DNA from: Mugil cephalus
Taxonomy: Eukaryota > Chordata > Actinopteri > Mugiliformes > Mugilidae
Assembly (NCBI RefSeq): GCF_022458985.1
Contig: NC_061776.1
Span: forward strand, 2,951,075 to 3,015,074
DNA: 64,000 nucleotides
Direction of reading: 5' to 3'
Shown: one piece after another, positions 1 through 64,000 of the stretch
How positions within the stretch are numbered: the first letter of the stretch is position 1
Layout: each line of letters begins with the position of its first letter
Position numbers and translations under genes: made by a program
The notes under the pieces: generated by a model
Told to the model about the DNA's origin: nothing
Databases searched by the model: none
The model's input: only the letters and a program-made list of their open reading frames with translations

Positions 1-604
1 ATCTTATTGTTTTTCTGGTCAATTGGAAACAGACCATAATGTCATTGGGGTTTATAAAAATTAATTCAGGAGCATCAAAAGAAACTCAGCTGATGTGAAT
101 ATTTGTCGAGGAGGATTCAGTGCTAGAAGGTGTCTGTAGGTTTTCGTCAAAGAGTCAGACTGACTTCTGTCACTGTGGTCCATCCACTAGACACGGTGAA
201 AAACACTCGTACAAAAACTGTTGAACTGTTTCTCTATGGAAGACTCAGAGCAGCAGCTGAACGAGGCTTGAGGTTTCTCCTCGTCAACCCTCTGTGGCTT
301 GTTTGAAGAGACGATAGCTCTTATCTGATGTGAATAAAGGTCAGGCTGATGTCACAGCGTTTACTTTGATGTTTAAATATGAGCCCAAATTAAAAATGTG
401 TCTAAAACCAGGTGGATGGAAATGGAAATAGAATCTATGAAGGTTGGAGTTAAATTATAAATCTCAGATCAATGGAGTGTAAACCTTTTAATTTATTTAT
501 GGTGTAAAAACAAAGTCTGATGAATTAGTTCCAACACTTCCTGTCTGCTCTGAACTGATGGACATAAATACAGTTCATTCATTCATAAAGATAGAAAAAT
601 GAGC

Positions 605-868
605 CTCCTTGGGGGCTGGTTGGAGATGATAGAAAGGCAACAGGAACTCAAATAACCACTGGTTCCCACCAAGGAATTCACACAGGCTCACCAACACTGG
701 ACAATAGACGACTGGAAAAACGTTGTCTGGTCTGATGAGTCTCAATTTCAGCTGCTACATTCAGATGTCAGGGTCAGAATTTAAACAACATGACAGCATG
801 GATCCATCCTGCCTTGTACCAACGGTTCAGGCTGGTGGTGGGGGTGTAATGGGGTGGGGTGGGGGGAT

Positions 869-921
<53 letters not shown>

Positions 922-1107
922 CATGGTTTAAATGCCACAGCCTACCATGTCCATCCCTTCATGACCACAGTGGACCATCTTCTGACTATCATGTCAACAT
1001 GGACCAAACCTCTGAGGAATGTTTCCAACACCTTGTAGAAAGTCTGACACCAAGAATTAAGGCAGTTCTGAAGGTGTACCTAATAAAGTGACCGGTGAGT
1101 GTGTATA
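605..1107 (+). mobile_element. Tc1/mariner-like transposon relic, copy 1
   Basis: The translated segment near 690-780 contains a DDWKNVVWSDESQF stretch, typical of the catalytic-domain region of Tc1-family transposases. The 3' end at about 1072-1107 reads like a terminal inverted repeat (ACCTAATAAAGTGACCGGTG). In-frame stops and a 52-nt G run replace the middle of the gene, so it is dead. The 5' end is missing. Confidence 0.65.
869..920 (+). repeat. 52-nt uninterrupted poly-G run
   Basis: Positions 869-920 are all G. In the sister duplicate the same junction (near 2675-2688) carries only a short G stretch followed by TGG, so the run appears to have expanded at an internal deletion joint of the transposon. 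Runs of this length are also prone to assembly or sequencing error. Confidence 0.9.
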
Positions 1108-1561
1108 GGGACGTGGAATATGGCAGCGAATCATAGGGTGATGAGTTAATAAGTTTAGCCTTGCTTTTTGAACTGATCTCCGTATATTCTTTGTTTTTCC
1201 TTTTTACTTCTAACTAAATAAACAAATGAATAAATAACGTAAACTAAACCTCCTGTCTGCTCACGGCCAGTTCATTAGGTACACTAGTGAATTCATTTCC
1301 ATCTAAATAATGTTGAGTTGATGGAGAAACAGAGTCAGAAAGGAGGTGATTGACCCAGATGAACCTGAAGGGTCTTTGCACATGGTTGTTGACGAAACGA
1401 GAAGCTCCTCATTGCATCAGTTGGATCAAGTTGGTCCTAACTTGTTGAATATCAGCAGAAAGATAATCACCATGACCTAATTATCCACCAGGAGGCTCTG
1501 GACTAGCTCAGTTACATCCAGGTGGAGGAGACTTTATTTTTTGTCCAGGCTGTGAATCTTT

Positions 1562-2955
1562 GTGGAGGATTCAGAGCTGGAAGGCCTCTGGAGGTTTTTG
1601 TCATAGAGTCAGACTGACTTCAGTCACTGTGGTACGTAGACACGGTGAAAAACACTCGTACAAAAACTGTTGAACTGTTTCTCTATGGAAGACTGAACAA
1701 CGGCAGCTGAACGAGGCTTGAGGTTTCCCCCATCAACCCTCTGTGGCTTGTTTGAAGAGATGAGAGCTTTTATCTGATGGGAATGAACGTCAGGCTGATG
1801 TCACAACGTTTACTTTGATGTTTAAATGTAGGTCAACAACTGCAGCTTTTTCAGAATCTAAATTAAAGATGAATTCAGTCAGAATATAAAAATATAGAAA
1901 ATATTCACTAATTAACATTTTCACTGCATGAATAATAATTTTATTTTAGTTGTCACAGTTTTCAGAATATGTCTCATCATTTTCTGCAGGAAAGTCTTGG
2001 ACCAGACTATTTCCTGGTCCAGAGCTATTTCCTGAATCTAGGACAGAGACTATATAATTTTGTGGACGACAGTCATGAAAACACTTCATGTTTCTTGGTA
2101 GTTCTCCTTTTTCTGTGCAAATTAAAAATGTGTCTAAAAAAGGTGGATGGAAATAGACCAGATTAAAACTGAAAGAAGACATGTCTTGTTAGAACTATTT
2201 ACAGAGAGTTAAATTATTATTAATTATTAGATCAATGGAGTTTAAACCTCTTCGTTTATTTATTTATGGTGTGGAAAACAGAGTTTGATGAATTAGTTCC
2301 AACACCTATATTAAATCTGTTCATTATACACCCACTGGCCACTTTATTAGGTACACCTGTTCAATTACTTGTTAACACAAATATCTAATCAGCCAAAAAC
2401 ATGCTGCAATACAAAGCATTTATTCATGTAGAGGTGATCAAGACAACTAACTGAAGTTCAAACATCAGCATCAGAATGAGGAAGAAAGAGGATTTGAGAG
2501 ACTTTGAACATGGTCTGGTTGGTGGTTGTTGGTCTGAGTATTTCACAAACTACTGATCTACTGGGATTTTAACTCACAACCATCTCTAGGGTTTACAGAG
2601 AATGGTCTGAAAAAGAGAAAATATCCAGTGAGCAGCAGTTGTTGATGTGAGAGGTCAGAGGAGAATGGGCAGACTGGGGGGTGGTCATGGTTTAAATGCC
2701 ACAGCCTACCTGAGGATTGTTGCTGACCATGTCCATCCCTTCATGACCACAGTGGACCATCTTCTGACTATCATGTCAATATGGACCAAACCTCTGAGGA
2801 ATGTTTCCAACACCTTGTAGAAAGTCTGACACCAAAAATAAATGAATAAATAATGTAAACTAAACCTCCTGTCTGCTCACGGCCAGTTCATTAGCTACAC
2901 TAGTGAATTCACTTCCATCCAAATAATGTTGAGTTGATGGAGAAACAGCGTCTGA
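1562..2955. repeat. Right unit of the diverged tandem duplication
   Basis: This is the second copy of the 112-1340 unit, matching it in order with scattered substitutions and an additional block of about 280 bp near 1846-2116. It contains the second Tc1-like relic. Short ORFs on both strands at 1946-2182 overlap each other and resemble no known protein. Confidence 0.65.
2326..2838 (+). mobile_element. Tc1/mariner-like transposon relic, copy 2
   Basis: A 5' terminal inverted repeat is present at about 2326-2359 (CTGGCCACTTTATTAGGTAC), followed by the 5' non-coding part and then an internal deletion to the same 3' segment found in copy 1 (TGGACCAAACCTCTGAGGAA). The 3' terminal repeat is lost. 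It cannot code for a transposase. Confidence 0.65.
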
Positions 2956-3019
2956 GAAGTGATTGACCTGGACATCTGCAATGGATCTCTACCTACAACT
3001 GGATCAGACCCAGGAACAG

Positions 3020-3086
3020 GAAGGATGGAAGGAAGGAAGGAAGGAAGGATGGAAGGAAGGATGGAAGGAAGAAAGGAAGGAAGGAT
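3020..3086. repeat. GGAA/GGAT microsatellite
   Basis: About 67 bp of GGAAGGAT and GGAAGGAA units between the duplication and the probable smg7 3' end. Confidence 0.9.
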
Positions 3087-3324
3087 GTCTCTTATTCAGG
3101 TTCATTTCTAGCAGTGGATGAATGAATGAGTTCAGGTTGTAGTCTTTAATGGGACCAGGACTCACTGTGTGTTCACACTGACCAAATAAATGAGGTCACA
3201 TTGGTTCCAGACCACCTCCACATGTGGACTGAGACCAGATCAGGGTCCAGACTGGGACTCTAGAAACCAGATCAGGGTTTTTGATCAAATGAGAGACGAG
3301 GACAGAGTGAAGTCACCGTTAACG

Positions 3325-5442
3325 TTTATTTAAAGGCTGATTCTGAAGGTCTACAGAGAGACAGGAACACAAAAAGCCTCCAAGTCAAACTCACATCTGG
3401 ACTTGAGTCCTCGATGCTTCTGGCCCAAAGTCGTCCTCACGTTCAACAATAGTTTATCTTTATTATTTTTCAAATACATTTCGTAAATGCGACATGAAAA
3501 GCACGATCACACAGAAAATAGACACGTCTCTTTGTGAAGAAAAAAAAGAAATAAAACCAAACACAGGCTGTGAACGACAGCAGAGAACTGAACTACTTCC
3601 TGCTTCCTCTTCTTCGTTGGTACCGCACAGGGCTGCGGCTTCCACTGACGCCTAGAGAGGTCAGAGGTCAGCTGACACCGAGCCAAGGCTGAAAGCACGC
3701 AAATAAAAACCAAGGCAGGAACTTTACACGAAGGAGCAGGAACCACCGGGAGTTCATCCGGGAGCTGGTTTTAGTCGAGAAGCTTCTTCACGTTCAGATG
3801 AACCAATAAAAAAATATAAATGTTTCCATCAGTCGACCGGTTTATTCTCCGGTTCATCAAGTGCCGTTTTTTTATTTAGTTTCTCTTCATGACAAACAGA
3901 ATATTTTTAGCTTCTGTGTCCGATTAATAATTCTTTAAAAGAAAAAAAAACATTATTGAGATGAAATGAGGCTCAAAAATCAAAGTCCTCATTTTAAACA
4001 TTGGGAACTGAGGTTTTGACTTTGAGTTCGTCCGTTTGTTAATTTATTATTTTCTTCACTTTGTTTGCTGCGGCTCATTGTTCAGATTTCAGGCTTCGGT
4101 TTCAATTAAAAGTTGCTCCCGCTCATAAAACTCCGCCCACACAAGCCCCGCCCACACATGCCCCGCCCACAGCCTGGTAGTGGACACAGCCCCCTTCGGC
4201 CTGTGGTGGTGGGACGGGACGGGACGGGGGGGGACCAGGGGGACGGGGGGAAGGCGTCAACACAGCTGCTTAAAACCAGTAAAAAGGCAGAACATGAACC
4301 AAAACAAAAACAGTAAAGAAACAGAGTAAATGCAGGTTAATTAAGCGAGCAGGGTTACACCTTTAGTCTCCTCTTCATAAATTAAGGAGAGAAGAAGAAG
4401 AAGAACACCGAAAATATCAAAGCAGGAAGCCAATAGAGCTAAAACTGCTACGAACAAATCACAAAGTACAGTTTCTTGTTAATATCTGCGTCTCTTGAAG
4501 CTAACAGTAATACTACCCTAAGATCCACAGGGTTCTTGTATTGGATTTTTTTATCTTTTTTTTTTGTTTTGTTCCTAGCCCCGCCCCCTTTCCCTCCCCT
4601 CCTCCCACGCCGTTCCAACTTCTGTCCACTCGCCGGCGTCTCTTCCTTCAAAAGACGAATTCTCGGCTAAGACTCGAGGTCCGTTTAAAGCCCAACTATG
4701 GCAATATATAGTTATTTATATATTTATATAGTCGCACTGGACTCTGCTCCTCCTGCCTCCAGCCAGAGAGAGAGAGAGAGAGCCTCCTCCTCCTCCTCCT
4801 CCTCGGTAATGAGAGTGAATGGAGATCAGAAATCCGGTCCATTATTGTGATTCCCCCCCAAACCCCCCGTTGGTCGACCACCTGAAACCCGACCACTGCT
4901 CCGTCCTCACTCTCCCACGACCCCGGTTCAGTCTGTGGCGACGAGGCGCTAAAAACCGAGCAGACGTCCGGGAGGTCGCTCATCGTCTTTTTTTTTTATT
5001 TTCAGACCAAAACTATGAAGGAAGGAGTTCGTTCTTTCTTTCGTTCGTTCGTTCTTGCAGATGAGAGGAGTGGTGGAGATGTGGTGGTGGTGGTGGTGGT
5101 GGTGGTGGTGGGGGGTTCCTCAAAGTTCAGATTCCCGCGGGTCGAGGGAAACCCTGCGGATGAGATCCCACGCCCTCCGATCCAGGAGGCGCGTCACCGC
5201 TCCTCGTCAGCGAGGGGGGGGTGGTCGTAGGGGGGTGGTGGTGATTCAGCCTCGTCGGGGGTCACGTCGCCTCCCCAGCCTCCACCGTTTAATTTCACCT
5301 TTGATTTGGAGCTCGTCAAACTTCTCTGGTTTCTCTGGTTTTGTCGTCATCGTCCCCCCCCCCCCTCCTCCATTCACGTTTTCTCCTGGTGGTGGGTTCT
5401 TGTTGACGTCCGGACACAAAGCGCCGCCTTCCCGGCCGCCGT
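3325..5442 (-). other. smg7: Probable smg7 3'UTR and downstream flank
   Basis: There is no other gene between the smg7 stop and the left-hand duplication. Several AATAAA signals on the minus strand (for example near 4996, 4043, 3839, 3458 and 3326) could end the transcript, so the 3'UTR may be 0.4-2.1 kb. The segment contains GGGAC-type repeats (about 4194-4250), GA and CCT runs (4767-4804) and a GGT run (5083-5113). ORFs in it are low-complexity shadows. Which polyA site is used cannot be read from sequence. Confidence 0.4.
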
Positions 5443-8400
5443 TCAGTGGGGGGGGTTCATGGCGCCGTGGCCTCGCTGCTGCTTCTGCTTCTGCTGCAGG
5501 AGGAGCTGCTCCAACGCCGACGGGCCCGGCTGCATCATAGAGCTGGACCAGATAGACTGGAGGGGGGAGGACAGGGGGGAGGACAGGGGGGAGGACAGGG
5601 GGAGGACGGGGGGGAGGACAGGGGGGGGGGGACGGGGGGGGAGGACGGGGGGGGAGGACAATATTTCAGAACACGTTTCACTTTGAGGACAATCTGTCTG
5701 AAAACTAGGTAATTAATTAAGGAAGGAAGGGAGGAAGGAAGGAAATGAGGGAGAGGAAGGAAAAGGAAAGGAAGGAAGAAAAAGGGAGGGAAGGAAAAAG
5801 GAAGGAAGGAAGAAAGGAAGGGAGGAATGAAGGAAGGAAGGAAGGAGGGAAGGAAGGAATGAAGGAGGAAGAGGAAGGAAGGAAAGGAAGGAGAAGAAAG
5901 AAGGAAAGGAAGGAAGGAAGAGGAAGGAAGGAAGGAGGAAAGGAAAAATGGAAGGAGAGGAAGGAAGAAAGAAGAAAGGAAGGAAGAATGGAAGAGGAAG
6001 GAGGAAGGAGGGAAGGAAAGGGAGGAGAAGGAAGATGGAGAGGAGAAGGAAGGAAGAAGAAGGAAGGAGGAAGAGAAGCAGGAGAGAGACAATAGTGGAA
6101 GGTGAGCGGGTCGGGTTGTGAACGAACCCGGTCTGAAATCGTGATATGTAAACATGAAGCAGAGCATGAACGTGTAGTGACACATCGTTGGGAGACAAAC
6201 CAGGAGGAGACGAACCTTGAGGCTGTCGAGCAGCACGGTGGAGGACGACTCCTCCATGGGAGACTCCTGGTTGGTCCAGGACGTCCCCGTGGACCCGGCC
6301 TGGTGCCAGCTGGAGTCTGAGGACGAGGAGGCGGCGGCGGTCGGGAGGTAGTCGAGGCCGAACCCACTGACGCCTCCTGGAGACGAGAACCAGACTCAGA
6401 CCAGCTGATACAACCCGGTTCACACGGGACCAGATCTACCAGGGTCAGTCAGAAACTACCGGGGACCCACGGTTATCACTGGTATCACTGGTTTCACTGG
6501 TATCACTGTGTTATCACTGTGTTATCACCGTTATCACCGTTATCACTGTGTTATCACTATTATCACTGTGTTATCACTGTGTTATCACAGTTATCACCGT
6601 GTTATCACCGTGTTATCACTGTGATCACTGTGTTATCACTGGTATCACTGTTATCACTGTGTTATCACTGTGTTATCACTGTGTTATCACTGTTATCACT
6701 GTTATCACTGTTATATCACTGTTATATCACTGTGTTATCACTGTGTTATCACTGTGTTATCACCGTGTTATCACCATGTTATCATCACCGTTATCACCGT
6801 TATCACCGTTATCACAGTGTTATCACTGTTTATCACTGTGTTATCACTGTGTTATCACTATTATCACTGTGTTATCACTGTTATCACTGTTATCACTATT
6901 ATCACTGTGTTATCACTGTTATCACTGTGTTATGACCGTTAGCACTGTTTTATCACTGTGTTATCACTGTGTTATCACTGTCATCACCGTTATCACTGTC
7001 ATCACCGGTATCACTGTGTTATCACCGTTATCACCATTATCACTGTTATCACAGATATCACTGTCATCACCGTTATCACCGCTATCACCATTATCACCGT
7101 GTTATCACCGTGTTATCACCGTGTTATCACAGTTATCACAGTTATCACAGATATCACTGTCATCACTGTCATCACTGTTATCACTGTTATCACCGTGTTA
7201 TCACTGTGTTATCACAGTTATCACAGTCATCACTGTCATCACTGTCATCACCGTTATCACCATTATCACCGTGTTATCACTGTTATCACAGATATCACTG
7301 TCATCGCCGTTATCACCGCTATCACCATTATCACCGCTATCACCATTATCACTGTGTTATCACTGTTATCACTGTGTTATCACTGTGTTATCACCGTTAT
7401 CACTGTGTTATCACTGTGTTATCACTGTGTTATCACTGTGTTATCACCGTTATCACTGTTATCACTGTGTTATCACTGTGTTATCACCGTTATCACCGTT
7501 ATCACCGTTATCACTGTGTTATCACCGTTATCACTGTGTTATCACTGTGTTATCACTGTGTTATCACTGTGTTATCACCGTTATCACCGTGATCACCGTG
7601 TTATCACCGTGTTATCACCGTGTTATCACCGTTATCACTGTTATCACTGTGTTATCACCGTTATCACTGTTATCACTGTGTTATCACCGTTATCACTGTG
7701 TTATCGCTGTTAACACCAACATGTGACGTATCTAATATGTTCACACAGATATAAATGCAGTGACTGATTTAATCACTGGCTCAGTCAGACATGGTTCAGT
7801 GACCAGGAATAAAGGACGAGGATGTGGTTTGTGTTATAATGTGTGTGTCTCTAGACTCACCGGTCTTGTCCGCCTTCCAGCGGTCCACCACCCGCCGGTC
7901 CCGGCTGTCCGGGGTCCCGATGGGTCCGAAGTTGGAGAAGGGCATGGCCCCGTGGTTGTGGGTGGGGGGGGAGGACGGCAGGCTGCTGGGGTTGGAGGAG
8001 TGAGGGGATTGGCTGGCCGGGGTGGAGTGGTCTACAATCAGAGACACGTGGACACGGAGACATCAGAGCTCAGTAACCATCATCTGTCAGGTTATAGCAA
8101 CTATGCTAATTAGCAGGTAACACAAAACAAGACAACAAGGATAAATAGAGACAACACACAAAACCCGCACACAGGCAGAGCACCTAACATATATACAGAA
8201 CACACAACACAATATATAAAATATATACACACACACACACACATATATACATATACACACACACACACATATAACATATACACACACAACACATATATTA
8301 CAACAATATACACACACAACATACACACACACATATAAATACACACACACACATATATATACATACACACACACACACACACACACATATATACATATAC

Positions 8401-11119
8401 ACACACACACACACACATATATATATACATATACACACACACACACACACACATATATATACATATACACACACACACACACATATATACATATACACAC
8501 ACACACACGTGTATATATATGTGTATATGTGTGTGTGTGTGTGTGTATATGTGTGTGTTGTGTGTGTGTGTGTGTATAGTGTGTGTGTGGTGTGTGGTGG
8601 TATTGTGTGTATATTGTGTGTGTGTGTGTGTGTATATACGTGTGTGTGTGTGTGTATATATGTGTGTGTGTGTGTATACGTGTGTGTGTGTGTGTGTATA
8701 TGTGTGTGTATATATATGTGTGTGTGTGTGTGTGTAAATGTGTGTGTGTGTGTATAACAGTAGTTCTTTGTACGTTGGGTCCTGTATGTTAGTTCCCTCT
8801 TTGCTGGGTGGAGGGGGAAGGAGGAGGAGGAGGAGGAGGAGAAGAGGAGGAGGAGCAGGAGGAGGAGGAGGAGGAGCAGGAGGAGCAGGAGGAGGAGAAG
8901 AGGAGGAGGAGCAGGAGGAGGAGGAGGAGGAGCAGGAGGAGGAGGAGCAGGAGCAGGAGCAGGAGGAGGAGGAGGATCAGGAGGAGGAGGAGGAGAAGAG
9001 GAGGAGGAGCAGGAGGAGGAGGAGCAGGAGCAGGAGGAGGAGGTGTACCTGAGCTGGCTGGAAGAGAAGGGGACCACGGAGTTCCCTCAAACAGGGAGTA
9101 GAGGGAGGCCTCCTGGTGCATCATGGGAGCGTCGGGCTTGGAGCTGGGGGGCAGGTTTTTGCCGTAGGCCTGACTGAAGATACTGTTCTGGTTGAACTCC
9201 TGGACACAAACACACACTCAGTTCATCACACGCTGTGCGCCCCCTGCTGGACCAAACACTGAACTACCGCTATTCAGAAATACACTTCACAGACTTAAAC
9301 TAATCATATGTTTTCAATATGTTGATTTACACAAGCTGAAGAAAACTCATCTAATCAAACTCATCTATATATATATAAACACTCGTTCCTCGTTCACTGA
9401 AAGAATATATACGATATATTTAATGTGTCATTTACATATACATATATATATAGATTTGACACTGGATAAACAAAGGACCTGAATAACTCACTTAATATTA
9501 TACAAAATAAATTAATAATAATGAACATAGAATAAAAGGAGGAGCAGGAGGAGGAGGTGGAGGAGGATGAGGAGGAGGAGGAGGTGGGGGAGGAGGAGGA
9601 GGACGAGGAGGAGGAGGAAAAGGGGGAGGACGAGGAGCAGGAGGAGGAGGAGGACGAGGAGCAGGAGGAGGAGGAGGTGGTGGAGGAGAAGGAGGAGGAC
9701 GAGGACGAGGACGAGGAGGAGGATGAGGAGGATGAGCAGGAGGAGCAGAAGCAGCAGGAGGAGCAGGAGCAGAAGCAGCAGGAGCAGGAGGAGCAGGAGG
9801 AGGAGGTCTGACCTGCATGGGGAAGCCGGCCATGGGCAGCAGGGAGGAGGTCTGACCCAGGACCTCGGAGCCGCTCTCCATCCTGTTCTGGTTCGGCAGC
9901 TGCAGAGACAACGGACGAGTTTCTGAAAATCAGCTCCATGAATCTATTTTAACTCGTACGTGGAAAATAAAAACAGGAGCCTCGTCTCTGAAACCACTTT
10001 ACACCCGACGCTGAAGAAAAACCAGTCATTCAGACGTGACTTTAAGGAACCAGACGGAGATTTACGGGTTTTAAAGGACTCAATGTTTGGGGAGTTTGTA
10101 AAGAGACAAAGTGTTTTATGAGATTTAAGCAGAAAAAGTTTTTATAGCAAACAAGGACGTTTTTGTCCTTAATGAAGGGACAGTAAATTAAACCGAGGGT
10201 TGAATGTGCTTTAAATAAACCTGTGTGATAGCGTCTGTACATAGAAGCATAAATACAGGTAAATACACGTTCTATCTTATTATTATTATTATTATCTACA
10301 GCTGTGTTATTATTATTTATATCTGGCTGCAGGTTCAGCTGAAATCATTAATGTCTGTTCACACGTTCTAAGAGGCTTTAAACTCAGATCAGACGGTCAC
10401 TGCTGTTTCATAAGAAGGTGTTAGAGGCGGTGAACATTCAGGCTGGGACGGATGGACGGATGATGGAGGGACGGATGGACGGAGGGATGGACGGATGGAT
10501 GGATGGAGGGATGGATGGATGGAGGGATGGACGGGGGGGGGGGTCAGCAGGGATGAAAGGATGATGAATGAATGAAGGCAGACGAAGGAGGAGAAGACAG
10601 AAGTGCTACATACAAATATATTTGGTCCAGGAGCAGAGCTCAGAGGACCGGCCAAGGCCTGGAAGAAATCAGGAGGCTTAGAAAAGACGAGCTCCTCCTC
10701 CTCCTCAAAATCTGCTAGAGTTTTTAACAGGTCGGGAGGTAGAAGAGGCGAGCTCTTGTTGTCCTATGAGAGACGGAGAGGAAGGAGGAAGGAGGAGGGA
10801 GGAAAGAGAGGATAAAACCAGAGACAAAGAAAGAAGGGACGCCAGTGAGACCGAGGTGAAGAGAAGGAAAGAAGCTTCGTCTCATTAAGGACCGGCACTA
10901 GTCCCAGCCTACCTCAAAGGGGGGTCCCCTGGACCCGGCGGGGGCGTCCTGCTCCGAACACATGCCCCCTGGTGGAGGCCTCCTCATCCTGTCGGCCACC
11001 ACGGCCAGACCCTCCCCCATCCGGTAGGAGGGCTCCCAGTAGAAGTCAGGATACTTGGAGCTGCACAAGCATTAGACACAAGTAAGAAAACAGCATCAAT
11101 GATTCCCAGGCACAGACAC

Positions 11120-11154
<35 letters not shown>

Positions 11155-14100
11155 ATACACAGCCCCCCCCACATCTAAATACACAGGACTAGAGCTGTGA
11201 TTGGTCGTCTTGGTAACAGTGTGTTTCCTCTTCACTATTTAAATGTGATTGTTTATACCATCAGCTGGAACATGGAGACACTGGGTAAACTAGCTAATTA
11301 ACTAATTAATTAACTGACTCATTAACTGATTAATTAACTAATGAATTAACAGACTCATTAACTGATTAATTAACAGATTAATTAACTAATTAATAGATTA
11401 ATTAACTAATAAATTAACCGACTCATTAACTGATTAATTAACTAATGAATTAACAGACTCATTAACTAATGAATTAACAGATTAATTAACTAATGAATTA
11501 ACCGACTCATTAACTGATTAACTAATTAATTAACGGACTAATCAACTAATGAATTAACAGACTCATTAACTGATTAATTAACCGACTCATTAACGGATTA
11601 ATTAACAGATTAATTAACCGACTCATTAACGGATTAATTAACTAATGAATTAACAGACTCATTAACTGATTAATTAACAGATTAATTAACTAATTAATAG
11701 ATTAATTAACTAATAAATTAACCGACTCATTAACTGATTAATTAACTAATGAATTAACAGACTCATTAACTAATGAATTAACAGATTAATTAACTAATGA
11801 ATTAACCGACTCATTAACTGATTAACTAATTAATTAACGGACTAATCAACTAATGAATTAACAGACTCATTAACTGATTAATTAACCGACTCATTAACGG
11901 ATTAATTAACAGATTAATTAACCGACTCATTAACGGATTAATTAACTAATTAATTAACCGACTCATTAACTGATTAATTAACCAACTGATTAACAGATTA
12001 ATTAACGGATTAATTGACAGACTCATTAACTGACTCATTAATGGATTAATTAACCGACTCATTAACGTATTAATTAACGTATTTACTTGATCTTCTTGTC
12101 CATGGAGGACAGCGGCGGCTGCTGCTGGTGCTCGTAGAGCTTCAGCGGGTCCTGGGGCGCCATGTAGAAGGTCTGCTGGGGCTGGGGCTGGGTCTGGGGC
12201 TGCTTCAGGGACATCGGGATGGGGGACATCTTCTGGAGACTGGCCTGGGCCTGGTTCCACATCTGAGCCGACTGGTCCTGGACCTGCATGAACTGTCCCA
12301 CCAGACACGGGAGGAAGCATCAGTTACCATGAGGACATCTGGACCGAGCCACCAACCGCGTGGTCCAGTGGTTCTGGCCCAGTGGTGGGTAGAGATCTAT
12401 CTAATCTGGACCACTGAGGGTCCTGGTCTAGTGGGTGGGGGGGTCTGACCTGCTGCAGCCCCGGGTGGTGAGGAGGACTCTTGCCCATCCCCACCTGCTG
12501 CCCCGGTTTGGTGGGAGACTGCTGGTGCTGCTGTCCCATGGTCTGGACCTGGAGCTGGACCGACTGCTGCGAGGGCGGCTGGGGCTGGGGCTGCTGACCC
12601 TGGGGGGGGCCCTGGGCCGAGGCCCCCGGCCCCTGACCGGGCCCCGGCCCCGAGGGCCTCTGCTGACTGTAGGGGATGTGGGACTGCTTCCCGGCCTGGA
12701 CCTGGGTCCCAGACTGGGTGTGGACGGCCGGCTGGAGGAAAGGTCCGGGGACGGAGACGCCGGTGGAGAAGGTGAAGCCCGGGTTCACCTGGAGGCCCGG
12801 GAACGGCACCGGGGGAGGGATGACGTAGGCCGAGGGGGGGAAACCTGCAGACAGAGGGCGGGAGACACGATTCAGGACTTCCTGTCACATGACTCATCAC
12901 TTCAAGTTAATAACAGTCACTCAAAGTCGTCGTCTCTTTCTGGTTAGTGAACGTCTTTTAGTCCAGATTCTATCCAGCGCGTAACGTCCCTCCGCTCTGC
13001 TGCGTCCCCTGCGACGTCCCCTGCGACGTCCCCTGCTGCGTCCCTGCTGCGTCCCCGTAACGTCCCTGTAACGTCCCCTGCAGCGTCCCCTGCAGCGTCC
13101 CCTGTAACGTCCCCTGCTGCGTCCCTGCTGCGTCCCTGTAACGTCCCTGTAACGTCCCCTGCAGCGTCCCCTGTAACGTCCCCTGCTGCGTCCCTGTAAC
13201 GTCTCTGCTGCGTCCCCTGTGACGTCCCCTGCAGCGTCCCTGTAACGTCCCTGCAGCGTCCCCTGCAGCGTCCCTGTAACGTCCCTGCAGCGTCCCCTGT
13301 AACGTCCCTGCAGCGTCCCCTGCAGCGTCCCCTGCAGCGCTATCATTCCGTAGCAGTTGTAGTTTAGACGGAGCCGTTGCTAAACGTGCTAAACGTGCTA
13401 AGCTGAACAGAGACGGGACCAGGACAGGAAATCCGACCAAGAATCAACGTAAAACACTTCGGCCCCTTTCAAAATAAAACACGTTATTGCCGCTCACGTA
13501 GCCTCACAGCTTCACATCCACATCACGTCACGGCCGAACTGAAGCGGAGCAGCACAGAATCCTTTATGATACGACACATTCTTTTCATAAGGACAGTAGA
13601 AGAACGGTTCTACGTAGAGACACCCACCGGGTCGGCTGGGGAGGGGGGGGAAGGCTCCAGGGTGGTGGATGGGGATGAACTGGGACGAGCAGGTGGTCTG
13701 GGTCTGGGTGGCGGGCGTCTTCTTGGCCTCAGAGACCGGAGTCTTCCTCAGCTCCGTCTGGGCCTTCACCTGAACCAGAACCAGAACCAGAACCAGAGAG
13801 ATGAGAGTTCATTCATTAATCTCTGGCTCCAAACGTCTGATCAACACAGGACGTTAGTTACAATATAACACTTCAACCAGTAAAACATGTGACGCATACG
13901 TGGAGGTTTCTTTTATTTAAAGAGATATTTATAAAGTCAACAAACAAACAGAAAGAACCCGACATATAAACTTTAAATGCTTCATAAATTTCTTATTTAA
14001 CTGTTTAAACTGACGCAGGATAAAAAGGGAAAGTTTGAGGGTAATAGTAGTTTAAGTTTAAGGAGGCGCAGACACATAAAAGAAGAAAGAAGTAAGAAAC

Positions 14101-17100
14101 AAAAGGAATTAAATGTTCTCAGGATGAAATGAAGAAGCAGGAACGTTTCCAGCTGCATTTATCTGTGACGTATTTATTCACATCTAACCCGTTATGTCTG
14201 TGATGTCATCAGCAGCGCGACCAGCTACTGTTATAACTGATTACACTCACGCATAAAAAGCTGCATCTGGGGACATTTTAGGGGACAGGTTCAACCAAAA
14301 CGGGGACTGTCCCCAGAAATAAAAAAACAAACTCTCGTCATTCTGCTGCTTCTGTTTGTTGAAGCTTTGCCTCTTCGCCGCCTCAGAGACGGCAGGTTTA
14401 CATGGAGACGTTTTCACATCAGCTGTTTCCGTGTGAGGTCGTCTCTTCTACATGAACCTGCTGTTAATCTGTTTTACAGGCGAGCGACAGATCAGTGAAA
14501 ACATCATGAGACGGATCAAAGATGGACGTCTTTCCTCATCTGCCCTAGTTTCTGTTGTTTTTACGTTACGTTATTTGGTTCCTCGCTTCAGTCCGTCTCA
14601 GCTTCGATGAATCTTTATTGGACCATTTGAACCAGTTCATTCCGTTTCTATGTTTTCTGTCTCTAAGTGTGAGGTTTTATTTAGCTGTTATTATTAAAAA
14701 CAAACTCTCCAGATGAGAAAACGCCACTCGGACAGACTGAGCATGCTCAGACAGGACAGGGACTGACTTCACTCACACTTTAGATCGGTTGAAATGTGAA
14801 CACGTCTCCGTGTGAACCCGGCTCGTGTCTCGTTGTGCAGCGTTTCCCACAGAGTCGTACATTAAAGGTTTTTACCGGCGCTCAGTGAGACCCAGCTCCA
14901 CCTGGACCTGCTGGTCTGGGAGCGAATGAGCCTTCACGTTCATGTGGCGACTGAATAAATCACTGCACCTGTTTGCCGGCGTCGGCCGTCTTGTCGTGGC
15001 CGGTCTTCTTGGTCTCGCTCTTCCTCTTGCCGTCCCTCTTGGCCTCGCCTTTGCCCGCGGCCCCGTTGCCTTTGGGGAAGTCGCGGCGCTCCTTGCTGCC
15101 CTCCTTCAGGTGGTGGTTCCTGGTGGCGTCGCGGCTCAGCTCCCGGGGTTTGATGTTCTCCTTGAAGGTGACGACGGGCCGCTCGCTGCTGTCGGGCCAC
15201 GAGCTCTGCGTCTTCCCCACGGACAGGACCGACTTGAGGCCGGAGACGCCGCCGTCGTTGGACGTCTGCTCGCCGTTGGACGACTCCTGCAGCACCGGCG
15301 CCTCCTTCTCCTGCGGCTCCTCGATGGCCTGCTCCGGGATCTCAGAGACGAAGACCAGGACGCCGCTCTCGTCCACTCTGCACTGGATCAGCCTGGGGAC
15401 ACGAGACACCATCAGGAGGACGCCATGCAGGGACGTCAGTGAGAGGACAACATTTAATATTATTCACTTTATAACATGAAAAAACTCCCATTCAATTTAA
15501 TTTATATGGAGTTAAGACATAAATGAATGAAGACAAACGAGTAGAAGTTCAGAAAGTGTAAAATAAAAAGTAATAACACGGACGAACATGATGAAGACAA
15601 ACTAGAACAAGAGGAAGATGAAACTTCACAAAGATAAGAAGAGCAGGAAGGAGACGAAGGAGAAAACAAAGATGAATAATAAGGACACGATGAGACAAAC
15701 TGGTAAAAGACAAGTGAGACAAAGAAAGAAAGGAGACGACGAAGGAAACTAACAGCTAGAATAAGAGGAGAAAATGAAGAGTGATGAAGACAAACGAGAA
15801 AAAGGTAGAAGACGAGATGATAAAGAAGACAAAGCGTCTTTTCCTCCTCTTATGTCTGTCTACAGTCTGTCCACCCATCAGCTGCCAATGGTTAAGACAC
15901 GTATGGGACCTAAATAATTCATTCATATTCTAACTCAATTCACTCAAACAATTTACATCCTAACATTTAATATTATTATTATCTTTGTCTGTAGTTGGGA
16001 CGTCTCATGTATTTACTGTCCATCTCATACAACAGTGAAAAAACACTGGTTTAGATGATGCCTTCATGAAACCTTGGAAATGAGAAAGTCTGGTACATCG
16101 ACTGTTTATTTTAGAACTTAAACTAATTTATATTCTGGCTTGTTGTGTTTTGTTTTTTATGATTATTGTCGTTTGTTTGCTTTTTTCTTTTATTCTGTTT
16201 TCCAGTAAACTTTCATTCATTCATTCATTCATTAAGGAAGCAGTCATTTCTGACTCGGAGCTCCTTTTTCCCGAGCCGCCTTGAATGCAGCTGCAGCCCA
16301 GGTGTCCACTCACCCCGGCTGGTTGTCAGAAACCCATTTCCCCAGACTGACGAGCCTCTGGTGGCGCGTGTCCTCCAGGAGACCGTCCCTGTCCACCAGG
16401 ATGCCCTGATGTCCCTTAGTGAAGTCCAGACTCCTGAAACATAACGAGACGTTCAATGACCCAGGAAACACCGTCACCAGGAGGAGACGACGGCTGAGCT
16501 CACTCCTCTGGACGTGAGTGGGGAGCGTCCACACTGTTAAGTAAGAGTTCAGGTGGATTTCAGACGTTTTACTACGGGTTAAATGTACCTGAGGGCAGGA
16601 CGCAGGGCTAAGAAACCCTGGAGCTCAAACTCCTCCGGCAGCGGCGTCACTGTGAGGAAACAAAGAGACAGACGCTTCATTCACAGGTTCAAACTCACTG
16701 AGGTCAATGAGGAAGCACCAGAATTAGATCCAACCATTAACACGTCACAATCAAGCACTAAGTTATTATTTACACCTGGACTGAACGCTGCAGATGTTAC
16801 TGTTTCTTTCTTTTTAATCATATTTATCTTTTTTTCTTGTGGTTTTAAGAGTTTTTCTTTGTGACCAACTCATTTGTTTCCCCCGTGAATCATTAAAAAC
16901 TAAGTTCATACTAGTTTAATCATTTCCTAGTTCCACTTGGTGTGTTTTACAGGATGTTTCAGGCTGGAAACGTTTCATAATTTCAGTCTGTGATAACGTC
17001 TCTGATCAGAACCACAGCACACGGAGGGTTTGTTATATTAGGAAAATATCTGTTGATCCATTAATGTAAAACACAGTTATCAGACTAAAATAAACTCAGG

Positions 17101-20100
17101 TTATGATGTTCTACACTTTCATAAAAAGACCTGAAATGTCAGATGACTGAGGATGATGAGGAAGCAGAACTCATTCTTCACACTTAAAATCCCTTCGTTT
17201 TCCCACAAATCAACAGTGCGTCTCATGTATTAAGCGTAAAACACACTTCGCTTCCACTTATCTGACGGTTTTGTTCCACTTAATGTGCCTCATAGTGCAT
17301 GTTGTTGCAGTAAGTGATTTAGTTTTTCTTCTACATCTGAATCGTTTATTTATGGTTTATATAGGACAGACAGATACTATAAGACTCAGGCTGTTTGGTC
17401 AGTGATGTTACACTTTACTGGAAAGTGAAAATAACAACCGAAATAAAAATAAAAATGAAATAGAGAAACGAAAATAAATTACGAAACAAATAATGTTATT
17501 GTGCTGGAAAACAATTCACTAAAGGGAAGTGATTCTGAGTCCAGGTTTATAACTGAAACAAACAGAGGAACCTGGTCAGATTAAATATTTACAACCAGGC
17601 TGAACTCAGGTTTAATCATTCCCTCGTTCCTCTTCATTTATTTCAGGGGCGTCGACAGAAGGAATTAAACTACTGGTTTAAACTCTGGACGCGTCCAAAC
17701 GCGAGTTTAAAACGACGCAAACTTCTCCTGAATATAGTCGGAAAACGCTGGAGACATGCATCCATCAGCCAATCAGGACATGAGGTGTCAGTGGTTGCTA
17801 AGCAACAGTGAGGCTATATTCAGTCTATGGAGACAGGAGACAGTTTAGAGACATTCAGACATTATTACTGGTTGGACACCTGATAGTTGTGGACATGGTC
17901 CTAAATAGTTTTGATGGAAATAGTTGTAAATAAGTAAATGTGTTGATCAGCTGTAGAAATGTCCAGGTTAGATTTACATTCTAAGTTCTAGAAATGGTTG
18001 GTTCCACATGTTTGTGGTTTTCTAACTTGTTCCTCCTGGATCTGATGGTTCTAGTCTGGTTTTAGCTCCAACGTGTTCACAAAGAATGAAACCAAACGAG
18101 AGGAAATAGAAAGAAAAACCAGTCTGAGGTCTGGACTCTGGACTCCAGAGGGATAATATCCGTCTTCTCACCTGAGGAGCAGGACAGGTCGTCCTCTTTG
18201 GGCTGGAAACTGTTGAGGATGGACACCAGCCAGGGCCAGACGCTGAGGAGACAGGAAGAGGATGAGATGAACAGACGTCCTGCGTGTGATCAGGAGGAGC
18301 TGGGAGTAAAAGAAGAGACTCACTGCTGCCTCTGGTCCACGGCCGCCTCGTGGAAGACGCTGGGTCTCAGTTTGAGCCAGTCCAGAGACACCTTGATGGC
18401 CGGCAGGGGACACTCCCCCATGATCTCGTCCCCACGGTTCTTGTTGAGCAGAACTCGGCTGCACATCACACCCAGGAAGGACACTGGTGGACGGGAGGAA
18501 AGACGGGAGGAAGAATGGGAGGGTCAGTGGGTGATGGAAGAAACCTTGATTCTGGAAAATGAATCCAGACAGAAGAAGAAGAAGAAGAAGAAGAAGAAAA
18601 AAAGAACCGTGCCGCTGTTGCTATGCAACCAGCCAAACATCCGCATCACCTTGGAAACTGTTTTGCAAGCTGCTTTTCTACATTTAATTTTCCTGATTAT
18701 AATTATTTTTGATTTTGTTTTAATCTAATCTTATTTTATCGTTGTTGTGTGTTTTTTTTCTTTCTTTAAGAGTGTTTATCTTCATGTACAACGAAGCTAC
18801 GGTGACAAAGTCATTTCCTTCATGAATCATTAACGTCTAAGCAGAAGAAAAAGAACAAGAGAGGCAGGAGGAGAAGCAGGTGTTGTGACGTTGTGGTGGT
18901 TGTTTTGTGGTGGTTGTTTTGTGGTGGTTGTTGTGACGTTGTGGTGGTTGTGACGTTGTGGTGGTTGTGAGTGTGTTGCTCTCACTGAAGAGTCCGAGGA
19001 GCTGGAACCAGCTGATCTGCTGCTCGCTGCTGTAGTTCTGGTCGCCGCCGTCGGCCGCCAGGTCTCTGAGGTGGTGGAGCTCAAACAGGTTGATTACGGT
19101 GATGTGGACGAGCTGCTGGGAGCTGAAGGCTTTCTGGAGGATCAGCCTCTGCAGGGACAAGACGGGTGGTGGTGGTGGGGGTGAGAACTGAACCCTGGAG
19201 TGAACCGGTAGAACCGACAGAACCCTGTTTACCTGAAACTGCTCCTCCAGTTTCTCCCTCAGACCGTCCAGTTTGTCCAGACTCTTACTCAGGTAGACGT
19301 GACCATGAAACTTGATGAAGGCCTTGATGAAATCAGACACGCTCCACTTGGTTTTCACCTCGTCACGACTGCACAGACACGGCAGGGGGGGGGGGTTAAT
19401 ACCAAGGTGATTACAGACCAGTCATGTGATGTGTGGGGGGCGTCACCTCTCCAGAGCCTTGGACAGGGCCTTCTGCAGGTTGGTGGACGCCGCTGGGAAC
19501 GGGAACTTGACGGCGATGCTGCGGCAGTAGTAGAAGATGGTGGTGAGGTGGTCGCCCTTAGAGGAGGCCAGGATGGCCAGCTGATTGTAGGGTTGACCTG
19601 CAGGAGACACGGGGATCCAGGTCTTTATTGAGCCCTGATCTGACCCTAAACGCCCTCAGTCAGATAAGAACAGCAGGATCCGTTCACTGTTTGTTGTTGT
19701 TAAGATGACTCCATCACACTAGTCACTGACCAACACCTCCATCACAGCATGGCTACAACCACTGGCTCTGGTTCTTCTTCTTTGGTTTTTATCACTTTTC
19801 ACGCCAAGAAGAAGAACCACAGACCTTCGACTGCAGTGGTTCAGGTTTATGTCAGACCTGAAATAATCAAACTCCTAAAGATTGTTCTTGGCTGAAGCTC
19901 AAAACTGATTTTAAAACGGACTGATATCAGACCCGATACCGATCAGGACGTCCCTTAAAAACTACAAACATGGCTGCTACTGAACATCTTGCTAGTTCAC
20001 GTTCTACGTAGGACTGTGTGGGTAATGTCTCTACTCCATGGAGCTGGTTCTGGTTCTGGTTCCGGTTCTGGTTCCAGGTTTGTTCCTGTTAAAGGGAGTT

Positions 20101-23100
20101 TTCCCTTCGAGCTGTTCTGGAGGTTTCAGATTATATTTTGTGAAGCATCTTGAGACTTTTTGTTTTGTTTTTTGTTTTGTTATTGACACTATATAAATAA
20201 ACCTGAACTAGCCTAGCTTAGCACGATGTAAGAGGGGACCTCTGAGACTCACCGTTTGAAGGAACCAGCTGAGCGGCGTGTCGGTAGTAAGACTCCGCCT
20301 GGCTGGTCTGGTTACGATAACGAGCTGAAACACAGAAAACATCCAGAGACGCTCAGTGCACATGTTCAGAGCCAAGCAGCTCTCAGCTTTCTTTAAACGC
20401 GAGTATTTAACAGTGGATTAAAGAAAGTCCAGTTCTCTACCACGTCTCAAATCAAACTTCCTGGTATCGTTCAGGTCCCGTTAACATTATCTAGATGAAG
20501 CATTTCATTTATATCGTCCATGTTTACAGTCAAATGTTTAATTCAGACAGATTCTCATAACGTCTTCCCTCAGCAGAACTGTCCCGCTAACGTTGGACGT
20601 TAAATTAGGAACTTAACAGATGTAAATCGCTCTGTTAAAAAAAATGGATTAACCTCAGTTCTGATAAATGTGGCTAAATAAAAGATGCTAACGCTCAGAG
20701 CTTTACTGAGAAGTAACGTTAGCCGCATAATACCGCAGCGTTAAAAGGACGACGAGGACTGATCACTAATATTCTCTTGACCGGTCACTTCCTGTTGCTG
20801 TGACATCACATCCGTGGCCTACGTGCGGTGTCCCTGTGTGTTAGCGCGTCCTCACCGATGTCTCCCAGGTGGACGAGGCAGTGCTGGCAGATGTAGGAGC
20901 AGGAGCTGGGCTGGGGGGTGACGATGGCGCTGCTGCTGCTCTGCTTGTTGCTGATGATGCCGAGCTGGGACGACTTGACGCGACAGGGCAGGTCCACGTT
21001 GAACACGGTGCACAACTCCTGCAGCAGCTGCAACACAACGCAGCACACGACACCACAAGTTTCACTGTGTTTGTGTTGTTGGTGACGTGAATTTACAGCA
21101 AAAACTTCTAACAAACACAGAACAAACCTTCAAACAACAGATAACACTGACATGGAGTTTATTATCGATGACAGACTAAGGTAGAAACCACATATGAATC
21201 ATATCCAGAACAAAATATCTAAATGTGCTGCAACTAGTGCCGGGCGGGATATTTATCTTACTACTGTAACGTTGTACTGGTGTATTTTATTACACAGACG
21301 GGACCATTTTCAATGAAACTGTCTCTGTCTGAGGTGGTGAAGACGGAAAAGTCCAAAAAATGACGCAGCAGAACGAGAAGCCTTGTGCTAAGAAAAGTGC
21401 CGTGTTGGGTGGTGGTTTTTTTTTTTTTATAGGGTGACCAGACGTCCCCCACTTTCTGGAGACAGTCCCTTTTTCTGTCCCCTGTTTAAAGCTGCTCCCG
21501 AAAATGTCCCAATTCTAGCGTTTTATAAATGAGGAAAAAAAATGTGGCGCACAGACTCCAGTTATCACAGTAAATGACTTTACAGACAAATATTTATATT
21601 AAAATATAAATATGTCAGAATAAATTAAACTGGAATTGTCCCTATTTCTGTCCCTGTAAATGTCCAAATGCTAACTTATTTTACAATATTCACTCATCAT
21701 CACAGTAAAATAGTTCATCCTTAGTCAATCTTCTGCATTATTATATTATATTATATATATATTATATTATATTATATTATATTATATTAAATTAAGAGGA
21801 GGAGGAACCGCTCTGATCCCACCTGAGTGTAGAAGCCGCTGGCCGCCTCCAGGAACAGGGACAGGTTGGCCTGGACCTCGCTGCGGTTTGGGTTGGCCCG
21901 GTTCTTGGCCTGGCTCTGCAGGGTGGTGATCTGGTTCTTAAAGGCATGGTTCCACCTGCAGGGGGACGGGGGACAGCATCAGGACGGGACCGGGGGACAC
22001 GAGAGTCGTGACGATACGCTCAGCTCACTTTGCTTTTAACAGAATGAATTATAACTGAAAAAGATGCTTCAGTTATTTCTCAGACACGTTTCTGAGGTTA
22101 AACTGTGCAACACAACACATATATTTTACCCAACAACAAAAAATAAATGAAAAAAACTACATCAGACAAGGGAATGAGGAACAATTAGATGAAGAGACAA
22201 GAGAACGGGGGGATGAGGAGACGAGGTGACGAGAGGATAAGGAAACAAGGAGATGAGGGTAAAAGGAATGAGGGGACAAGGAGACGAGAGGATGAAGAGA
22301 CAAGGAAATGAGGTAGAATGAGGGGACGAGACAAGATGATAACGAGATGAGGGGACAAGGAGGTGAAAAAAACAAGGGGGCGAGACAAAAGGATGAGGAG
22401 ACGAAGAGATGAGGCGGCTATGGCACGAGGGGATGAGGGGACAAGGAGACGAGGGGATGAGGGGACAAGGAGACGAGGGGATGAGGGGACAAGGAGATGA
22501 GGGGATGAGGGGACAAGGAGACGAGGGATGAGGGGACAAGGAGACAGAGGATGAAGGACAAGGAGATGAGGGAATGAGGGAGGGACAAGGAGACGAGGGA
22601 TGAGGACAAGGAACGATGAGGATGAGGGGACAAGGAACGAGGGGATGAGGGACAAGGGACGAGAGGATGAGGAAAGGAGACGAGAGGATGAGGGGACAAG
22701 GAGACGAGGGGATAGGGCAAGGAGACGAGGGGATGAGGGACAAGGAGACGAGAGGATGAGGGGACAAGGAGATGAGGGGATGAGGGGACAAGGAGACGAG
22801 GGGATGAGGGGACAAGGAGACGAGAGGATGAGGGGACAAGGAGATGAGGGGATGAGGGGACAAGGAGACGAGGGGATGAGGGACAAGGAGACGAGAGGAT
22901 GAGGGGACAAGGAGACGAGGGGATGAGGGGACAAGGAGACGAGAGGATGAGGGACAAGGAGACGAGGGGATGAGGGACAAGGAGACGAGGGGATGAGGGG
23001 ACAACACCTTAAGTGCAGATATATTCCTTTTCCTTGAGTCTGTTTGCTGAACGAACGATATTTAATCTGATTAATCTAAATTAATCCACATCAGCCCTGA

Positions 23101-25406
23101 GATTAATCTGTTACACCACTAATAATAAACTGTCTCTGGACACGTGGACCAGGATCAACCGTCCAACTACAGCGTCCAAGCAGCTGGCGGAGACTTACAG
23201 GTCCTGCTCCACCTTCTTGTCCAGAGCGTACTCCAGGTCCGTCACCAGCATCTTCTGGTAGAGGTCCTGCAGAGCCTGACGGGACGTCCACACCTCTGCC
23301 GCCCCCAGCTTCGAGTCTGGACACAGAGAGACAGGTTTACAGGGAATAACTGGACACAGAGACAGGTTTACATGGAATAACTGGACACAGAGACAGGTTT
23401 ACATGGACTAACTGGACACAGAGACAGGTTTACAGGGACTAACTGGACACAGAGACAGGTTTACATGGACTAACTGGACACAGGGACACAGAGAGACAGG
23501 TTTACAGGGACTGACTGGACACAGAGAGACAGGTTTACATGGACTAACTGGACACAGGGACACAGAGAGACAGGTTTACAGGGACTGACTGGACACAGAG
23601 AGACAGGTTTACAGGGACTGACTGGACACAGGGACACAGAGAGACAGGTTTACAGGGACTGACTGGACACAGAGACACAGAGAGACAGGTTTACAGGGAC
23701 TGACTGGACACAGAGACACAGAGAGACAGGTTTACAGGGACTGACTGGACAAAGGGACACAGAGACAGGTTTACAGGGACTGACTGGACACAGGGACACA
23801 GGGACAGGTTTACATGGACTGAATGGATGGACACAGAGACACAGGGACAGGTTTACAGGGACTAACTGGACAAAGGGACACAGAGACAGGTTTATATGGA
23901 CTGAATGGACACAGAGACAGGTTTACAGGGACTGACTGGACACAGAGACAGGTTTACAGGGACTGACTGGACACAGGGACACAGAGAGACAGGTTTACAT
24001 GGACTGAATGGACACAGGGACAGGTTTACAGGGACTGAATGGACACAGGGACAGGTTTACAGGGACTGAATGGACACAGAGACAGGTTTACAGGGACTGA
24101 CTGGACACAGGGACACAGGGACACAGGGACAGGTTTACATGGACTGACTGGACACAGGGACACAGAGACAGGTTTACATGGACTGACTGGACACAGGGAC
24201 AGGTTTACATGGACTGTCTGGACACAGGGACACAGGGACAGGTGTCCACGGAGGACGTGGAGCAGACCTACCTGTCATGTCAGCCTTCAGGGCCTCTGCC
24301 TGTCTGCTCGGATATAAACAAAAGAGAAGGAGGTTAGACAGGACCGAGCTAACATGCTAACACAGCATCACTTCCTCCTCAGAGACTAGCCGAGCTAACA
24401 GCTAACAGCTAACAGCTAAAGCTAACCAGAACAAAACTGAAACACATTATCCTCATTATTCTCAGTAAGCGTGTTAAGGAGTGAGAGGAAGAGGCTGTGT
24501 GTTGTTGTTGTTGTTGTTATGTAAAGTCAGTTATAAGAATTAAATGCTTTCAGTTTCATTTATTTCGACATGTTTACTAATATTAAACATGTCTCATACA
24601 CTCATACAGTGATTATATTTTTATATCTGCTTTTCCTCGACTGGTAGACGTGTAAATATACATAAGTGTACTTAAATGTTTTATATCTTATATTATTTGT
24701 ACTCTGCCTTGCTTGTAATATATCGTTCATAGTTGTTTTTCATACATAGTCCACCTATATGTGCGCTGTTTGTGTAAGCGTTGAAAGTTTCTGTGTTTCT
24801 GAAAGTGAATTTCCCCATTGTGAGATAAACAAATACTTATCTTATCTTATCTTATCTGTCTGTCATCCAGGTCATGTTATATCCAAAAAAGCGTTTTAAA
24901 ACAACAATAAGTCAAATTCCATGTTTTTAATGGCGCTTTCTGGACTCATGTAAACGCATTTATTCATATTTAAACATATTTAAACTGACATGTCTCTAAT
25001 GTCAATAACAGCGCGACGGACTACCGTAATAAATGCTGTTGCGCGCAGCATGCTCACTGGCGCTTCCTATCCGCTACCGTATTAACCGTTGTTGTAGTAT
25101 ATGCGCAACATTTTTTTCCTCATTGGTAAAACGTTAAAATCGGGGACATTTCCCGAGACAGCTTTAACCGGGGGACAGGTCATCCAAAACGTTGACTGTC
25201 CCCAGAAACCGGGGACGTCTGGTCACCCTATCTAGCTCTAGCTAAGGGGGTGGTCCCCAGACCAGCTAGCTCCGCGGCTAGCAGCCGAACAAAACAATCC
25301 ACCTTCGGGGTTAAAACCTCCGCTTCTGGGTGGCCCGGTACCACCGGGGGTTCGGTTAGAGGACACGGTGACTGGCTTACCGTAGGTACTGGGCGCAGAG
25401 GTTCAT
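5443..25406 (-). CDS. smg7: SMG7 nonsense-mediated mRNA decay factor, 24 coding exons
   Basis: Coding exons in transcript order: 25381-25406, 24272-24303, 23199-23316, 21823-21955, 20856-21027, 20253-20324, 19447-19597, 19233-19368, 18986-19148, 18324-18483, 18172-18242, 16589-16649, 16314-16433, 14969-15392, 13628-13769, 12450-12844, 12087-12292, 10913-11060, 10614-10763, 9813-9899, 9049-9199, 7861-8031, 6216-6376, 5443-5556. All borders are GT-AG, all phases agree, and the sum is 3,564 nt (1,187 aa; human isoforms are about 1,090-1,180). The N-terminal 14-3-3-like domain (about residues 1-220) keeps the phosphoserine-binding Lys65 and Arg162, equivalent to human K66 and R163. A helical-hairpin region runs to about 490. 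A proline/glutamine-rich C-terminal half with an acidic EEEEE patch ends in MNPPH, as in mammals. Known role: it pairs with SMG5, binds phospho-UPF1 and recruits CCR4-NOT deadenylase to decay targets in the cytoplasm. One oddity is a Gly where mammals have Arg at the exon 13/14 junction (DNQPG). The ATG at 25406 was chosen by homology and follows a good context (GGCAGG). Confidence 0.95.
5557..6215. repeat. smg7 intron 23: G-rich minisatellite plus GGAA purine tract
   Basis: At 5560-5660 a 12-13 bp unit (GGGGGGAGGACA) repeats right up to the 3' splice site, so on the gene's strand it forms the polypyrimidine tract. From about 5717 to 6092 the plus strand is almost pure purine (GGAA/GAAG variants, about 375 bp). 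Long ORFs here (for example 240 aa rich in Phe, Leu, Pro and Ser on the minus strand) are products of the repeat. Confidence 0.9.
6474..7715. repeat. smg7 intron 22 minisatellite, TTATCAC units
   Basis: About 1.24 kb of tandem 9-bp (TGTTATCAC) and 11-bp (TGTGTTATCAC) units, with T/C/A variants after CAC. The unit contains no stop codon in any plus-strand frame, which creates spurious ORFs of 90-392 codons (Val-Ile-Thr-Val-Leu-Ser repeats). It lies wholly between splice sites 6377 and 7860. Confidence 0.95.
8225..8755. repeat. smg7 intron 21: (AC)n block facing a (GT)n block
   Basis: From about 8225 to 8508 the plus strand is AC repeats with ATATAC interruptions. From about 8509 to 8755 it is GT repeats with TATATG interruptions. 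The two halves are near reverse complements around 8508-8512, forming a quasi-palindrome of about 530 bp. Confidence 0.9.
8815..9046. repeat. smg7 intron 21 (GGA)n/(GGAGCA)n array
   Basis: About 230 bp of GGA triplets with GGAGCA and GAAGAG variants. It starts 2-3 bases from the 5' splice site of the intron that follows the exon at 9049-9199 (CCT/CTG repeats on the gene's strand). Confidence 0.9.
9537..9808. repeat. smg7 intron 20 (GGA)n/(GCA)n array
   Basis: About 270 bp of GGA, GGACGA, GGAGCA and GAAGCA units that, like the array in intron 21, begins immediately after a smg7 5' splice site (exon 9813-9899). Glutamate-rich and arginine-rich ORFs in it are repeat products. Confidence 0.9.
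10444..10541. repeat. smg7 intron 19 GGAC/GGAT repeat
   Basis: A degenerate tetranucleotide array of GGACGGAT and GGATGGAG units ends in a run of G. Confidence 0.85.
11121..11154. repeat. 34-nt poly-C run in smg7 intron 17
   Basis: Uninterrupted C on the plus strand (G on the gene's strand) is followed by ATACACAG and eight more C. It lies about 60 bp upstream of exon 18 on the gene's strand. Confidence 0.9.
11288..12080. repeat. smg7 intron 17 ATTAATTAAC satellite with 304-bp higher-order repeat
   Basis: About 790 bp of 10-12 bp units (ATTAATTAAC, TAATGAATTAAC, CGACTCATTAAC). Superimposed on the short units, the 304-bp block starting at 11341 is repeated at 11645 with no difference that I could find by eye. 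The array stops a few bases before the 5' splice site of intron 17 at 12086. Confidence 0.9.
12985..13345. repeat. smg7 intron 15 minisatellite, GTCCCCTGCAGC units
   Basis: About 360 bp of 11-12 bp units such as GTCCCCTGCAGC, GTCCCTGTAAC and GTCCCTGCTGC. Many contain CTGCAG. ORFs rich in Gly, Arg, Thr and Leu are repeat products. Confidence 0.9.
14200..14332. mobile_element. MITE-like fragment (GGGTGACCAGACG family) in smg7 intron 14
   Basis: The stretch with GGGGACATTTTAGGGGACAG and CGGGGACTGTCCCCAGAAA closely matches the block at 25145-25212 and is preceded by a similar GCGCGACC segment. The terminal repeat is missing here. This is one of three smg7 intron copies. Confidence 0.45.
16650..18171. 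other. smg7: smg7 intron 11, unique-looking AT-rich sequence
   Basis: This 1.5-kb intron is the main exception to the repeat pattern. It has no tandem array and no recognisable transposon. No RNA gene or exon was seen in it. Confidence 0.5.
18886..18972. repeat. smg7 intron 9 GTTGTGGTGG repeat
   Basis: About 87 bp of GTTGTGGTGGTT units with TTTTGTG and GACGTT variants, just downstream (gene sense) of the exon at 18986-19148. A (GAA)n run lies at 18570-18602 in the same intron. Confidence 0.8.
20040..20208 (+). mobile_element. Dispersed LINE/SINE-type 3' end in smg7 intron 6
   Basis: The segment contains a CTGGTTCTGGTTC run, GGGAGTTTTCCCTT, then GCATCTTGAGAC and TATATAAATAAA, which is the usual order at the 3' end of a common teleost retroposon. 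The same elements occur in reverse orientation at 62763-63010. The family was not named. Confidence 0.5.
21430..21690. mobile_element. MITE-like element with TAGGGTGACCAGACGTCC terminus
   Basis: The 18-bp terminus at 21430-21447 is the exact reverse complement of 25213-25230. The body repeats gtcccc/tgtccc phrases shared with 14200-14332 and 25000-25230. The opposite end was not found locally. It lies in smg7 intron 4. Confidence 0.5.
22190..22998. repeat. smg7 intron 3 minisatellite, 23-24 bp unit
   Basis: About 800 bp built from ACAAGGAGACGAG plus GGGATGAGGGG. The left third is diverged (single-base changes, AAGG/AGAG variants) and the right two-thirds is more regular. Ser/Pro/Leu-rich ORFs up to 281 codons on the minus strand are repeat products. 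Confidence 0.9.
23325..24245. repeat. smg7 intron 2 minisatellite, about 30-45 bp unit
   Basis: About 920 bp with GACAGGTTTACAGGGACTGA plus CTGGACACAG as core and variable CACAGAGA/GGGACA insertions, so unit length alternates. It fills the intron between the exons at 23199-23316 and 24272-24303, almost to both splice sites. Confidence 0.9.
24590..24860 (+). mobile_element. L2/Rex-like LINE 3' end in smg7 intron 1
   Basis: An AT-rich 3'UTR-like stretch ends in GAATTTCCCCATTGTGAGAT followed by tandem CTTAT repeats (24838-24857), the usual tail form of teleost CR1/L2/Rex1 LINEs. There is no coding part. Confidence 0.55.
25000..25230. mobile_element. MITE-like element ending GGACGTCTGGTCACCCTA in smg7 intron 1
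   Basis: The right terminus (25213-25230) is an 18/18 inverted match to 21430-21447. The body GGGGACATTTCCC...GACTGTCCCCAGAAA matches the intron 14 copy. It ends about 150 bp before the first coding exon. Confidence 0.55.
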
Positions 25407-25520
25407 CCTGCCGGATCTCCAGCCTTATTAGACAACGACTGGTCCAGAAGCTAACGCTCCTCCCGCCGCCATCTTGTTCCTGTCTGACCCACACAGGGCC
25501 TCATGTGTCATGCGCAGAAG
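25407..25520 (-). promoter_or_regulatory. smg7: smg7 5'UTR/core promoter with YY1-type site
   Basis: Immediately upstream of the smg7 ATG on the minus strand lies a short GC-rich stretch. At 25465-25476 it reads CAAGATGGCGGC on the gene's strand, a consensus YY1 motif about 60 bp before the ATG. This position and orientation are typical of TATA-less housekeeping promoters, in which YY1 marks the transcription start. No TATA box is visible. The start site itself is inferred. Confidence 0.5.
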
Positions 25521-25612
25521 AGCCGATTCTAAGAGCCGATGTCTGGGAGTGAATCAGAAGAACCGATTCTAAGAGCCGGTGTCTGGGAGTGAATCAGAAG
25601 AACCGATTCTTA
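25517..25612. repeat. 40-bp tandem repeat beside the smg7 promoter
   Basis: Units starting at 25517, 25557 and 25597 (GAAGARCCGATTCTAAGAGC then TGTCTGGGAGTGAATCA) give about 2.4 copies with period 40. A related AGAGTCGACTCT palindrome occurs near 26749. Confidence 0.85.
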
Positions 25613-26104
25613 AGGAGTGAGAGCCAGTTTCCCATTATTATTATTTTGTTTACATTTTGCTCGTTTGTCACGGGTGGAAACGAGTCATTTATACTATGTA
25701 TAATATATATTACTGTGCAGGTTCTCCACAAGGACCCTACGCTGGTATTTACTTGTACCCCATCAGTCTGGTTCACTCTGTAACAACTCCACCCAAACAC
25801 TAGGCGGCGCTGTGTCCTTTTTAACAGTTAATTTTTGATTCAACTTCCTGCTTCACTTTCAACAATGAAGACTGAAACTTCCAGATAAATACTAAACTAT
25901 CAATTTGAAAATCTTGGAGAGTGAGAAGCAACCAGAAATGCTAAACATGCTACTACCCAGAGGACCTATCACAGCTCTCGTTCTTGGCGTCGCTGTGATG
26001 CTTAGTTGCATTGCATCAGCTATGCAACATGCAGGGTCTCCGTTAATGCAGGAATCTCTGCAACACTTTAGTGCAGAAGCGGAAACTACGCGTTGACGAC
26101 ATGA
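25613..26104. other. Intergenic, no gene seen
   Basis: Unique-looking sequence between the smg7 promoter and an inverted-repeat element. Short ORFs on both strands overlap and show no recognisable domain. Confidence 0.4.
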
Positions 26105-26517
26105 GTAATACCATCCATCACTATGGGTGGCGCTAATGCACTTCAAATTAACCACTTTGTTATACAACAGAAGAAGACTGTTTGAAACGTCTCCCTGTTG
26201 GAGCTGCAGGTTTTTTGTACTTCCTCATGGGCTTCATCGCTCAGAGCTGGAGTCACCACTTGGTTCACCGCTGATGCATGCCACTTCCTTTCATCGTGTA
26301 CACATCATGTAAACCATACGTGAGATGCAACACACTGGTCCCACAACTGGGGGCAGCAGAGTCACCGGTGACGCACAAATATCCACCGAGGAGAAGAACC
26401 AGCGCTGGCAAAAGATGGTGGCACGTCATCTTCCCCTCCACACATACGTATAACAAAGTGGTTAATATTAAGTGCATTACGTGAATTAGCGCCACCTGTG
26501 GTGATGGATGGTATTAC
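26105..26517. mobile_element. Inverted-repeat (MITE-like) element with about 65-bp arms
   Basis: The left arm (26105-26165) and right arm (26448-26517) are reverse complements with a few mismatches and about 9 extra bases in the right arm. Both carry GTAATACCATCCATCAC, GGTGGCGCTAA and AACCACTTTGTTATAC. The 280-bp middle has no evident transposase. No clear target-site duplication was found. Confidence 0.6.
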
Positions 26518-28780
26518 AGTAATCGCTGCATCTCGTATCTGACCACACATTTTGAGGCAGTCATCACTTGTGGTTAAATGGAAGTAATGACGCTTTTGTA
26601 ACAGAATAACTGCACAAAATGAGACAATTATTAAACGTCTCACCAACACACACAAACCATGTGTATTTGTTGTGTGGGGCTAAAATATTTTAGGTTACAA
26701 ATGATAATAAATAAAGACTCGACTCTTCTTTAGGAGCCGTGGCAAAAGAGTCGACTCTCAGAGAAAAAAAGGTGAACTTCCCACCACTGGGGGGGGGGTA
26801 TCAACGTAACCTACTGAGGGGTCAATGGAACAGGATTTATTTACTTTGGTTTCATTAAACATTAATTAAAAAGAAGAAGAAGAAGAAGAAGAATATGGAA
26901 AATGTATTAATTTAAATTCTGATTTTTTTTTCTGAAGAATTATGAGGAATATTTTCCAGGTGGTGGTGGATCAGAATTCACACATGTAAAAAGAGAAAAG
27001 ATGCAGAATTACTTAGAGATTTTTTTTTAAATCATTTATTTCTTTATTGTTGGTTTATTAGAGTCACTGTAACAAAACCCAACCTTTCTTCGGCAGAATT
27101 CAGACTTTATCTCTGAGTCGCCTTTTATTTTCTCAGAATTAAAAATAAAATTAAAGTAAAAAATCCATTATTTATTTGATTTGATTTATTTATTTATTTA
27201 TTTTACAGTTTGTTCTCCCAGTAAAAAAAAATGGCCAGAAAGACACGAAAGTTAATTTTTGGTCATTTCCACCTTGCTAGCCTGCTTTAAGCGAGCTAAT
27301 GGAACGAGTCACAGAGTTGGAACCACTGAGAGAGGAAGACGTGGAGAAAGGAAGCAGTAGTTTGGAGAGAAGACCGTGGAGTCCATAATCCACCGTCTGT
27401 CCTCTACTGTCCACGTTATAAGTTGGACGTGTCAATGGTTTCAATGAAAGACGCCTGAGCAGAAACACTGCAACGCCTCATTAGCAGAAGCTAAGCTAAG
27501 CTAAGCTAAGCTAGCTGGAACCACAATGAGATATAATGGTGTTGGATAGATACAGGAGTATCATCCACCTTCCTCTGTCTCTGTCTCTGTCGACCTCTGT
27601 GGAAACCACCAACCAACCCCATGACATCACAGTACGACCATGCTAACAAACATGCTAATAAACATGTGACGTCCATCGTAACCTCCAGTTGTTTTCTTGT
27701 TTTCTTATAAGTGGCTCTTATCCTTTTATATAATTTTTAAATTGTACAAAAATAAAAAAATAATAGAAAAGATAAAAATGGTCTGGTGGCTACAGAGGAG
27801 GATTAGGACCCCTAACCACACAAGTCACATTTTTATTATTCATCAAGGAATGAATTTGTGTTCATTAGGACCAGTACATGCCTCAAATCATGTATTTGTC
27901 TCCATCTAGTGGAACAATGGTGAAACTACAGATAATAAACCACGTTTAATTAATCAGAAAACTTTATTAATCCTTCAAAGGAAATAATAGTTGTATTGCT
28001 GTTGCAAATATAATTTTTTAAAAAAAACATAAAAATAGAGGTAAAATGTATAAAAGCCAAATATTCATAATATCACAGAGGTAAAATGTTTAGAAATAGT
28101 GGTCCTTTGTCCCCATCTAGTGGTGTAATTGTGGTATTACAGCCTTGGTGGCTGGTAGCTTAGCATTGCTATGTAGCATGTAGCCTTGGTGGCTTGTAGC
28201 TTAGCATTGCTATGTAGCATGTAGCCTTGGTGGCTGGGGTCCTGGGGAGTTCCATGTGTAAATCTCCATCTTCTCCTGGATCGTATAATGAGCTCAATGG
28301 TAGAATGTGATGACGTCCAGGAGAAATAAAATGTCCAAAGGTTGAATTGTGTGAACGTTGCCTCCTGATGAATGGTGGAGTTCCTCAGGGAACCAGCTCG
28401 GGTCCTCTGTGGTTCTCCATGTAAAGTCACTGTATTTGTTATAGTTATATAGTATACATTATTATATGTCATATATACATATTACTATTTTATATAACTA
28501 ATCGTAGTATATATTGATTTAACAGAAGGGGCGGGATTTAAGGCTTTGGCCTCTTCCTACTCTTTGAACATAAAGTTAGGGTTTTTTTTCTTTGATTCTG
28601 TGTTCAAACATCCATTCATTCATTCATATTTGAGTTCTTGATAAATAAAAGAAACACAATTTAGTTGAGCATTCAACTTTTAACTATTTTATTTCTAGTT
28701 AAATTTCTTATTTCAGGATAAAAACATTGAAAATTGTCCTTTAATATTCACATCAAAGACTCCAGCAGCGTTTCTAAACT
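26518..28780. other. Intergenic AT-rich stretch with simple repeats
   Basis: No gene is seen. Contents include the AGAGTCGACTCT palindrome (about 26749), a (GAA)n run (26872-26892), an AAGCT run (27488-27513), the 41-bp repeat at 28141-28240, and a probable retroposon piece at about 28520-28640 (GGGGCGGGATTTAAGGC). All ORFs are short and featureless. Confidence 0.4.
28141..28240. repeat. 41-bp tandem repeat, 2.4 copies
   Basis: The unit begins AGCCTTGGTGGCTGGTAGCT and continues with TAGCATTGCTATGTAGCATGT. Two full copies and a partial third lie 3' of the zinc-finger gene. Confidence 0.9.
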
Positions 28781-28831
28781 TCACATCATATTTGTCTTTC
28801 ACAGTTACTTTTATTATTTTGAGTTTCAGGA

Positions 28832-30656
28832 CTACGACTTCTCAGCTGTGTGAGTCTTCATGTGGACGACCAGGTGTCTATTTTGGCTGTAGGCTTTACC
28901 ACAACGTTCACACCAGTACGGTTTCTCGCCTGTGTGCGTCCTCATGTGCAGCAACAAAGCACAACTCCGGCTGTAGTTTTTTCCACACGTTTTGCAGCGA
29001 TATGGCTTCTCTCCTGTGTGAGTCCACATGTGCTGAAACAAGGCGTAACTGTGGCTGAAGCCTCGACCGCACGTCTTACAAGAATAAGGCTTCTCGCCTG
29101 TGTGCGTCCTCATGTGGACGACCAGCGTGCCATAGTAACTAAAACGCCGCCCACACATCCTGCAGTGATACGGCTTCTGACCCGTGTGGATTCTCATGTG
29201 GTTCCTCAACGTTGACGAGTGACAAAATCTCCTCCCGCAAACTTTACAAAGGTACGGCTTCTCACCCGTGTGGATTCTCATGTGATTTTTGAAGGCATGC
29301 ATGTGCCTAAACTTCTTCCCGCATATTTCGCAGAAATACGGTTTCTCGCCCGTGTGAGTCCTGATGTGGAGCGTCAGCTGGATATTCCGAGTGAATCTTT
29401 TCCCACATGTGTCGCAGCAGTACGGCTTCTCACCAGTGTGCGTTCTCATGTGTGGGATCAAATTACTAGTGCGGCTGAAAGCTTTCCCACAGATTTTGCA
29501 GAGTGGCTTCTCACCTCTGTGGATAATTTTGTGCTTTGTAAACACTGAGCGGTCGAAAAACATCTCCCCACACATCTGACAGCAGTAAGTCTTATCACCT
29601 GCGTGAGTCCTCATGTGGACTTTCAGGTCGTACTTCAATCTAAAATGTTTACCACACGTTTCACAACCAAACGGTTTCTCGCTTGAGTGAATCTTCATGT
29701 GGGTGGTCAAATATTCCTGGACACTGAACTGTTTCCCACACGTCTCACAGGAGTACAGCTTCTCACTCGTGTGAGTTTTCACGTGGACGCTCAGGTTCCC
29801 ACGTTGACTAAATCTTTTACCGCATATTTTGCAAGAGTACGGCTTCTCTCCGGTGTGAGTCCTGGTGTGGGCTTTCAGCGAATGACTCTGACTGAACTGT
29901 TTCCCACATGTTCCACAGGAGTACAGCTTTTCACCTGTGTGAATTTTGCGATGTCTGTACAGTGTGGATTTATGCTTCAAGGTTTTTCCACAGATGTCGC
30001 ATGTTACAGACTTTGTTCCTGTGTCAGTATCACTCTGACCACTCTTCTTCCTATCTGGTTCCTCCTGTTCCTCTTTAATCTGTGGAGGTTCTGGTTCCTC
30101 CTGTTCCTCTTTAATCTGTGGAGGTCCTGGTTCCTCCTGTTCCTCTTTAATCTGTGGAGGTTCTGGTTCCTCCTGGTCCAGATTCGAGTTCCTGTCCTGG
30201 TCACAGAGCTGCTGGTCATCTAGAACCTCCTCTTTAAAGACATGGTGCTGGGACACATCTGAAGGAACAACAAACAAAGAACAAGTTTCTTTTTCTGGGC
30301 CAGTTAAACCCTCCAGTTAATGAATGGGCTTCATATTAAAAGCCCCCCATTTCAAATTAAAAGCTTCAAACCACTTCCACTGAAGACAGTGACCGTGATA
30401 TTTCTTCTTCTGTGGTACAAACACATATTTTAGTGGTATAAAACTTAACCAGACCAGATTTAACCAGACTAGACTAGGTTAGACCAGATTAGAATAGATT
30501 AAACTAAACCAGACTCCACTAGACCAGATCTCTGTCTTCTACTACTCAGCCTGGCTACCGTGGCTAGGCTAACAGGCTAACAGGCTAATGCTAGCCGGAG
30601 CTAATGTTACCTTTGAGGACGTCGGACCTCGACGTCTCTGTCTCAGCTGAAGACAT
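28832..30656 (-). CDS. C2H2 zinc-finger protein with 14 fingers
   Basis: Two coding exons: 30611-30656 (starts MSSAETETSRSDVLK) and 28832-30258 (enters as DVSQHHVFKEEV). A G|AT codon spans the GT-AG intron, giving 490 aa in total. Residues about 20-85 are acidic and contain three tandem EEPEPPQIKEEQ-type units. Then follow 14 C2H2 fingers in a row to the C-terminus, most with TGEKPY-type linkers. Finger 6 is followed by an RGEKPL linker and finger 7 is one residue shorter before its first Cys. There is no KRAB, BTB or SCAN domain. The short SSAETE exon followed by an acidic stretch and a finger array is the usual layout of fish gastrula-ZNF-type genes. Role: a nuclear sequence-specific DNA-binding protein by family; target unknown. 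The orthologue cannot be named. Confidence 0.9.
30056..30175 (-). repeat. 36-bp in-frame coding repeat in the zinc-finger gene
   Basis: About 3.3 copies of a 36-bp unit encode EEPEPPQIKEEQ (second copy EEPGPP). Each copy includes IKEE, which fits the SUMO acceptor consensus (hydrophobic-Lys-x-Glu). Being a multiple of three, copy-number change would keep the frame. Confidence 0.9.
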
Positions 30657-30701
30657 CGTTAGTTTTTATCTGCGACACGACGACACAACGTCCTCCAGCT
30701 C

Positions 30702-30702
<1 letters not shown>

Positions 30703-30782
<80 letters not shown>
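30703..30782. repeat. (AC)n microsatellite upstream of the zinc-finger gene
   Basis: About 78 bp of pure AC lies some 50 bp 5' of the ZNF start codon, within the likely 5'UTR or promoter. Confidence 0.95.
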
Positions 30783-30787
<5 letters not shown>

Positions 30788-30954
30788 CAACGCTTCCGCC
30801 TGGTGTCCCGCTGCCCGGGTCCGGCCGAAAACCGAGCTCCACTTTTAGTTCCGCTCCACTTTGAAATCTTTATTCACACGAAGAATAAAATGTTGGTCGT
30901 TGAGTTTCATTAAATCCGAAATACATAAATAAAATGAATAAATAAATAAATGAC

Positions 30955-31025
30955 ATGAGGACTGGGATAGGCTCCAGCAAACCCCGCGACCCTAGTGAGG
31001 ATTAAGCGGTACGGAAGACCAGACT
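30955..31025 (+). mobile_element. LINE/SINE 3' tail fragment (L2/Maui type)
   Basis: GACTGGGATAGGCTCCAGCA followed by CCCGCGACCC and GAGGATTAAGCGG is the well-known 3' tail shared by teleost L2-type LINEs and their SINEs. Nothing else of the element is present. Confidence 0.6.
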
Positions 31026-31097
31026 CAGAGGGGGGAAAGTAAAAGTAAAAGACAAGACTCTGAAGTTTCTATCAGAAAAGTCTGAATCACTTTAAGT

Positions 31098-31309
31098 CAG
31101 TGTTTCTGAATTCTAGTCCTCGGGAGCCACTGCCCTGCATGTTTTCGATGTTTCCCTCCTCCACCACACCTGATTTAAATGATCAGCTCATCATCAAGCT
31201 CTGCAGTGGCCTGATAAGGAGCCATTCATTTGAATCAGGTGTGTTGGAGCAGGAAACATCTAAAACATGCAGGGCAGTGGGTCCCGAGGACCAGAACTGA
31301 GAAACACTG
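31098..31309. mobile_element. hAT-type MITE with 8-bp target duplication
   Basis: The 212-bp element begins CAGTGTTTCTG and ends GAGAAACACTG. Its two halves are largely inverted (CCCTGCATGTTTTCGATGTT against AACATCTAAAACATGCAGGG). The flanks CTTTAAGT (31090-31097) and CTCCAAGT (31310-31317) match at 6 of 8 positions, consistent with an aged hAT target-site duplication. It is non-autonomous with no ORF. Confidence 0.8.
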
Positions 31310-31819
31310 CTCCAAGTAGTTTTGTCCTGGAGGAATCAAAGTTGGAACACAGTTAAAAAAAAGAAGTTGTTGGGTTCACCTGATATTTTTTTTTGTGTTG
31401 GTTGAATCCATCATGCAGCATTTACACAAACACAACTTGTGTCCAGAGCTCTGATTGGTTCAGAAAGATACTGGTGGATTTTAGGTTGAGGCTCAACGCA
31501 TTTGCACTGAATCATTCTTGGAGCCAACAACATGGAACAGTTCTCTTAAATAAGGCTGTGGATGTGTAAGGTCTGGCTTTTCCAAATCTTCACCTTTCCA
31601 CAGTTAACTGTTCCTCATCTACTTCTTTTGACTTTCTCTCTCTAGTCCAACGCTCTAGTCGTGTCTGATCACGTTACGTCTTTTATGTCATGTCATCCCG
31701 TGACGTTAAAAAAGTGGTAAGCCTGTTTTTCCAATGGAAGGCGTAGAAAGTTCAGATATTTGTGGACAAATGTAGGAAGTTACAGTAAAAAGTTGTCAGA
31801 AAAAGAAATGCTCACGTAA

Positions 31820-32110
31820 AGTACAGACACCTGTCTGAATGTGTTGGTGGTTGTCAAAGCAGTTTCACTGAGGGGCTGCAGAGTGTTGAACTGGAATGGG
31901 TCCATCAGGGGGGTCTGTTGTTCTGATGATGTGGTGTTTCATGATCCTCTCCATGGCTTTCAGCACAAGGAAGGTGAGAGCCACTGGAACAAGGTCTGAA
32001 ATAAGCAGACCAGGGTGGTGGTACCCAGTTTTAAAGTGGGGGACTGGACTGTGTGCTCCAGGTATCGGGATGTCGCACAGCTCGGCCTTCCTCGGAGAGT
32101 TTACACCCAG
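31820..32110 (-). mobile_element. LINE reverse-transcriptase fragment, antisense
   Basis: Reading the minus strand around 31880-31980 gives KAMERIMKHHIIRTTDP and then DPFQFN, which resembles the start of CR1/Rex-type reverse transcriptases (KCFERLV...DPLQFAYR). It is short and frameshifted. A matching fragment stands at the right edge of the window. Confidence 0.5.
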
Positions 32111-32199
32111 ATACTATAAATGAGAGTCCAACTGATGACTTCAGATTCAGGAGGAGTCATGTGGATTCCTTCCTGGGCGTGGAACAATGGAGCAGATCT

Positions 32200-32345
32200 T
32201 AACCCTTACAGAGCTGCTTAGGGGATCATGCTAGTCTGAAAATCTAGTTTACATGTGTTTTGTAGACTTGGAGAAGGCCTATGAGTGTGTAGCTTGGGGA
32301 ACTTTGTGGGGGATGCTGGGTGTTCGGCTTGTGTACGGTTTAACT
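32200..32345 (+). mobile_element. LINE reverse-transcriptase fragment, sense
   Basis: The translation contains CFVDLEKAYECVAWGTLWGML, the catalytic region-A block of a LINE reverse transcriptase. The fragment is surrounded by stops. It probably belongs with the C-terminal LINE fragment at 33150-33760, separated from it by the TIR element. Confidence 0.55.
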
Positions 32346-32557
32346 ACACCATGACCACAGTAAAGTGCCAGAACATTCAAACTGAGGAAGTCCTAAAAAG
32401 ACTCTCTTTTCATTCATTCACTGCGACATTCACGTCTAGCTGTGAAATCCAGTGGAGTCAAGTCCTGACTCTCATTGGACGACTCCACAGGACGTCCCGT
32501 CTCTTGGCTGTGATGTCACAGTTACTATAACTACCAGAGACGTGTGCACCCATACTA

Positions 32558-33143
32558 AGTGCATTTACATGCACATGAAAAACCCGAATTATTGCCGGAG
32601 TTCTCTTTATCCGATTAAGACACCCAGATAATGCGAGTGGAATTCTGCCTTAATCGCAGTATGGATCGGATAATGTGTGTGCGCATGCTCCACAGTCACT
32701 GCGCTGGTGTGTGACCCAGCGCAGTGACCCGGAACAAAAACATCAAAGACAGACGGTCACGGAAGAAGAAGAAGGCAAACAGAGCAACTAGAAGAACCGT
32801 CTGAGGGATAGCGCATATCTTTCCTGCACGAGAAGTAGCGCACATCACGTAGGAGATTAAAAGAGCTGTACTATTATCCCTATGGTTGTTATTTGAAACG
32901 CTGGTCTGCCACATGAACGACTCTTGTTTATTATATGACGCAATAGGTGAACCGGAAAACGGGCCGTATTAACGTGGTATCATCCCGCTGAAAAGACGCG
33001 TATCGCCACCAAGTGTGGAGGAGGAGAACATGTTCGCGTGAGTTAAAAGATTTTCTTCCACTGCATGTAAACTGGGACAAGGACTGTAGTCAGAAAGTCA
33101 AATATTGAGCATAGCTCAATTAAGCTCTGCATGTAAACGCACT
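32558..33143. mobile_element. DNA-transposon-like element with 16-bp terminal repeats
   Basis: The left end AGTGCATTTACATGCA and the right end TGCATGTAAACGCACT are inverted with one mismatch (15/16). The intervening 550 bp has no transposase. The flanks (CATACTA and GAATGAA) show no clear target duplication. The family is not assigned. Confidence 0.55.
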
Positions 33144-33149
33144 GAATGA

Positions 33150-33760
33150 ACTGGTGAACAGCCAAGTGTGAAACATTTGTGATGAGGGTCAGAAACTCCA
33201 AGTCTGAGACCATGGTGTTCTGCTGGAAAATGGTGGATTGTTCCCTCTGGGTTTGGAGAGTTCAAGCATCTTGGGGTGCTGTCACCGACTGATGGTAAAG
33301 TGGATCAAGAGATAGACATAAGGTTTGACACAGTGGCTGAAATAATGAAAGTGCTGAATCAAACTGTTGCTGTAAAAAGGAGGTGAGCTGTAAGACAAAG
33401 CTTTTGATTTACCAGTCGATCTTTGTTCCAGTACTCACCTATGGTCATGAACTATGAGTAGTGACCAAAACAAAGGAATCAAGGTTTTAAGCAGCTGAAA
33501 TGAGGTTCCTCTGAAGGCTTGGCTCAGCCTTAGAGATGTGGAGGACATTCAACAGAGCTCAGAGTAGAACCATTGCTCCTTTGCAGAGAAAGGGTTCAGA
33601 TGCCCCTTGTGCATCTCCCTTTGGAGGTTCACTGGGCATGAGAAGACCTCGGGAATCCCCAGGAGAAACTGGAATGTGTTGCTGGGAAGAGAGACATCTT
33701 ACTTAGCCTGTTGCCACCACAACCCGACCTTGGATAAGAACATGGAAAATGATTTCACTT
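33150..33760 (+). mobile_element. Degenerate LINE 3' coding fragment
   Basis: Interrupted frames give blocks such as FKHLGVLSPTDG, KTKLLIYQSIFVPVLTYGHEL and LRSLALEMWRTFNRAQ, the C-terminal region of a teleost LINE polyprotein, with many stops. The part at 33190-33560 is repeated as a second fragment at 37470-37810. Confidence 0.6.
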
Positions 33761-33801
33761 TGTATCAATAAAATCATAGCACACACTGGAACAACTCTCA
33801 G

Positions 33802-34185
33802 CTGACGCTGCCTCTAAGATTAAACACTTTGGAGTGAAACACTCACTTGACCAACTGGTCCAACTACATTTATCAGAGTAGTTTTGGTAAAGCTCCACCC
33901 CCCTCACCTGATTTACCTGAGACAAACCAGAAAACAGTTTATTAGTGTGTGACTAAAGAGAGACACAGACGATCAGATTCAGCTTCAGACCAAACAAACA
34001 CCTTCCTCTGAGTGAGTCCAGCTACAGGAGAGAAAAGTGGAAACTACAACACTGCTGCTTCAAGCTGCTGACTCTCCACACACTGAAGGTGAGTTTGACC
34101 AAAAACAGGAAGTTAGCAGAAGATGGAGGAGACATGACTGACTGGACTTTGTGTCTGCTGTGTTCCAGCTTCACTCAGAGACTAA
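33802..34185 (+). promoter_or_regulatory. TRIM-1 promoter, 5'UTR exon and 80-bp intron
   Basis: This is a conserved module shared with the other four TRIM genes: an upstream TCTAAGATTAAACACTTTGG block, CTCCACCCCCTCACCTGATT, and a 5'UTR exon ending CACACTGAAG. Then comes a GT-AG intron at 34089-34168 and CTTCACTCAGAGACTAA before the ATG. GAAAAGTGGAAAC at 34032-34044 resembles an interferon-response half-site pair but has wider spacing. The start site is inferred. Confidence 0.65.
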
Positions 34186-35553
34186 ATGGCTTCCAGATCA
34201 GAGGAGGATCTCTGCTGTCCGGTCTGTCAGGAGGTCTTCAGAGATCCTGTTCTCCTGTCATGTAGCCACAGCTTCTGTAAAGTCTGTGTGAAGAACTGGT
34301 GGAGACAGAATCCATTACACCAGTGTCCAGTTTGTAAGAGAAGAGCTTCAAGAGATGATCCACCGTTGAACTTGGTGTTGAAGAACCTGTGTGAGTCCTT
34401 CTTACAGGAGAGGGATCAGAGATCTCCAGAGGCTCTCTGCAGTCTGCACTCTGAGAAACTCAGACTCTTCTGTCTGGACCATCAGCAGCCAGTGTGTCTC
34501 GTCTGCAGAGATTCAGAAAAACACTCCAAACACAGATTCAGACCCATCGAAGAAGCAGCAGCAGATCTAAAGAAGAACCTTGAGGAAACTCTGGAGCCCT
34601 TAAAGAAGAAGTTAAAGGTTTATGAAGAAGTTAAAGTGAAGTTTGATGAAACAGAAAAACACATCAAGGTCCAGGCCCGACACACAGAGAGGCAGATTAA
34701 GGAGCAGTTCAAGAAGCTTCACCAGTTTCTAGCAGAGGAAGAGGAGGCCAGGATGGCTGCACTGAGGGAGGAAGAGGAGCAGAAGAGTCAGATGATGAAG
34801 GAGAAGATGGAGGCTCTGAGCAGAGAGATAGCAGCTCTTTCAGACACAGTCAGAGCCACAGAGGAGGAGCTGAGAGCTGAAGACGTCTCATTCCTCAACA
34901 ACTACAAGGCTGCAGTGGAAAGAGTCCAGCGCTGCCCCCTGCTGGATGATCCACAGCTGCCCTCAGGAGCTCTGATAGACCAGGCCAAACATCTGGGCAA
35001 CCTGGCCTTCAACATCTGGAACAACATGAAGGACCTGGTCTCCTACACTCCTGTCATTCTGGATCCAAACACTACTTATCCAGAAATGATCCTGTCTGAA
35101 GATCTGACCAGTGTGAGACGAGGCGATAAACAACAACTTCCTGATAATCCAGAGAGGTTTGATTGGTTCTGGTCTGTCCTGGGCTCTGAGGGCTTTAACT
35201 CAGGGACTCACAGCTGGGATGTTGAGGTTGGAGATAACACATTCTGGATACTGGGTGTGTTAGCAGAGTCTGTCCAGAGGAAGGGACGTATAGAGTCTGG
35301 ATTGTGGACAATAAGATTCCATGGAGGTAAATATGCAACTTTCTCACAAGCTTCTTCCATTGATCTCCCAATAGAGAAGAAGCTCCAGAGGATCAGAGTG
35401 AATCTGGACTGGAACAGAGGACAACTGTCCTTCTCTGATCTTGATACTAACACACACATACACACCTTCACACACACTTTCACTGAGAGGATGTTTCCAT
35501 ATATTAACACTGGGAAGAAAGTGAAGATATTACCAGTGAATCAGATCAGTTAG
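34186..35553 (+). CDS. TRIM-1: RING/B-box/coiled-coil/PRY-SPRY E3 ligase, TRIM35/A33-like
   Basis: 455 aa with the whole coding region in one exon. The C3HC4 RING uses Cys11, 14, 27, His29, Cys32, 35, 48 and 51. B-box 2 uses Cys86, His89, Cys97, His100, Cys105, 108, His114 and 117. A long charged coiled coil spans about 120-245, and PRY-SPRY runs from about 290 (LDPNTTYP) to the C-terminus. By family it should be a ubiquitin ligase that dimerises through the coiled coil and binds a ligand through SPRY; fish relatives are annotated as zinc-binding protein A33-like or TRIM35-like, and many such expansions act in innate immunity (inference here). The variable triplet after PERFD is Trp-Phe-Trp (328-330). 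It lacks the finTRIM start sequence. This is the first of five tandem copies. Confidence 0.92.
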
Positions 35554-36415
35554 AGATAAACAGGGTAATGATTTATGTGTATTACCTATAAAAGCTGAAG
35601 CCACAAGCATTAGAGTCACAAAATACTACAATATGTTAACGGAGCTTCTTATACAAAGACACAGTTAAGTTGAACCGGTTAGCAGACATGGGGCTAAACG
35701 GGTTAGCCTACTGTGGCATGGTAGCACACATGGCTAAAATATAAATGACACCAGTACAGCTAAACACCTGCCAGTTAACATACATGACGACATACAGACA
35801 CACCAAAAGTGAGAAAAGAGTCAACAAACAATGTCAAGAATAAAGTCCATGTCTCCTTTGGTCCGTTCCTGATACTCTGCAGAACCTCAAAGTTCTGTTA
35901 CTAAGAGTTACTCTGTGTTTGTGTGTGTCCATGATGATTTATTTATTTATTTATTTTCTCATGGTTGGCCCTAATACTCACCCATAGAGCAGAGAGCAGC
36001 TTCATTGTTTTACCTGATGTTTCAGTCAAATTTAAAAAGACTTGCTGAAGGATCCATTTTCCCTCTGAGACCACTAACAATAAACTGACTGCACAGCCTT
36101 TTATCAGACTTTCTGAGCTGGCAGGCATGCTACACACCCTTCTAAATGTAGAAAAAGCTCAAAACTATTGAAATAGTCAGTGGAAATCTTCCAACAGAAC
36201 TCCGGGAGCTGACGTTACTCTGCACTCTAATCACAACTCCACCATGTATCCTTTAATTTGACTTCTCTTTAGATAATAAACTGTTTTTATATCTGTCTCT
36301 CTTCAGCTGCTGCATCACGGCATCAGAACATACTGGAATGGGATTATAATTAGATGTGAAACATTTAAACAAAATACTGAGTAATTAAACTAATCAATAA
36401 GGGACATTTTAAAGA
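35554..36415. repeat. TRIM-1 3' flank, shared with TRIM-2
   Basis: Blocks at about 35930-36250 and 36328-36415 recur downstream of TRIM-2 at about 42690-43000 and 43015-43104 (GAGCAGAGAGCAGCTTCA, GGCAGGCATGCTACACA, GGGATTATAATTAGATGTGA). The duplication unit therefore included 0.9 kb or more of 3' flank. An AATAAA near 35840 may be a polyA signal. No gene is seen. Confidence 0.7.
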
Positions 36416-36604
36416 TGTAAAATATGTTTATTGTGTAATGGTTGATCAATAAACACATTAATGAATGAACTGAATTTCTGTCTTAATGTTCCTATTTGCT
36501 CTCAGTTGCTGGCCTCTAGTGGCGGCTCCTACAAACGACAACAAAAAAAATCCAAGATCCAACTTCTACGAAAAACACACAATTTAAATACACATTTAAA
36601 TAGA

Positions 36605-37465
36605 GGTGTTGAGGGGGCGTGGTGCATCAGCTGCTGGGGAGAGTTGTGGAAAGGGCTCAGAAGAGCAGCACCAGGCACACCTGCAGCTAGTTGCCTAATC
36701 ACTCTTCCCTTCTAACACTGTAGCGTACTGGACCTGCGGGCAGTCGGACAAGAGACGAGGAAGCTGACACCCAGACAGCAGCCAAAGAGAACAAGTAGCC
36801 TGCGATTGGCTGAGTGTTGGTGATTCCCTGTGTCTGAATAAAGAGCCCATAACCGGCTAAAGTGTCTGTGTGTGTGGTCTGTGAAGCTGGGGAACCCACG
36901 ATCCTCAGTCGTTCTTTGAAATGTTTGAGACAACAGCAGCGGCGTGTGGTTGGTCAGGAGCAGAGTGGGCTGTGGCCTGCTGCCCCTATTATCGGGTGAC
37001 GCACAGACAGCGGCGCTCTGTCTGCTGGCCTCCTCTTGGAGACAATATGGGGAACCGATTGGGATACTCGGCCGAGGACCACTGCCGCAGGTTCAGAGGA
37101 ACGAAGATGGGGCCCACCGACTGGCCGTTTGTATACGCACAGCAGCTGAGGGACGCAGCGAACAGATGGTTGCAGCCGTGGGAGTCCACGGGCGAGGAGC
37201 TGTTCGTGTTGGAACAGTTCATTGAGGGGTTCCCAGCTGGCACATCCGAGTGGGTGTGCTACCACCAACCCGGGGACCTGGCAGTGGCCATCGCCCTTGC
37301 AGAGGATCACCTGGACTAATGAGATAATTACCCAGTGGTTGGTACCAAAAAGCCGCCGGGATTATAACCCGATGGCTGGACATATGGGGTGTGATAAGAC
37401 TCTGAACTATGGCCCGATTCTATTGGCCAGGCATCCGGGGACAGTTTGCACCTGAGTGTGAAGTG
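36605..37465 (+). mobile_element. LTR retrotransposon relic (Gypsy-type gag fused to integrase)
   Basis: 36605-36905 looks LTR-like: it starts TGTTGAGGGGGCGTGG and has an AATAAAGAGCCC signal near 36837. An ORF at 36921-37319 follows whose second half has a SCAN-like gag pattern (FVYAQQLRDAANRWLQP, LEQFIEGFPAGTSEWV). A few bases later comes an integrase zinc-binding-like stretch (MAGHMGCDKTL, MARFYWPGI). Protease, reverse transcriptase and RNase H are missing between them, so a large internal deletion joined gag to integrase. It is dead. Confidence 0.6.
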
Positions 37466-37469
37466 TTTG

Positions 37470-37815
37470 GGACAAGGGTCAGAACCTCCAAGTCGGAGAC
37501 CACGGTGTTCTGTTGGAAAACGATGGAGTGTCCCCTTCGGGTTAGGGGTGAGTTCCTGCTTCAAGTGAGGCTGATGTTCACAAGTGATGGTAAAATGAGT
37601 TGAGGTTTGGTGCAGCAGCTGCACTAATGAAGGTGCTGTCTCTAACTGTCATGGTGAAAAGCAGATGAGCTGTAAGACGAAGTTTTTGTTTTACCAGTCT
37701 ATCTTTGTTCCAGTCCTCGTCTAAGGTCGTGAACTGTGAATAGTGACCAAAAAAATGGCTTTGAGGTTATAAGCCACTGAAATAAGGCTCCTCTGAAGGG
37801 TGGCTAAACTCAGCC
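37470..37815 (+). mobile_element. Second copy of the degenerate LINE 3' fragment
   Basis: It matches 33180-33560 closely (GGTCAGAACCTCCAAGTCGG, ACCAGTCTATCTTTGTTCCA) with stops and indels. Directly 5' is the LTR-element integrase fragment, and the two meet near 37465. Confidence 0.6.
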
Positions 37816-37884
37816 TTTCTATTTTTGAAAAATGCATGTGAAGAGTGGCTGCATGCCAGTAGCTCTGTGATTTTTTTTACCTTT

Positions 37885-38400
37885 TAAGTTTAAGTTTATT
37901 TAATTTATATAGCACCTTAAAAAGTAAAGAGCATTTGTACCAAAGTGCTTCACATTCAACATGTCATACAAACATGCAACTTTCAGATCAACATCACCGT
38001 CTCAACAAATGGAAAAACTATTTACACCCAAGGTGACCAGATAAGGAAATAAAACAAATCAAATGCCATTGAAAGCCAGGGAATAAAGACGGGTCTTGAG
38101 GTGTTTCTTAAAAGCCTCAACAGAGTCAGAACTCCTAATAGTCTCTGGCAGGCTGTTCCAGAGCCGAGGGGCTGCAGCAGAAAAGGCCCGGTCCCCTGCC
38201 TCTTTTTCCCCCAAACGTGGCACAGTCAACATACCACGGTCTGAGGATCTGAGGGTTCTGGTGGTGGTGTAAGGGGTGAGAAGCTCAGAGATATACTGTA
38301 TGAAGGGGCGAGACCATGGAGGGATTTATAAACAAGCAGAAGAATTATGAAGTCTATCCTAAAATGAACAGGGAGCCAGTGTAATGATGGTGTGTTCCAG
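37885..38400. mobile_element. Dispersed teleost retroposon segment
   Basis: Recognisable phrases of a very common fish repeat occur in order: TTATATAGCACCTTAAAAAG, CCAAAGTGCTTCACATTCA, GGCTGTTCCAGAGCCGAGGG, AAAATGAACAGGGAGCCAGT. It is antisense or non-coding. I recognise it as a dispersed element but cannot name the family. Confidence 0.5.
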
Positions 38401-38409
38401 AGATCAGCT

Positions 38410-38970
38410 GCCCAGAGTGAGGCCTGAGATTCTCACTGAACTTCAGCAGAAGTGCTGGGGATGCTGGGCTGGAGTTGGAGGTGTTGGAGGCCATCTGGGG
38501 AACATCTGGACTGTGTGCAGTTGTTGGGACCCAGAGGGAGTGTGTCTTGAAAAGTGCTTGGGAGACCTGGTTTGAGACTCTATGGGTCAATGGAGACACA
38601 CTCCTGGGGATTTGAGTTTACATCCCTTACTCAGCAGACAAAGAAATGCCATGCAACACGATCCATGCCAATGTTCAGGCACTGTTCTACAGGCACACTG
38701 TGGATGGATAAAAACTGTTGGCCATGCGAGTGGTCCTGCACTCGATGGATCTTAGCCTCCTGCCAGAGGGGAGTCTGTTAAATAGTCTGTATCTAGGGTG
38801 AGAGGGATGAACTCTTCAGAGTCCTGGAAGCGTACAGCTCGTCGAGAGACTAATTTTTTCTTTGTTACCTGTCCTGTAATACTGTGCTACTTCTTAATAG
38901 CTTATAACCTGCTCTTTCAGTAGACTCTTTGTCTACAGGAACTCAATCAACAATTAACCCTCTGAATCCC
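38410..38970. other. Intergenic, LINE-like traces only
   Basis: No gene is seen. Around 38690-38800 the text resembles a LINE tail (CTCCTGCCAGAGGGGAGT, GGTGAGAGGGATGAACTCTT), but it is too short and broken to assign. Confidence 0.3.
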
Positions 38971-38984
38971 AAGCCATTTTTGGC

Positions 38985-39690
38985 CGATTTTGGTATCTGC
39001 CACATTTTTACTCACTGTGATCTCATTTTTCTGTGCACAGTGAAGTCCTACACCTCTATAGATTCAGGACACATAGGGCTATAGGCTGATGTAACTCACT
39101 TTTGTCTCCATGAAATATAACAAAATTTAAAAGCTTGTAATCATCAGAAAAAAAGAAAAACGTAAATTGAATTTCTCTGATTTGATGGATTAGTGTATAC
39201 TACACAGTTTCAGGTACCCTCAAGCCTCAGGAACATAGGAAAAATATTGGTGGTTGCACAACATTCAGAGAATGTAAAAATTCTGAGACCTCTTTTGATT
39301 TTAGTAACTTTCGGCAGTTTTTTTTTCTGTTTCATTTTTACTCACTGTGGTCTCATTTTTCACTGTAATATGAAGTCCTACACCTCTATAGATTCAGGAC
39401 ACACAGGGCTACAGGCTAATGTAACTCAATTATGTCTAGATGAAGTGTAAAAAAGTTTTAAAGCCTGTAAATAATTAGAAAAAAGAAAAACGGAAATTGA
39501 ATTGATCAGATTTTTTTCTTGTAAAATATTCAAAAATTATGAACAACACATTTTCAGGTATCCTGAAGCATAAGAAACATGGGAAAAATATTAGTGGTTG
39601 CACTACATTCACAGAATATAAAAACTCTGAGACTTCTTTTGATTTTCATAACTTTCGGCCGTTTTTTAATCTGTTACATTTTGACTGGAG
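38985..39690. repeat. 330-bp tandem repeat, about two copies
   Basis: CATTTTTACTCACTGTG recurs 330 bp apart (about 39003 and 39333), with the following GAAGTCCTACACCTCTATAG, the TTCAGGTA.CCT region and ACTTTCGGC.GTTTTTT in the same order. A third copy breaks off after about 40 bp near 39690. AT-rich with no ORF of note. Confidence 0.8.
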
Positions 39691-40056
39691 CCAGATCATT
39701 GGTTCTGAGCGGCTATGACCCGGATGTTGCGTCTGTAAGGCACCACCCAGGGAAGAAAAGTTCGGCCAGTTGTTGAAGGGCGATCACATGCTGTCTGCAA
39801 ATCATTCAAGGCTCGCTGGAAGCAGGAAAGACCGTAGAGTTTTTGCCTTTTTACAGAATTAATCTAGAGCAAAGGGTTAATTTTTAAAGATGACGTTATA
39901 CCGAAGCGATGTTGATGAAATTTCGGAAAATTGGTCCGTTTTCCCGTAAAGTTTCGATATGTGAGACGTCGCCTCTGAGGCATTCAGGTACCCTCGGAAA
40001 CTTCAGAATCTCGCGATTGCGCAAGTCTCTACAGCTTTCAGATCGGACACTTTCAG

Positions 40057-40442
40057 CTGACGCAGCCTCTAAGATTAAACCCTTTGGACTGAAACACTCC
40101 CCGAATTACAGATCAAAGTTCCACAATTATCAGAGGAGTTCTGGTAAAGCTCCACCCCTCTCCTGATTTACCTGAGACAAACCAGAAAACAGATTATTTT
40201 TGTGTGTGACTAAAGAGAGAAACAGACGATCGGATTCAGCTTCAGACCAAACTAACACCTTCCTCTGAGTGAGTCCAGCTACAGGAGAGAAAAGTGGAAA
40301 CTACAACACTGCTGCTTCAAGCTGCTGACTCTCCACACACTGAAGGTGAGTTTGACCAAAAACAGGAAGTTAGTACAAGATAGGGGAGACATGACTGACT
40401 GGACTTTGTGTCTGCTGTGTTCCAGCTTCACTCAGAGACTAA
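40057..40442 (+). promoter_or_regulatory. TRIM-2 promoter, 5'UTR exon and 80-bp intron
   Basis: Same module as in TRIM-1. The intron is 40346-40425 (GT-AG, 80 bp). The GAAAAGTGGAAAC motif is at 40289-40301. Upstream, homology to the TRIM-1 module fades near the CTGACGCAGCCTCTAAG block. Confidence 0.65.
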
Positions 40443-41828
40443 ATGGCTTCCAGATTAGAGGAGGATCTCTGCTGTCCGGTCTGTCAGGAGGTCTTCAGAG
40501 ATCCTGTTCTTCTGTCATGTAGCCACAGCTTCTGTAAAGTCTGTCTGAAGAACTGGTGGAGACAGAATCCATCACACCAGTGTCCAGTTTGTAAGAGAAG
40601 AGCTTCAAGAGATGAACCACCATTAAACTTGGTGTTGAGGAACCTGTGTGAGTCCTTCTTACAGGAGAGAGATCAGAGATCTCCAGAGGCTCTCTGCAGT
40701 CTGCACTCTGAGAAACTCAGACTCTTCTGTCTGGACCATCAGCAGCCAGTGTGTCTCGTCTGCAGAGATTCAAGAAAACACTCCAACCACAGATTCAGTC
40801 CCATCGATGAAGCTGCGCAGCAGCATAAGAAGAACCTTGAGGAAACTCTGGAGCCCTTGAAGAAGAAGTTAAAGGTTTGTGAAGAAGTTAAAGTGAAGTT
40901 TGATGCAACAGAAAAACACATCAAGGTCCAGGCCCGACACACAGAGAGGCAGATTAAGGAGCAGTTCAAGAAGCTTCACCAGTTTCTAGCAGAGGAAGAG
41001 GAGGCCAGGATGGCTGCACTGAGGGAGGAAGAGGAGCAGAAGAGTCAGATGATGAAGGAGAAGATGGAGGCTCTGAGCAGAGAGATAGCAGCTCTTTCAG
41101 ACACAGTCAGAGCCACAGAGGAGGAGCTGAGAGCTGAAGACGTCTCATTCCTCAACAACTACAAGGCTGCAGTGGAAAGAGTCCAGCGCTGCCCCCTGCT
41201 GGATGATCCACAGCTGCCCTCAGGAGCTCTGATAGACCAGGCCAAACATCTGGGCAACCTGGCCTTCAACATCTGGAACAACATGAAGGACCTGGTCTCC
41301 TACACTCCTGTCATTCTAGATCCAAACACTGCTAATCCATATCTGATCCTGTCTGAAGATCTGACCAGTGTGAGATTAGGAGGAGATAAACAACAGCTTC
41401 CTGATAATCCAGAGAGGTTTGATTATTACTTATCTGTCCTGGGGTCTGAGGGTTTTAACTCAGGGACTCACAGCTGGGATGTTGATGTTGGAGCTACCAC
41501 AGTGTGGACACTGGGTGTGTTAGCAGAGTCTGACATCAGGAAGGGAAGCATAAGATCTGGATTGTGGAGAATAAGGCTCGATGAAGGTAAATACTCAGCA
41601 CGGTCATCACCAGATCCTGCCATTGATCTCCCAGTAAAGAAGAAGCCCCAGAGGATCAGAGTGAATCTGGACTGGAACAGAGGACAACTGTCCTTCTCTG
41701 ATCTTGATACTAACAAACACATACACACCATCACACACACTTTCACTGAGAGGATGTTTCCACACTTTGGGACTAGGGGTAAACTCCCATTGAAGATATT
41801 ACCAGTGAATCAGAGCAGTCACAGATGA
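40443..41828 (+). CDS. TRIM-2: RING/B-box/coiled-coil/PRY-SPRY E3 ligase
   Basis: 461 aa in a single coding exon, the longest copy because of an extra Gly in the RLGGDKQQ segment and a slightly longer C-terminus (SSHR). RING and B-box zinc ligands are all present. The coiled coil from about 155 to 290 is nearly identical to TRIM-1 at base level. SPRY is the most distinct of the five: the triplet after PERFD is Tyr-Tyr-Leu, and DVGATTVW replaces EVGDNT, with [12 protein letters not shown] and [14 protein letters not shown] at the later loops. A ubiquitin ligase function is expected from the family. The spacing of 6.26 kb from TRIM-1 start to TRIM-2 start includes retroposon insertions. Confidence 0.92.
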
Positions 41829-42690
41829 ACAGGATTATTATAAATGTGCATTATAAGGTTGGCCTGAAGAGGAAAACACAACGACATTTCAGATTACGGA
41901 AAACAGGGACAACACATCTTGTTTCTGATTGGACAGATCCCATTCTGAAATGGAAGATGATGTGATTTGTTGTTTCACTGCCGAGAAAGGACAGAACCCG
42001 ACAGTGTAACATCATTTCCTGTTTCTACTCTGGACAACTGTGTGGAAACACATGCAGAAATCTGGCAACGTATCATACTAATAACATGTACTGTGTCTAC
42101 ATTGACCATCAACAAAGCCTCCTTTTGGCAGAGAAACAACCAATCACATCAGAAACAAGAAGTGTTGTCCCTAACCATTTCCATAATATGAAATGTTGTT
42201 GTGTTTTGACCTTCAGGGTAACTGTAGTATTGGGCTGTTGTGATGTGATCAAAAAATTGTTGTTTTGTTGGCATGAATGTTTAGAGACAAGTCAAAGTCC
42301 CAACCTTAATCCAATAGAAATGCTGTAGCATCAGTTGATGAGAGGAAACCACAAACATCTCACAACTGAGGTGGTAGCATGCTACCGTTCAGTAGCATCC
42401 ATGTTACACAGCTAACACATTATTTGGCTAAGTTAACACCATTATTGGCTCTGCTCTCCACGGTATATTATGTCAAGAAAAAAGTCAATCTCTCCTTTGG
42501 TCCATCGCTAATTCTCTTCAGTACTTCAAAGTCCTAATACTGAGGATTAGAGTGTGATTGTAAGCTAAAAGAGAAAGGATTTCTTTGTCAGGCTTTCAGT
42601 CTGAAAATGTCAATTTCGATTTTATTTTCAATATTGTCGACTTCTTTCTTGACACATTGACTTTTTTCTCAAAGTGTGTCTCATTTTATT
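41829..42690. other. TRIM-2 3' flank with a Tc1-like trace
   Basis: No gene is seen. At 42285-42330 the translation SPNLNPIEML matches the SPDLNPIE block of Tc1 transposases, so a transposon fragment of 50-100 bp is likely. The remainder is AT-rich and unremarkable. Confidence 0.4.
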
Positions 42691-43104
42691 TTCTCATGTG
42701 TGGCCCTAATACTCATCCATAGAGCAGAGAGCAGCTTCAATGTTGATGTGTATCTGATGTTTCAGTCAAATTTGAATTGACTCACTGAACGACACATTTT
42801 TCCCTCTGAGAACACTCATAATAAACTGACTGCACAACTTTTTATCAGAGTTTATTTATTTAGTTTAGCTGGCAGGCATGCTACACATCCTCTAAATGTA
42901 GAAAAAGCTCAAAACTATTGAAAAAGTCAACAACAGAGCTCCGCGAGCTGACGTTAGTCTGCGCCGTTAATCACAACACTGCCATAAATCCCTTAATATT
43001 AACGATATTAGTATAAACATACTGGGATGGGATTATAATTAGATGTGAAACATTTAAACAAAATACAGAGTAATTAAACTAATCAATAAGGGACATTTTA
43101 AAGT
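42690..43104. repeat. TRIM-2 3' flank homologous to the TRIM-1 3' flank
   Basis: This is the counterpart of 35930-36415. Similarity ends abruptly at about 43104 (GGGACATTTTAAAG), where the LINE fragment begins; in the TRIM-1 copy the sequence continues ATGTAAAATATG. That marks the insertion point. Confidence 0.7.
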
Positions 43105-44063
43105 GCGATCCAGTGTGTTCTGAGGCTTTGGTGCAGGAGGGTGATGATGCCAGACCTGATGAAGGTTCACTTTATGGCCGTTCAAAAAACTCGGAAGTAC
43201 TTGCTAGCACACCCACTGCCCCTCCACCCAACATGGGGCTTCAACACCATTCACCCAGAACTTCTGAGGGACAAGCTGGACCACGCAGGGGTACACCAGC
43301 AACTGTCAGTCTAGTACCTGGACTTCCTGACCAACAGATAAAAGACTGTGCGTCGGACATGGAGATCTGCGGCACAGGGGACGCTCCTGGCCCCTCTCCT
43401 ATTCATCATGTATACAGCTGATTTCACCCACTACACAACCAACCTACACCTATAAAAGTTCTCAGATGCCTCAGCCGTTGTTAGTCTCATCAACACCGAA
43501 GAGTAAAAAAAGGATACAGAGAACTGAACTAGAACTTTGTGGCCTGGTGCCAGCCGAATCACCTACGCATTAATGCAGTAAAAACCAAAGAGCTAGTAGT
43601 GGACTTCCCCTGAGGCAAAACCACTCCTCCATCACTGGTGAACATCCAGGGAATGGACATTGAGATAGTGGACTCTTACAAGTACTTGGGTGTTCACCTA
43701 AACAAGAACCTGGACTGGACTGACAAGGCATTGTACAGGAAGGGCCAAAGCAGACTCCATCTTCTGCGTAGACTGAGGTCCTTCAGAGTGCAGGATGCCC
43801 TCCTGAGGACCTTCTACTTTTTTGCGTTGGTCATCTTTTATGGTGTAGTCTGCTGGAGCAGCAGCATCACGGCAGCAGAGGGAAAAAGACTCAGCAAACT
43901 GGTGAAGAAACCTGGTTTGGTCCTGGGCTGCAGCTTTGAGTTTGTGGAGGTGGTAGAGGACAAGAGGATATTGGCGAAGACGAATCGTATCTTTAATTTG
44001 GACACATCAGTGGCTCGATTTTCAGTGTTACAACGTGGTGAACTGTTGCAATTGTTTGTTTAA
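43105..44063 (+). mobile_element. L2/CR1-like LINE 3' half, degenerate
   Basis: The reverse-transcriptase 3' part is in broken frames (FLTNR-like, LLAPLLFIMYTADFTHYTTN, FSDASAVVSLI) and is followed by an ORF at 43638-44063 with YKYLGVHLNKNLDWTDKA and RLHLLRRLRSF, typical of the C-terminal region after the reverse transcriptase. The catalytic FADD-type motif is altered to FSDA, so it is inactive. It is inserted in the TRIM-2 3' flank. Confidence 0.65.
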
Positions 44064-44300
44064 GTATCAGTGTTTGTTCGGTGATGTCCCCTCTCTGACT
44101 CATTGGACTGAACACAATATTGACGTGGGGGATGCTCAGCTGATTGAACAACAGTCTTGCTATATGGCCCTGTAAGTATTTAGATGCAGAGGTCGAGTAT
44201 ATGCTCCAAAACCATATTCTTTGTACTTCATAGTCCAGTTGGAGTTCTCCATGTGTTTTGGTTCTGCACAGACACAAGATCTGATTCGTTCCCCTTGCCG

Positions 44301-44406
44301 GGACTGATGGAGATAGAATCCATTACAGAATCCGTTACAACAGTGTCCATTTTGTAACAGAAGAACCACCTTAAAACTTAGTGTTGGAGAACCTGTGTGA
44401 GTCATG
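44301..44406 (+). pseudogene. TRIM RING-region pseudogene fragment
   Basis: The text GGAGATAGAATCCATTACAG, CAGTGTCCATTTTGTAACAG, CTTAGTGTTGGAGAACCTGT and GTGAGTC matches the segment of the five TRIM genes that encodes the last RING cysteines and the following linker (for example 34300-34400). It contains a short insertion near 44325 and lacks the bases for RASRDD. Only about 105 bp survives, and nothing of the B-box or SPRY follows. It is a relic of a lost array member or a partial duplication. Confidence 0.75.
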
Positions 44407-45130
44407 TCAGCCTGAAAACACACAGGATATTGAGGAAAGTTGTAGAAATGAATGAATGTTTCTAACTATGTGCTATTAAATTATGATACTAAGGCTAGGC
44501 TAACCAGTCTTGCTTTGTAGAGTATGAAGGTATTGAAACGCTATAACAGTATTACTTGTTAGAATTACATTTCAAAGATATTTCTTTAACTAGCCTCTGG
44601 ATGGCAGTATGGCTCCATGGTAGAGACTTATGATTAAAAAATTCATAGGCTAACTTCTTCATTATAAGGCCTAAACAAATGATCAAAACAGAGTTTTGAC
44701 ACTAATCACGAGCTGGGTATAGATTAAACATTATATTTTTGGTTACAAGTGTACATTTCGTAGTTTATGGTTCTAGTCAGAGAGAGGTGATGAAGTTCTA
44801 ATTTATATACGACGTTTATCACCATGTGGTATGACACCAGCATGTCTGGCCTTCTTATCTGTTTGGTGCCTGCATGTGGATTACACGTAAATGAGAAAAG
44901 TCTTAACCCTTTGTTTGTTGGCACGGGAATGTGCTTAAAAGCTTGTTTTATGGCTTTGTTTTATGGTCTCAGAAATCTGCAAAGGAAACAAAAACAGTCC
45001 TGTCCCTTATGGACTGTCGGGAGAAGTCCTCCCCTCCTGTTGGTTCAGGGAGAAATCAGATGTGTCCTCAGCCTAAGACTCCTTACTTTTATTTTATTTT
45101 ATCTTAATCTTATCTTATTTTAATGTATCT
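44407..45130. other. Intergenic between TRIM relic and TRIM-3
   Basis: AT-rich with no gene seen. An ORF at 44824-45123 shows no known domain. The 44980-45120 part, with a CTTAT/TTTTA-rich tail, looks like a retroposon end, but I cannot assign it. Confidence 0.3.
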
Positions 45131-45132
45131 TT

Positions 45133-45163
45133 CTTTTTACTTGAGGCTGCCTCAAGTAAAAAG
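45133..45163. repeat. 31-nt perfect hairpin
   Basis: CTTTTTACTTGAGGC is followed by one T and its exact reverse complement (15-bp arms). It is followed by an AATAAAGG signal near 45194 and TTCTATTC, as at LINE 3' ends. Confidence 0.85.
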
Positions 45164-45418
45164 ATCTATTGTAATCATACACTGTATAATTACAATAAAG
45201 GTCATTTTATTCTATTCATGTAATTCTGTGCTACTACTGTATAGCGTAGTGCCTGTTGTATTTGCAAAAGTTCAGGACTTGTGTGAAAATGTTTGAGTCA
45301 TTTTACAAAGAAATGTGGAAAACTCTTGATGACGCAAAAGCCTTTAAGCTGCTCTGTTTATATCAATAAACTCATAGCAAACACTGGACCAACTCACTCA
45401 ACAATTAAACACCATCAG

Positions 45419-45803
45419 CTGATGCTCCCTCTAAAATTAAACACTTTGGACTAAAACACTCCCTGAATAACACGTCAAAGTTCAACATTTATGAGAGTAG
45501 TTTTGATAAAGCTCCACCCCTCACCTGATTCACCTGAGACAAACTAGAAAACAGATTATTTTGGGTGTGACTAAAGAGAGAAACAGACGATCAGATTCAG
45601 CGTCAGACCAAACTAACACCTTCCTCTGAGTGAGTCCAGCTACAGGAGAGAAAAGTGGAAACTACAACACTGCTGCTTCAAGCTGCTGACTCTCCACACA
45701 CTGAAGGTGAGTTTGACCAAAAACAGGAAGTTAGTAGAAGATGGAGGAGACATGACTGACTGGACTTTGTGTCTGCTGTGTTCCAGCTTCACTCAGAGAC
45801 TAA
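45419..45803 (+). promoter_or_regulatory. TRIM-3 promoter, 5'UTR exon and 80-bp intron
   Basis: Same module as the other copies. The intron is 45707-45786, and GAAAAGTGGAAAC is at 45650-45662. The upstream homologous block also includes TATATCAATAAACTCATAGC, shared with TRIM-1 and TRIM-5. Confidence 0.65.
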
Positions 45804-47168
45804 ATGGCTTCCAGATCAGAGGAGGGTTTCTGCTGTCCGGTCTGTAAGGAGGTCTTCAGAGATCCTGTTCTCCTGTCATGTAGCCACAGCTTCTGTAAAG
45901 TCTGTCTGAAGAACTGGTGGAGAGAGAAACCATTACACCAGTGTCCAGTTTGTAACAGAACATCTTCAAGAGATGATCCACCTTCAAACTTGGCGTTGAA
46001 GAACCTGTGTGAGCTTTTCTTACAGGAGAGAGATCAGAGATCAGACGATCTCTGCAGTCTGCACTCTGAGAAACTCAGACTCTTCTGTCTGGACCATCAG
46101 CAGCCAGTGTGTCTCGTCTGCAGAGATTCAAGAAAACACTTCAACCACAGATTCAGTCCCATCGATGAAGTAGTAACAGAACTCAAGATGATCCTTCAGG
46201 AATCTCTGGAGCCCTTAAAGGAGAAGTTAAAGGTTTGTGAACAATTTAAAGTGAAGTTTGATGCAACAGAAAAACACATCAAGGTCCAGGCCCGAAACAC
46301 AGAGAGGCAGATTAAGGAGCAGTTCAAGAAGCTTCACCAGTTTCTAGCAGAGGAAGAGGAGGCCAGGATGGCTGCACTGAGGGAGGAAGAGGAGCAGAAG
46401 AGTCAGAGGATGAAGGAGGAGATGGAGGCTCTGAGCAGAGAGATAGCAGCTCTTTCAGACACAGTCAGAGCCACAGAGGAGCTGAGAGCTGAAGACGTCT
46501 CATTCCTCAACAGCTACAAGGCTGCAGTGGAAAGAATCCAGCGCTGCCCCCTGCTGGATGATCCACAGCTGCCCTCAGGAGCTCTGATAGACCAGGCCAA
46601 ACATCTGGGCAACCTGGCCTTCAACATCTGGAACAACATGAAGGACCTGGTCTCCTACACTCCTGTCATTCTGGATCCAAACACTGCTAATCCAGATCTG
46701 ATCCTGTCTGAAGATCTGACCAGTGTGAGACGAGGAGTTTACCAACAACTTCCTGATAATCCAGAGAGGTTTGATTGTAACTGTTCTGTCCTGGGCTCTG
46801 AGGGCTTCAACTCAGGGACTCACAGCTGGGATGTTGAGGTTGGAGATAACACGGTGTGGTTACTGGGTGTATTAGCAGAGTCTGTCCAGAGGAAGGGAGA
46901 CATAGGGTCTGGATGGTGGGGAATATGGTTCACTGAAGGTAAATACGGAGCATGGAAACTACCAGATCATTCCATTGATCTCCCAATAGAGAAGAAGCTC
47001 CAGAGGATCAGAGTGAATATGGACTGGAACAGAGGATATCTGTCCTTTTCTGATCTTGATACTAACACACACATACTCACCATCAGACACACTTTCACTG
47101 AGAGGATGTTTCCATATATTAACACTGGGAAGAAAGTGAAGATATTACCAGTGAAACAGAGCGATTAG
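45804..47168 (+). CDS. TRIM-3: RING/B-box/coiled-coil/PRY-SPRY E3 ligase
   Basis: 454 aa in a single coding exon. It differs from its neighbours by two small in-frame deletions: RSDDLCSLH instead of [10 protein letters not shown] before the B-box, and one Glu fewer in the coiled coil ([10 protein letters not shown]). RING has [12 protein letters not shown], and all zinc ligands are kept. The variable triplet after PERFD is Cys-Asn-Cys, and the SPRY loops read [22 protein letters not shown] and GAWKLPDHS. The C-terminus ([10 protein letters not shown]) is close to TRIM-1. It is an active gene by reading frame, with promoter module and splice sites intact. Confidence 0.92.
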
Positions 47169-47940
47169 AGATGAACAGGATGATTATAAATGTGTATTGG
47201 GCTGTAACGTGATCATAAAAATTCTGTCTGGATTGATGTGTTGTTGCCTCAGGGTTGAGGTCACAGAAAACTGTATAACTACTCACATGTTGTTTTTATT
47301 GCTTTATTGTATCTTTACAATCTTTACTATATATATATATATATATATATATTGTGTGTGTTACATTGCAGTAATTCTCCTACAGGAGACAAATGAAGAA
47401 ACGTTGAACCTTGAACTTTACATCTGTTCCTACATGATTATGTTTATATACTTGTAATTTTATTTTTATTTCAGATTGATGCTCCATAGCTCTGGTTACA
47501 GCAACAAAGATTAAGATTAACTGAGCACAAACTAAAAAAATTCATATTAAACTGAACTACAGTAAAGTTAAGTAAAATGAACTAGGCTAGATGATGTGAC
47601 GTTAAGATAATCCAGACCAAACTGAAGAGAAACGTATCTGATTAAACTAAATGCTAAAAGCTAAGCTAATCTAAACTAAAGTCAACTAAGTTAAACTAGG
47701 CCCAAAACAATCAACATTAAACAAAACAAAAAATAAAGTAAGACCAGTTACAATAGGCTAAGATAAAATAAAACAAGGTAATCCAAGTTAAAGTAAAGGT
47801 ATGTAAACTGCTAAGGTATGGTTAAGTAAACTAAGCCCAATTCACCCAAACTCAGCTAAACTAAGCTAAGACAACCTAAGATAAGCGAAGCTCCATACTA
47901 TAAATTAAGCTGAGCTAAACTGTTTCACATTAAAACAAGC
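47169..47940. other. TRIM-3 3' flank
   Basis: Shares its first 120 bp with the TRIM-5 3' flank (GATTGATGTGTTGTTG). It contains an (AT)n run at 47330-47352 and a long stretch of CTAAACTAAG-like degenerate repeats (about 47525-47930), also present after TRIM-5 (63100-63300). No gene is seen. Confidence 0.5.
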
Positions 47941-47981
47941 TCCAATGGTTGCAGAGATAATTCCGAGTGTCTGTTTCTCAC

Positions 47982-48045
47982 CTGTTTCCTGTTTGTGCAG
48001 GATGGGTGACTCCGGCCCGAGTCAGTGGACAGGTAGGACTGTGGT
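47982..48045 (-). pseudogene. Orphan exon relic, antisense, frameshifted
   Basis: On the minus strand a T-rich tract ending TTTTCAGTCAG precedes a 64-nt segment (reads DHSPTCPLT at first) that ends ACAG followed by GTGAGAAACAG. It is homologous to the 63-nt open exon at 63354-63416 but has one extra base, which breaks the frame. It is not part of the TRIM coding exon. Confidence 0.45.
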
Positions 48046-48189
48046 CTGACTGAAAACAGAAATAAATACAACAAAAATATCAAAGACTCAGAAAACCAGT
48101 CTCTACCAGACAAGAACGCTGATGAGATTAACTGTTTAATTAAACAGAATAAATCAATAAACGGATCAATAAATATAAAGATTGAATGT

Positions 48190-48520
48190 CTACTTCTTCA
48201 GATGAACAGGGTGCAACTGCTTCATATATTCTTGTGAATTATTACCACAAAGTTTTCTTGTGTTTAAACTTCTGTTCAGGCTGTAAATGTTGTGATTTTT
48301 AATTTAAATGTAAATGTTGTGATCCCGAATAAATGATAAAAAAAAAAACAACTCCTCTTCCTGGTACATTTTCTGTCTTTGTCTGGTTCAAGTTTTCTCA
48401 GACTTGTAGATTCAGTGGCTGCAGGTTGTAACTCATAGTTTGTCCACATGGAGGCGGTGATGCTCTGAGAGAGAGATTAGAGATGAAATCACTTCTCCAG
48501 TTTAAACTAAACCTTCTGGG
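48190..48520. repeat. Duplicated 3' block with polyA signal, copy after TRIM-3
   Basis: Blocks CTGTTCAGGCTGTAAATGTT, CGAATAAATGATAAAA and GTCCACATGGAGGCGGTGAT recur after TRIM-4 (52940-53160) and TRIM-5 (63570-63890). All copies keep AATAAA on the plus strand. It is probably part of the TRIM duplication unit. Confidence 0.65.
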
Positions 48521-48562
48521 ACGTGTGTGTATCCATAGCTGTAATCATATAAAGTTACCTGT

Positions 48563-48573
48563 GTGTGTGTCTT

Positions 48574-48611
<38 letters not shown>

Positions 48612-48612
48612 T
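48563..48612. repeat. (GT)n microsatellite
   Basis: GT repeat with one CTTG interruption, after the duplicated polyA block of TRIM-3. Confidence 0.9.
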
Positions 48613-48829
48613 GTAACTGTAATAACATGAAGTTATGTATGTGTTTGTGTGTGTGGGAGAGGAGTGTCGAAATGTATGGGAGACCGGGATCAGCAGAATT
48701 AACAGCAGAGACATCAGAGGAGTCCCTGATTAATGAATTGGTCTCAGCTGTGGCCGTGGGAACTCAAGATGGTCGTGAATGACGACAGAACCGCGCTGAG
48801 CGGGGACACAGAGAAGATGTGGATTTTCT

Positions 48830-49655
48830 CCCTCTGAAATGATCTGACATTTGGGCTCACTGTGACAAAACGGTAACTCCTACCAGAAAAACACGCAGAC
48901 CGTGGGCGTCGTAAGACCTTTAGTCTTTCTGGAGTAAATACTTTAGAGACACGTGGAAGTTAAAAACAGAGGTTTGTTCTGCTTCTCTCAGAAAATCTTT
49001 GCATTACAGTCAATGGAGAGGAGAGAGATGTGACCGCGAACAGAGGCTCGCAGGCTAAATTCTGTACGTCTCACTGCTTTGCCGAGCTCATTGTGAAAGA
49101 CATAACAAGTTTTTCTACAACTGTGGAAAAAATCTTGTATCTAGAGTGTAAATTGTGGCCGGGACAGGCATGGAAAGAAAAAAGTTTCAGACAATTTCAG
49201 ACACCTTCCTCCACTCTAGCTGATGATGTCATCCACTCTAGCACCAACATTCCTTGCAATACACACCCATTATAATCTTTACAAAATTTCTACAAAAATG
49301 ATTATGGTCATTGAACAGTGATTGATCAAAAACTATAAGACCTATCAAAACATGGATTAATGCACCAATACACAAGGTTTGTGTCTACAGTTTAAAGTTT
49401 AAATTAAGTCCCTAGGTAAGATATGCCTGAGCAGTAGATGATCCACAGATTTTTTTTACTCTTTTTCCACCATCCCTTTGATTTCAATGGAAATTTTTTT
49501 GCAAAATTGGTATTTTCTGGAGACAAGTAACAGCACACTAATGCCAATCAAACCGCATGTTTTGATATGTAATTTGGGAGGAAGAGGAAAAATAATAAGA
49601 AGAAGAAAAATGCAGAATAACAATAGTGCATTGCCTCATGGCCCTAATAAGGTGC
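48830..49655. mobile_element. Possible dispersed repeat of unknown class
   Basis: Ends with AAGAAGAAAAATGCAGAATA, then TAGTGCATTGCCTCATGGCC and CTAATAA. This ending is shared by an abundant long interspersed fish repeat that I recognise but cannot classify. No coding capacity is visible. Confidence 0.3.
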
Positions 49656-50686
49656 AACACCAAATAAAATCACTTAGATACGTAAAAATAATAACAAACC
49701 CAAATGTATAAAACAGACAGAATAAAATTAATTAAAATATCAAGCAAATACTTAAATAATGACATAAATGAACAATTAGTTGAGTAATCAGGTCTTAAAA
49801 CTATATAAATGTATGTAACTATGAGTAAAAGCTTTAGTAAAACAAAATAAATAATCAAAATAAACTACCTTAATCCACACATTTGCTTTTTTTCAGTGTT
49901 ACTCTGTTCTTGCTTAACATTCCACCCACTCATAAACAGGGGAGGCAAAGTCATTTATGACATCTGACGGCTAACTTTGTCCTGACAGTCCAATCAGTCC
50001 TTCTTGTGCCATGGAAGATATCAAATAATCCTTTATTAATTTCAGCTTTAAAAAGCTCTGCTCTGCTAATGCAACAGTCACAGGAAAAGTTAAGGAAATC
50101 TGTGGAGCAACCCATCAGTGGGCACAGTGTAAAGTATAAGGGACAGTGGGAGCAAGTGAGCTCTGTAGAGGATGGAGATGGACCTCAGATGAAAAACATA
50201 CACACATATTAATGAGGTACTTTGACTAAATCAATTTCCCTTTGTGTGTAATTCTTTTTATACAGAGAAATTAAATGTATACTATATGGTGACAGTCTGT
50301 CCCTTATCTGGTGCATTACCTACAGCTAAGCCTGAGGATGGACTGGTACTAGACTGATACTGTGCCTCTAAAGTACTTTAACAGTGCTCCTGGGCAGGTT
50401 TCACATAACTTATGAGTTGATATAAGAAAGTAGCCTATGTTTATTTTACCAACATAAATTACCAGCAGCAAACTTAGGGGTGTAACGTTCGTGATGAAAC
50501 GTTAGCAAAAACAGTGTTTTCAAGCCAAAAAAGCGGAAACATATTAAAAGCCACACAAATCTCTTTGATAAACATTCAATTACCAAGACCTGCAAACAAA
50601 CCTTTATCTAGGCGTTTTCTCCCCTTTTTCCTCTTTATTATCTGAAGAATATGTCATTTTTGCGACATTGTTTTGAGTTCAACTAC
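49656..50686. other. Intergenic, no gene seen
   Basis: AT-rich sequence between the putative repeat and the TRIM-4 promoter. ORFs are at most 77 codons and featureless. Confidence 0.35.
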
Positions 50687-51075
50687 CTGCGCTCCCTCCA
50701 AGATTAAACCCTTTGGACTGAAACACTCTCTGAATCACAGGTCAAAGTTCAACATTTATAAGAGGAGTTCCTGATAAGGCTCCAACCCCTCACCTGATTC
50801 ACCTCAGACAAACCAGGAAACAGTTTATTATTGTGTGTGACTAAAGAGAGACACAGACGATCGGATTCAGCATCAGACCAAACTAACACCTTCCTCTGAG
50901 TGAGTCCAGCTACAGGAGAGAAAAGTGCAAACTACAAGACTGCTGCTTCAAGCTGCTGACTCTCCACACACTGAAGGTGAGTTTGACCAAAAACAGGAAG
51001 TTAGTAGAAGATGGAGGAGAGCCATAACTGACTGGACTTTGTGTCTGCTGTGTTCCAGCTTCACTCAGAGACTAA
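50687..51075 (+). promoter_or_regulatory. TRIM-4 promoter, 5'UTR exon and 82-bp intron
   Basis: Same module. The intron is 50977-51058 (82 bp, two bases longer because of GAGAGCCATAAC). The GAAA-type motif is altered here: GAAAAGTGCAAAC at 50920-50932 has lost the second GGAAA core present in the other four copies. Confidence 0.65.
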
Positions 51076-52446
51076 ATGGCTTCCAGATTAGAGGACAATC
51101 TGTGCTGTTCGGTCTGTCAGGAGGTCTACAAAGATCCTGTTGTTCTGACATGTAGCCACAGCTTCTGTAAAGTCTGTCTGAAGAACTGGTGGAGACAGAA
51201 TCCATTACACCAGTGTCCAGTTTGTAAGAGAAGATCTTCAAGAGATGATCCACCGTTAAACTTGGTGTTGAGGAACCTGTGTGAGTCCTTCTTACAGGAG
51301 AGCGATCAAAGATCTCCAGAGGCTCTCTGCAGTCTGCACTCTGAGAAACTCAGACTCTTCTGTCTGGACCATCAGCAGCCAGTGTGTCTCGTCTGCAGAG
51401 ATTCAAAAATACACTCCAACCACAGATTCAGTACCATCGATGAAGCTGTAACAGATCTAAAGAAGATCCTTCAGGAAACTCTGAAGCTCTTAAAAAAAAA
51501 GATAAATGTTTGTAAACGAGTTAAAGTGAAATTTGATGAAACAGAAAAACACATCGAGGTCCAGGCCCGACACACAGAGAGGCAGATTAAGGAGCAGTTC
51601 AAGAAGCTTCACCAGTTTCTAGCAGAGGAAGAGGAGGCCAGGATGGCTGCACTGAGGGAGGAAGAGGAGCAGAAGAGTCAGATGATGAAGGAGAAGATGG
51701 AGGCTCTGAGCAGAGAGATAGCAGCTCTTTCAGACACAGTCAGAGCCACAGAGGAGGAGCTGAGAGCTGAAGACGTCTCATTCCTCAACAACTACAAGGC
51801 TGCAGTGGAAAGAGTCCAGCGCTCCCCCCTGCTGGATGATCCACAGCTGCTCTCAGGAGCTCTGATAGACCAGGCCAAACATCTGGGCAACCTGGCCTTC
51901 AACATCTGGAACAACATGAAGGACCTGGTCTCCTACACTCCTGTCATTCTGGATCCAAACACTGCTCATCCAGATCTGATCCTGTCTGAAGATCTGACCA
52001 GTGTGAGACGAAGAGATGAACAACAACAGGTTCCTGATAATCCAGAGAGGTTTAATTATCACTGTTCTGTCCTGGGCTCTGAGGGATTTAACTCAGGGAC
52101 TCACAGCTGGGATGCTGAGGTTGGAGATAACACAGTGTGGGAACTGGGTGTGTTAGCAGAGTCTGTCCAAAGGAAGGGAGATATAGAGTCTGGATGGTGG
52201 GGAATAAGGTTCTATGAAGGTGAATACTCAGCATGGTCACCACACGCTCTTTCCACCGTTCTCAGAGTAAAGACGAAGCTTCACAAGATCAGAGTGAATC
52301 TGGACTGGAACAGAGGAAATCTTTCATTGTCTGATCTTGATACTAACACACACATACACACCTTCAGACACACTTTCACTGAGAGCATGTTTCCTTACAT
52401 TGACACTCTGGATAAAGTGCCAGTGAAGATATTACCAGTGAAATAG
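51076..52446 (+). CDS. TRIM-4: RING/B-box/coiled-coil/PRY-SPRY E3 ligase
   Basis: 456 aa in a single coding exon. The N-terminal part is the most diverged: [25 protein letters not shown] in the RING (Ser replaces Pro after the double Cys, ligands kept), and [17 protein letters not shown] at the start of the coiled coil. It shares the EVYKDP/EIFKDP and VLTC features with TRIM-5. The triplet is Tyr-His-Cys in the context PERFN, and the SPRY loops read [20 protein letters not shown] and [14 protein letters not shown]. Cys251 of the otherwise constant QRCPLLDD segment is Ser here. Frame and splice sites are intact. Confidence 0.92.
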
Positions 52447-53275
52447 AACAGTTCTATCTTGCTGGGCCAAAACATCTGGCAGATTCTTCTCAAACTCCTT
52501 GCGTGGAAGACTGTGTGACTCTTTGTATGTCCATAGACACTTTCATATACTGACTTTTATTTACAAATCTATTTTTGGACTTCAGCATACATATGTGTTT
52601 ATGCATGTGTAGAAACCTCAGTCGATATGGCCTGCACTCTCAGAACACTATACAGATGCAGGTCCCGAAAGCCTGAACTAAACTGGGCAAAACAACCTGT
52701 TAAATCTTCCGCCCTGCCTACCTGGAATGATGTGCATGAAGAATGAATATGCATAAAGACTTGGAATTGACACATCTTGGTACTCTGGGGGAATTCAAGA
52801 CAAATATCAAAAACAGACAAATACGCTGGATTTTTAATTATGTCATGTCTTGTTTTACTGTAGTATAGAGTTTGTACCTGTTTTATATATATATATATAT
52901 ATATAGCAGGGTTGCTTCTTGTTCGTTGTTCTTCTTCAGGTGAACTGTCTACAACTGCTTCTTATATTGTTGTGAATTATTGGGACATAATTTTGTTGTG
53001 TTTAAACCTCTGTTCAGGCTGTAAAAGTTGTGAAGTTGAATTTAAATGTAAATATTATGATCCTTAAATTCAAAGTTGTGACCTTGAATAAATTATAAAG
53101 AGTTTGTCCACATGGAGGCAGTGATGCTCCGAGAGAGAGATTAGAGATGAAATCACTAAATCACTGAAATCACTAGTCTCGCAAGCAACACACAGGGAAA
53201 CATCATCACACCAGGAAAAACCATCAATGATGCGACAGATAACAAAGGAAAAGCCAGGGCTATATATCAAACAAT
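52447..53275. repeat. TRIM-4 3' flank with the duplicated polyA block
   Basis: 52940-53160 matches the blocks after TRIM-3 and TRIM-5 (TGTTCAGGCTGTAAAAGTTG, TTGAATAAATTATAAA, TCCACATGGAGGCAGTGATG). Before it lies unique sequence and an (AT)n run at 52885-52905. The antisense orphan exon is not found here. Confidence 0.55.
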
Positions 53276-53289
53276 CTATTTATAAAGCA

Positions 53290-53670
53290 CATTTAAAAAC
53301 AACCGAGGTTGACTAGAGTGCCGTGCTGGGGGACAGAAGTTGCAGCAGCCGGGTGAGTGGGCGGTGAGCAGGACTTTATTGGTAAGGACTGGGTGGATGA
53401 AGCCGGGTGGGCAGAAGACTTCCGTGGCGCCGGTGTGACGCACGGTATGGGCACACGGCCCAGGTCCATCAGGTGGAGGTGACGGAAGGCTAAGATGTTG
53501 GACTCGAGGAGCTTCTCTTCTTCCTGGATCCTGTAGCGTAGAGATTTTCCCTTCAAGTTCCTGGACCTTGTTGGCCAGACGAGCGCAGCTGACACAACCG
53601 GATGGCGAGGTAAGTGGAGCCATATTGTAGAAATGGGTTGACTTGAAAATAGAAACACAGAAAGCGGGGT
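53290..53670 (-). mobile_element. LINE ORF1-like coiled-coil relic, antisense
   Basis: Two minus-strand frames together carry SGCVSCARLANKVQELEGKIS and YRIQEEEKLLES, the short coiled-coil segment found in ORF1 of teleost CR1/Rex-type LINEs. A frameshift separates them and the rest is lost. DNA to about 53960 may be the same element's 5' region. Confidence 0.4.
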
Positions 53671-53699
53671 TTAAGTACAGGGCTAAAAGGCGTATAAAG

Positions 53700-55085
53700 C
53701 GGCGCTGGTCTCCTTTATTTAAAGAGAGCAATTGCAGTTAACGAATGAGTCACATACAGGGGCTCCAAACCCGGAGCCTAGAGCTTGATATGGTGGCATC
53801 AGGTGGTATCAAGTGACGGTAAGCAGCAAAACTTACCGACAATGTGGACGGCACGTGTACACGGATCTTCTTTGTGTTTGGCCGGGTTCTGTGGTTTTTG
53901 CTGTGGGGTTAGCTTCCAGTGCTAAAAACAGGAGCCGGTTGAGCTAGCGCCGGCTAACGTTAGCAATCCAGACTGGAATGGTATAAAATTTTAGGATCCA
54001 AGCGAGTGATGAACGAAAAGCTTTAGATGAATGGATGATCTAAGTGCATGGCGTAGGAAGTGCCTAAAACGCACTGGAAAAGTTAATATATATCTCTTTG
54101 TGCCAGGGCCGTTTGTCCAGGTAGAGTTTTTGTGGCACAAGAGGGCACAGAGATGACAAGGCACAGGTGCAACTAATGAGGGCAATCAAACCAGAAGAAA
54201 CCAATAAGCAATCAACATACAAGGAGGCACAAGAGACAGGAAATCCAGAGACTAAACAATATTAAGCAGGAAACACAAAACAAGACACAGACAGACATCA
54301 AGACAGAAACACGAGGCACACAGACAGGAATTTATGAAACTAATAAAAAATAAAACAGGAAACTCAAAACCATGATCACAACCATGAACCATGAACCATG
54401 ATCTTCCAAGAAAACATTAACCACCACGGAAAACCACATCAGTCCAGTTAGTAAGATAAAGGGAAAAGAAGAACAAATCTGCTCCAAACATGGGAAATGA
54501 AGGTCAACCTGGGAGTAAGGCTACAGATTGTCCAGAAACTCTGAGGCCAGCTGTGGTATTATGGTCTAAAGAGGTAAAACAAACAAACAAAACACAAACA
54601 CACAGAAAACATTAGGCAGGCTTAGTTATGCCCCGTTCAGGTCAGCTGTAGAGGATTCCCTGCCCAGTCAGTATGGAGAATGCTCACTGCCATTGGAATG
54701 GCAGGGAAGGAAAGGAATACCGCAGCTCACAGGATGGTGGGCAGCAGAAAGTACTGTTTATGGAGCAGGAGAGTGAAGTTAAGATGGAAGCCAGGAGGAG
54801 CATATGGGCAGTGACATGGCCACCACTGCTGACTCAGCATTCAGAGAGTGTTGCTGCAAGAGTCGAAACACCCAATGAACAGTACTGCCTGCTGACATCA
54901 ACCCCTCCTGGCCAACGCTACATTCACCTAAGGTGAATGAAGCATCCCCAGATGTATTCACAATCTTATCCTTTAATGCTACCTATACCTACCTATAATG
55001 TGCTACGACTGTATAGCATGTTATCCATTTGCATACTTTCTGGACCTGAATGACAATGTTTTTAACTATGAAGAAATGTAGAAAG
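53700..55085. other. Intergenic, mostly unassigned
   Basis: No gene is seen. The right end (about 54955-55085) resembles the region 45225-45330 upstream of TRIM-3 (GTGCTAC.ACTGTATAGC, AAGAAATGTAGAAA), so it is the start of the TRIM-5 upstream duplicate, later split by LINE insertion. An ORF at 54673-54936 has no recognisable domain. Confidence 0.35.
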
Positions 55086-55089
55086 CTCT

Positions 55090-55419
55090 TAATGCTATCG
55101 GAGTGGGAACCACCTCAGTGATAGGCTGATCAGAGTCTGCTTCGTGCAGTGACTAATGAAGTGGAGAACAGGGAAGAAGATGACAGGTAGGACCAGTTAC
55201 AACAGACAGTCTCCAAAGTTCCTCAGCACGGCATACTAGTGATCATGCGAGATATCAATGCCAAAGTTGCAAAATTTAAAAAAAGAAAGAATATGTGGGG
55301 AAATTTTTTTAAAAAAAATAGCCCGCGAGATGGGTACAACATTGTCCAGAGCAGATGGCTCTGCCAAACCTCCACCAAGAGAAGATGTCGCCAACATTGA
55401 TACCAGTCCCCCTACCCAT
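55090..55419 (+). mobile_element. Older LINE, endonuclease part (left of nested insertion)
   Basis: The translation near 55180-55280 includes LQQTVSKVPQHGILVIMRDINAKV, the conserved endonuclease region (usually GDxNAKVG) of a teleost LINE. The final Gly-Asp is changed to Arg-Asp. The frame runs to CCC ACC CAT-type codons at 55419, then is interrupted by the antisense element and resumes at 58567. Confidence 0.6.
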
Positions 55420-58400
55420 AGATAGATAGATAGATCTTTATTGTCATTGTCACGAGTACAACGAAATTAAAAGTGCCATCAGCCAGTGCATATGCATAAT
55501 AATAAAAATAAAAAGACAAATAAAAAAAAAAAAATAAATAAACAAACAAAACTAATAAATAAGAATAGCCACATTCTCACACATCACATCATTCATATTG
55601 ATTGAGGGTTGTTTTGATTGCATTGAGTTTTGTTATAGCTGTTGGGTAAAAACTGTCTCTGAGACGGTTAGTTCTTGTTCTTATTGCTCTGTATCGTCTG
55701 CCTGAAGGCAGCAGTGCAAACAGAGAGTGTCCGGGGTGAGAAGTGTCCTTTGTGATGTGTTGTGCTTTTTTGAGACAGCGGTCGCTGTGCAAGTCCTCCA
55801 GTGAGGGGAGAGGGCAGCCAATGATTTTTTGGGCTGTATTCACGACCCTTTGGAGAGCTTTCCTTTGAGCCACAGTGCTGCTGTTGTACCATACACAGAT
55901 GCAGTAAGTCAGTATGCTCTCTATGGAGCACTTGTAAAAGGACACCAGCAGTTTCTCCTTGATATTGTTCTTCCTGAGAACCCTCAGGAAGTACAGTCTT
56001 TGCTGGGCCTTTTTTATCAGCTCAAAGGTGTTTGCGTTCCATGTGAGGCCCTGTTCAATGTGGACCCCCAGGAAACGGAAGTCAGCTACCCTCTCCACAC
56101 ATTTTCCCCCGATGTTTAGTGATGCAATGTCCGTTTTTTTCCTCCTGTAGTCTATTATGAGTTCTTTTGTCTTTGAGTTGTTGAGGAGCAGATTGTTCTC
56201 CCTGCACCACACTGACAGCCACTCCACCTCATCTCTGTAGGCGGACTCGTCGCCTCCTGAGATGAGCCCCACCACTGTGGTGTCATCAGCAAACTTGATG
56301 ATGGTGTTGCTGTGGTGGGCAGAGGTGCAGTCGTATGTGTACAGACAATAGAGCAGGGGACTCAGCACACAGCCCTGTGGAGAGCCAGTACTAAGGCTGA
56401 GGGCAGTGGATGTATGTTTTCCCACCCTAACTCTCTGCTGTCGGTTGGTCAGGAAGCTCAGAATCCACATGCAGGTGGAGTGAGGGAGACCCAGGTCCCC
56501 CAATTTGTCCACCAGTCTGTGAGGGAGAATAGTATTAAAAGCAGAGCTGTAGTCCACAAAGAGCATCCGCACATAGCTCCCCTGCTGCTCCAGATGTGAC
56601 AGAGCAGCATGGAGGGCTGTGGTCACGGCGTCTTCTGTGGATCTGTTAGCTCTGTAGGCAAACTGATGGGGGTCAGAGCCAGGAGGGAGAAGTGCTGTGA
56701 TGTGACCCCGGACCAGTTTTTCAAAACACTTCGTCACCACAGGGGTTAGTGCCATTGGCCGCTAATCGTTGAGGCAAGAAATGTGTGGTTTCTTGGGTAT
56801 GGGGACTATGGTGGAAGATTTCAGGCAGGATGGGACTGTAGACAGGGCTAGGGACTGGTTGAAGATCCTGGTAAAGACCCCAGCCAGCTGATCGGCGCAG
56901 TCTTTCAGGACACGTCCAGGGACGCCATCAGGTCCAGCAGCCTTCCTTGGGTTGACGGCCCGCAGTGTGCGCCTCACCTCGTGTTCCTCTACAACGAGGA
57001 GTATGGTGTTGTGGGTCGCTTGATGTAGTGTGGCTGCCTGTGTTGGTTTCACCTCAAAGCGGGCAAAGAAGAGGTTCAGCTCCTCTGCCAGCGTGGCGTT
57101 GTCTTCCGCAGCTGCGAGGTTGGTCCTGTAGTTGGTGAGATGCTGGATTCCCTGCCACACCTGCCTGCTGTTGTTGCTGTCAAGATAGCCCTCTATCCTC
57201 CTCCTGTAGTCAGACTTAGCCATTCTGATGCCTCTCTTCAGGTTAGCTCGGGCTGTGCTGTAGACGGTCCAGTCCCCAGACCTGAAGGCGGTGTTCCTGG
57301 TCTTTAGCAGTTGTTGGACCTCCCGAGTCATCCAGGGCTTCTGGTTTGGGAAGACCCAGATGCGTTTATCCACAGCTACAGTGTCTATACAGTTCTTGAT
57401 GTAGCACAGTACACTGTCTGTAAAAAACCTCCAAGTCCTGATGTTCAAAAACATCCCAGTTTGTCCTGTCGAAACAGTCCTGCAGCTGCTGTGCCGCATC
57501 CTCGGGCCAGGATTTGATGGTTTTGGTGATGGTTGGAGCAGTTTTCCTGAAGGGGGCATAAGCAGGAATTAAATGCAGGGACAAGTGATCGGACTGACCC
57601 AGGTGTGGGAGTGGTCTAGCCCTGTAGCCTAGCTTGATGTTGGAGTAGACTTTGTCCAGGGCGTTAGCCTCTCTTGTAGCACACTTTACATGCTGGTGGA
57701 ATTTGGGGAGCGCTGTCTTCAAGTCTGCATGGTTGAAGTCCCCCGCTATGATGTGCACAGCATCTGGATAGATGCTCTGCAGATGGCTAATGCTGCCATG
57801 CAAAAGTCCAACAGCTGTTTTAGCATTAGCATCCGGTGGTATGTAAACAGCGGTTACCATGACTACGGTGAACTCTCTGGGGAGGTATGTTGGTCTGCAT
57901 CTAACAGTCACATACTCCAGGTCTGGGGAGCAGTGGCTGATGGCAGTCGCTGTGTTGGTACACCAGGTGTTGTTCACGTACACACAGAGCCCCCCTCCTC
58001 TGCTCTTACCGGAGTCTTCCGTTCTGTCGTGGCGCTGTACTGTGTAGCCTGCTAGCTCGATGGCAGAGTCCGGTACGTCTGGATGCAGCCAGGTCTCCGT
58101 GATCAGAAGAATACAGCTGTCCTTCACTGCGCTGTGAGATACAGCCCGTAGTCTCAGTTCATCCATCTTGTTTGCAAGGGATCTGGCGTTGGAGACAAAC
58201 AGGCTGGGGAGCGTTGGTTTGTGTGGTTGTCTCCGTAGCCTAGCTAGCGCGGCGGCCCTGCAGCCCCGCTTCTGCCTTCTCTCTCTACGCCGCCGACGCC
58301 TCCTCCCTGCTGGGATGGTAATCCACGGTGCGCCGGGGGTCCTCGCTATGTCCCCCGGTATGTTGAACAAGCGTTGAAAATCAGCTGTAACATCTTGTTC

Positions 58401-58562
58401 GTAGCGGGCTCCGATCGTCAGGAGATAGTCCCGACTGTATATGTTGTTTGTCCAACATGAAGAGTACGGAACACAAATCAACACGTACACTAACACCCAA
58501 ACATAGCACCGACCGAGAGTGCAATGAGCCGCTGCAACTACATGCGCCGCCATGTTGTTGTA
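55420..58562 (-). mobile_element. Rex1-like LINE, nearly full coding length, antisense
   Basis: Minus strand, read from 58553 down. An apurinic-type endonuclease domain has LFVSNARSLANKMDELR, ITETWLHPDV, IAGDFNHADLK and GQSDHLSLHL. A linker and reverse transcriptase follow, with [33 protein letters not shown] and catalytic [10 protein letters not shown], then a C-terminal region ending [19 protein letters not shown]. The tail is ACAATAAAGATCTATCTATC. Two lesions inactivate it: an extra T in a T-run near 57421-57427 (frameshift at the endonuclease-linker joint) and an in-frame TAG at about 56759-56761. All key catalytic motifs are otherwise preserved. CR1/Rex1-clade assignment is by motif recognition. 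Confidence 0.8.
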
Positions 58563-59830
58563 CCATGAAGAGGTAAAGCGTGCAAATTATGACATGAAGG
58601 GTGGGAAAGCTGGCAGCATAGATGTCATCCATGCTGAGATGCTGACAACAGATCTTATCATGTCTACCAAGGTTCTCACAGAACTGTTCAGAAGCATCTG
58701 CAAAAAGGAGACAATGTCTGCAGACTGGGACAAGGGACTGATTGCCAAACTGCCCAAGACAGACAACCTCCAAAACTGCGACAATTGGCCGGGGATCACA
58801 TTGTTGTCCATACCATCAAAAGTATTTTGTAGAATTGTACTTGGCAGAATTATGTCCGCCGTCAATCAAAACCTGAGAGAGGAACAGGCAGGATTTAGGA
58901 GAGAGAGGGGATGTACAGATCAGATCTTGAAGAGCCCTGAAGAACATTATTGAGCAGTGTGCAGAAAGGACTGTCACACTACACATTAATTTCATAGAAT
59001 TTCGAAAAGCCTTTGACATCCTACCTCCCCGTTGGATTGCAAACTTGTAGTGGCTGGGGAGCTTGTGTGTCTCAATGACCTCTAGAGGTATGCCAGTGGG
59101 AGATTTTAACTCCTGGCAGGGCCACCCACTCTGGACAGGTCAAAGGGTAGGGTCCACTGGTCGTTCAGGTTGGGGGTTAAGCACAGGGCTAACCCCTCTG
59201 TCTTGTAAAAACAAGCATGTTAGAAAAACAGCACCTGCTGCCCTATATGCCAGGAGGCATAACAGGGAGTAAGTAAAGTAAGTCTGACAGCCCACACCAT
59301 GGCACCCTATGGAAGGTCACAAGAGAGAAGACCATTTTTGGAGAACCTCCAAAAATGTTCTCACTGATGGAGCTGTTCTATCACCACTTTCAGTTAAGTG
59401 TAATATCCTGTCATAGAGTCTGGTGTGTGGCAGGGCTGTACCACGTCTCCAGTTCTCTTCCTGATGGCCATTGGGTGGGTGATGAGGAAGACAAAGGCCA
59501 ATAAAGGGGGCATCCAGTGGACTTTGTTTTCCCAGCGCAAAGACCAAGATTTTTCTGATGACCTTGCTGTTCTCGTCTCTAAATATACCCACACGCAGGA
59601 GAAAACTGACAAACTCAACCAGGATGCAAAGCAAACAGGACTGAACATCAGCCCTTCCAAAAACACAAGTGATGCGCATTCATGCTGCTCTAGATACACG
59701 AGTCGCAGAAGAATGCTGGTGAGTGACTGCAAACGACATGCAAATTGATTGATGCCTTCCACAATAGAGGCCTCCGGAAAATCTGCCACACCTTCTGACC
59801 TGAGAAGATCTCAAAGACTTGCATAAAATG
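58563..59830 (+). mobile_element. Older LINE, reverse-transcriptase part (right of nested insertion)
   Basis: Resumes the frame left at 55419 with EEVKRANYDMKGGKAGSID, followed by NWPGITLLSIPSKVFCRIVL and LREEQAGFRRERGCTDQI of the reverse transcriptase. A frameshift lies near 58935. A later block at 59425-59748 (DQDFSDDLAVLVSKYTHTQEKT) carries the FADD-equivalent as FSDD. There are many stops, so it is much older than the nested element. Family uncertain (not the same as Rex1). Confidence 0.65.
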
Positions 59831-60350
59831 ACCAAGTACACCAGTGTTTCCAGTGTTGCTTTTATTTTAAATGTCATTTTACATTTAAACCATTTAAACA
59901 GGAATGGTTTGAAGAGTTTCAGGTTTTGGAGTTTATCATAGTACAGAAACAGCTCTGGTTAAAGTTACCAATGCTCTCTTCACGGCTTCAGAGGATGGAC
60001 TTGTCTCTCTTTGAATCTTCTATTAATGCAAAAGTAAGTAATGAAGTTCCTCTGGGTTTTGTGCAAGGGTCAATAATATTCACATTGTATATCCCTATAG
60101 GAATATTACAGGAAACAAGGCATATACTTATATTTATCCATGAAAACAGATGGACAGATGGTAATTTAAAAATGCGGCACACATTCCCTTCACCGATGTT
60201 TCGTTAAGTTACCTCAAGATGATTATGATGAAGTGTGGAAAAGAAAAAGAAATGTAGAAAACAGTTAAGGGCAAAAAGTTTATATCAATAAAATCATGAC
60301 GCACACTGGAGCAACTCAGTCCACAATTAAACACCATCAGCTGATGCTGA
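59831..60350. other. Intergenic before TRIM-5
   Basis: 59920-60210 may be another LINE trace (SNEVPLGFVQGSIIFTLYI resembles a reverse-transcriptase PQGSILGPLLF block). From about 60215 the sequence returns to the TRIM upstream duplicate (AAGAAATGTAGAAAACAG, TATATCAATAAAATCAT). Confidence 0.4.
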
Positions 60351-60729
60351 GATTAAACCCTTTGGACTGAAACACTCTGAACACCTGAATAACACGTCAA
60401 AGTTCAACATTTATGAGAGTAGTTCTGGTAAAGCTCCACCCCCTCACCTGATTTACCTGAGACAAACCAGGAAACAGTTCATTGTTGTGTGCGACTAAAG
60501 AGAGACATAGATGATCAGAGCCATCTTCAGACCAAACTGACACCTTCCTCTGAGTGAGTCCAGCTACAGGAGAGAAAAGTGGAAACTACAACAGTGCTGC
60601 TTCAAGCTGCTGACTCTCCACACACTGAAGGTGAGTTTGACCAAAAATAGCAAGTTAGTAGAAGATGGAAGAGAGCCATAACTGACTGGACTTTGTGTCT
60701 GCTGTGTTTCAGCTTCACTCAGAGACTAA
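60351..60729 (+). promoter_or_regulatory. TRIM-5 promoter, 5'UTR exon and 82-bp intron
   Basis: Same module. The intron is 60631-60712 (82 bp, as in TRIM-4), and GAAAAGTGGAAAC is at 60574-60586. The acceptor is TTTCAG rather than TTCCAG. Confidence 0.65.
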
Positions 60730-62106
60730 ATGGCTTCCAGATCAGAGGAGGATCTCTGCTGTCCGGTCTGTAAGGAGATCTTCAAGGATCCTATTGTTCT
60801 GACATGTAGCCACAGCTTCTGTAAAGTCTGTGTGAAGAACTGGTGGAGAGAGAAACCAACACACGAGTGTCCATTTTGTAAGAGAAGATCTTCAAGAGAT
60901 GATCCACCTTCAAACTTGGTGTTGAAGAATCTGTGTGAGTCCTTCTTACAGGAGAGAGATCAGAGATCTCCAGAGGCTCTCTGCAGTCTGCACTCTGAGA
61001 AACTCAGACTCTTCTGTCTGGACCATCAGCAGCCAGTGTGTCTCGTCTGCAGAGATTCAAGAAAACACTCCAACCACAGATTCAGTCCCATCGATGAAGC
61101 TGCAACAGATCTAAAGAAGATCCTTCAGGAAACTCTGGAGCCCTTAAAGAAGAAGTTAAAGGTTTATGAAGAAGTTAAAGTCAAGTTTGATGAAACAGAA
61201 AAACACATCAAGGTCCAGGCCCGACACACAGAGAGGCAGATTAAGGAGCAGTTCAAGAAGCTTCACCAGTTTCTAGCAGAGGAAGAGGAGGCCAGGATGG
61301 CTGCACTGAGGGAGGAAGAGGAGCAGAAGAGTCAGATGATGAAGGAGAAGATGGAGGCTCTGAGCAGAGAGATAGCAGCTCTTTCACACACAGTCAGAGC
61401 CACAGAGGAGGAGCTGAGAGCTGAAGACGTCTCATTCCTCAACAACTACAAGGCTGCAGTGGAAAGAGTCCAGCGCTGCCCCCTGCTGGATGATCCACAG
61501 CTGCCCTCAGGAGCTCTGATAGACCAGGCCAAACATCTGGGCAACCTGGTCTTCAAAATTTGGAACAATATGAAGGACCTGGTCTCCTACACTGCTGTCA
61601 TTCTGGATCCAAACACTGCTCATCCAAGACTGATTCTGTCTGAAGATCTGACCAGTGTGAGATTAGGAGATAAACAACAACTTCCTGATAATCCAGAGAG
61701 GTTTTATTATAACTGGTCTGTCCTGGGCTCTGAGGGCTTTAACTCAGGGACTCGCAGCTGGGATGTTGAGGTTGGAGATAACAAATGGTGGGAACTCGGT
61801 GTGTTAGCAGAGTCTGTCCAGAGGAAGGGAAACGCACGATCTGGATTGTGGAGAATATTGTTCTATGAAGGTAAATACTCAGCATGGTCACCACCAGATA
61901 ATTCCAATGATCTCCCAGTAAAGAATGAGCTCCAGAGGATCAGAGTGAATCTGGACTGGAACAGAGGACAACTGTCATTCTCTGATATTGATACTAACAA
62001 ACACATACACACCTTCAAACACACTTTCACTGAGAGGATGTTTCCATTCATTAACAGTGTGGATAAACTCCCACTGAAGATAATACCAGTGAATAAGAGC
62101 AGTTAG
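60730..62106 (+). CDS. TRIM-5: RING/B-box/coiled-coil/PRY-SPRY E3 ligase
   Basis: 458 aa in a single coding exon. RING reads [20 protein letters not shown] and ends ECPFCKRR (Phe for Val between the last ligands). B-box and coiled coil are almost the same as TRIM-1, with one Asp-to-His change (ALSHTVRA). The variable triplet is Tyr-Asn-Trp in the context PERFY, and the SPRY loops read [21 protein letters not shown] and [24 protein letters not shown] has Arg where the other copies have His. It ends [18 protein letters not shown]. Expected function as for TRIM-1. It is separated from TRIM-4 by a 9.65-kb start-to-start distance because of nested LINEs. Confidence 0.92.
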
Positions 62107-62348
62107 AGATAAACAGGATGATTATAAATGTTTAATATAATAAATTGGGTTGTATTGTGATCATAGCAATTCCGTCTAGATTGATGTGTTGTTGTCTCAG
62201 TGTTCAGGTTACAGGAAATTCTACAACTATGTGTCTGCACCTACATGATTATTTTTATGTACTTGTATATGGTTTTATTTCATAAAATAATAAATTAAAT
62301 TAAGATACTCCAGACTAAATTAAAGAGACTAAACACTAAACTATAGAC
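62107..62348. repeat. TRIM-5 3' flank, shared with TRIM-3
   Basis: GATTATAAATGTTTAATATA and GATTGATGTGTTGTTGTCTC parallel 47175-47290. There is no gene here. Confidence 0.55.
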
Positions 62349-62760
62349 CAGGGGTCGGCAACCTTTAACACTCAAAGAGCCATTTGGACCCGTTTCCCAC
62401 AGAAAAGAAAACACTGGGAGCCACAAAAACCCTTCGACATCTAAAATGAAGATAACACTGCATCTATAGTTTTTTACCTCTATGCTAGGCGTATGTCTAA
62501 AACACTATAGTGTTTTGCAGTTATATATAACTCTTCTTTTATTAGATTTATCCATGGTTTGCTTTCCTGGGGTCAAAAATTTCAATAAATAGTGAGCTGG
62601 GCCACCATAAATTCAAATTTAGAAGAGTAGTAGTAGCTCTGTTGTTCACTGCTGAGTGAATAGTTGGTGATTTTCTGAGGCAGTTAGCGTGGAAAAAGTG
62701 AAGGACTTTGAGCAGCATCCCTACTACGCACAATTCACTACTGTGGGTTGCCAAGCCCTG
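62349..62760. mobile_element. hAT-like non-autonomous element
   Basis: The left end CAGGGGTCGGCAACCTTTAA and the right end GGGTTGCCAAGCCCTG (inverse CAGGGCTTGGCAACCC) form imperfect terminal repeats of hAT type. The body shows AAGAGCCATTTGGACCCG, common in this family. The 8-bp flanks (CTATAGAC and TTTTAATT) do not match, so one end may be altered. Confidence 0.6.
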
Positions 62761-62762
62761 TT

Positions 62763-63010
62763 TTAATTCAGTTCAATTCAGTTTTATTTATATAATGCCA
62801 ATAACAATACAAATCGTCTCAAGACGCTTCACAAAAAACAGCCTGCAACCTCCAGAGCAGCCTGAGGAGGACAGTGGCAGGAAAAACTGGCCCTTTTAAC
62901 AGGAAGAAACCTTGAGCAGAACCCAGCTCATATGGAGGGACCATCTGCTGAAGACCAGCCGGGTAGAAACAGAGAAGATAGAGAGAAAAAAAGAGCAGGA
63001 GAAACAAGAT
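62763..63010 (-). mobile_element. Dispersed retroposon segment, antisense
   Basis: TTCAATTCAGTTTTATTTAT, CGTCTCAAGACGCTTCAC and TTTTAACAGGAAGAAACCTT are hallmark phrases of an abundant teleost retroposon. It is the reverse complement orientation of the copy at 20040-20208. Confidence 0.55.
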
Positions 63011-63353
63011 AAACTAACTTCTGTCATAGATACAAACATCAAACTGAAGGAAACACGTAGGATCTAGTAATATAGCACATAGCTGAAGATATAGACAAAA
63101 GCGGATCTAAAGTCAACTAAACTAAACCCAACACAGCCAATATTAAACAAAACACTAAATAAAGTAAGATAAGTTAAGATAGGCTAAAATAAGCTTAAAT
63201 CTGATAACCCAATCTAAAGAGCTTAAGTGTTGTAAAGTAAAACTAAGTCACATTAAGCCAAACTAAACTAAGCTAAGATAAAGTACGACAACTAAGATAA
63301 AATCATTTAATCTCTGATGGTTGCAGTGATAGTTTTCAATGTCTGAGTCTCAC

Positions 63354-63416
63354 CTGTTTCCTGTTTGCGCAGGATGGGTGGAGGGGGTGGAGTCAGTGGA
63401 CAGGTAGGACTGAGGT
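63354..63416 (-). CDS. Orphan 63-nt symmetric exon candidate, antisense
   Basis: The minus-strand segment is preceded by an AG acceptor (TTTTCAATCAG) and followed by a strong donor (CAG|GTGAGACTC). It is 63 nt, enters and leaves in phase 1, and reads (G)AC-initial DLSPTCPLTPPPPPILRKQET with G at the border. The copy at 47982-48045 carries +1 nt. No adjoining exons of a host gene are recognisable. On the plus strand the same DNA also has splice-like borders at 63373-63403, so orientation is not certain. Host protein unknown. Confidence 0.35.
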
Positions 63417-63569
63417 CTGATTGAAAACATAAATCAATACAACAATCATATCAGAGACTCAAAAACCAGTCTCTACCAGACATGAACACTGACATGAACA
63501 CTGACATGAACAAAGCCCAATCAATATATGGGTCAATAAATATAAAGATTGAATGTCTTCTTCTTCTTC

Positions 63570-63900
63570 TTCTTCAGGTGTAATGACTCCAATGGCTTTT
63601 TATATTCCTAATGAATTATTAGAATAAAGTTTTCTTGTATTTCAGCCTCTGTTCAGGCTGTAAATGTTGTGATGCTGAATTTAGATGTAAATGTTTTGAT
63701 CTTGAATAAATGATAAAAACCAAAGCTCCTCCTCCTGGTTCATGTTCTGTCTTTGTCTGCTTCATCTTTTCTCAGACTTGTAGATTCAGCTGCTGCAGGT
63801 TGTAACTTGTAGTATGAATTTGTCCACATAGAGGCGGCGATGCTCTCAGAGAGTTTAGACATGAAATCACTTCTCCGGTTTAAACTGAACCCTCTGGAAC
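63570..63900. repeat. Duplicated 3' block with polyA signal, copy after TRIM-5
   Basis: Homologous to 48190-48520 and 52940-53160: CTGTTCAGGCTGTAAATGTT, CTTGAATAAATGATAAAA and TGTCCACATAGAGGCGGCGA. It sits 1.6 kb after the TRIM-5 stop, with the hAT-like and retroposon insertions between. Confidence 0.65.
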
Positions 63901-63919
63901 CCGTTGGTAAGAAAGTCCA

Positions 63920-64000
63920 GAATCCACAGGATTAACTGGTCTCTGTGTGTACGATATGGAAACTGGAATGGGTCCATCATGGGGTCCGTTGCTCTGGTGG
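63920..64000 (-). mobile_element. LINE reverse-transcriptase fragment at window edge
   Basis: The minus strand reads RATDPMMDPFQFPYR and then WILDFLT, two normally distant reverse-transcriptase blocks joined by a deletion. CTGGAATGGGTCCATCA matches 31891-31907 upstream of TRIM-1. It continues past the window. Confidence 0.5.

Follow-up and report, generated by a model that had tools for sequence, protein, structure and literature searches.

The window, that is, the whole stretch of DNA analysed here, comprises 64,000 nt of Mugil cephalus (GCF_022458985.1, NC_061776.1, positions 2,951,075 to 3,015,074, forward strand). It holds the five-gene TRIM array described in the initial annotation: five ORFs of 454 to 461 aa without internal stops, each of them a single coding exon defined by its ORF and Pfam matches. 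The introns listed with them were predicted from a sequence pattern.

34186..35553, + strand, TRIM gene T1, 455 aa
40443..41828, + strand, TRIM gene T2, 461 aa
45804..47168, + strand, TRIM gene T3, 454 aa
51076..52446, + strand, TRIM gene T4, 456 aa
60730..62106, + strand, TRIM gene T5, 458 aa
44325..44425, + strand, relic of one more TRIM copy (RING/linker part)
34089..34168, + strand, predicted 5' UTR intron of T1 (GTGAGT...CAG)
40346..40425, + strand, predicted 5' UTR intron of T2, same pattern
45707..45786, + strand, predicted 5' UTR intron of T3, same pattern
50977..51058, + strand, predicted 5' UTR intron of T4, same pattern
60631..60712, + strand, predicted 5' UTR intron of T5, same pattern

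Pfam matches to RING, B-box, PRY and SPRY scored above cut-off in all five genes, and TRIM_CC did so in T1, T3 and T5, falling below its cut-off in T2 and T4. The order RING, B-box (one stretch per gene by Pfam), coiled coil and C-terminal PRY-SPRY is found in T1 to T5, which identifies them as RBCC TRIM genes with a PRY-SPRY fold. From their RING matches alone, the products are predicted TRIM E3 ubiquitin ligases. We take trim35 to be a possible name for the family.

A retrogene origin of the copies is doubtful, as a predicted 5' UTR intron of 80 to 82 nt precedes the coding part of all five window genes. Of the 39 family loci whose upstream sequence was long enough, 22 matched the strict intron pattern and 17 did not. 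The coding part of the family genes is intronless despite this predicted intron. An ISRE core was lacking in the 1 kb upstream of four of the five genes and occurred once, in T5, against 0.29 expected over all five; an interferon-response promoter is thus not supported for T1 to T5.

The TRIM set extends beyond the window, with the next copy at C7:3018105. The genome contains 45 whole-length matches with an identity of at least 82%, and the frame is intact in 43 (29 on C4, eight on C7 and six on C11), a count of full-length close copies that is a lower bound on family size. The two matches with broken frames (C4:30208152 and C11:27227947) were excluded, and shorter matches (e.g., C4:29719908, C11:27070797 and C7:3144444) and frames below 440 aa were left out of the alignment. 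Broken and partial copies do occur, such as C4:30208152 with three stops. A separate cluster of ten genes on C8, 47 to 50% identical to T2, combines a uniform coil of its own sequence with a variable SPRY.

Variable columns and the ligand pocket

The initial annotation had singled out the three residues after PERF(D/N/Y) as a hypervariable site that differs in every copy.

35164..35172, + strand, triplet WFW of T1
41424..41432, + strand, triplet YYL of T2 (residues 328 to 330), aligned with BTN3A1 W350-H351-Y352
46776..46784, + strand, triplet CNC of T3
52057..52065, + strand, triplet YHC of T4
61708..61716, + strand, triplet YNW of T5

As strings, the five triplets do all differ at this place, and 27 distinct triplets occur among the 43 genes. 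Column by column they comprise three, four and three residue types, and nowhere in the five-gene alignment are there five different residues in one column. The site is variable but is not the top spot: eleven T2 residues (300, 354, 356, 369, 371, 378, 380, 385, 387, 443 and 445) exceed the entropy of every triplet position, as calculated over all 43 genes for columns occupied in at least 60% of them. The loops after EVGDN, RKG and KYS/KYG vary among T1 to T5, as had been noted. In the SPRY framework, described as fixed, T1 to T5 all carry the strings [12 protein letters not shown] and LGVLAES unchanged, but QRIRVN reads HKIRVN in T4. Near-constancy had also been claimed for RING, B-box and most of the coil; it holds for the later coil and linker only (T2 residues 153 to 289), where 14 of 137 columns differ among T1 to T5. 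The corresponding counts are 22 of 60 for the RING, 10 of 42 for the B-box region, 18 of 30 for the beginning of the coil (T2 residues 123 to 152) and 71 of 163 for PRY-SPRY.

We took the ligand-contact residues of the TRIM21 and BTN3A1 B30.2 domains from sections of two papers (PMC6722209, PMC4337483). Only 15 PRY-SPRY columns have an entropy above 2, and all ten alignable contact residues fall in them (hypergeometric 1.1e-12). The alignment with TRIM21 and BTN3A1 itself gave entropies for 38 of the 43 genes, an anchor string being missing in five; the values quoted here are those over all 43. TRIM21 F450 and D452 and BTN3A1 K393 fall in alignment gaps, and the alignment is less sure at columns beside gaps (369, 385, 393 and 443). 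BTN3A1 W350 and H351 are binding-site residues named in the section of PMC4337483 used, and Y352, which matches the third triplet residue, was excluded from the ten pocket codons because it is absent from the contact lists in those sections. Variability extends across the pocket, and the triplet forms one part of it.

That the triplet lies on the binding face, a check suggested in the initial annotation, is borne out by its alignment with BTN3A1, but not by a reliable structure model: two models reached mean pLDDT values of 63 and 65, both with pLDDT below 50 over at least the first 45 domain residues, so that the first third, triplet included, is unreliable. On the modelled strands, hypervariable residues alternate (354/356, 376/378/380 and 385/387). 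From the TRIM5alpha alignment, the triplet presumably lies in or next to VL1. Residue by residue, the variation of the family falls on the pocket with which TRIM21 and BTN3A1 bind their ligands. Those pockets, as the sections consulted describe them, each serve one kind of ligand (Fc and phosphoantigen, respectively), whereas here the pocket residues differ between copies.

The near-identical coiled-coil tract

34663..35066, + strand, coiled-coil cassette of T1, 404 bp identical to L081, a paralogue on C16
40920..41323, + strand, cassette of T2, 1/404 mismatch to T1
46278..46678, + strand, cassette of T3, one codon shorter than the other cassettes
51553..51956, + strand, cassette of T4, 3/404 mismatches to T1
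61207..61610, + strand, cassette of T5, 6/404 mismatches to T1

In the later coil (codons 153 to 270), dS and dN are both 0.014, compared with a dS of 0.154 in codons 346 to 400. The 404-bp run shared by T1 and L081 contrasts with a longest run of 52 in 2000 shuffles. L081 is a 69%-identical paralogue, with about 75% identity to T2 overall; its coding parts outside the tract show a dS of 0.70 to saturation, and it shares an identical run of at least 200 bp with 32 of the 43 genes. With the T2 stretch as a DNA query, 40 of 122 candidates were scored, and all 40, located on C4, C7, C11 and C14, matched at 99 to 100% over 409 to 411 of the 411 bases. A truncated copy on C14, without RING and B-box, is identical to L016 and L037 over 378 of 378 bases of the tract, but its PRY-SPRY matches at best at 438 of 486 bases.

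The near absence of silent differences and the 404-bp tract are best explained by recent gene conversion, for which, as the putative cause of the near-identical tract, these sequence comparisons make a strong case. The single constant effector body proposed earlier is borne out only in part: the RING varies, with a dN/dS of about 1 or above. A "constant scaffold, variable tip" looks alike in the protein whether constraint or gene conversion produced it, and here the two can be told apart.

Homogenisation of the coil could itself be selected, if identical coils let paralogues hetero-dimerise and thereby pair their pockets into combinatorial receptors. The C8 cluster, with its own uniform coil and variable SPRY, speaks for this, and a similar multimer argument is made for zebrafish NLR NACHT domains in the part of PMC4852459 used. 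However, the truncated C14 copy has been homogenised too and the tract has a dN/dS of about 1, both as expected of a passive process, and we consider selected homogenisation unlikely. Coil identity across dozens of genes and several chromosomes as a pairing device, by which n pockets could be combined into as many as n(n+1)/2 bivalent receptors for germline combinatorial recognition in the cytosol, appears quite unlikely. Should identical coils permit mixed dimers, the family would represent a testable cytosolic combinatorial receptor set.

Coiled coils dimerise TRIMs, and strong purifying constraint on DNA or protein might in principle keep the later coil constant. The region is the best-kept long part in the outgroups L082 and L083 (dS 0.26 and 0.19, against at least 0.43 elsewhere) and also in the ten C8 genes. 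Constraint is nonetheless very improbable as the explanation: silent differences are as rare as replacement ones, L082 and L083 differ in the region by a dN of 0.14 to 0.15, the L081 identical run ends abruptly in strongly diverged sequence, and the C14 copy pairs a perfectly matching tract with a diverged PRY-SPRY. The short linker of L083, with a dS of 0.01, is an exception to the outgroup values elsewhere. In our literature search, we found no earlier description of a homogenised coil in TRIM genes.

Selection on PRY-SPRY and exchange between copies

At the triplet, the ratio of dN to the PRY-SPRY dS is 4.0 (SE 0.35) and that to the dS of the triplet itself is 4.1, above neutral as had been anticipated. 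For the ten literature-defined pocket codons, dN is 7.2 (SE 0.63) times the domain dS. Silent change is also raised in the pocket (mean pS 0.220 versus 0.117; 426 of 20,000 random sets reached the pocket value), and the ratio with the pocket's own dS is therefore 3.7, not 7.2. The mean pN of the pocket, 0.512, was not reached in 100,000 random draws of ten PRY-SPRY codons. Model M8 was preferred for the five genes alone (2ΔlnL 38.6 against M8a and 40.1 against M7) and for the 43 genes (581.5 and 637.0, respectively). Eight simulated null data sets, six with recombination, gave at most 32.6 (M8a) and 49.3 (M7); they represent a bound rather than a p-value, and were made with PRY-SPRY parameters only, at an overall omega of 0.30 to 0.42 versus 1.36 in the data. 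The statistics for RING plus B-box (95.2) and for the whole coil (121.9) also exceed these nulls, which points either to selection beyond the pocket or to inflation of the test in those regions. The elevated dN at the pocket and the M8 tests support the earlier suggestion of diversified recognition, which would arise through pocket differences between copies; the copies probably recognise different ligands.

Relaxed constraint, with redundant copies and a neutrally drifting SPRY, would agree with the dN/dS of 0.82 to 0.87 in the rest of PRY-SPRY, the whole-gene value of 1.09 in T1 to T5 and the existence of broken and partial copies. It is highly improbable given the above-neutral dN at the pocket by either dS, the near-fixed framework strings and the intact frames of 43 of the 45 whole-length copies, although choosing whole-length matches favours intact ones.

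Of the PRY-SPRY site pairs at least 15 bp apart, 84% fail the four-gamete test, with a mean r2 of 0.031; two recombination-free simulations gave 51% and 0.10, respectively. The observed share (0.84) also exceeds the 0.67 to 0.82 of the four reshuffled-tree simulations examined, of six made; recurrent mutation at selected sites therefore also contributes. Over the whole gene, r2 falls with distance (0 of 1000 permutations as low); within PRY-SPRY it shows no such decay (736 of 1000 at least as low). Mantel tests gave mixed results: for the RING, correlation is close to nil with PRY and SPRY 346-400 (r -0.01 to 0.11) but reaches 0.20 with SPRY 401-452; neighbouring PRY-SPRY parts give 0.18 to 0.40 and coil versus PRY gives 0.39. 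The four-gamete failures and the low mean r2 are good evidence for putative mosaicism by exchange between copies, against which the lack of r2 decay within PRY-SPRY counts.

Proposed mechanism and related gene families

We consider it likely that diversifying selection on the pocket and ectopic gene conversion of the coil act together in a young, expanding fish RBCC-PRYSPRY TRIM family. Diversifying selection would drive the residues of the canonical PRY-SPRY ligand pocket, including those of the triplet, to change. Ectopic conversion, within and between chromosomes, would overwrite about 400 bp that encode the later coil and the linker and reach into the beginning of PRY, and outside this stretch exchange between copies would shuffle variation. 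Pocket diversity would persist despite exchange because selection favours different residues. By analogy with TRIM5alpha and TRIM21, the coil would dimerise the protein, the pocket may bind a pathogen or altered-self protein, and clustering would switch on RING ubiquitylation. Near-identical gene arrays are hard to assemble and the tracts are taken here from the assembly, but assembly or polishing artefacts are the least probable account of them, as the tract is also present in L081, whose identity of about 75% to T2 makes cross-mapping unlikely, and a like pattern recurs on C8. Under the preferred mechanism, selection plus conversion, fish TRIM trees and whole-gene dN/dS can mix modules of different histories.

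That B30.2 domains of fish TRIMs are under selection, and that conversion is uneven in fish NLR-B30.2 genes, is already known. In the parts of the papers used, about 10% of the B30.2 sites of zebrafish trim35/hltr are positively selected, hypervariable sites lie mainly in VL1, the beta2-beta3 loop, and GARD found no recombination in B30.2 (PMC3137616). The present genes are likewise expanded fish TRIMs with B30.2 under positive selection, a feature also common to ftr and btr and so not specific; in contrast to trim35/hltr, they look mosaic, with a coil homogenised between chromosomes. The finTRIMs (ftr) resemble them as a large fish TRIM family with positively selected B30.2 variable regions, but the most extended finTRIMs are described there as having two B-boxes (PMC2657112), whereas one Pfam B-box and a single coding exon are found here. 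Zebrafish NLR-B30.2 genes share conversion that is uneven along the gene, with NACHT homogenised within groups and B30.2 diversified (PMC4852459); theirs are NLRs with NACHT and conversion confined within groups, ours TRIMs with a coiled coil. Fish clustered protocadherins, according to the section used, also have one part homogenised by regional conversion (>99% identity) while another diverges (PMC1852091), but these are cell-surface adhesion proteins with conversion within a subcluster, and here exchange crosses chromosomes. Their converted part has a higher GC3 (PMC1852091). Cassette GC3, of interest for a possible GC bias of conversion, is 0.67 versus 0.48 elsewhere and is higher in 43 of 43 genes; in three outgroup genes the linker is also GC-rich (0.86), and the coil, at 0.59, does not stand apart from the rest (0.55 to 0.69).

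The TRIM array and its family in the genome

Domain profile searches found RING, B-box, PRY and SPRY matches in all five TRIM ORFs of the window (T1 to T5), none of which has an internal stop.

Features of the window
6321-7726: minisatellite-like stretch whose long open frames overlap and consist of 13-residue repeats, probably not a gene
18837-19421, minus strand: ORF with an Est1 DNA/RNA-binding profile match (E 1.2e-5), possibly one exon of a conserved gene adjoining the array
28832-30316, minus strand: C2H2 zinc-finger ORF, 12 zf-C2H2 stretches (profile match)
30054-30179: 36-bp tandem repeat in the zinc-finger ORF
34186-35553, plus strand: TRIM ORF T1
40443-41828, plus strand: TRIM ORF T2
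44325-44425: short relic of another TRIM copy
45804-47168, plus strand: TRIM ORF T3
51076-52446, plus strand: TRIM ORF T4
55589-58586, minus strand: LINE-type remnant with a reverse-transcriptase profile match, between T4 and T5
60730-62106, plus strand: TRIM ORF T5

Each gene has one coding exon and, upstream, a predicted 5′ UTR intron of 80 to 82 nt with the ends GTGAGT and CAG. The copies share 89.6 to 92.4% DNA identity from 380 to 430 bp 5′ of the ATG to just beyond the stop. Around them few stretches align, at 74 to 85% identity with one 57-bp stretch at 96%, and these may be shared repeats. Compared with their surroundings, the gene bodies are thus younger, or more strongly homogenised.

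We searched the Mugil cephalus genome (635 Mb, 24 contigs; window at C7:2951075-3015074) at the protein level; 92 of 1120 candidates were scored and 95 matches listed. Family counts are lower bounds. At least 45 whole-protein matches showed 82 to 100% identity, 43 with intact frames of 454 to 471 aa; the intact close copies number at least 29 on contig C4 (28.9 to 30.28 Mb), at least eight on C7 and at least six on C11. Among the matches listed, more distant relatives (56 to 69% identity) lie at C4:15-18 Mb and on C5, C16 and C22, and relatives at 47 to 50% on C8. Many PRY matches were also seen at C2:29.8-33.9 Mb, and a large share of these have frames of roughly 550 to 600 aa. The three C2 ORFs read (L002, L008 and L044) have an N terminus unlike that of the T1-T5 family; the C2 genes are possibly of the finTRIM or bloodthirsty type.

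Probable recent common descent of the later coiled coil

The initial annotation had described the RING and most of the coiled coil as nearly unchanged among T1-T5. This holds for the later coil and linker, where only 14 of 137 columns vary, and not for the RING, where 22 of 60 differ. Across the 43 intact genes, dS and dN are both 0.014 in codons 153 to 270 (T2 numbering throughout), and 0.154 and 0.218, respectively, in codons 346 to 400. Because protein-level selection alone spares silent change, the low dS indicates recent common descent of the former stretch.

The decisive case is L081, a C16 paralogue with 69% protein identity. Its dS ranges from 0.70 to saturation in the RING, B-box, first part of the coil and PRY-SPRY, but falls to 0.04 for the later coil and to 0.01 for the linker. 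L081, T1 and others have a 404-base identical run in common; the longest run in 2000 shuffles of the T2-L081 matches was 52. Identical runs of at least 200 bp with L081 occur in 32 of the 43 genes, and none was found in L082 and L083, the two further outgroups examined. When a 411-bp stretch of T2 served as DNA query, 40 of 122 candidates were scored and all 40 were 99 to 100% identical, giving at least 40 matches spread over C4, C7, C11 and C14.

The C14 copy, L094, is truncated: RING and B-box are absent from the 2.4 kb read (C14:25098600-25101000), and the open frame stops within the SPRY. Its coil tract is identical at 378 of 378 positions to those of two C4 members, L016 and L037, and its PRY-SPRY matches any of the 43 genes at 438 of 486 positions at best. 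A separate C8 cluster (ten genes examined, L084-L093, at C8:0.62-0.72 and 1.6-1.72 Mb; 47 to 50% identical to T2) has its own coil sequence and a variable SPRY, with a dS of 0.00 to 0.04 in the later coil versus 0.04 to 0.17 in PRY-SPRY; its first 45 residues are likewise uniform (dS 0.01).

For fish protocadherins, regional gene conversion was argued from silent-site identity next to diverged parts (PMC1852091), and the same argument is made here for the TRIM later coil. Zebrafish NLRs are an established case of uneven conversion alongside a diversified B30.2 (PMC4852459), and young primate TRIMs showed one breakpoint and limited conversion (PMC3228819). In the accessible text of open-access papers on concerted evolution or gene conversion of TRIM coiled coils, we found no account of a TRIM coil being homogenised.

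The genes also appear to be mosaics: among all 43, r2 between 47 two-state sites dropped to 0.03 past 15 bp. Within PRY-SPRY (19 sites), all four gametes occurred in 84% of pairs at least 15 bp apart (mean r2 0.031); third codon positions over the whole gene were similar (81%, 0.034). For PRY-SPRY, the corresponding values were 51% and 0.10 in two simulations that lacked recombination, and 67 to 82% and 0.02 to 0.03 in four with reshuffled trees. Recurrent mutation at selected sites probably contributes to the four-gamete excess, and these data therefore give no tract lengths.

Selection on the putative ligand pocket

Fish TRIM B30.2 domains are already known to be under positive selection (PMC2657112, PMC3137616). 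The triplets WFW, YYL, CNC, YHC and YNW lie in T1-T5 where they had been reported, directly after PERF(D/N/Y). No column of the five-gene alignment has five different residues and eight have four, residue 329 being the only triplet column among them. The 43 genes have 27 distinct triplets, and entropy exceeds 2 bits in 15 PRY-SPRY columns versus one in the remaining protein (residue 126, first part of the coil).

Tree-free estimates for the 43 genes (gene jackknife) gave a dN of 7.22 times the PRY-SPRY dS (SE 0.63) for ten pocket codons aligned with published TRIM21 and BTN3A1 ligand contacts, 4.00 times (SE 0.35) for the triplet and 0.82 times (SE 0.05) for the remaining domain. Over their own dS the values were 3.69, 4.09 and 0.87; the pocket ratio falls because silent change at its codons is also raised. 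In T1-T5 alone, pocket codons had a pN of 0.505 and a pS of 0.176; for the remaining domain, pN was 0.110 and pS 0.113.

The site-wise dN/dS test that the initial annotation had proposed for the five genes bore out its expectation, M8 exceeding M8a by a 2ΔlnL of 38.6 for five genes and 581.5 for 43. The latter PRY-SPRY fit placed 18% of codons at an omega of 6.6; posteriors exceeded 0.95 at all three triplet codons in 43 genes and at 329 and 330 in five. Under the fitted M8a, eight data sets were simulated: two lacked recombination, and in six the tree labels were reshuffled, at intervals of 10 codons in four and of 5 in two. The highest statistic among them was 32.6, and their overall omega, 0.30 to 0.42, was below the 1.36 of the real data. 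In other parts of the real genes the statistic was 95.2 (RING and B-box), 121.9 (whole coil with linker) and 15.0 (later coil and linker). The null was simulated for PRY-SPRY only, and selection is therefore claimed for the pocket alone. The RING and B-box codons of the 43 genes combined an M0 omega of 0.98 with a positive-selection signal, at residues 5, 9, 23, 41, 44, 46, 61, 111 and 122; this may reflect diversification of the effector side as well, or inflation of the test by recombination there.

A probable mode of action

The family combines a near-uniform later coil with a diversified pocket and a RING. In TRIM5alpha and TRIM21, the coil dimer displays two PRY-SPRY domains, and repeated or clustered ligand gathers the RINGs, upon which ubiquitylation begins. 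By analogy, the coil would dimerise the family proteins and display two PRY-SPRY domains, binding of repeated or clustered ligand would gather the RINGs to start ubiquitylation, and each gene would probe a different target, be it viral, bacterial or self.

On one reading, the uniformity of the coil is a by-product: recombination would be most frequent in long identical tracts, whereas divergence and selection would shield the pocket. Alternatively, a uniform coil may be favoured since equal coils would allow mixed dimers. The truncated L094 is homogenised too and the dN/dS of the tract is near 1, both of which favour a by-product. That a uniform coil recurs in the C8 cluster fits both readings.
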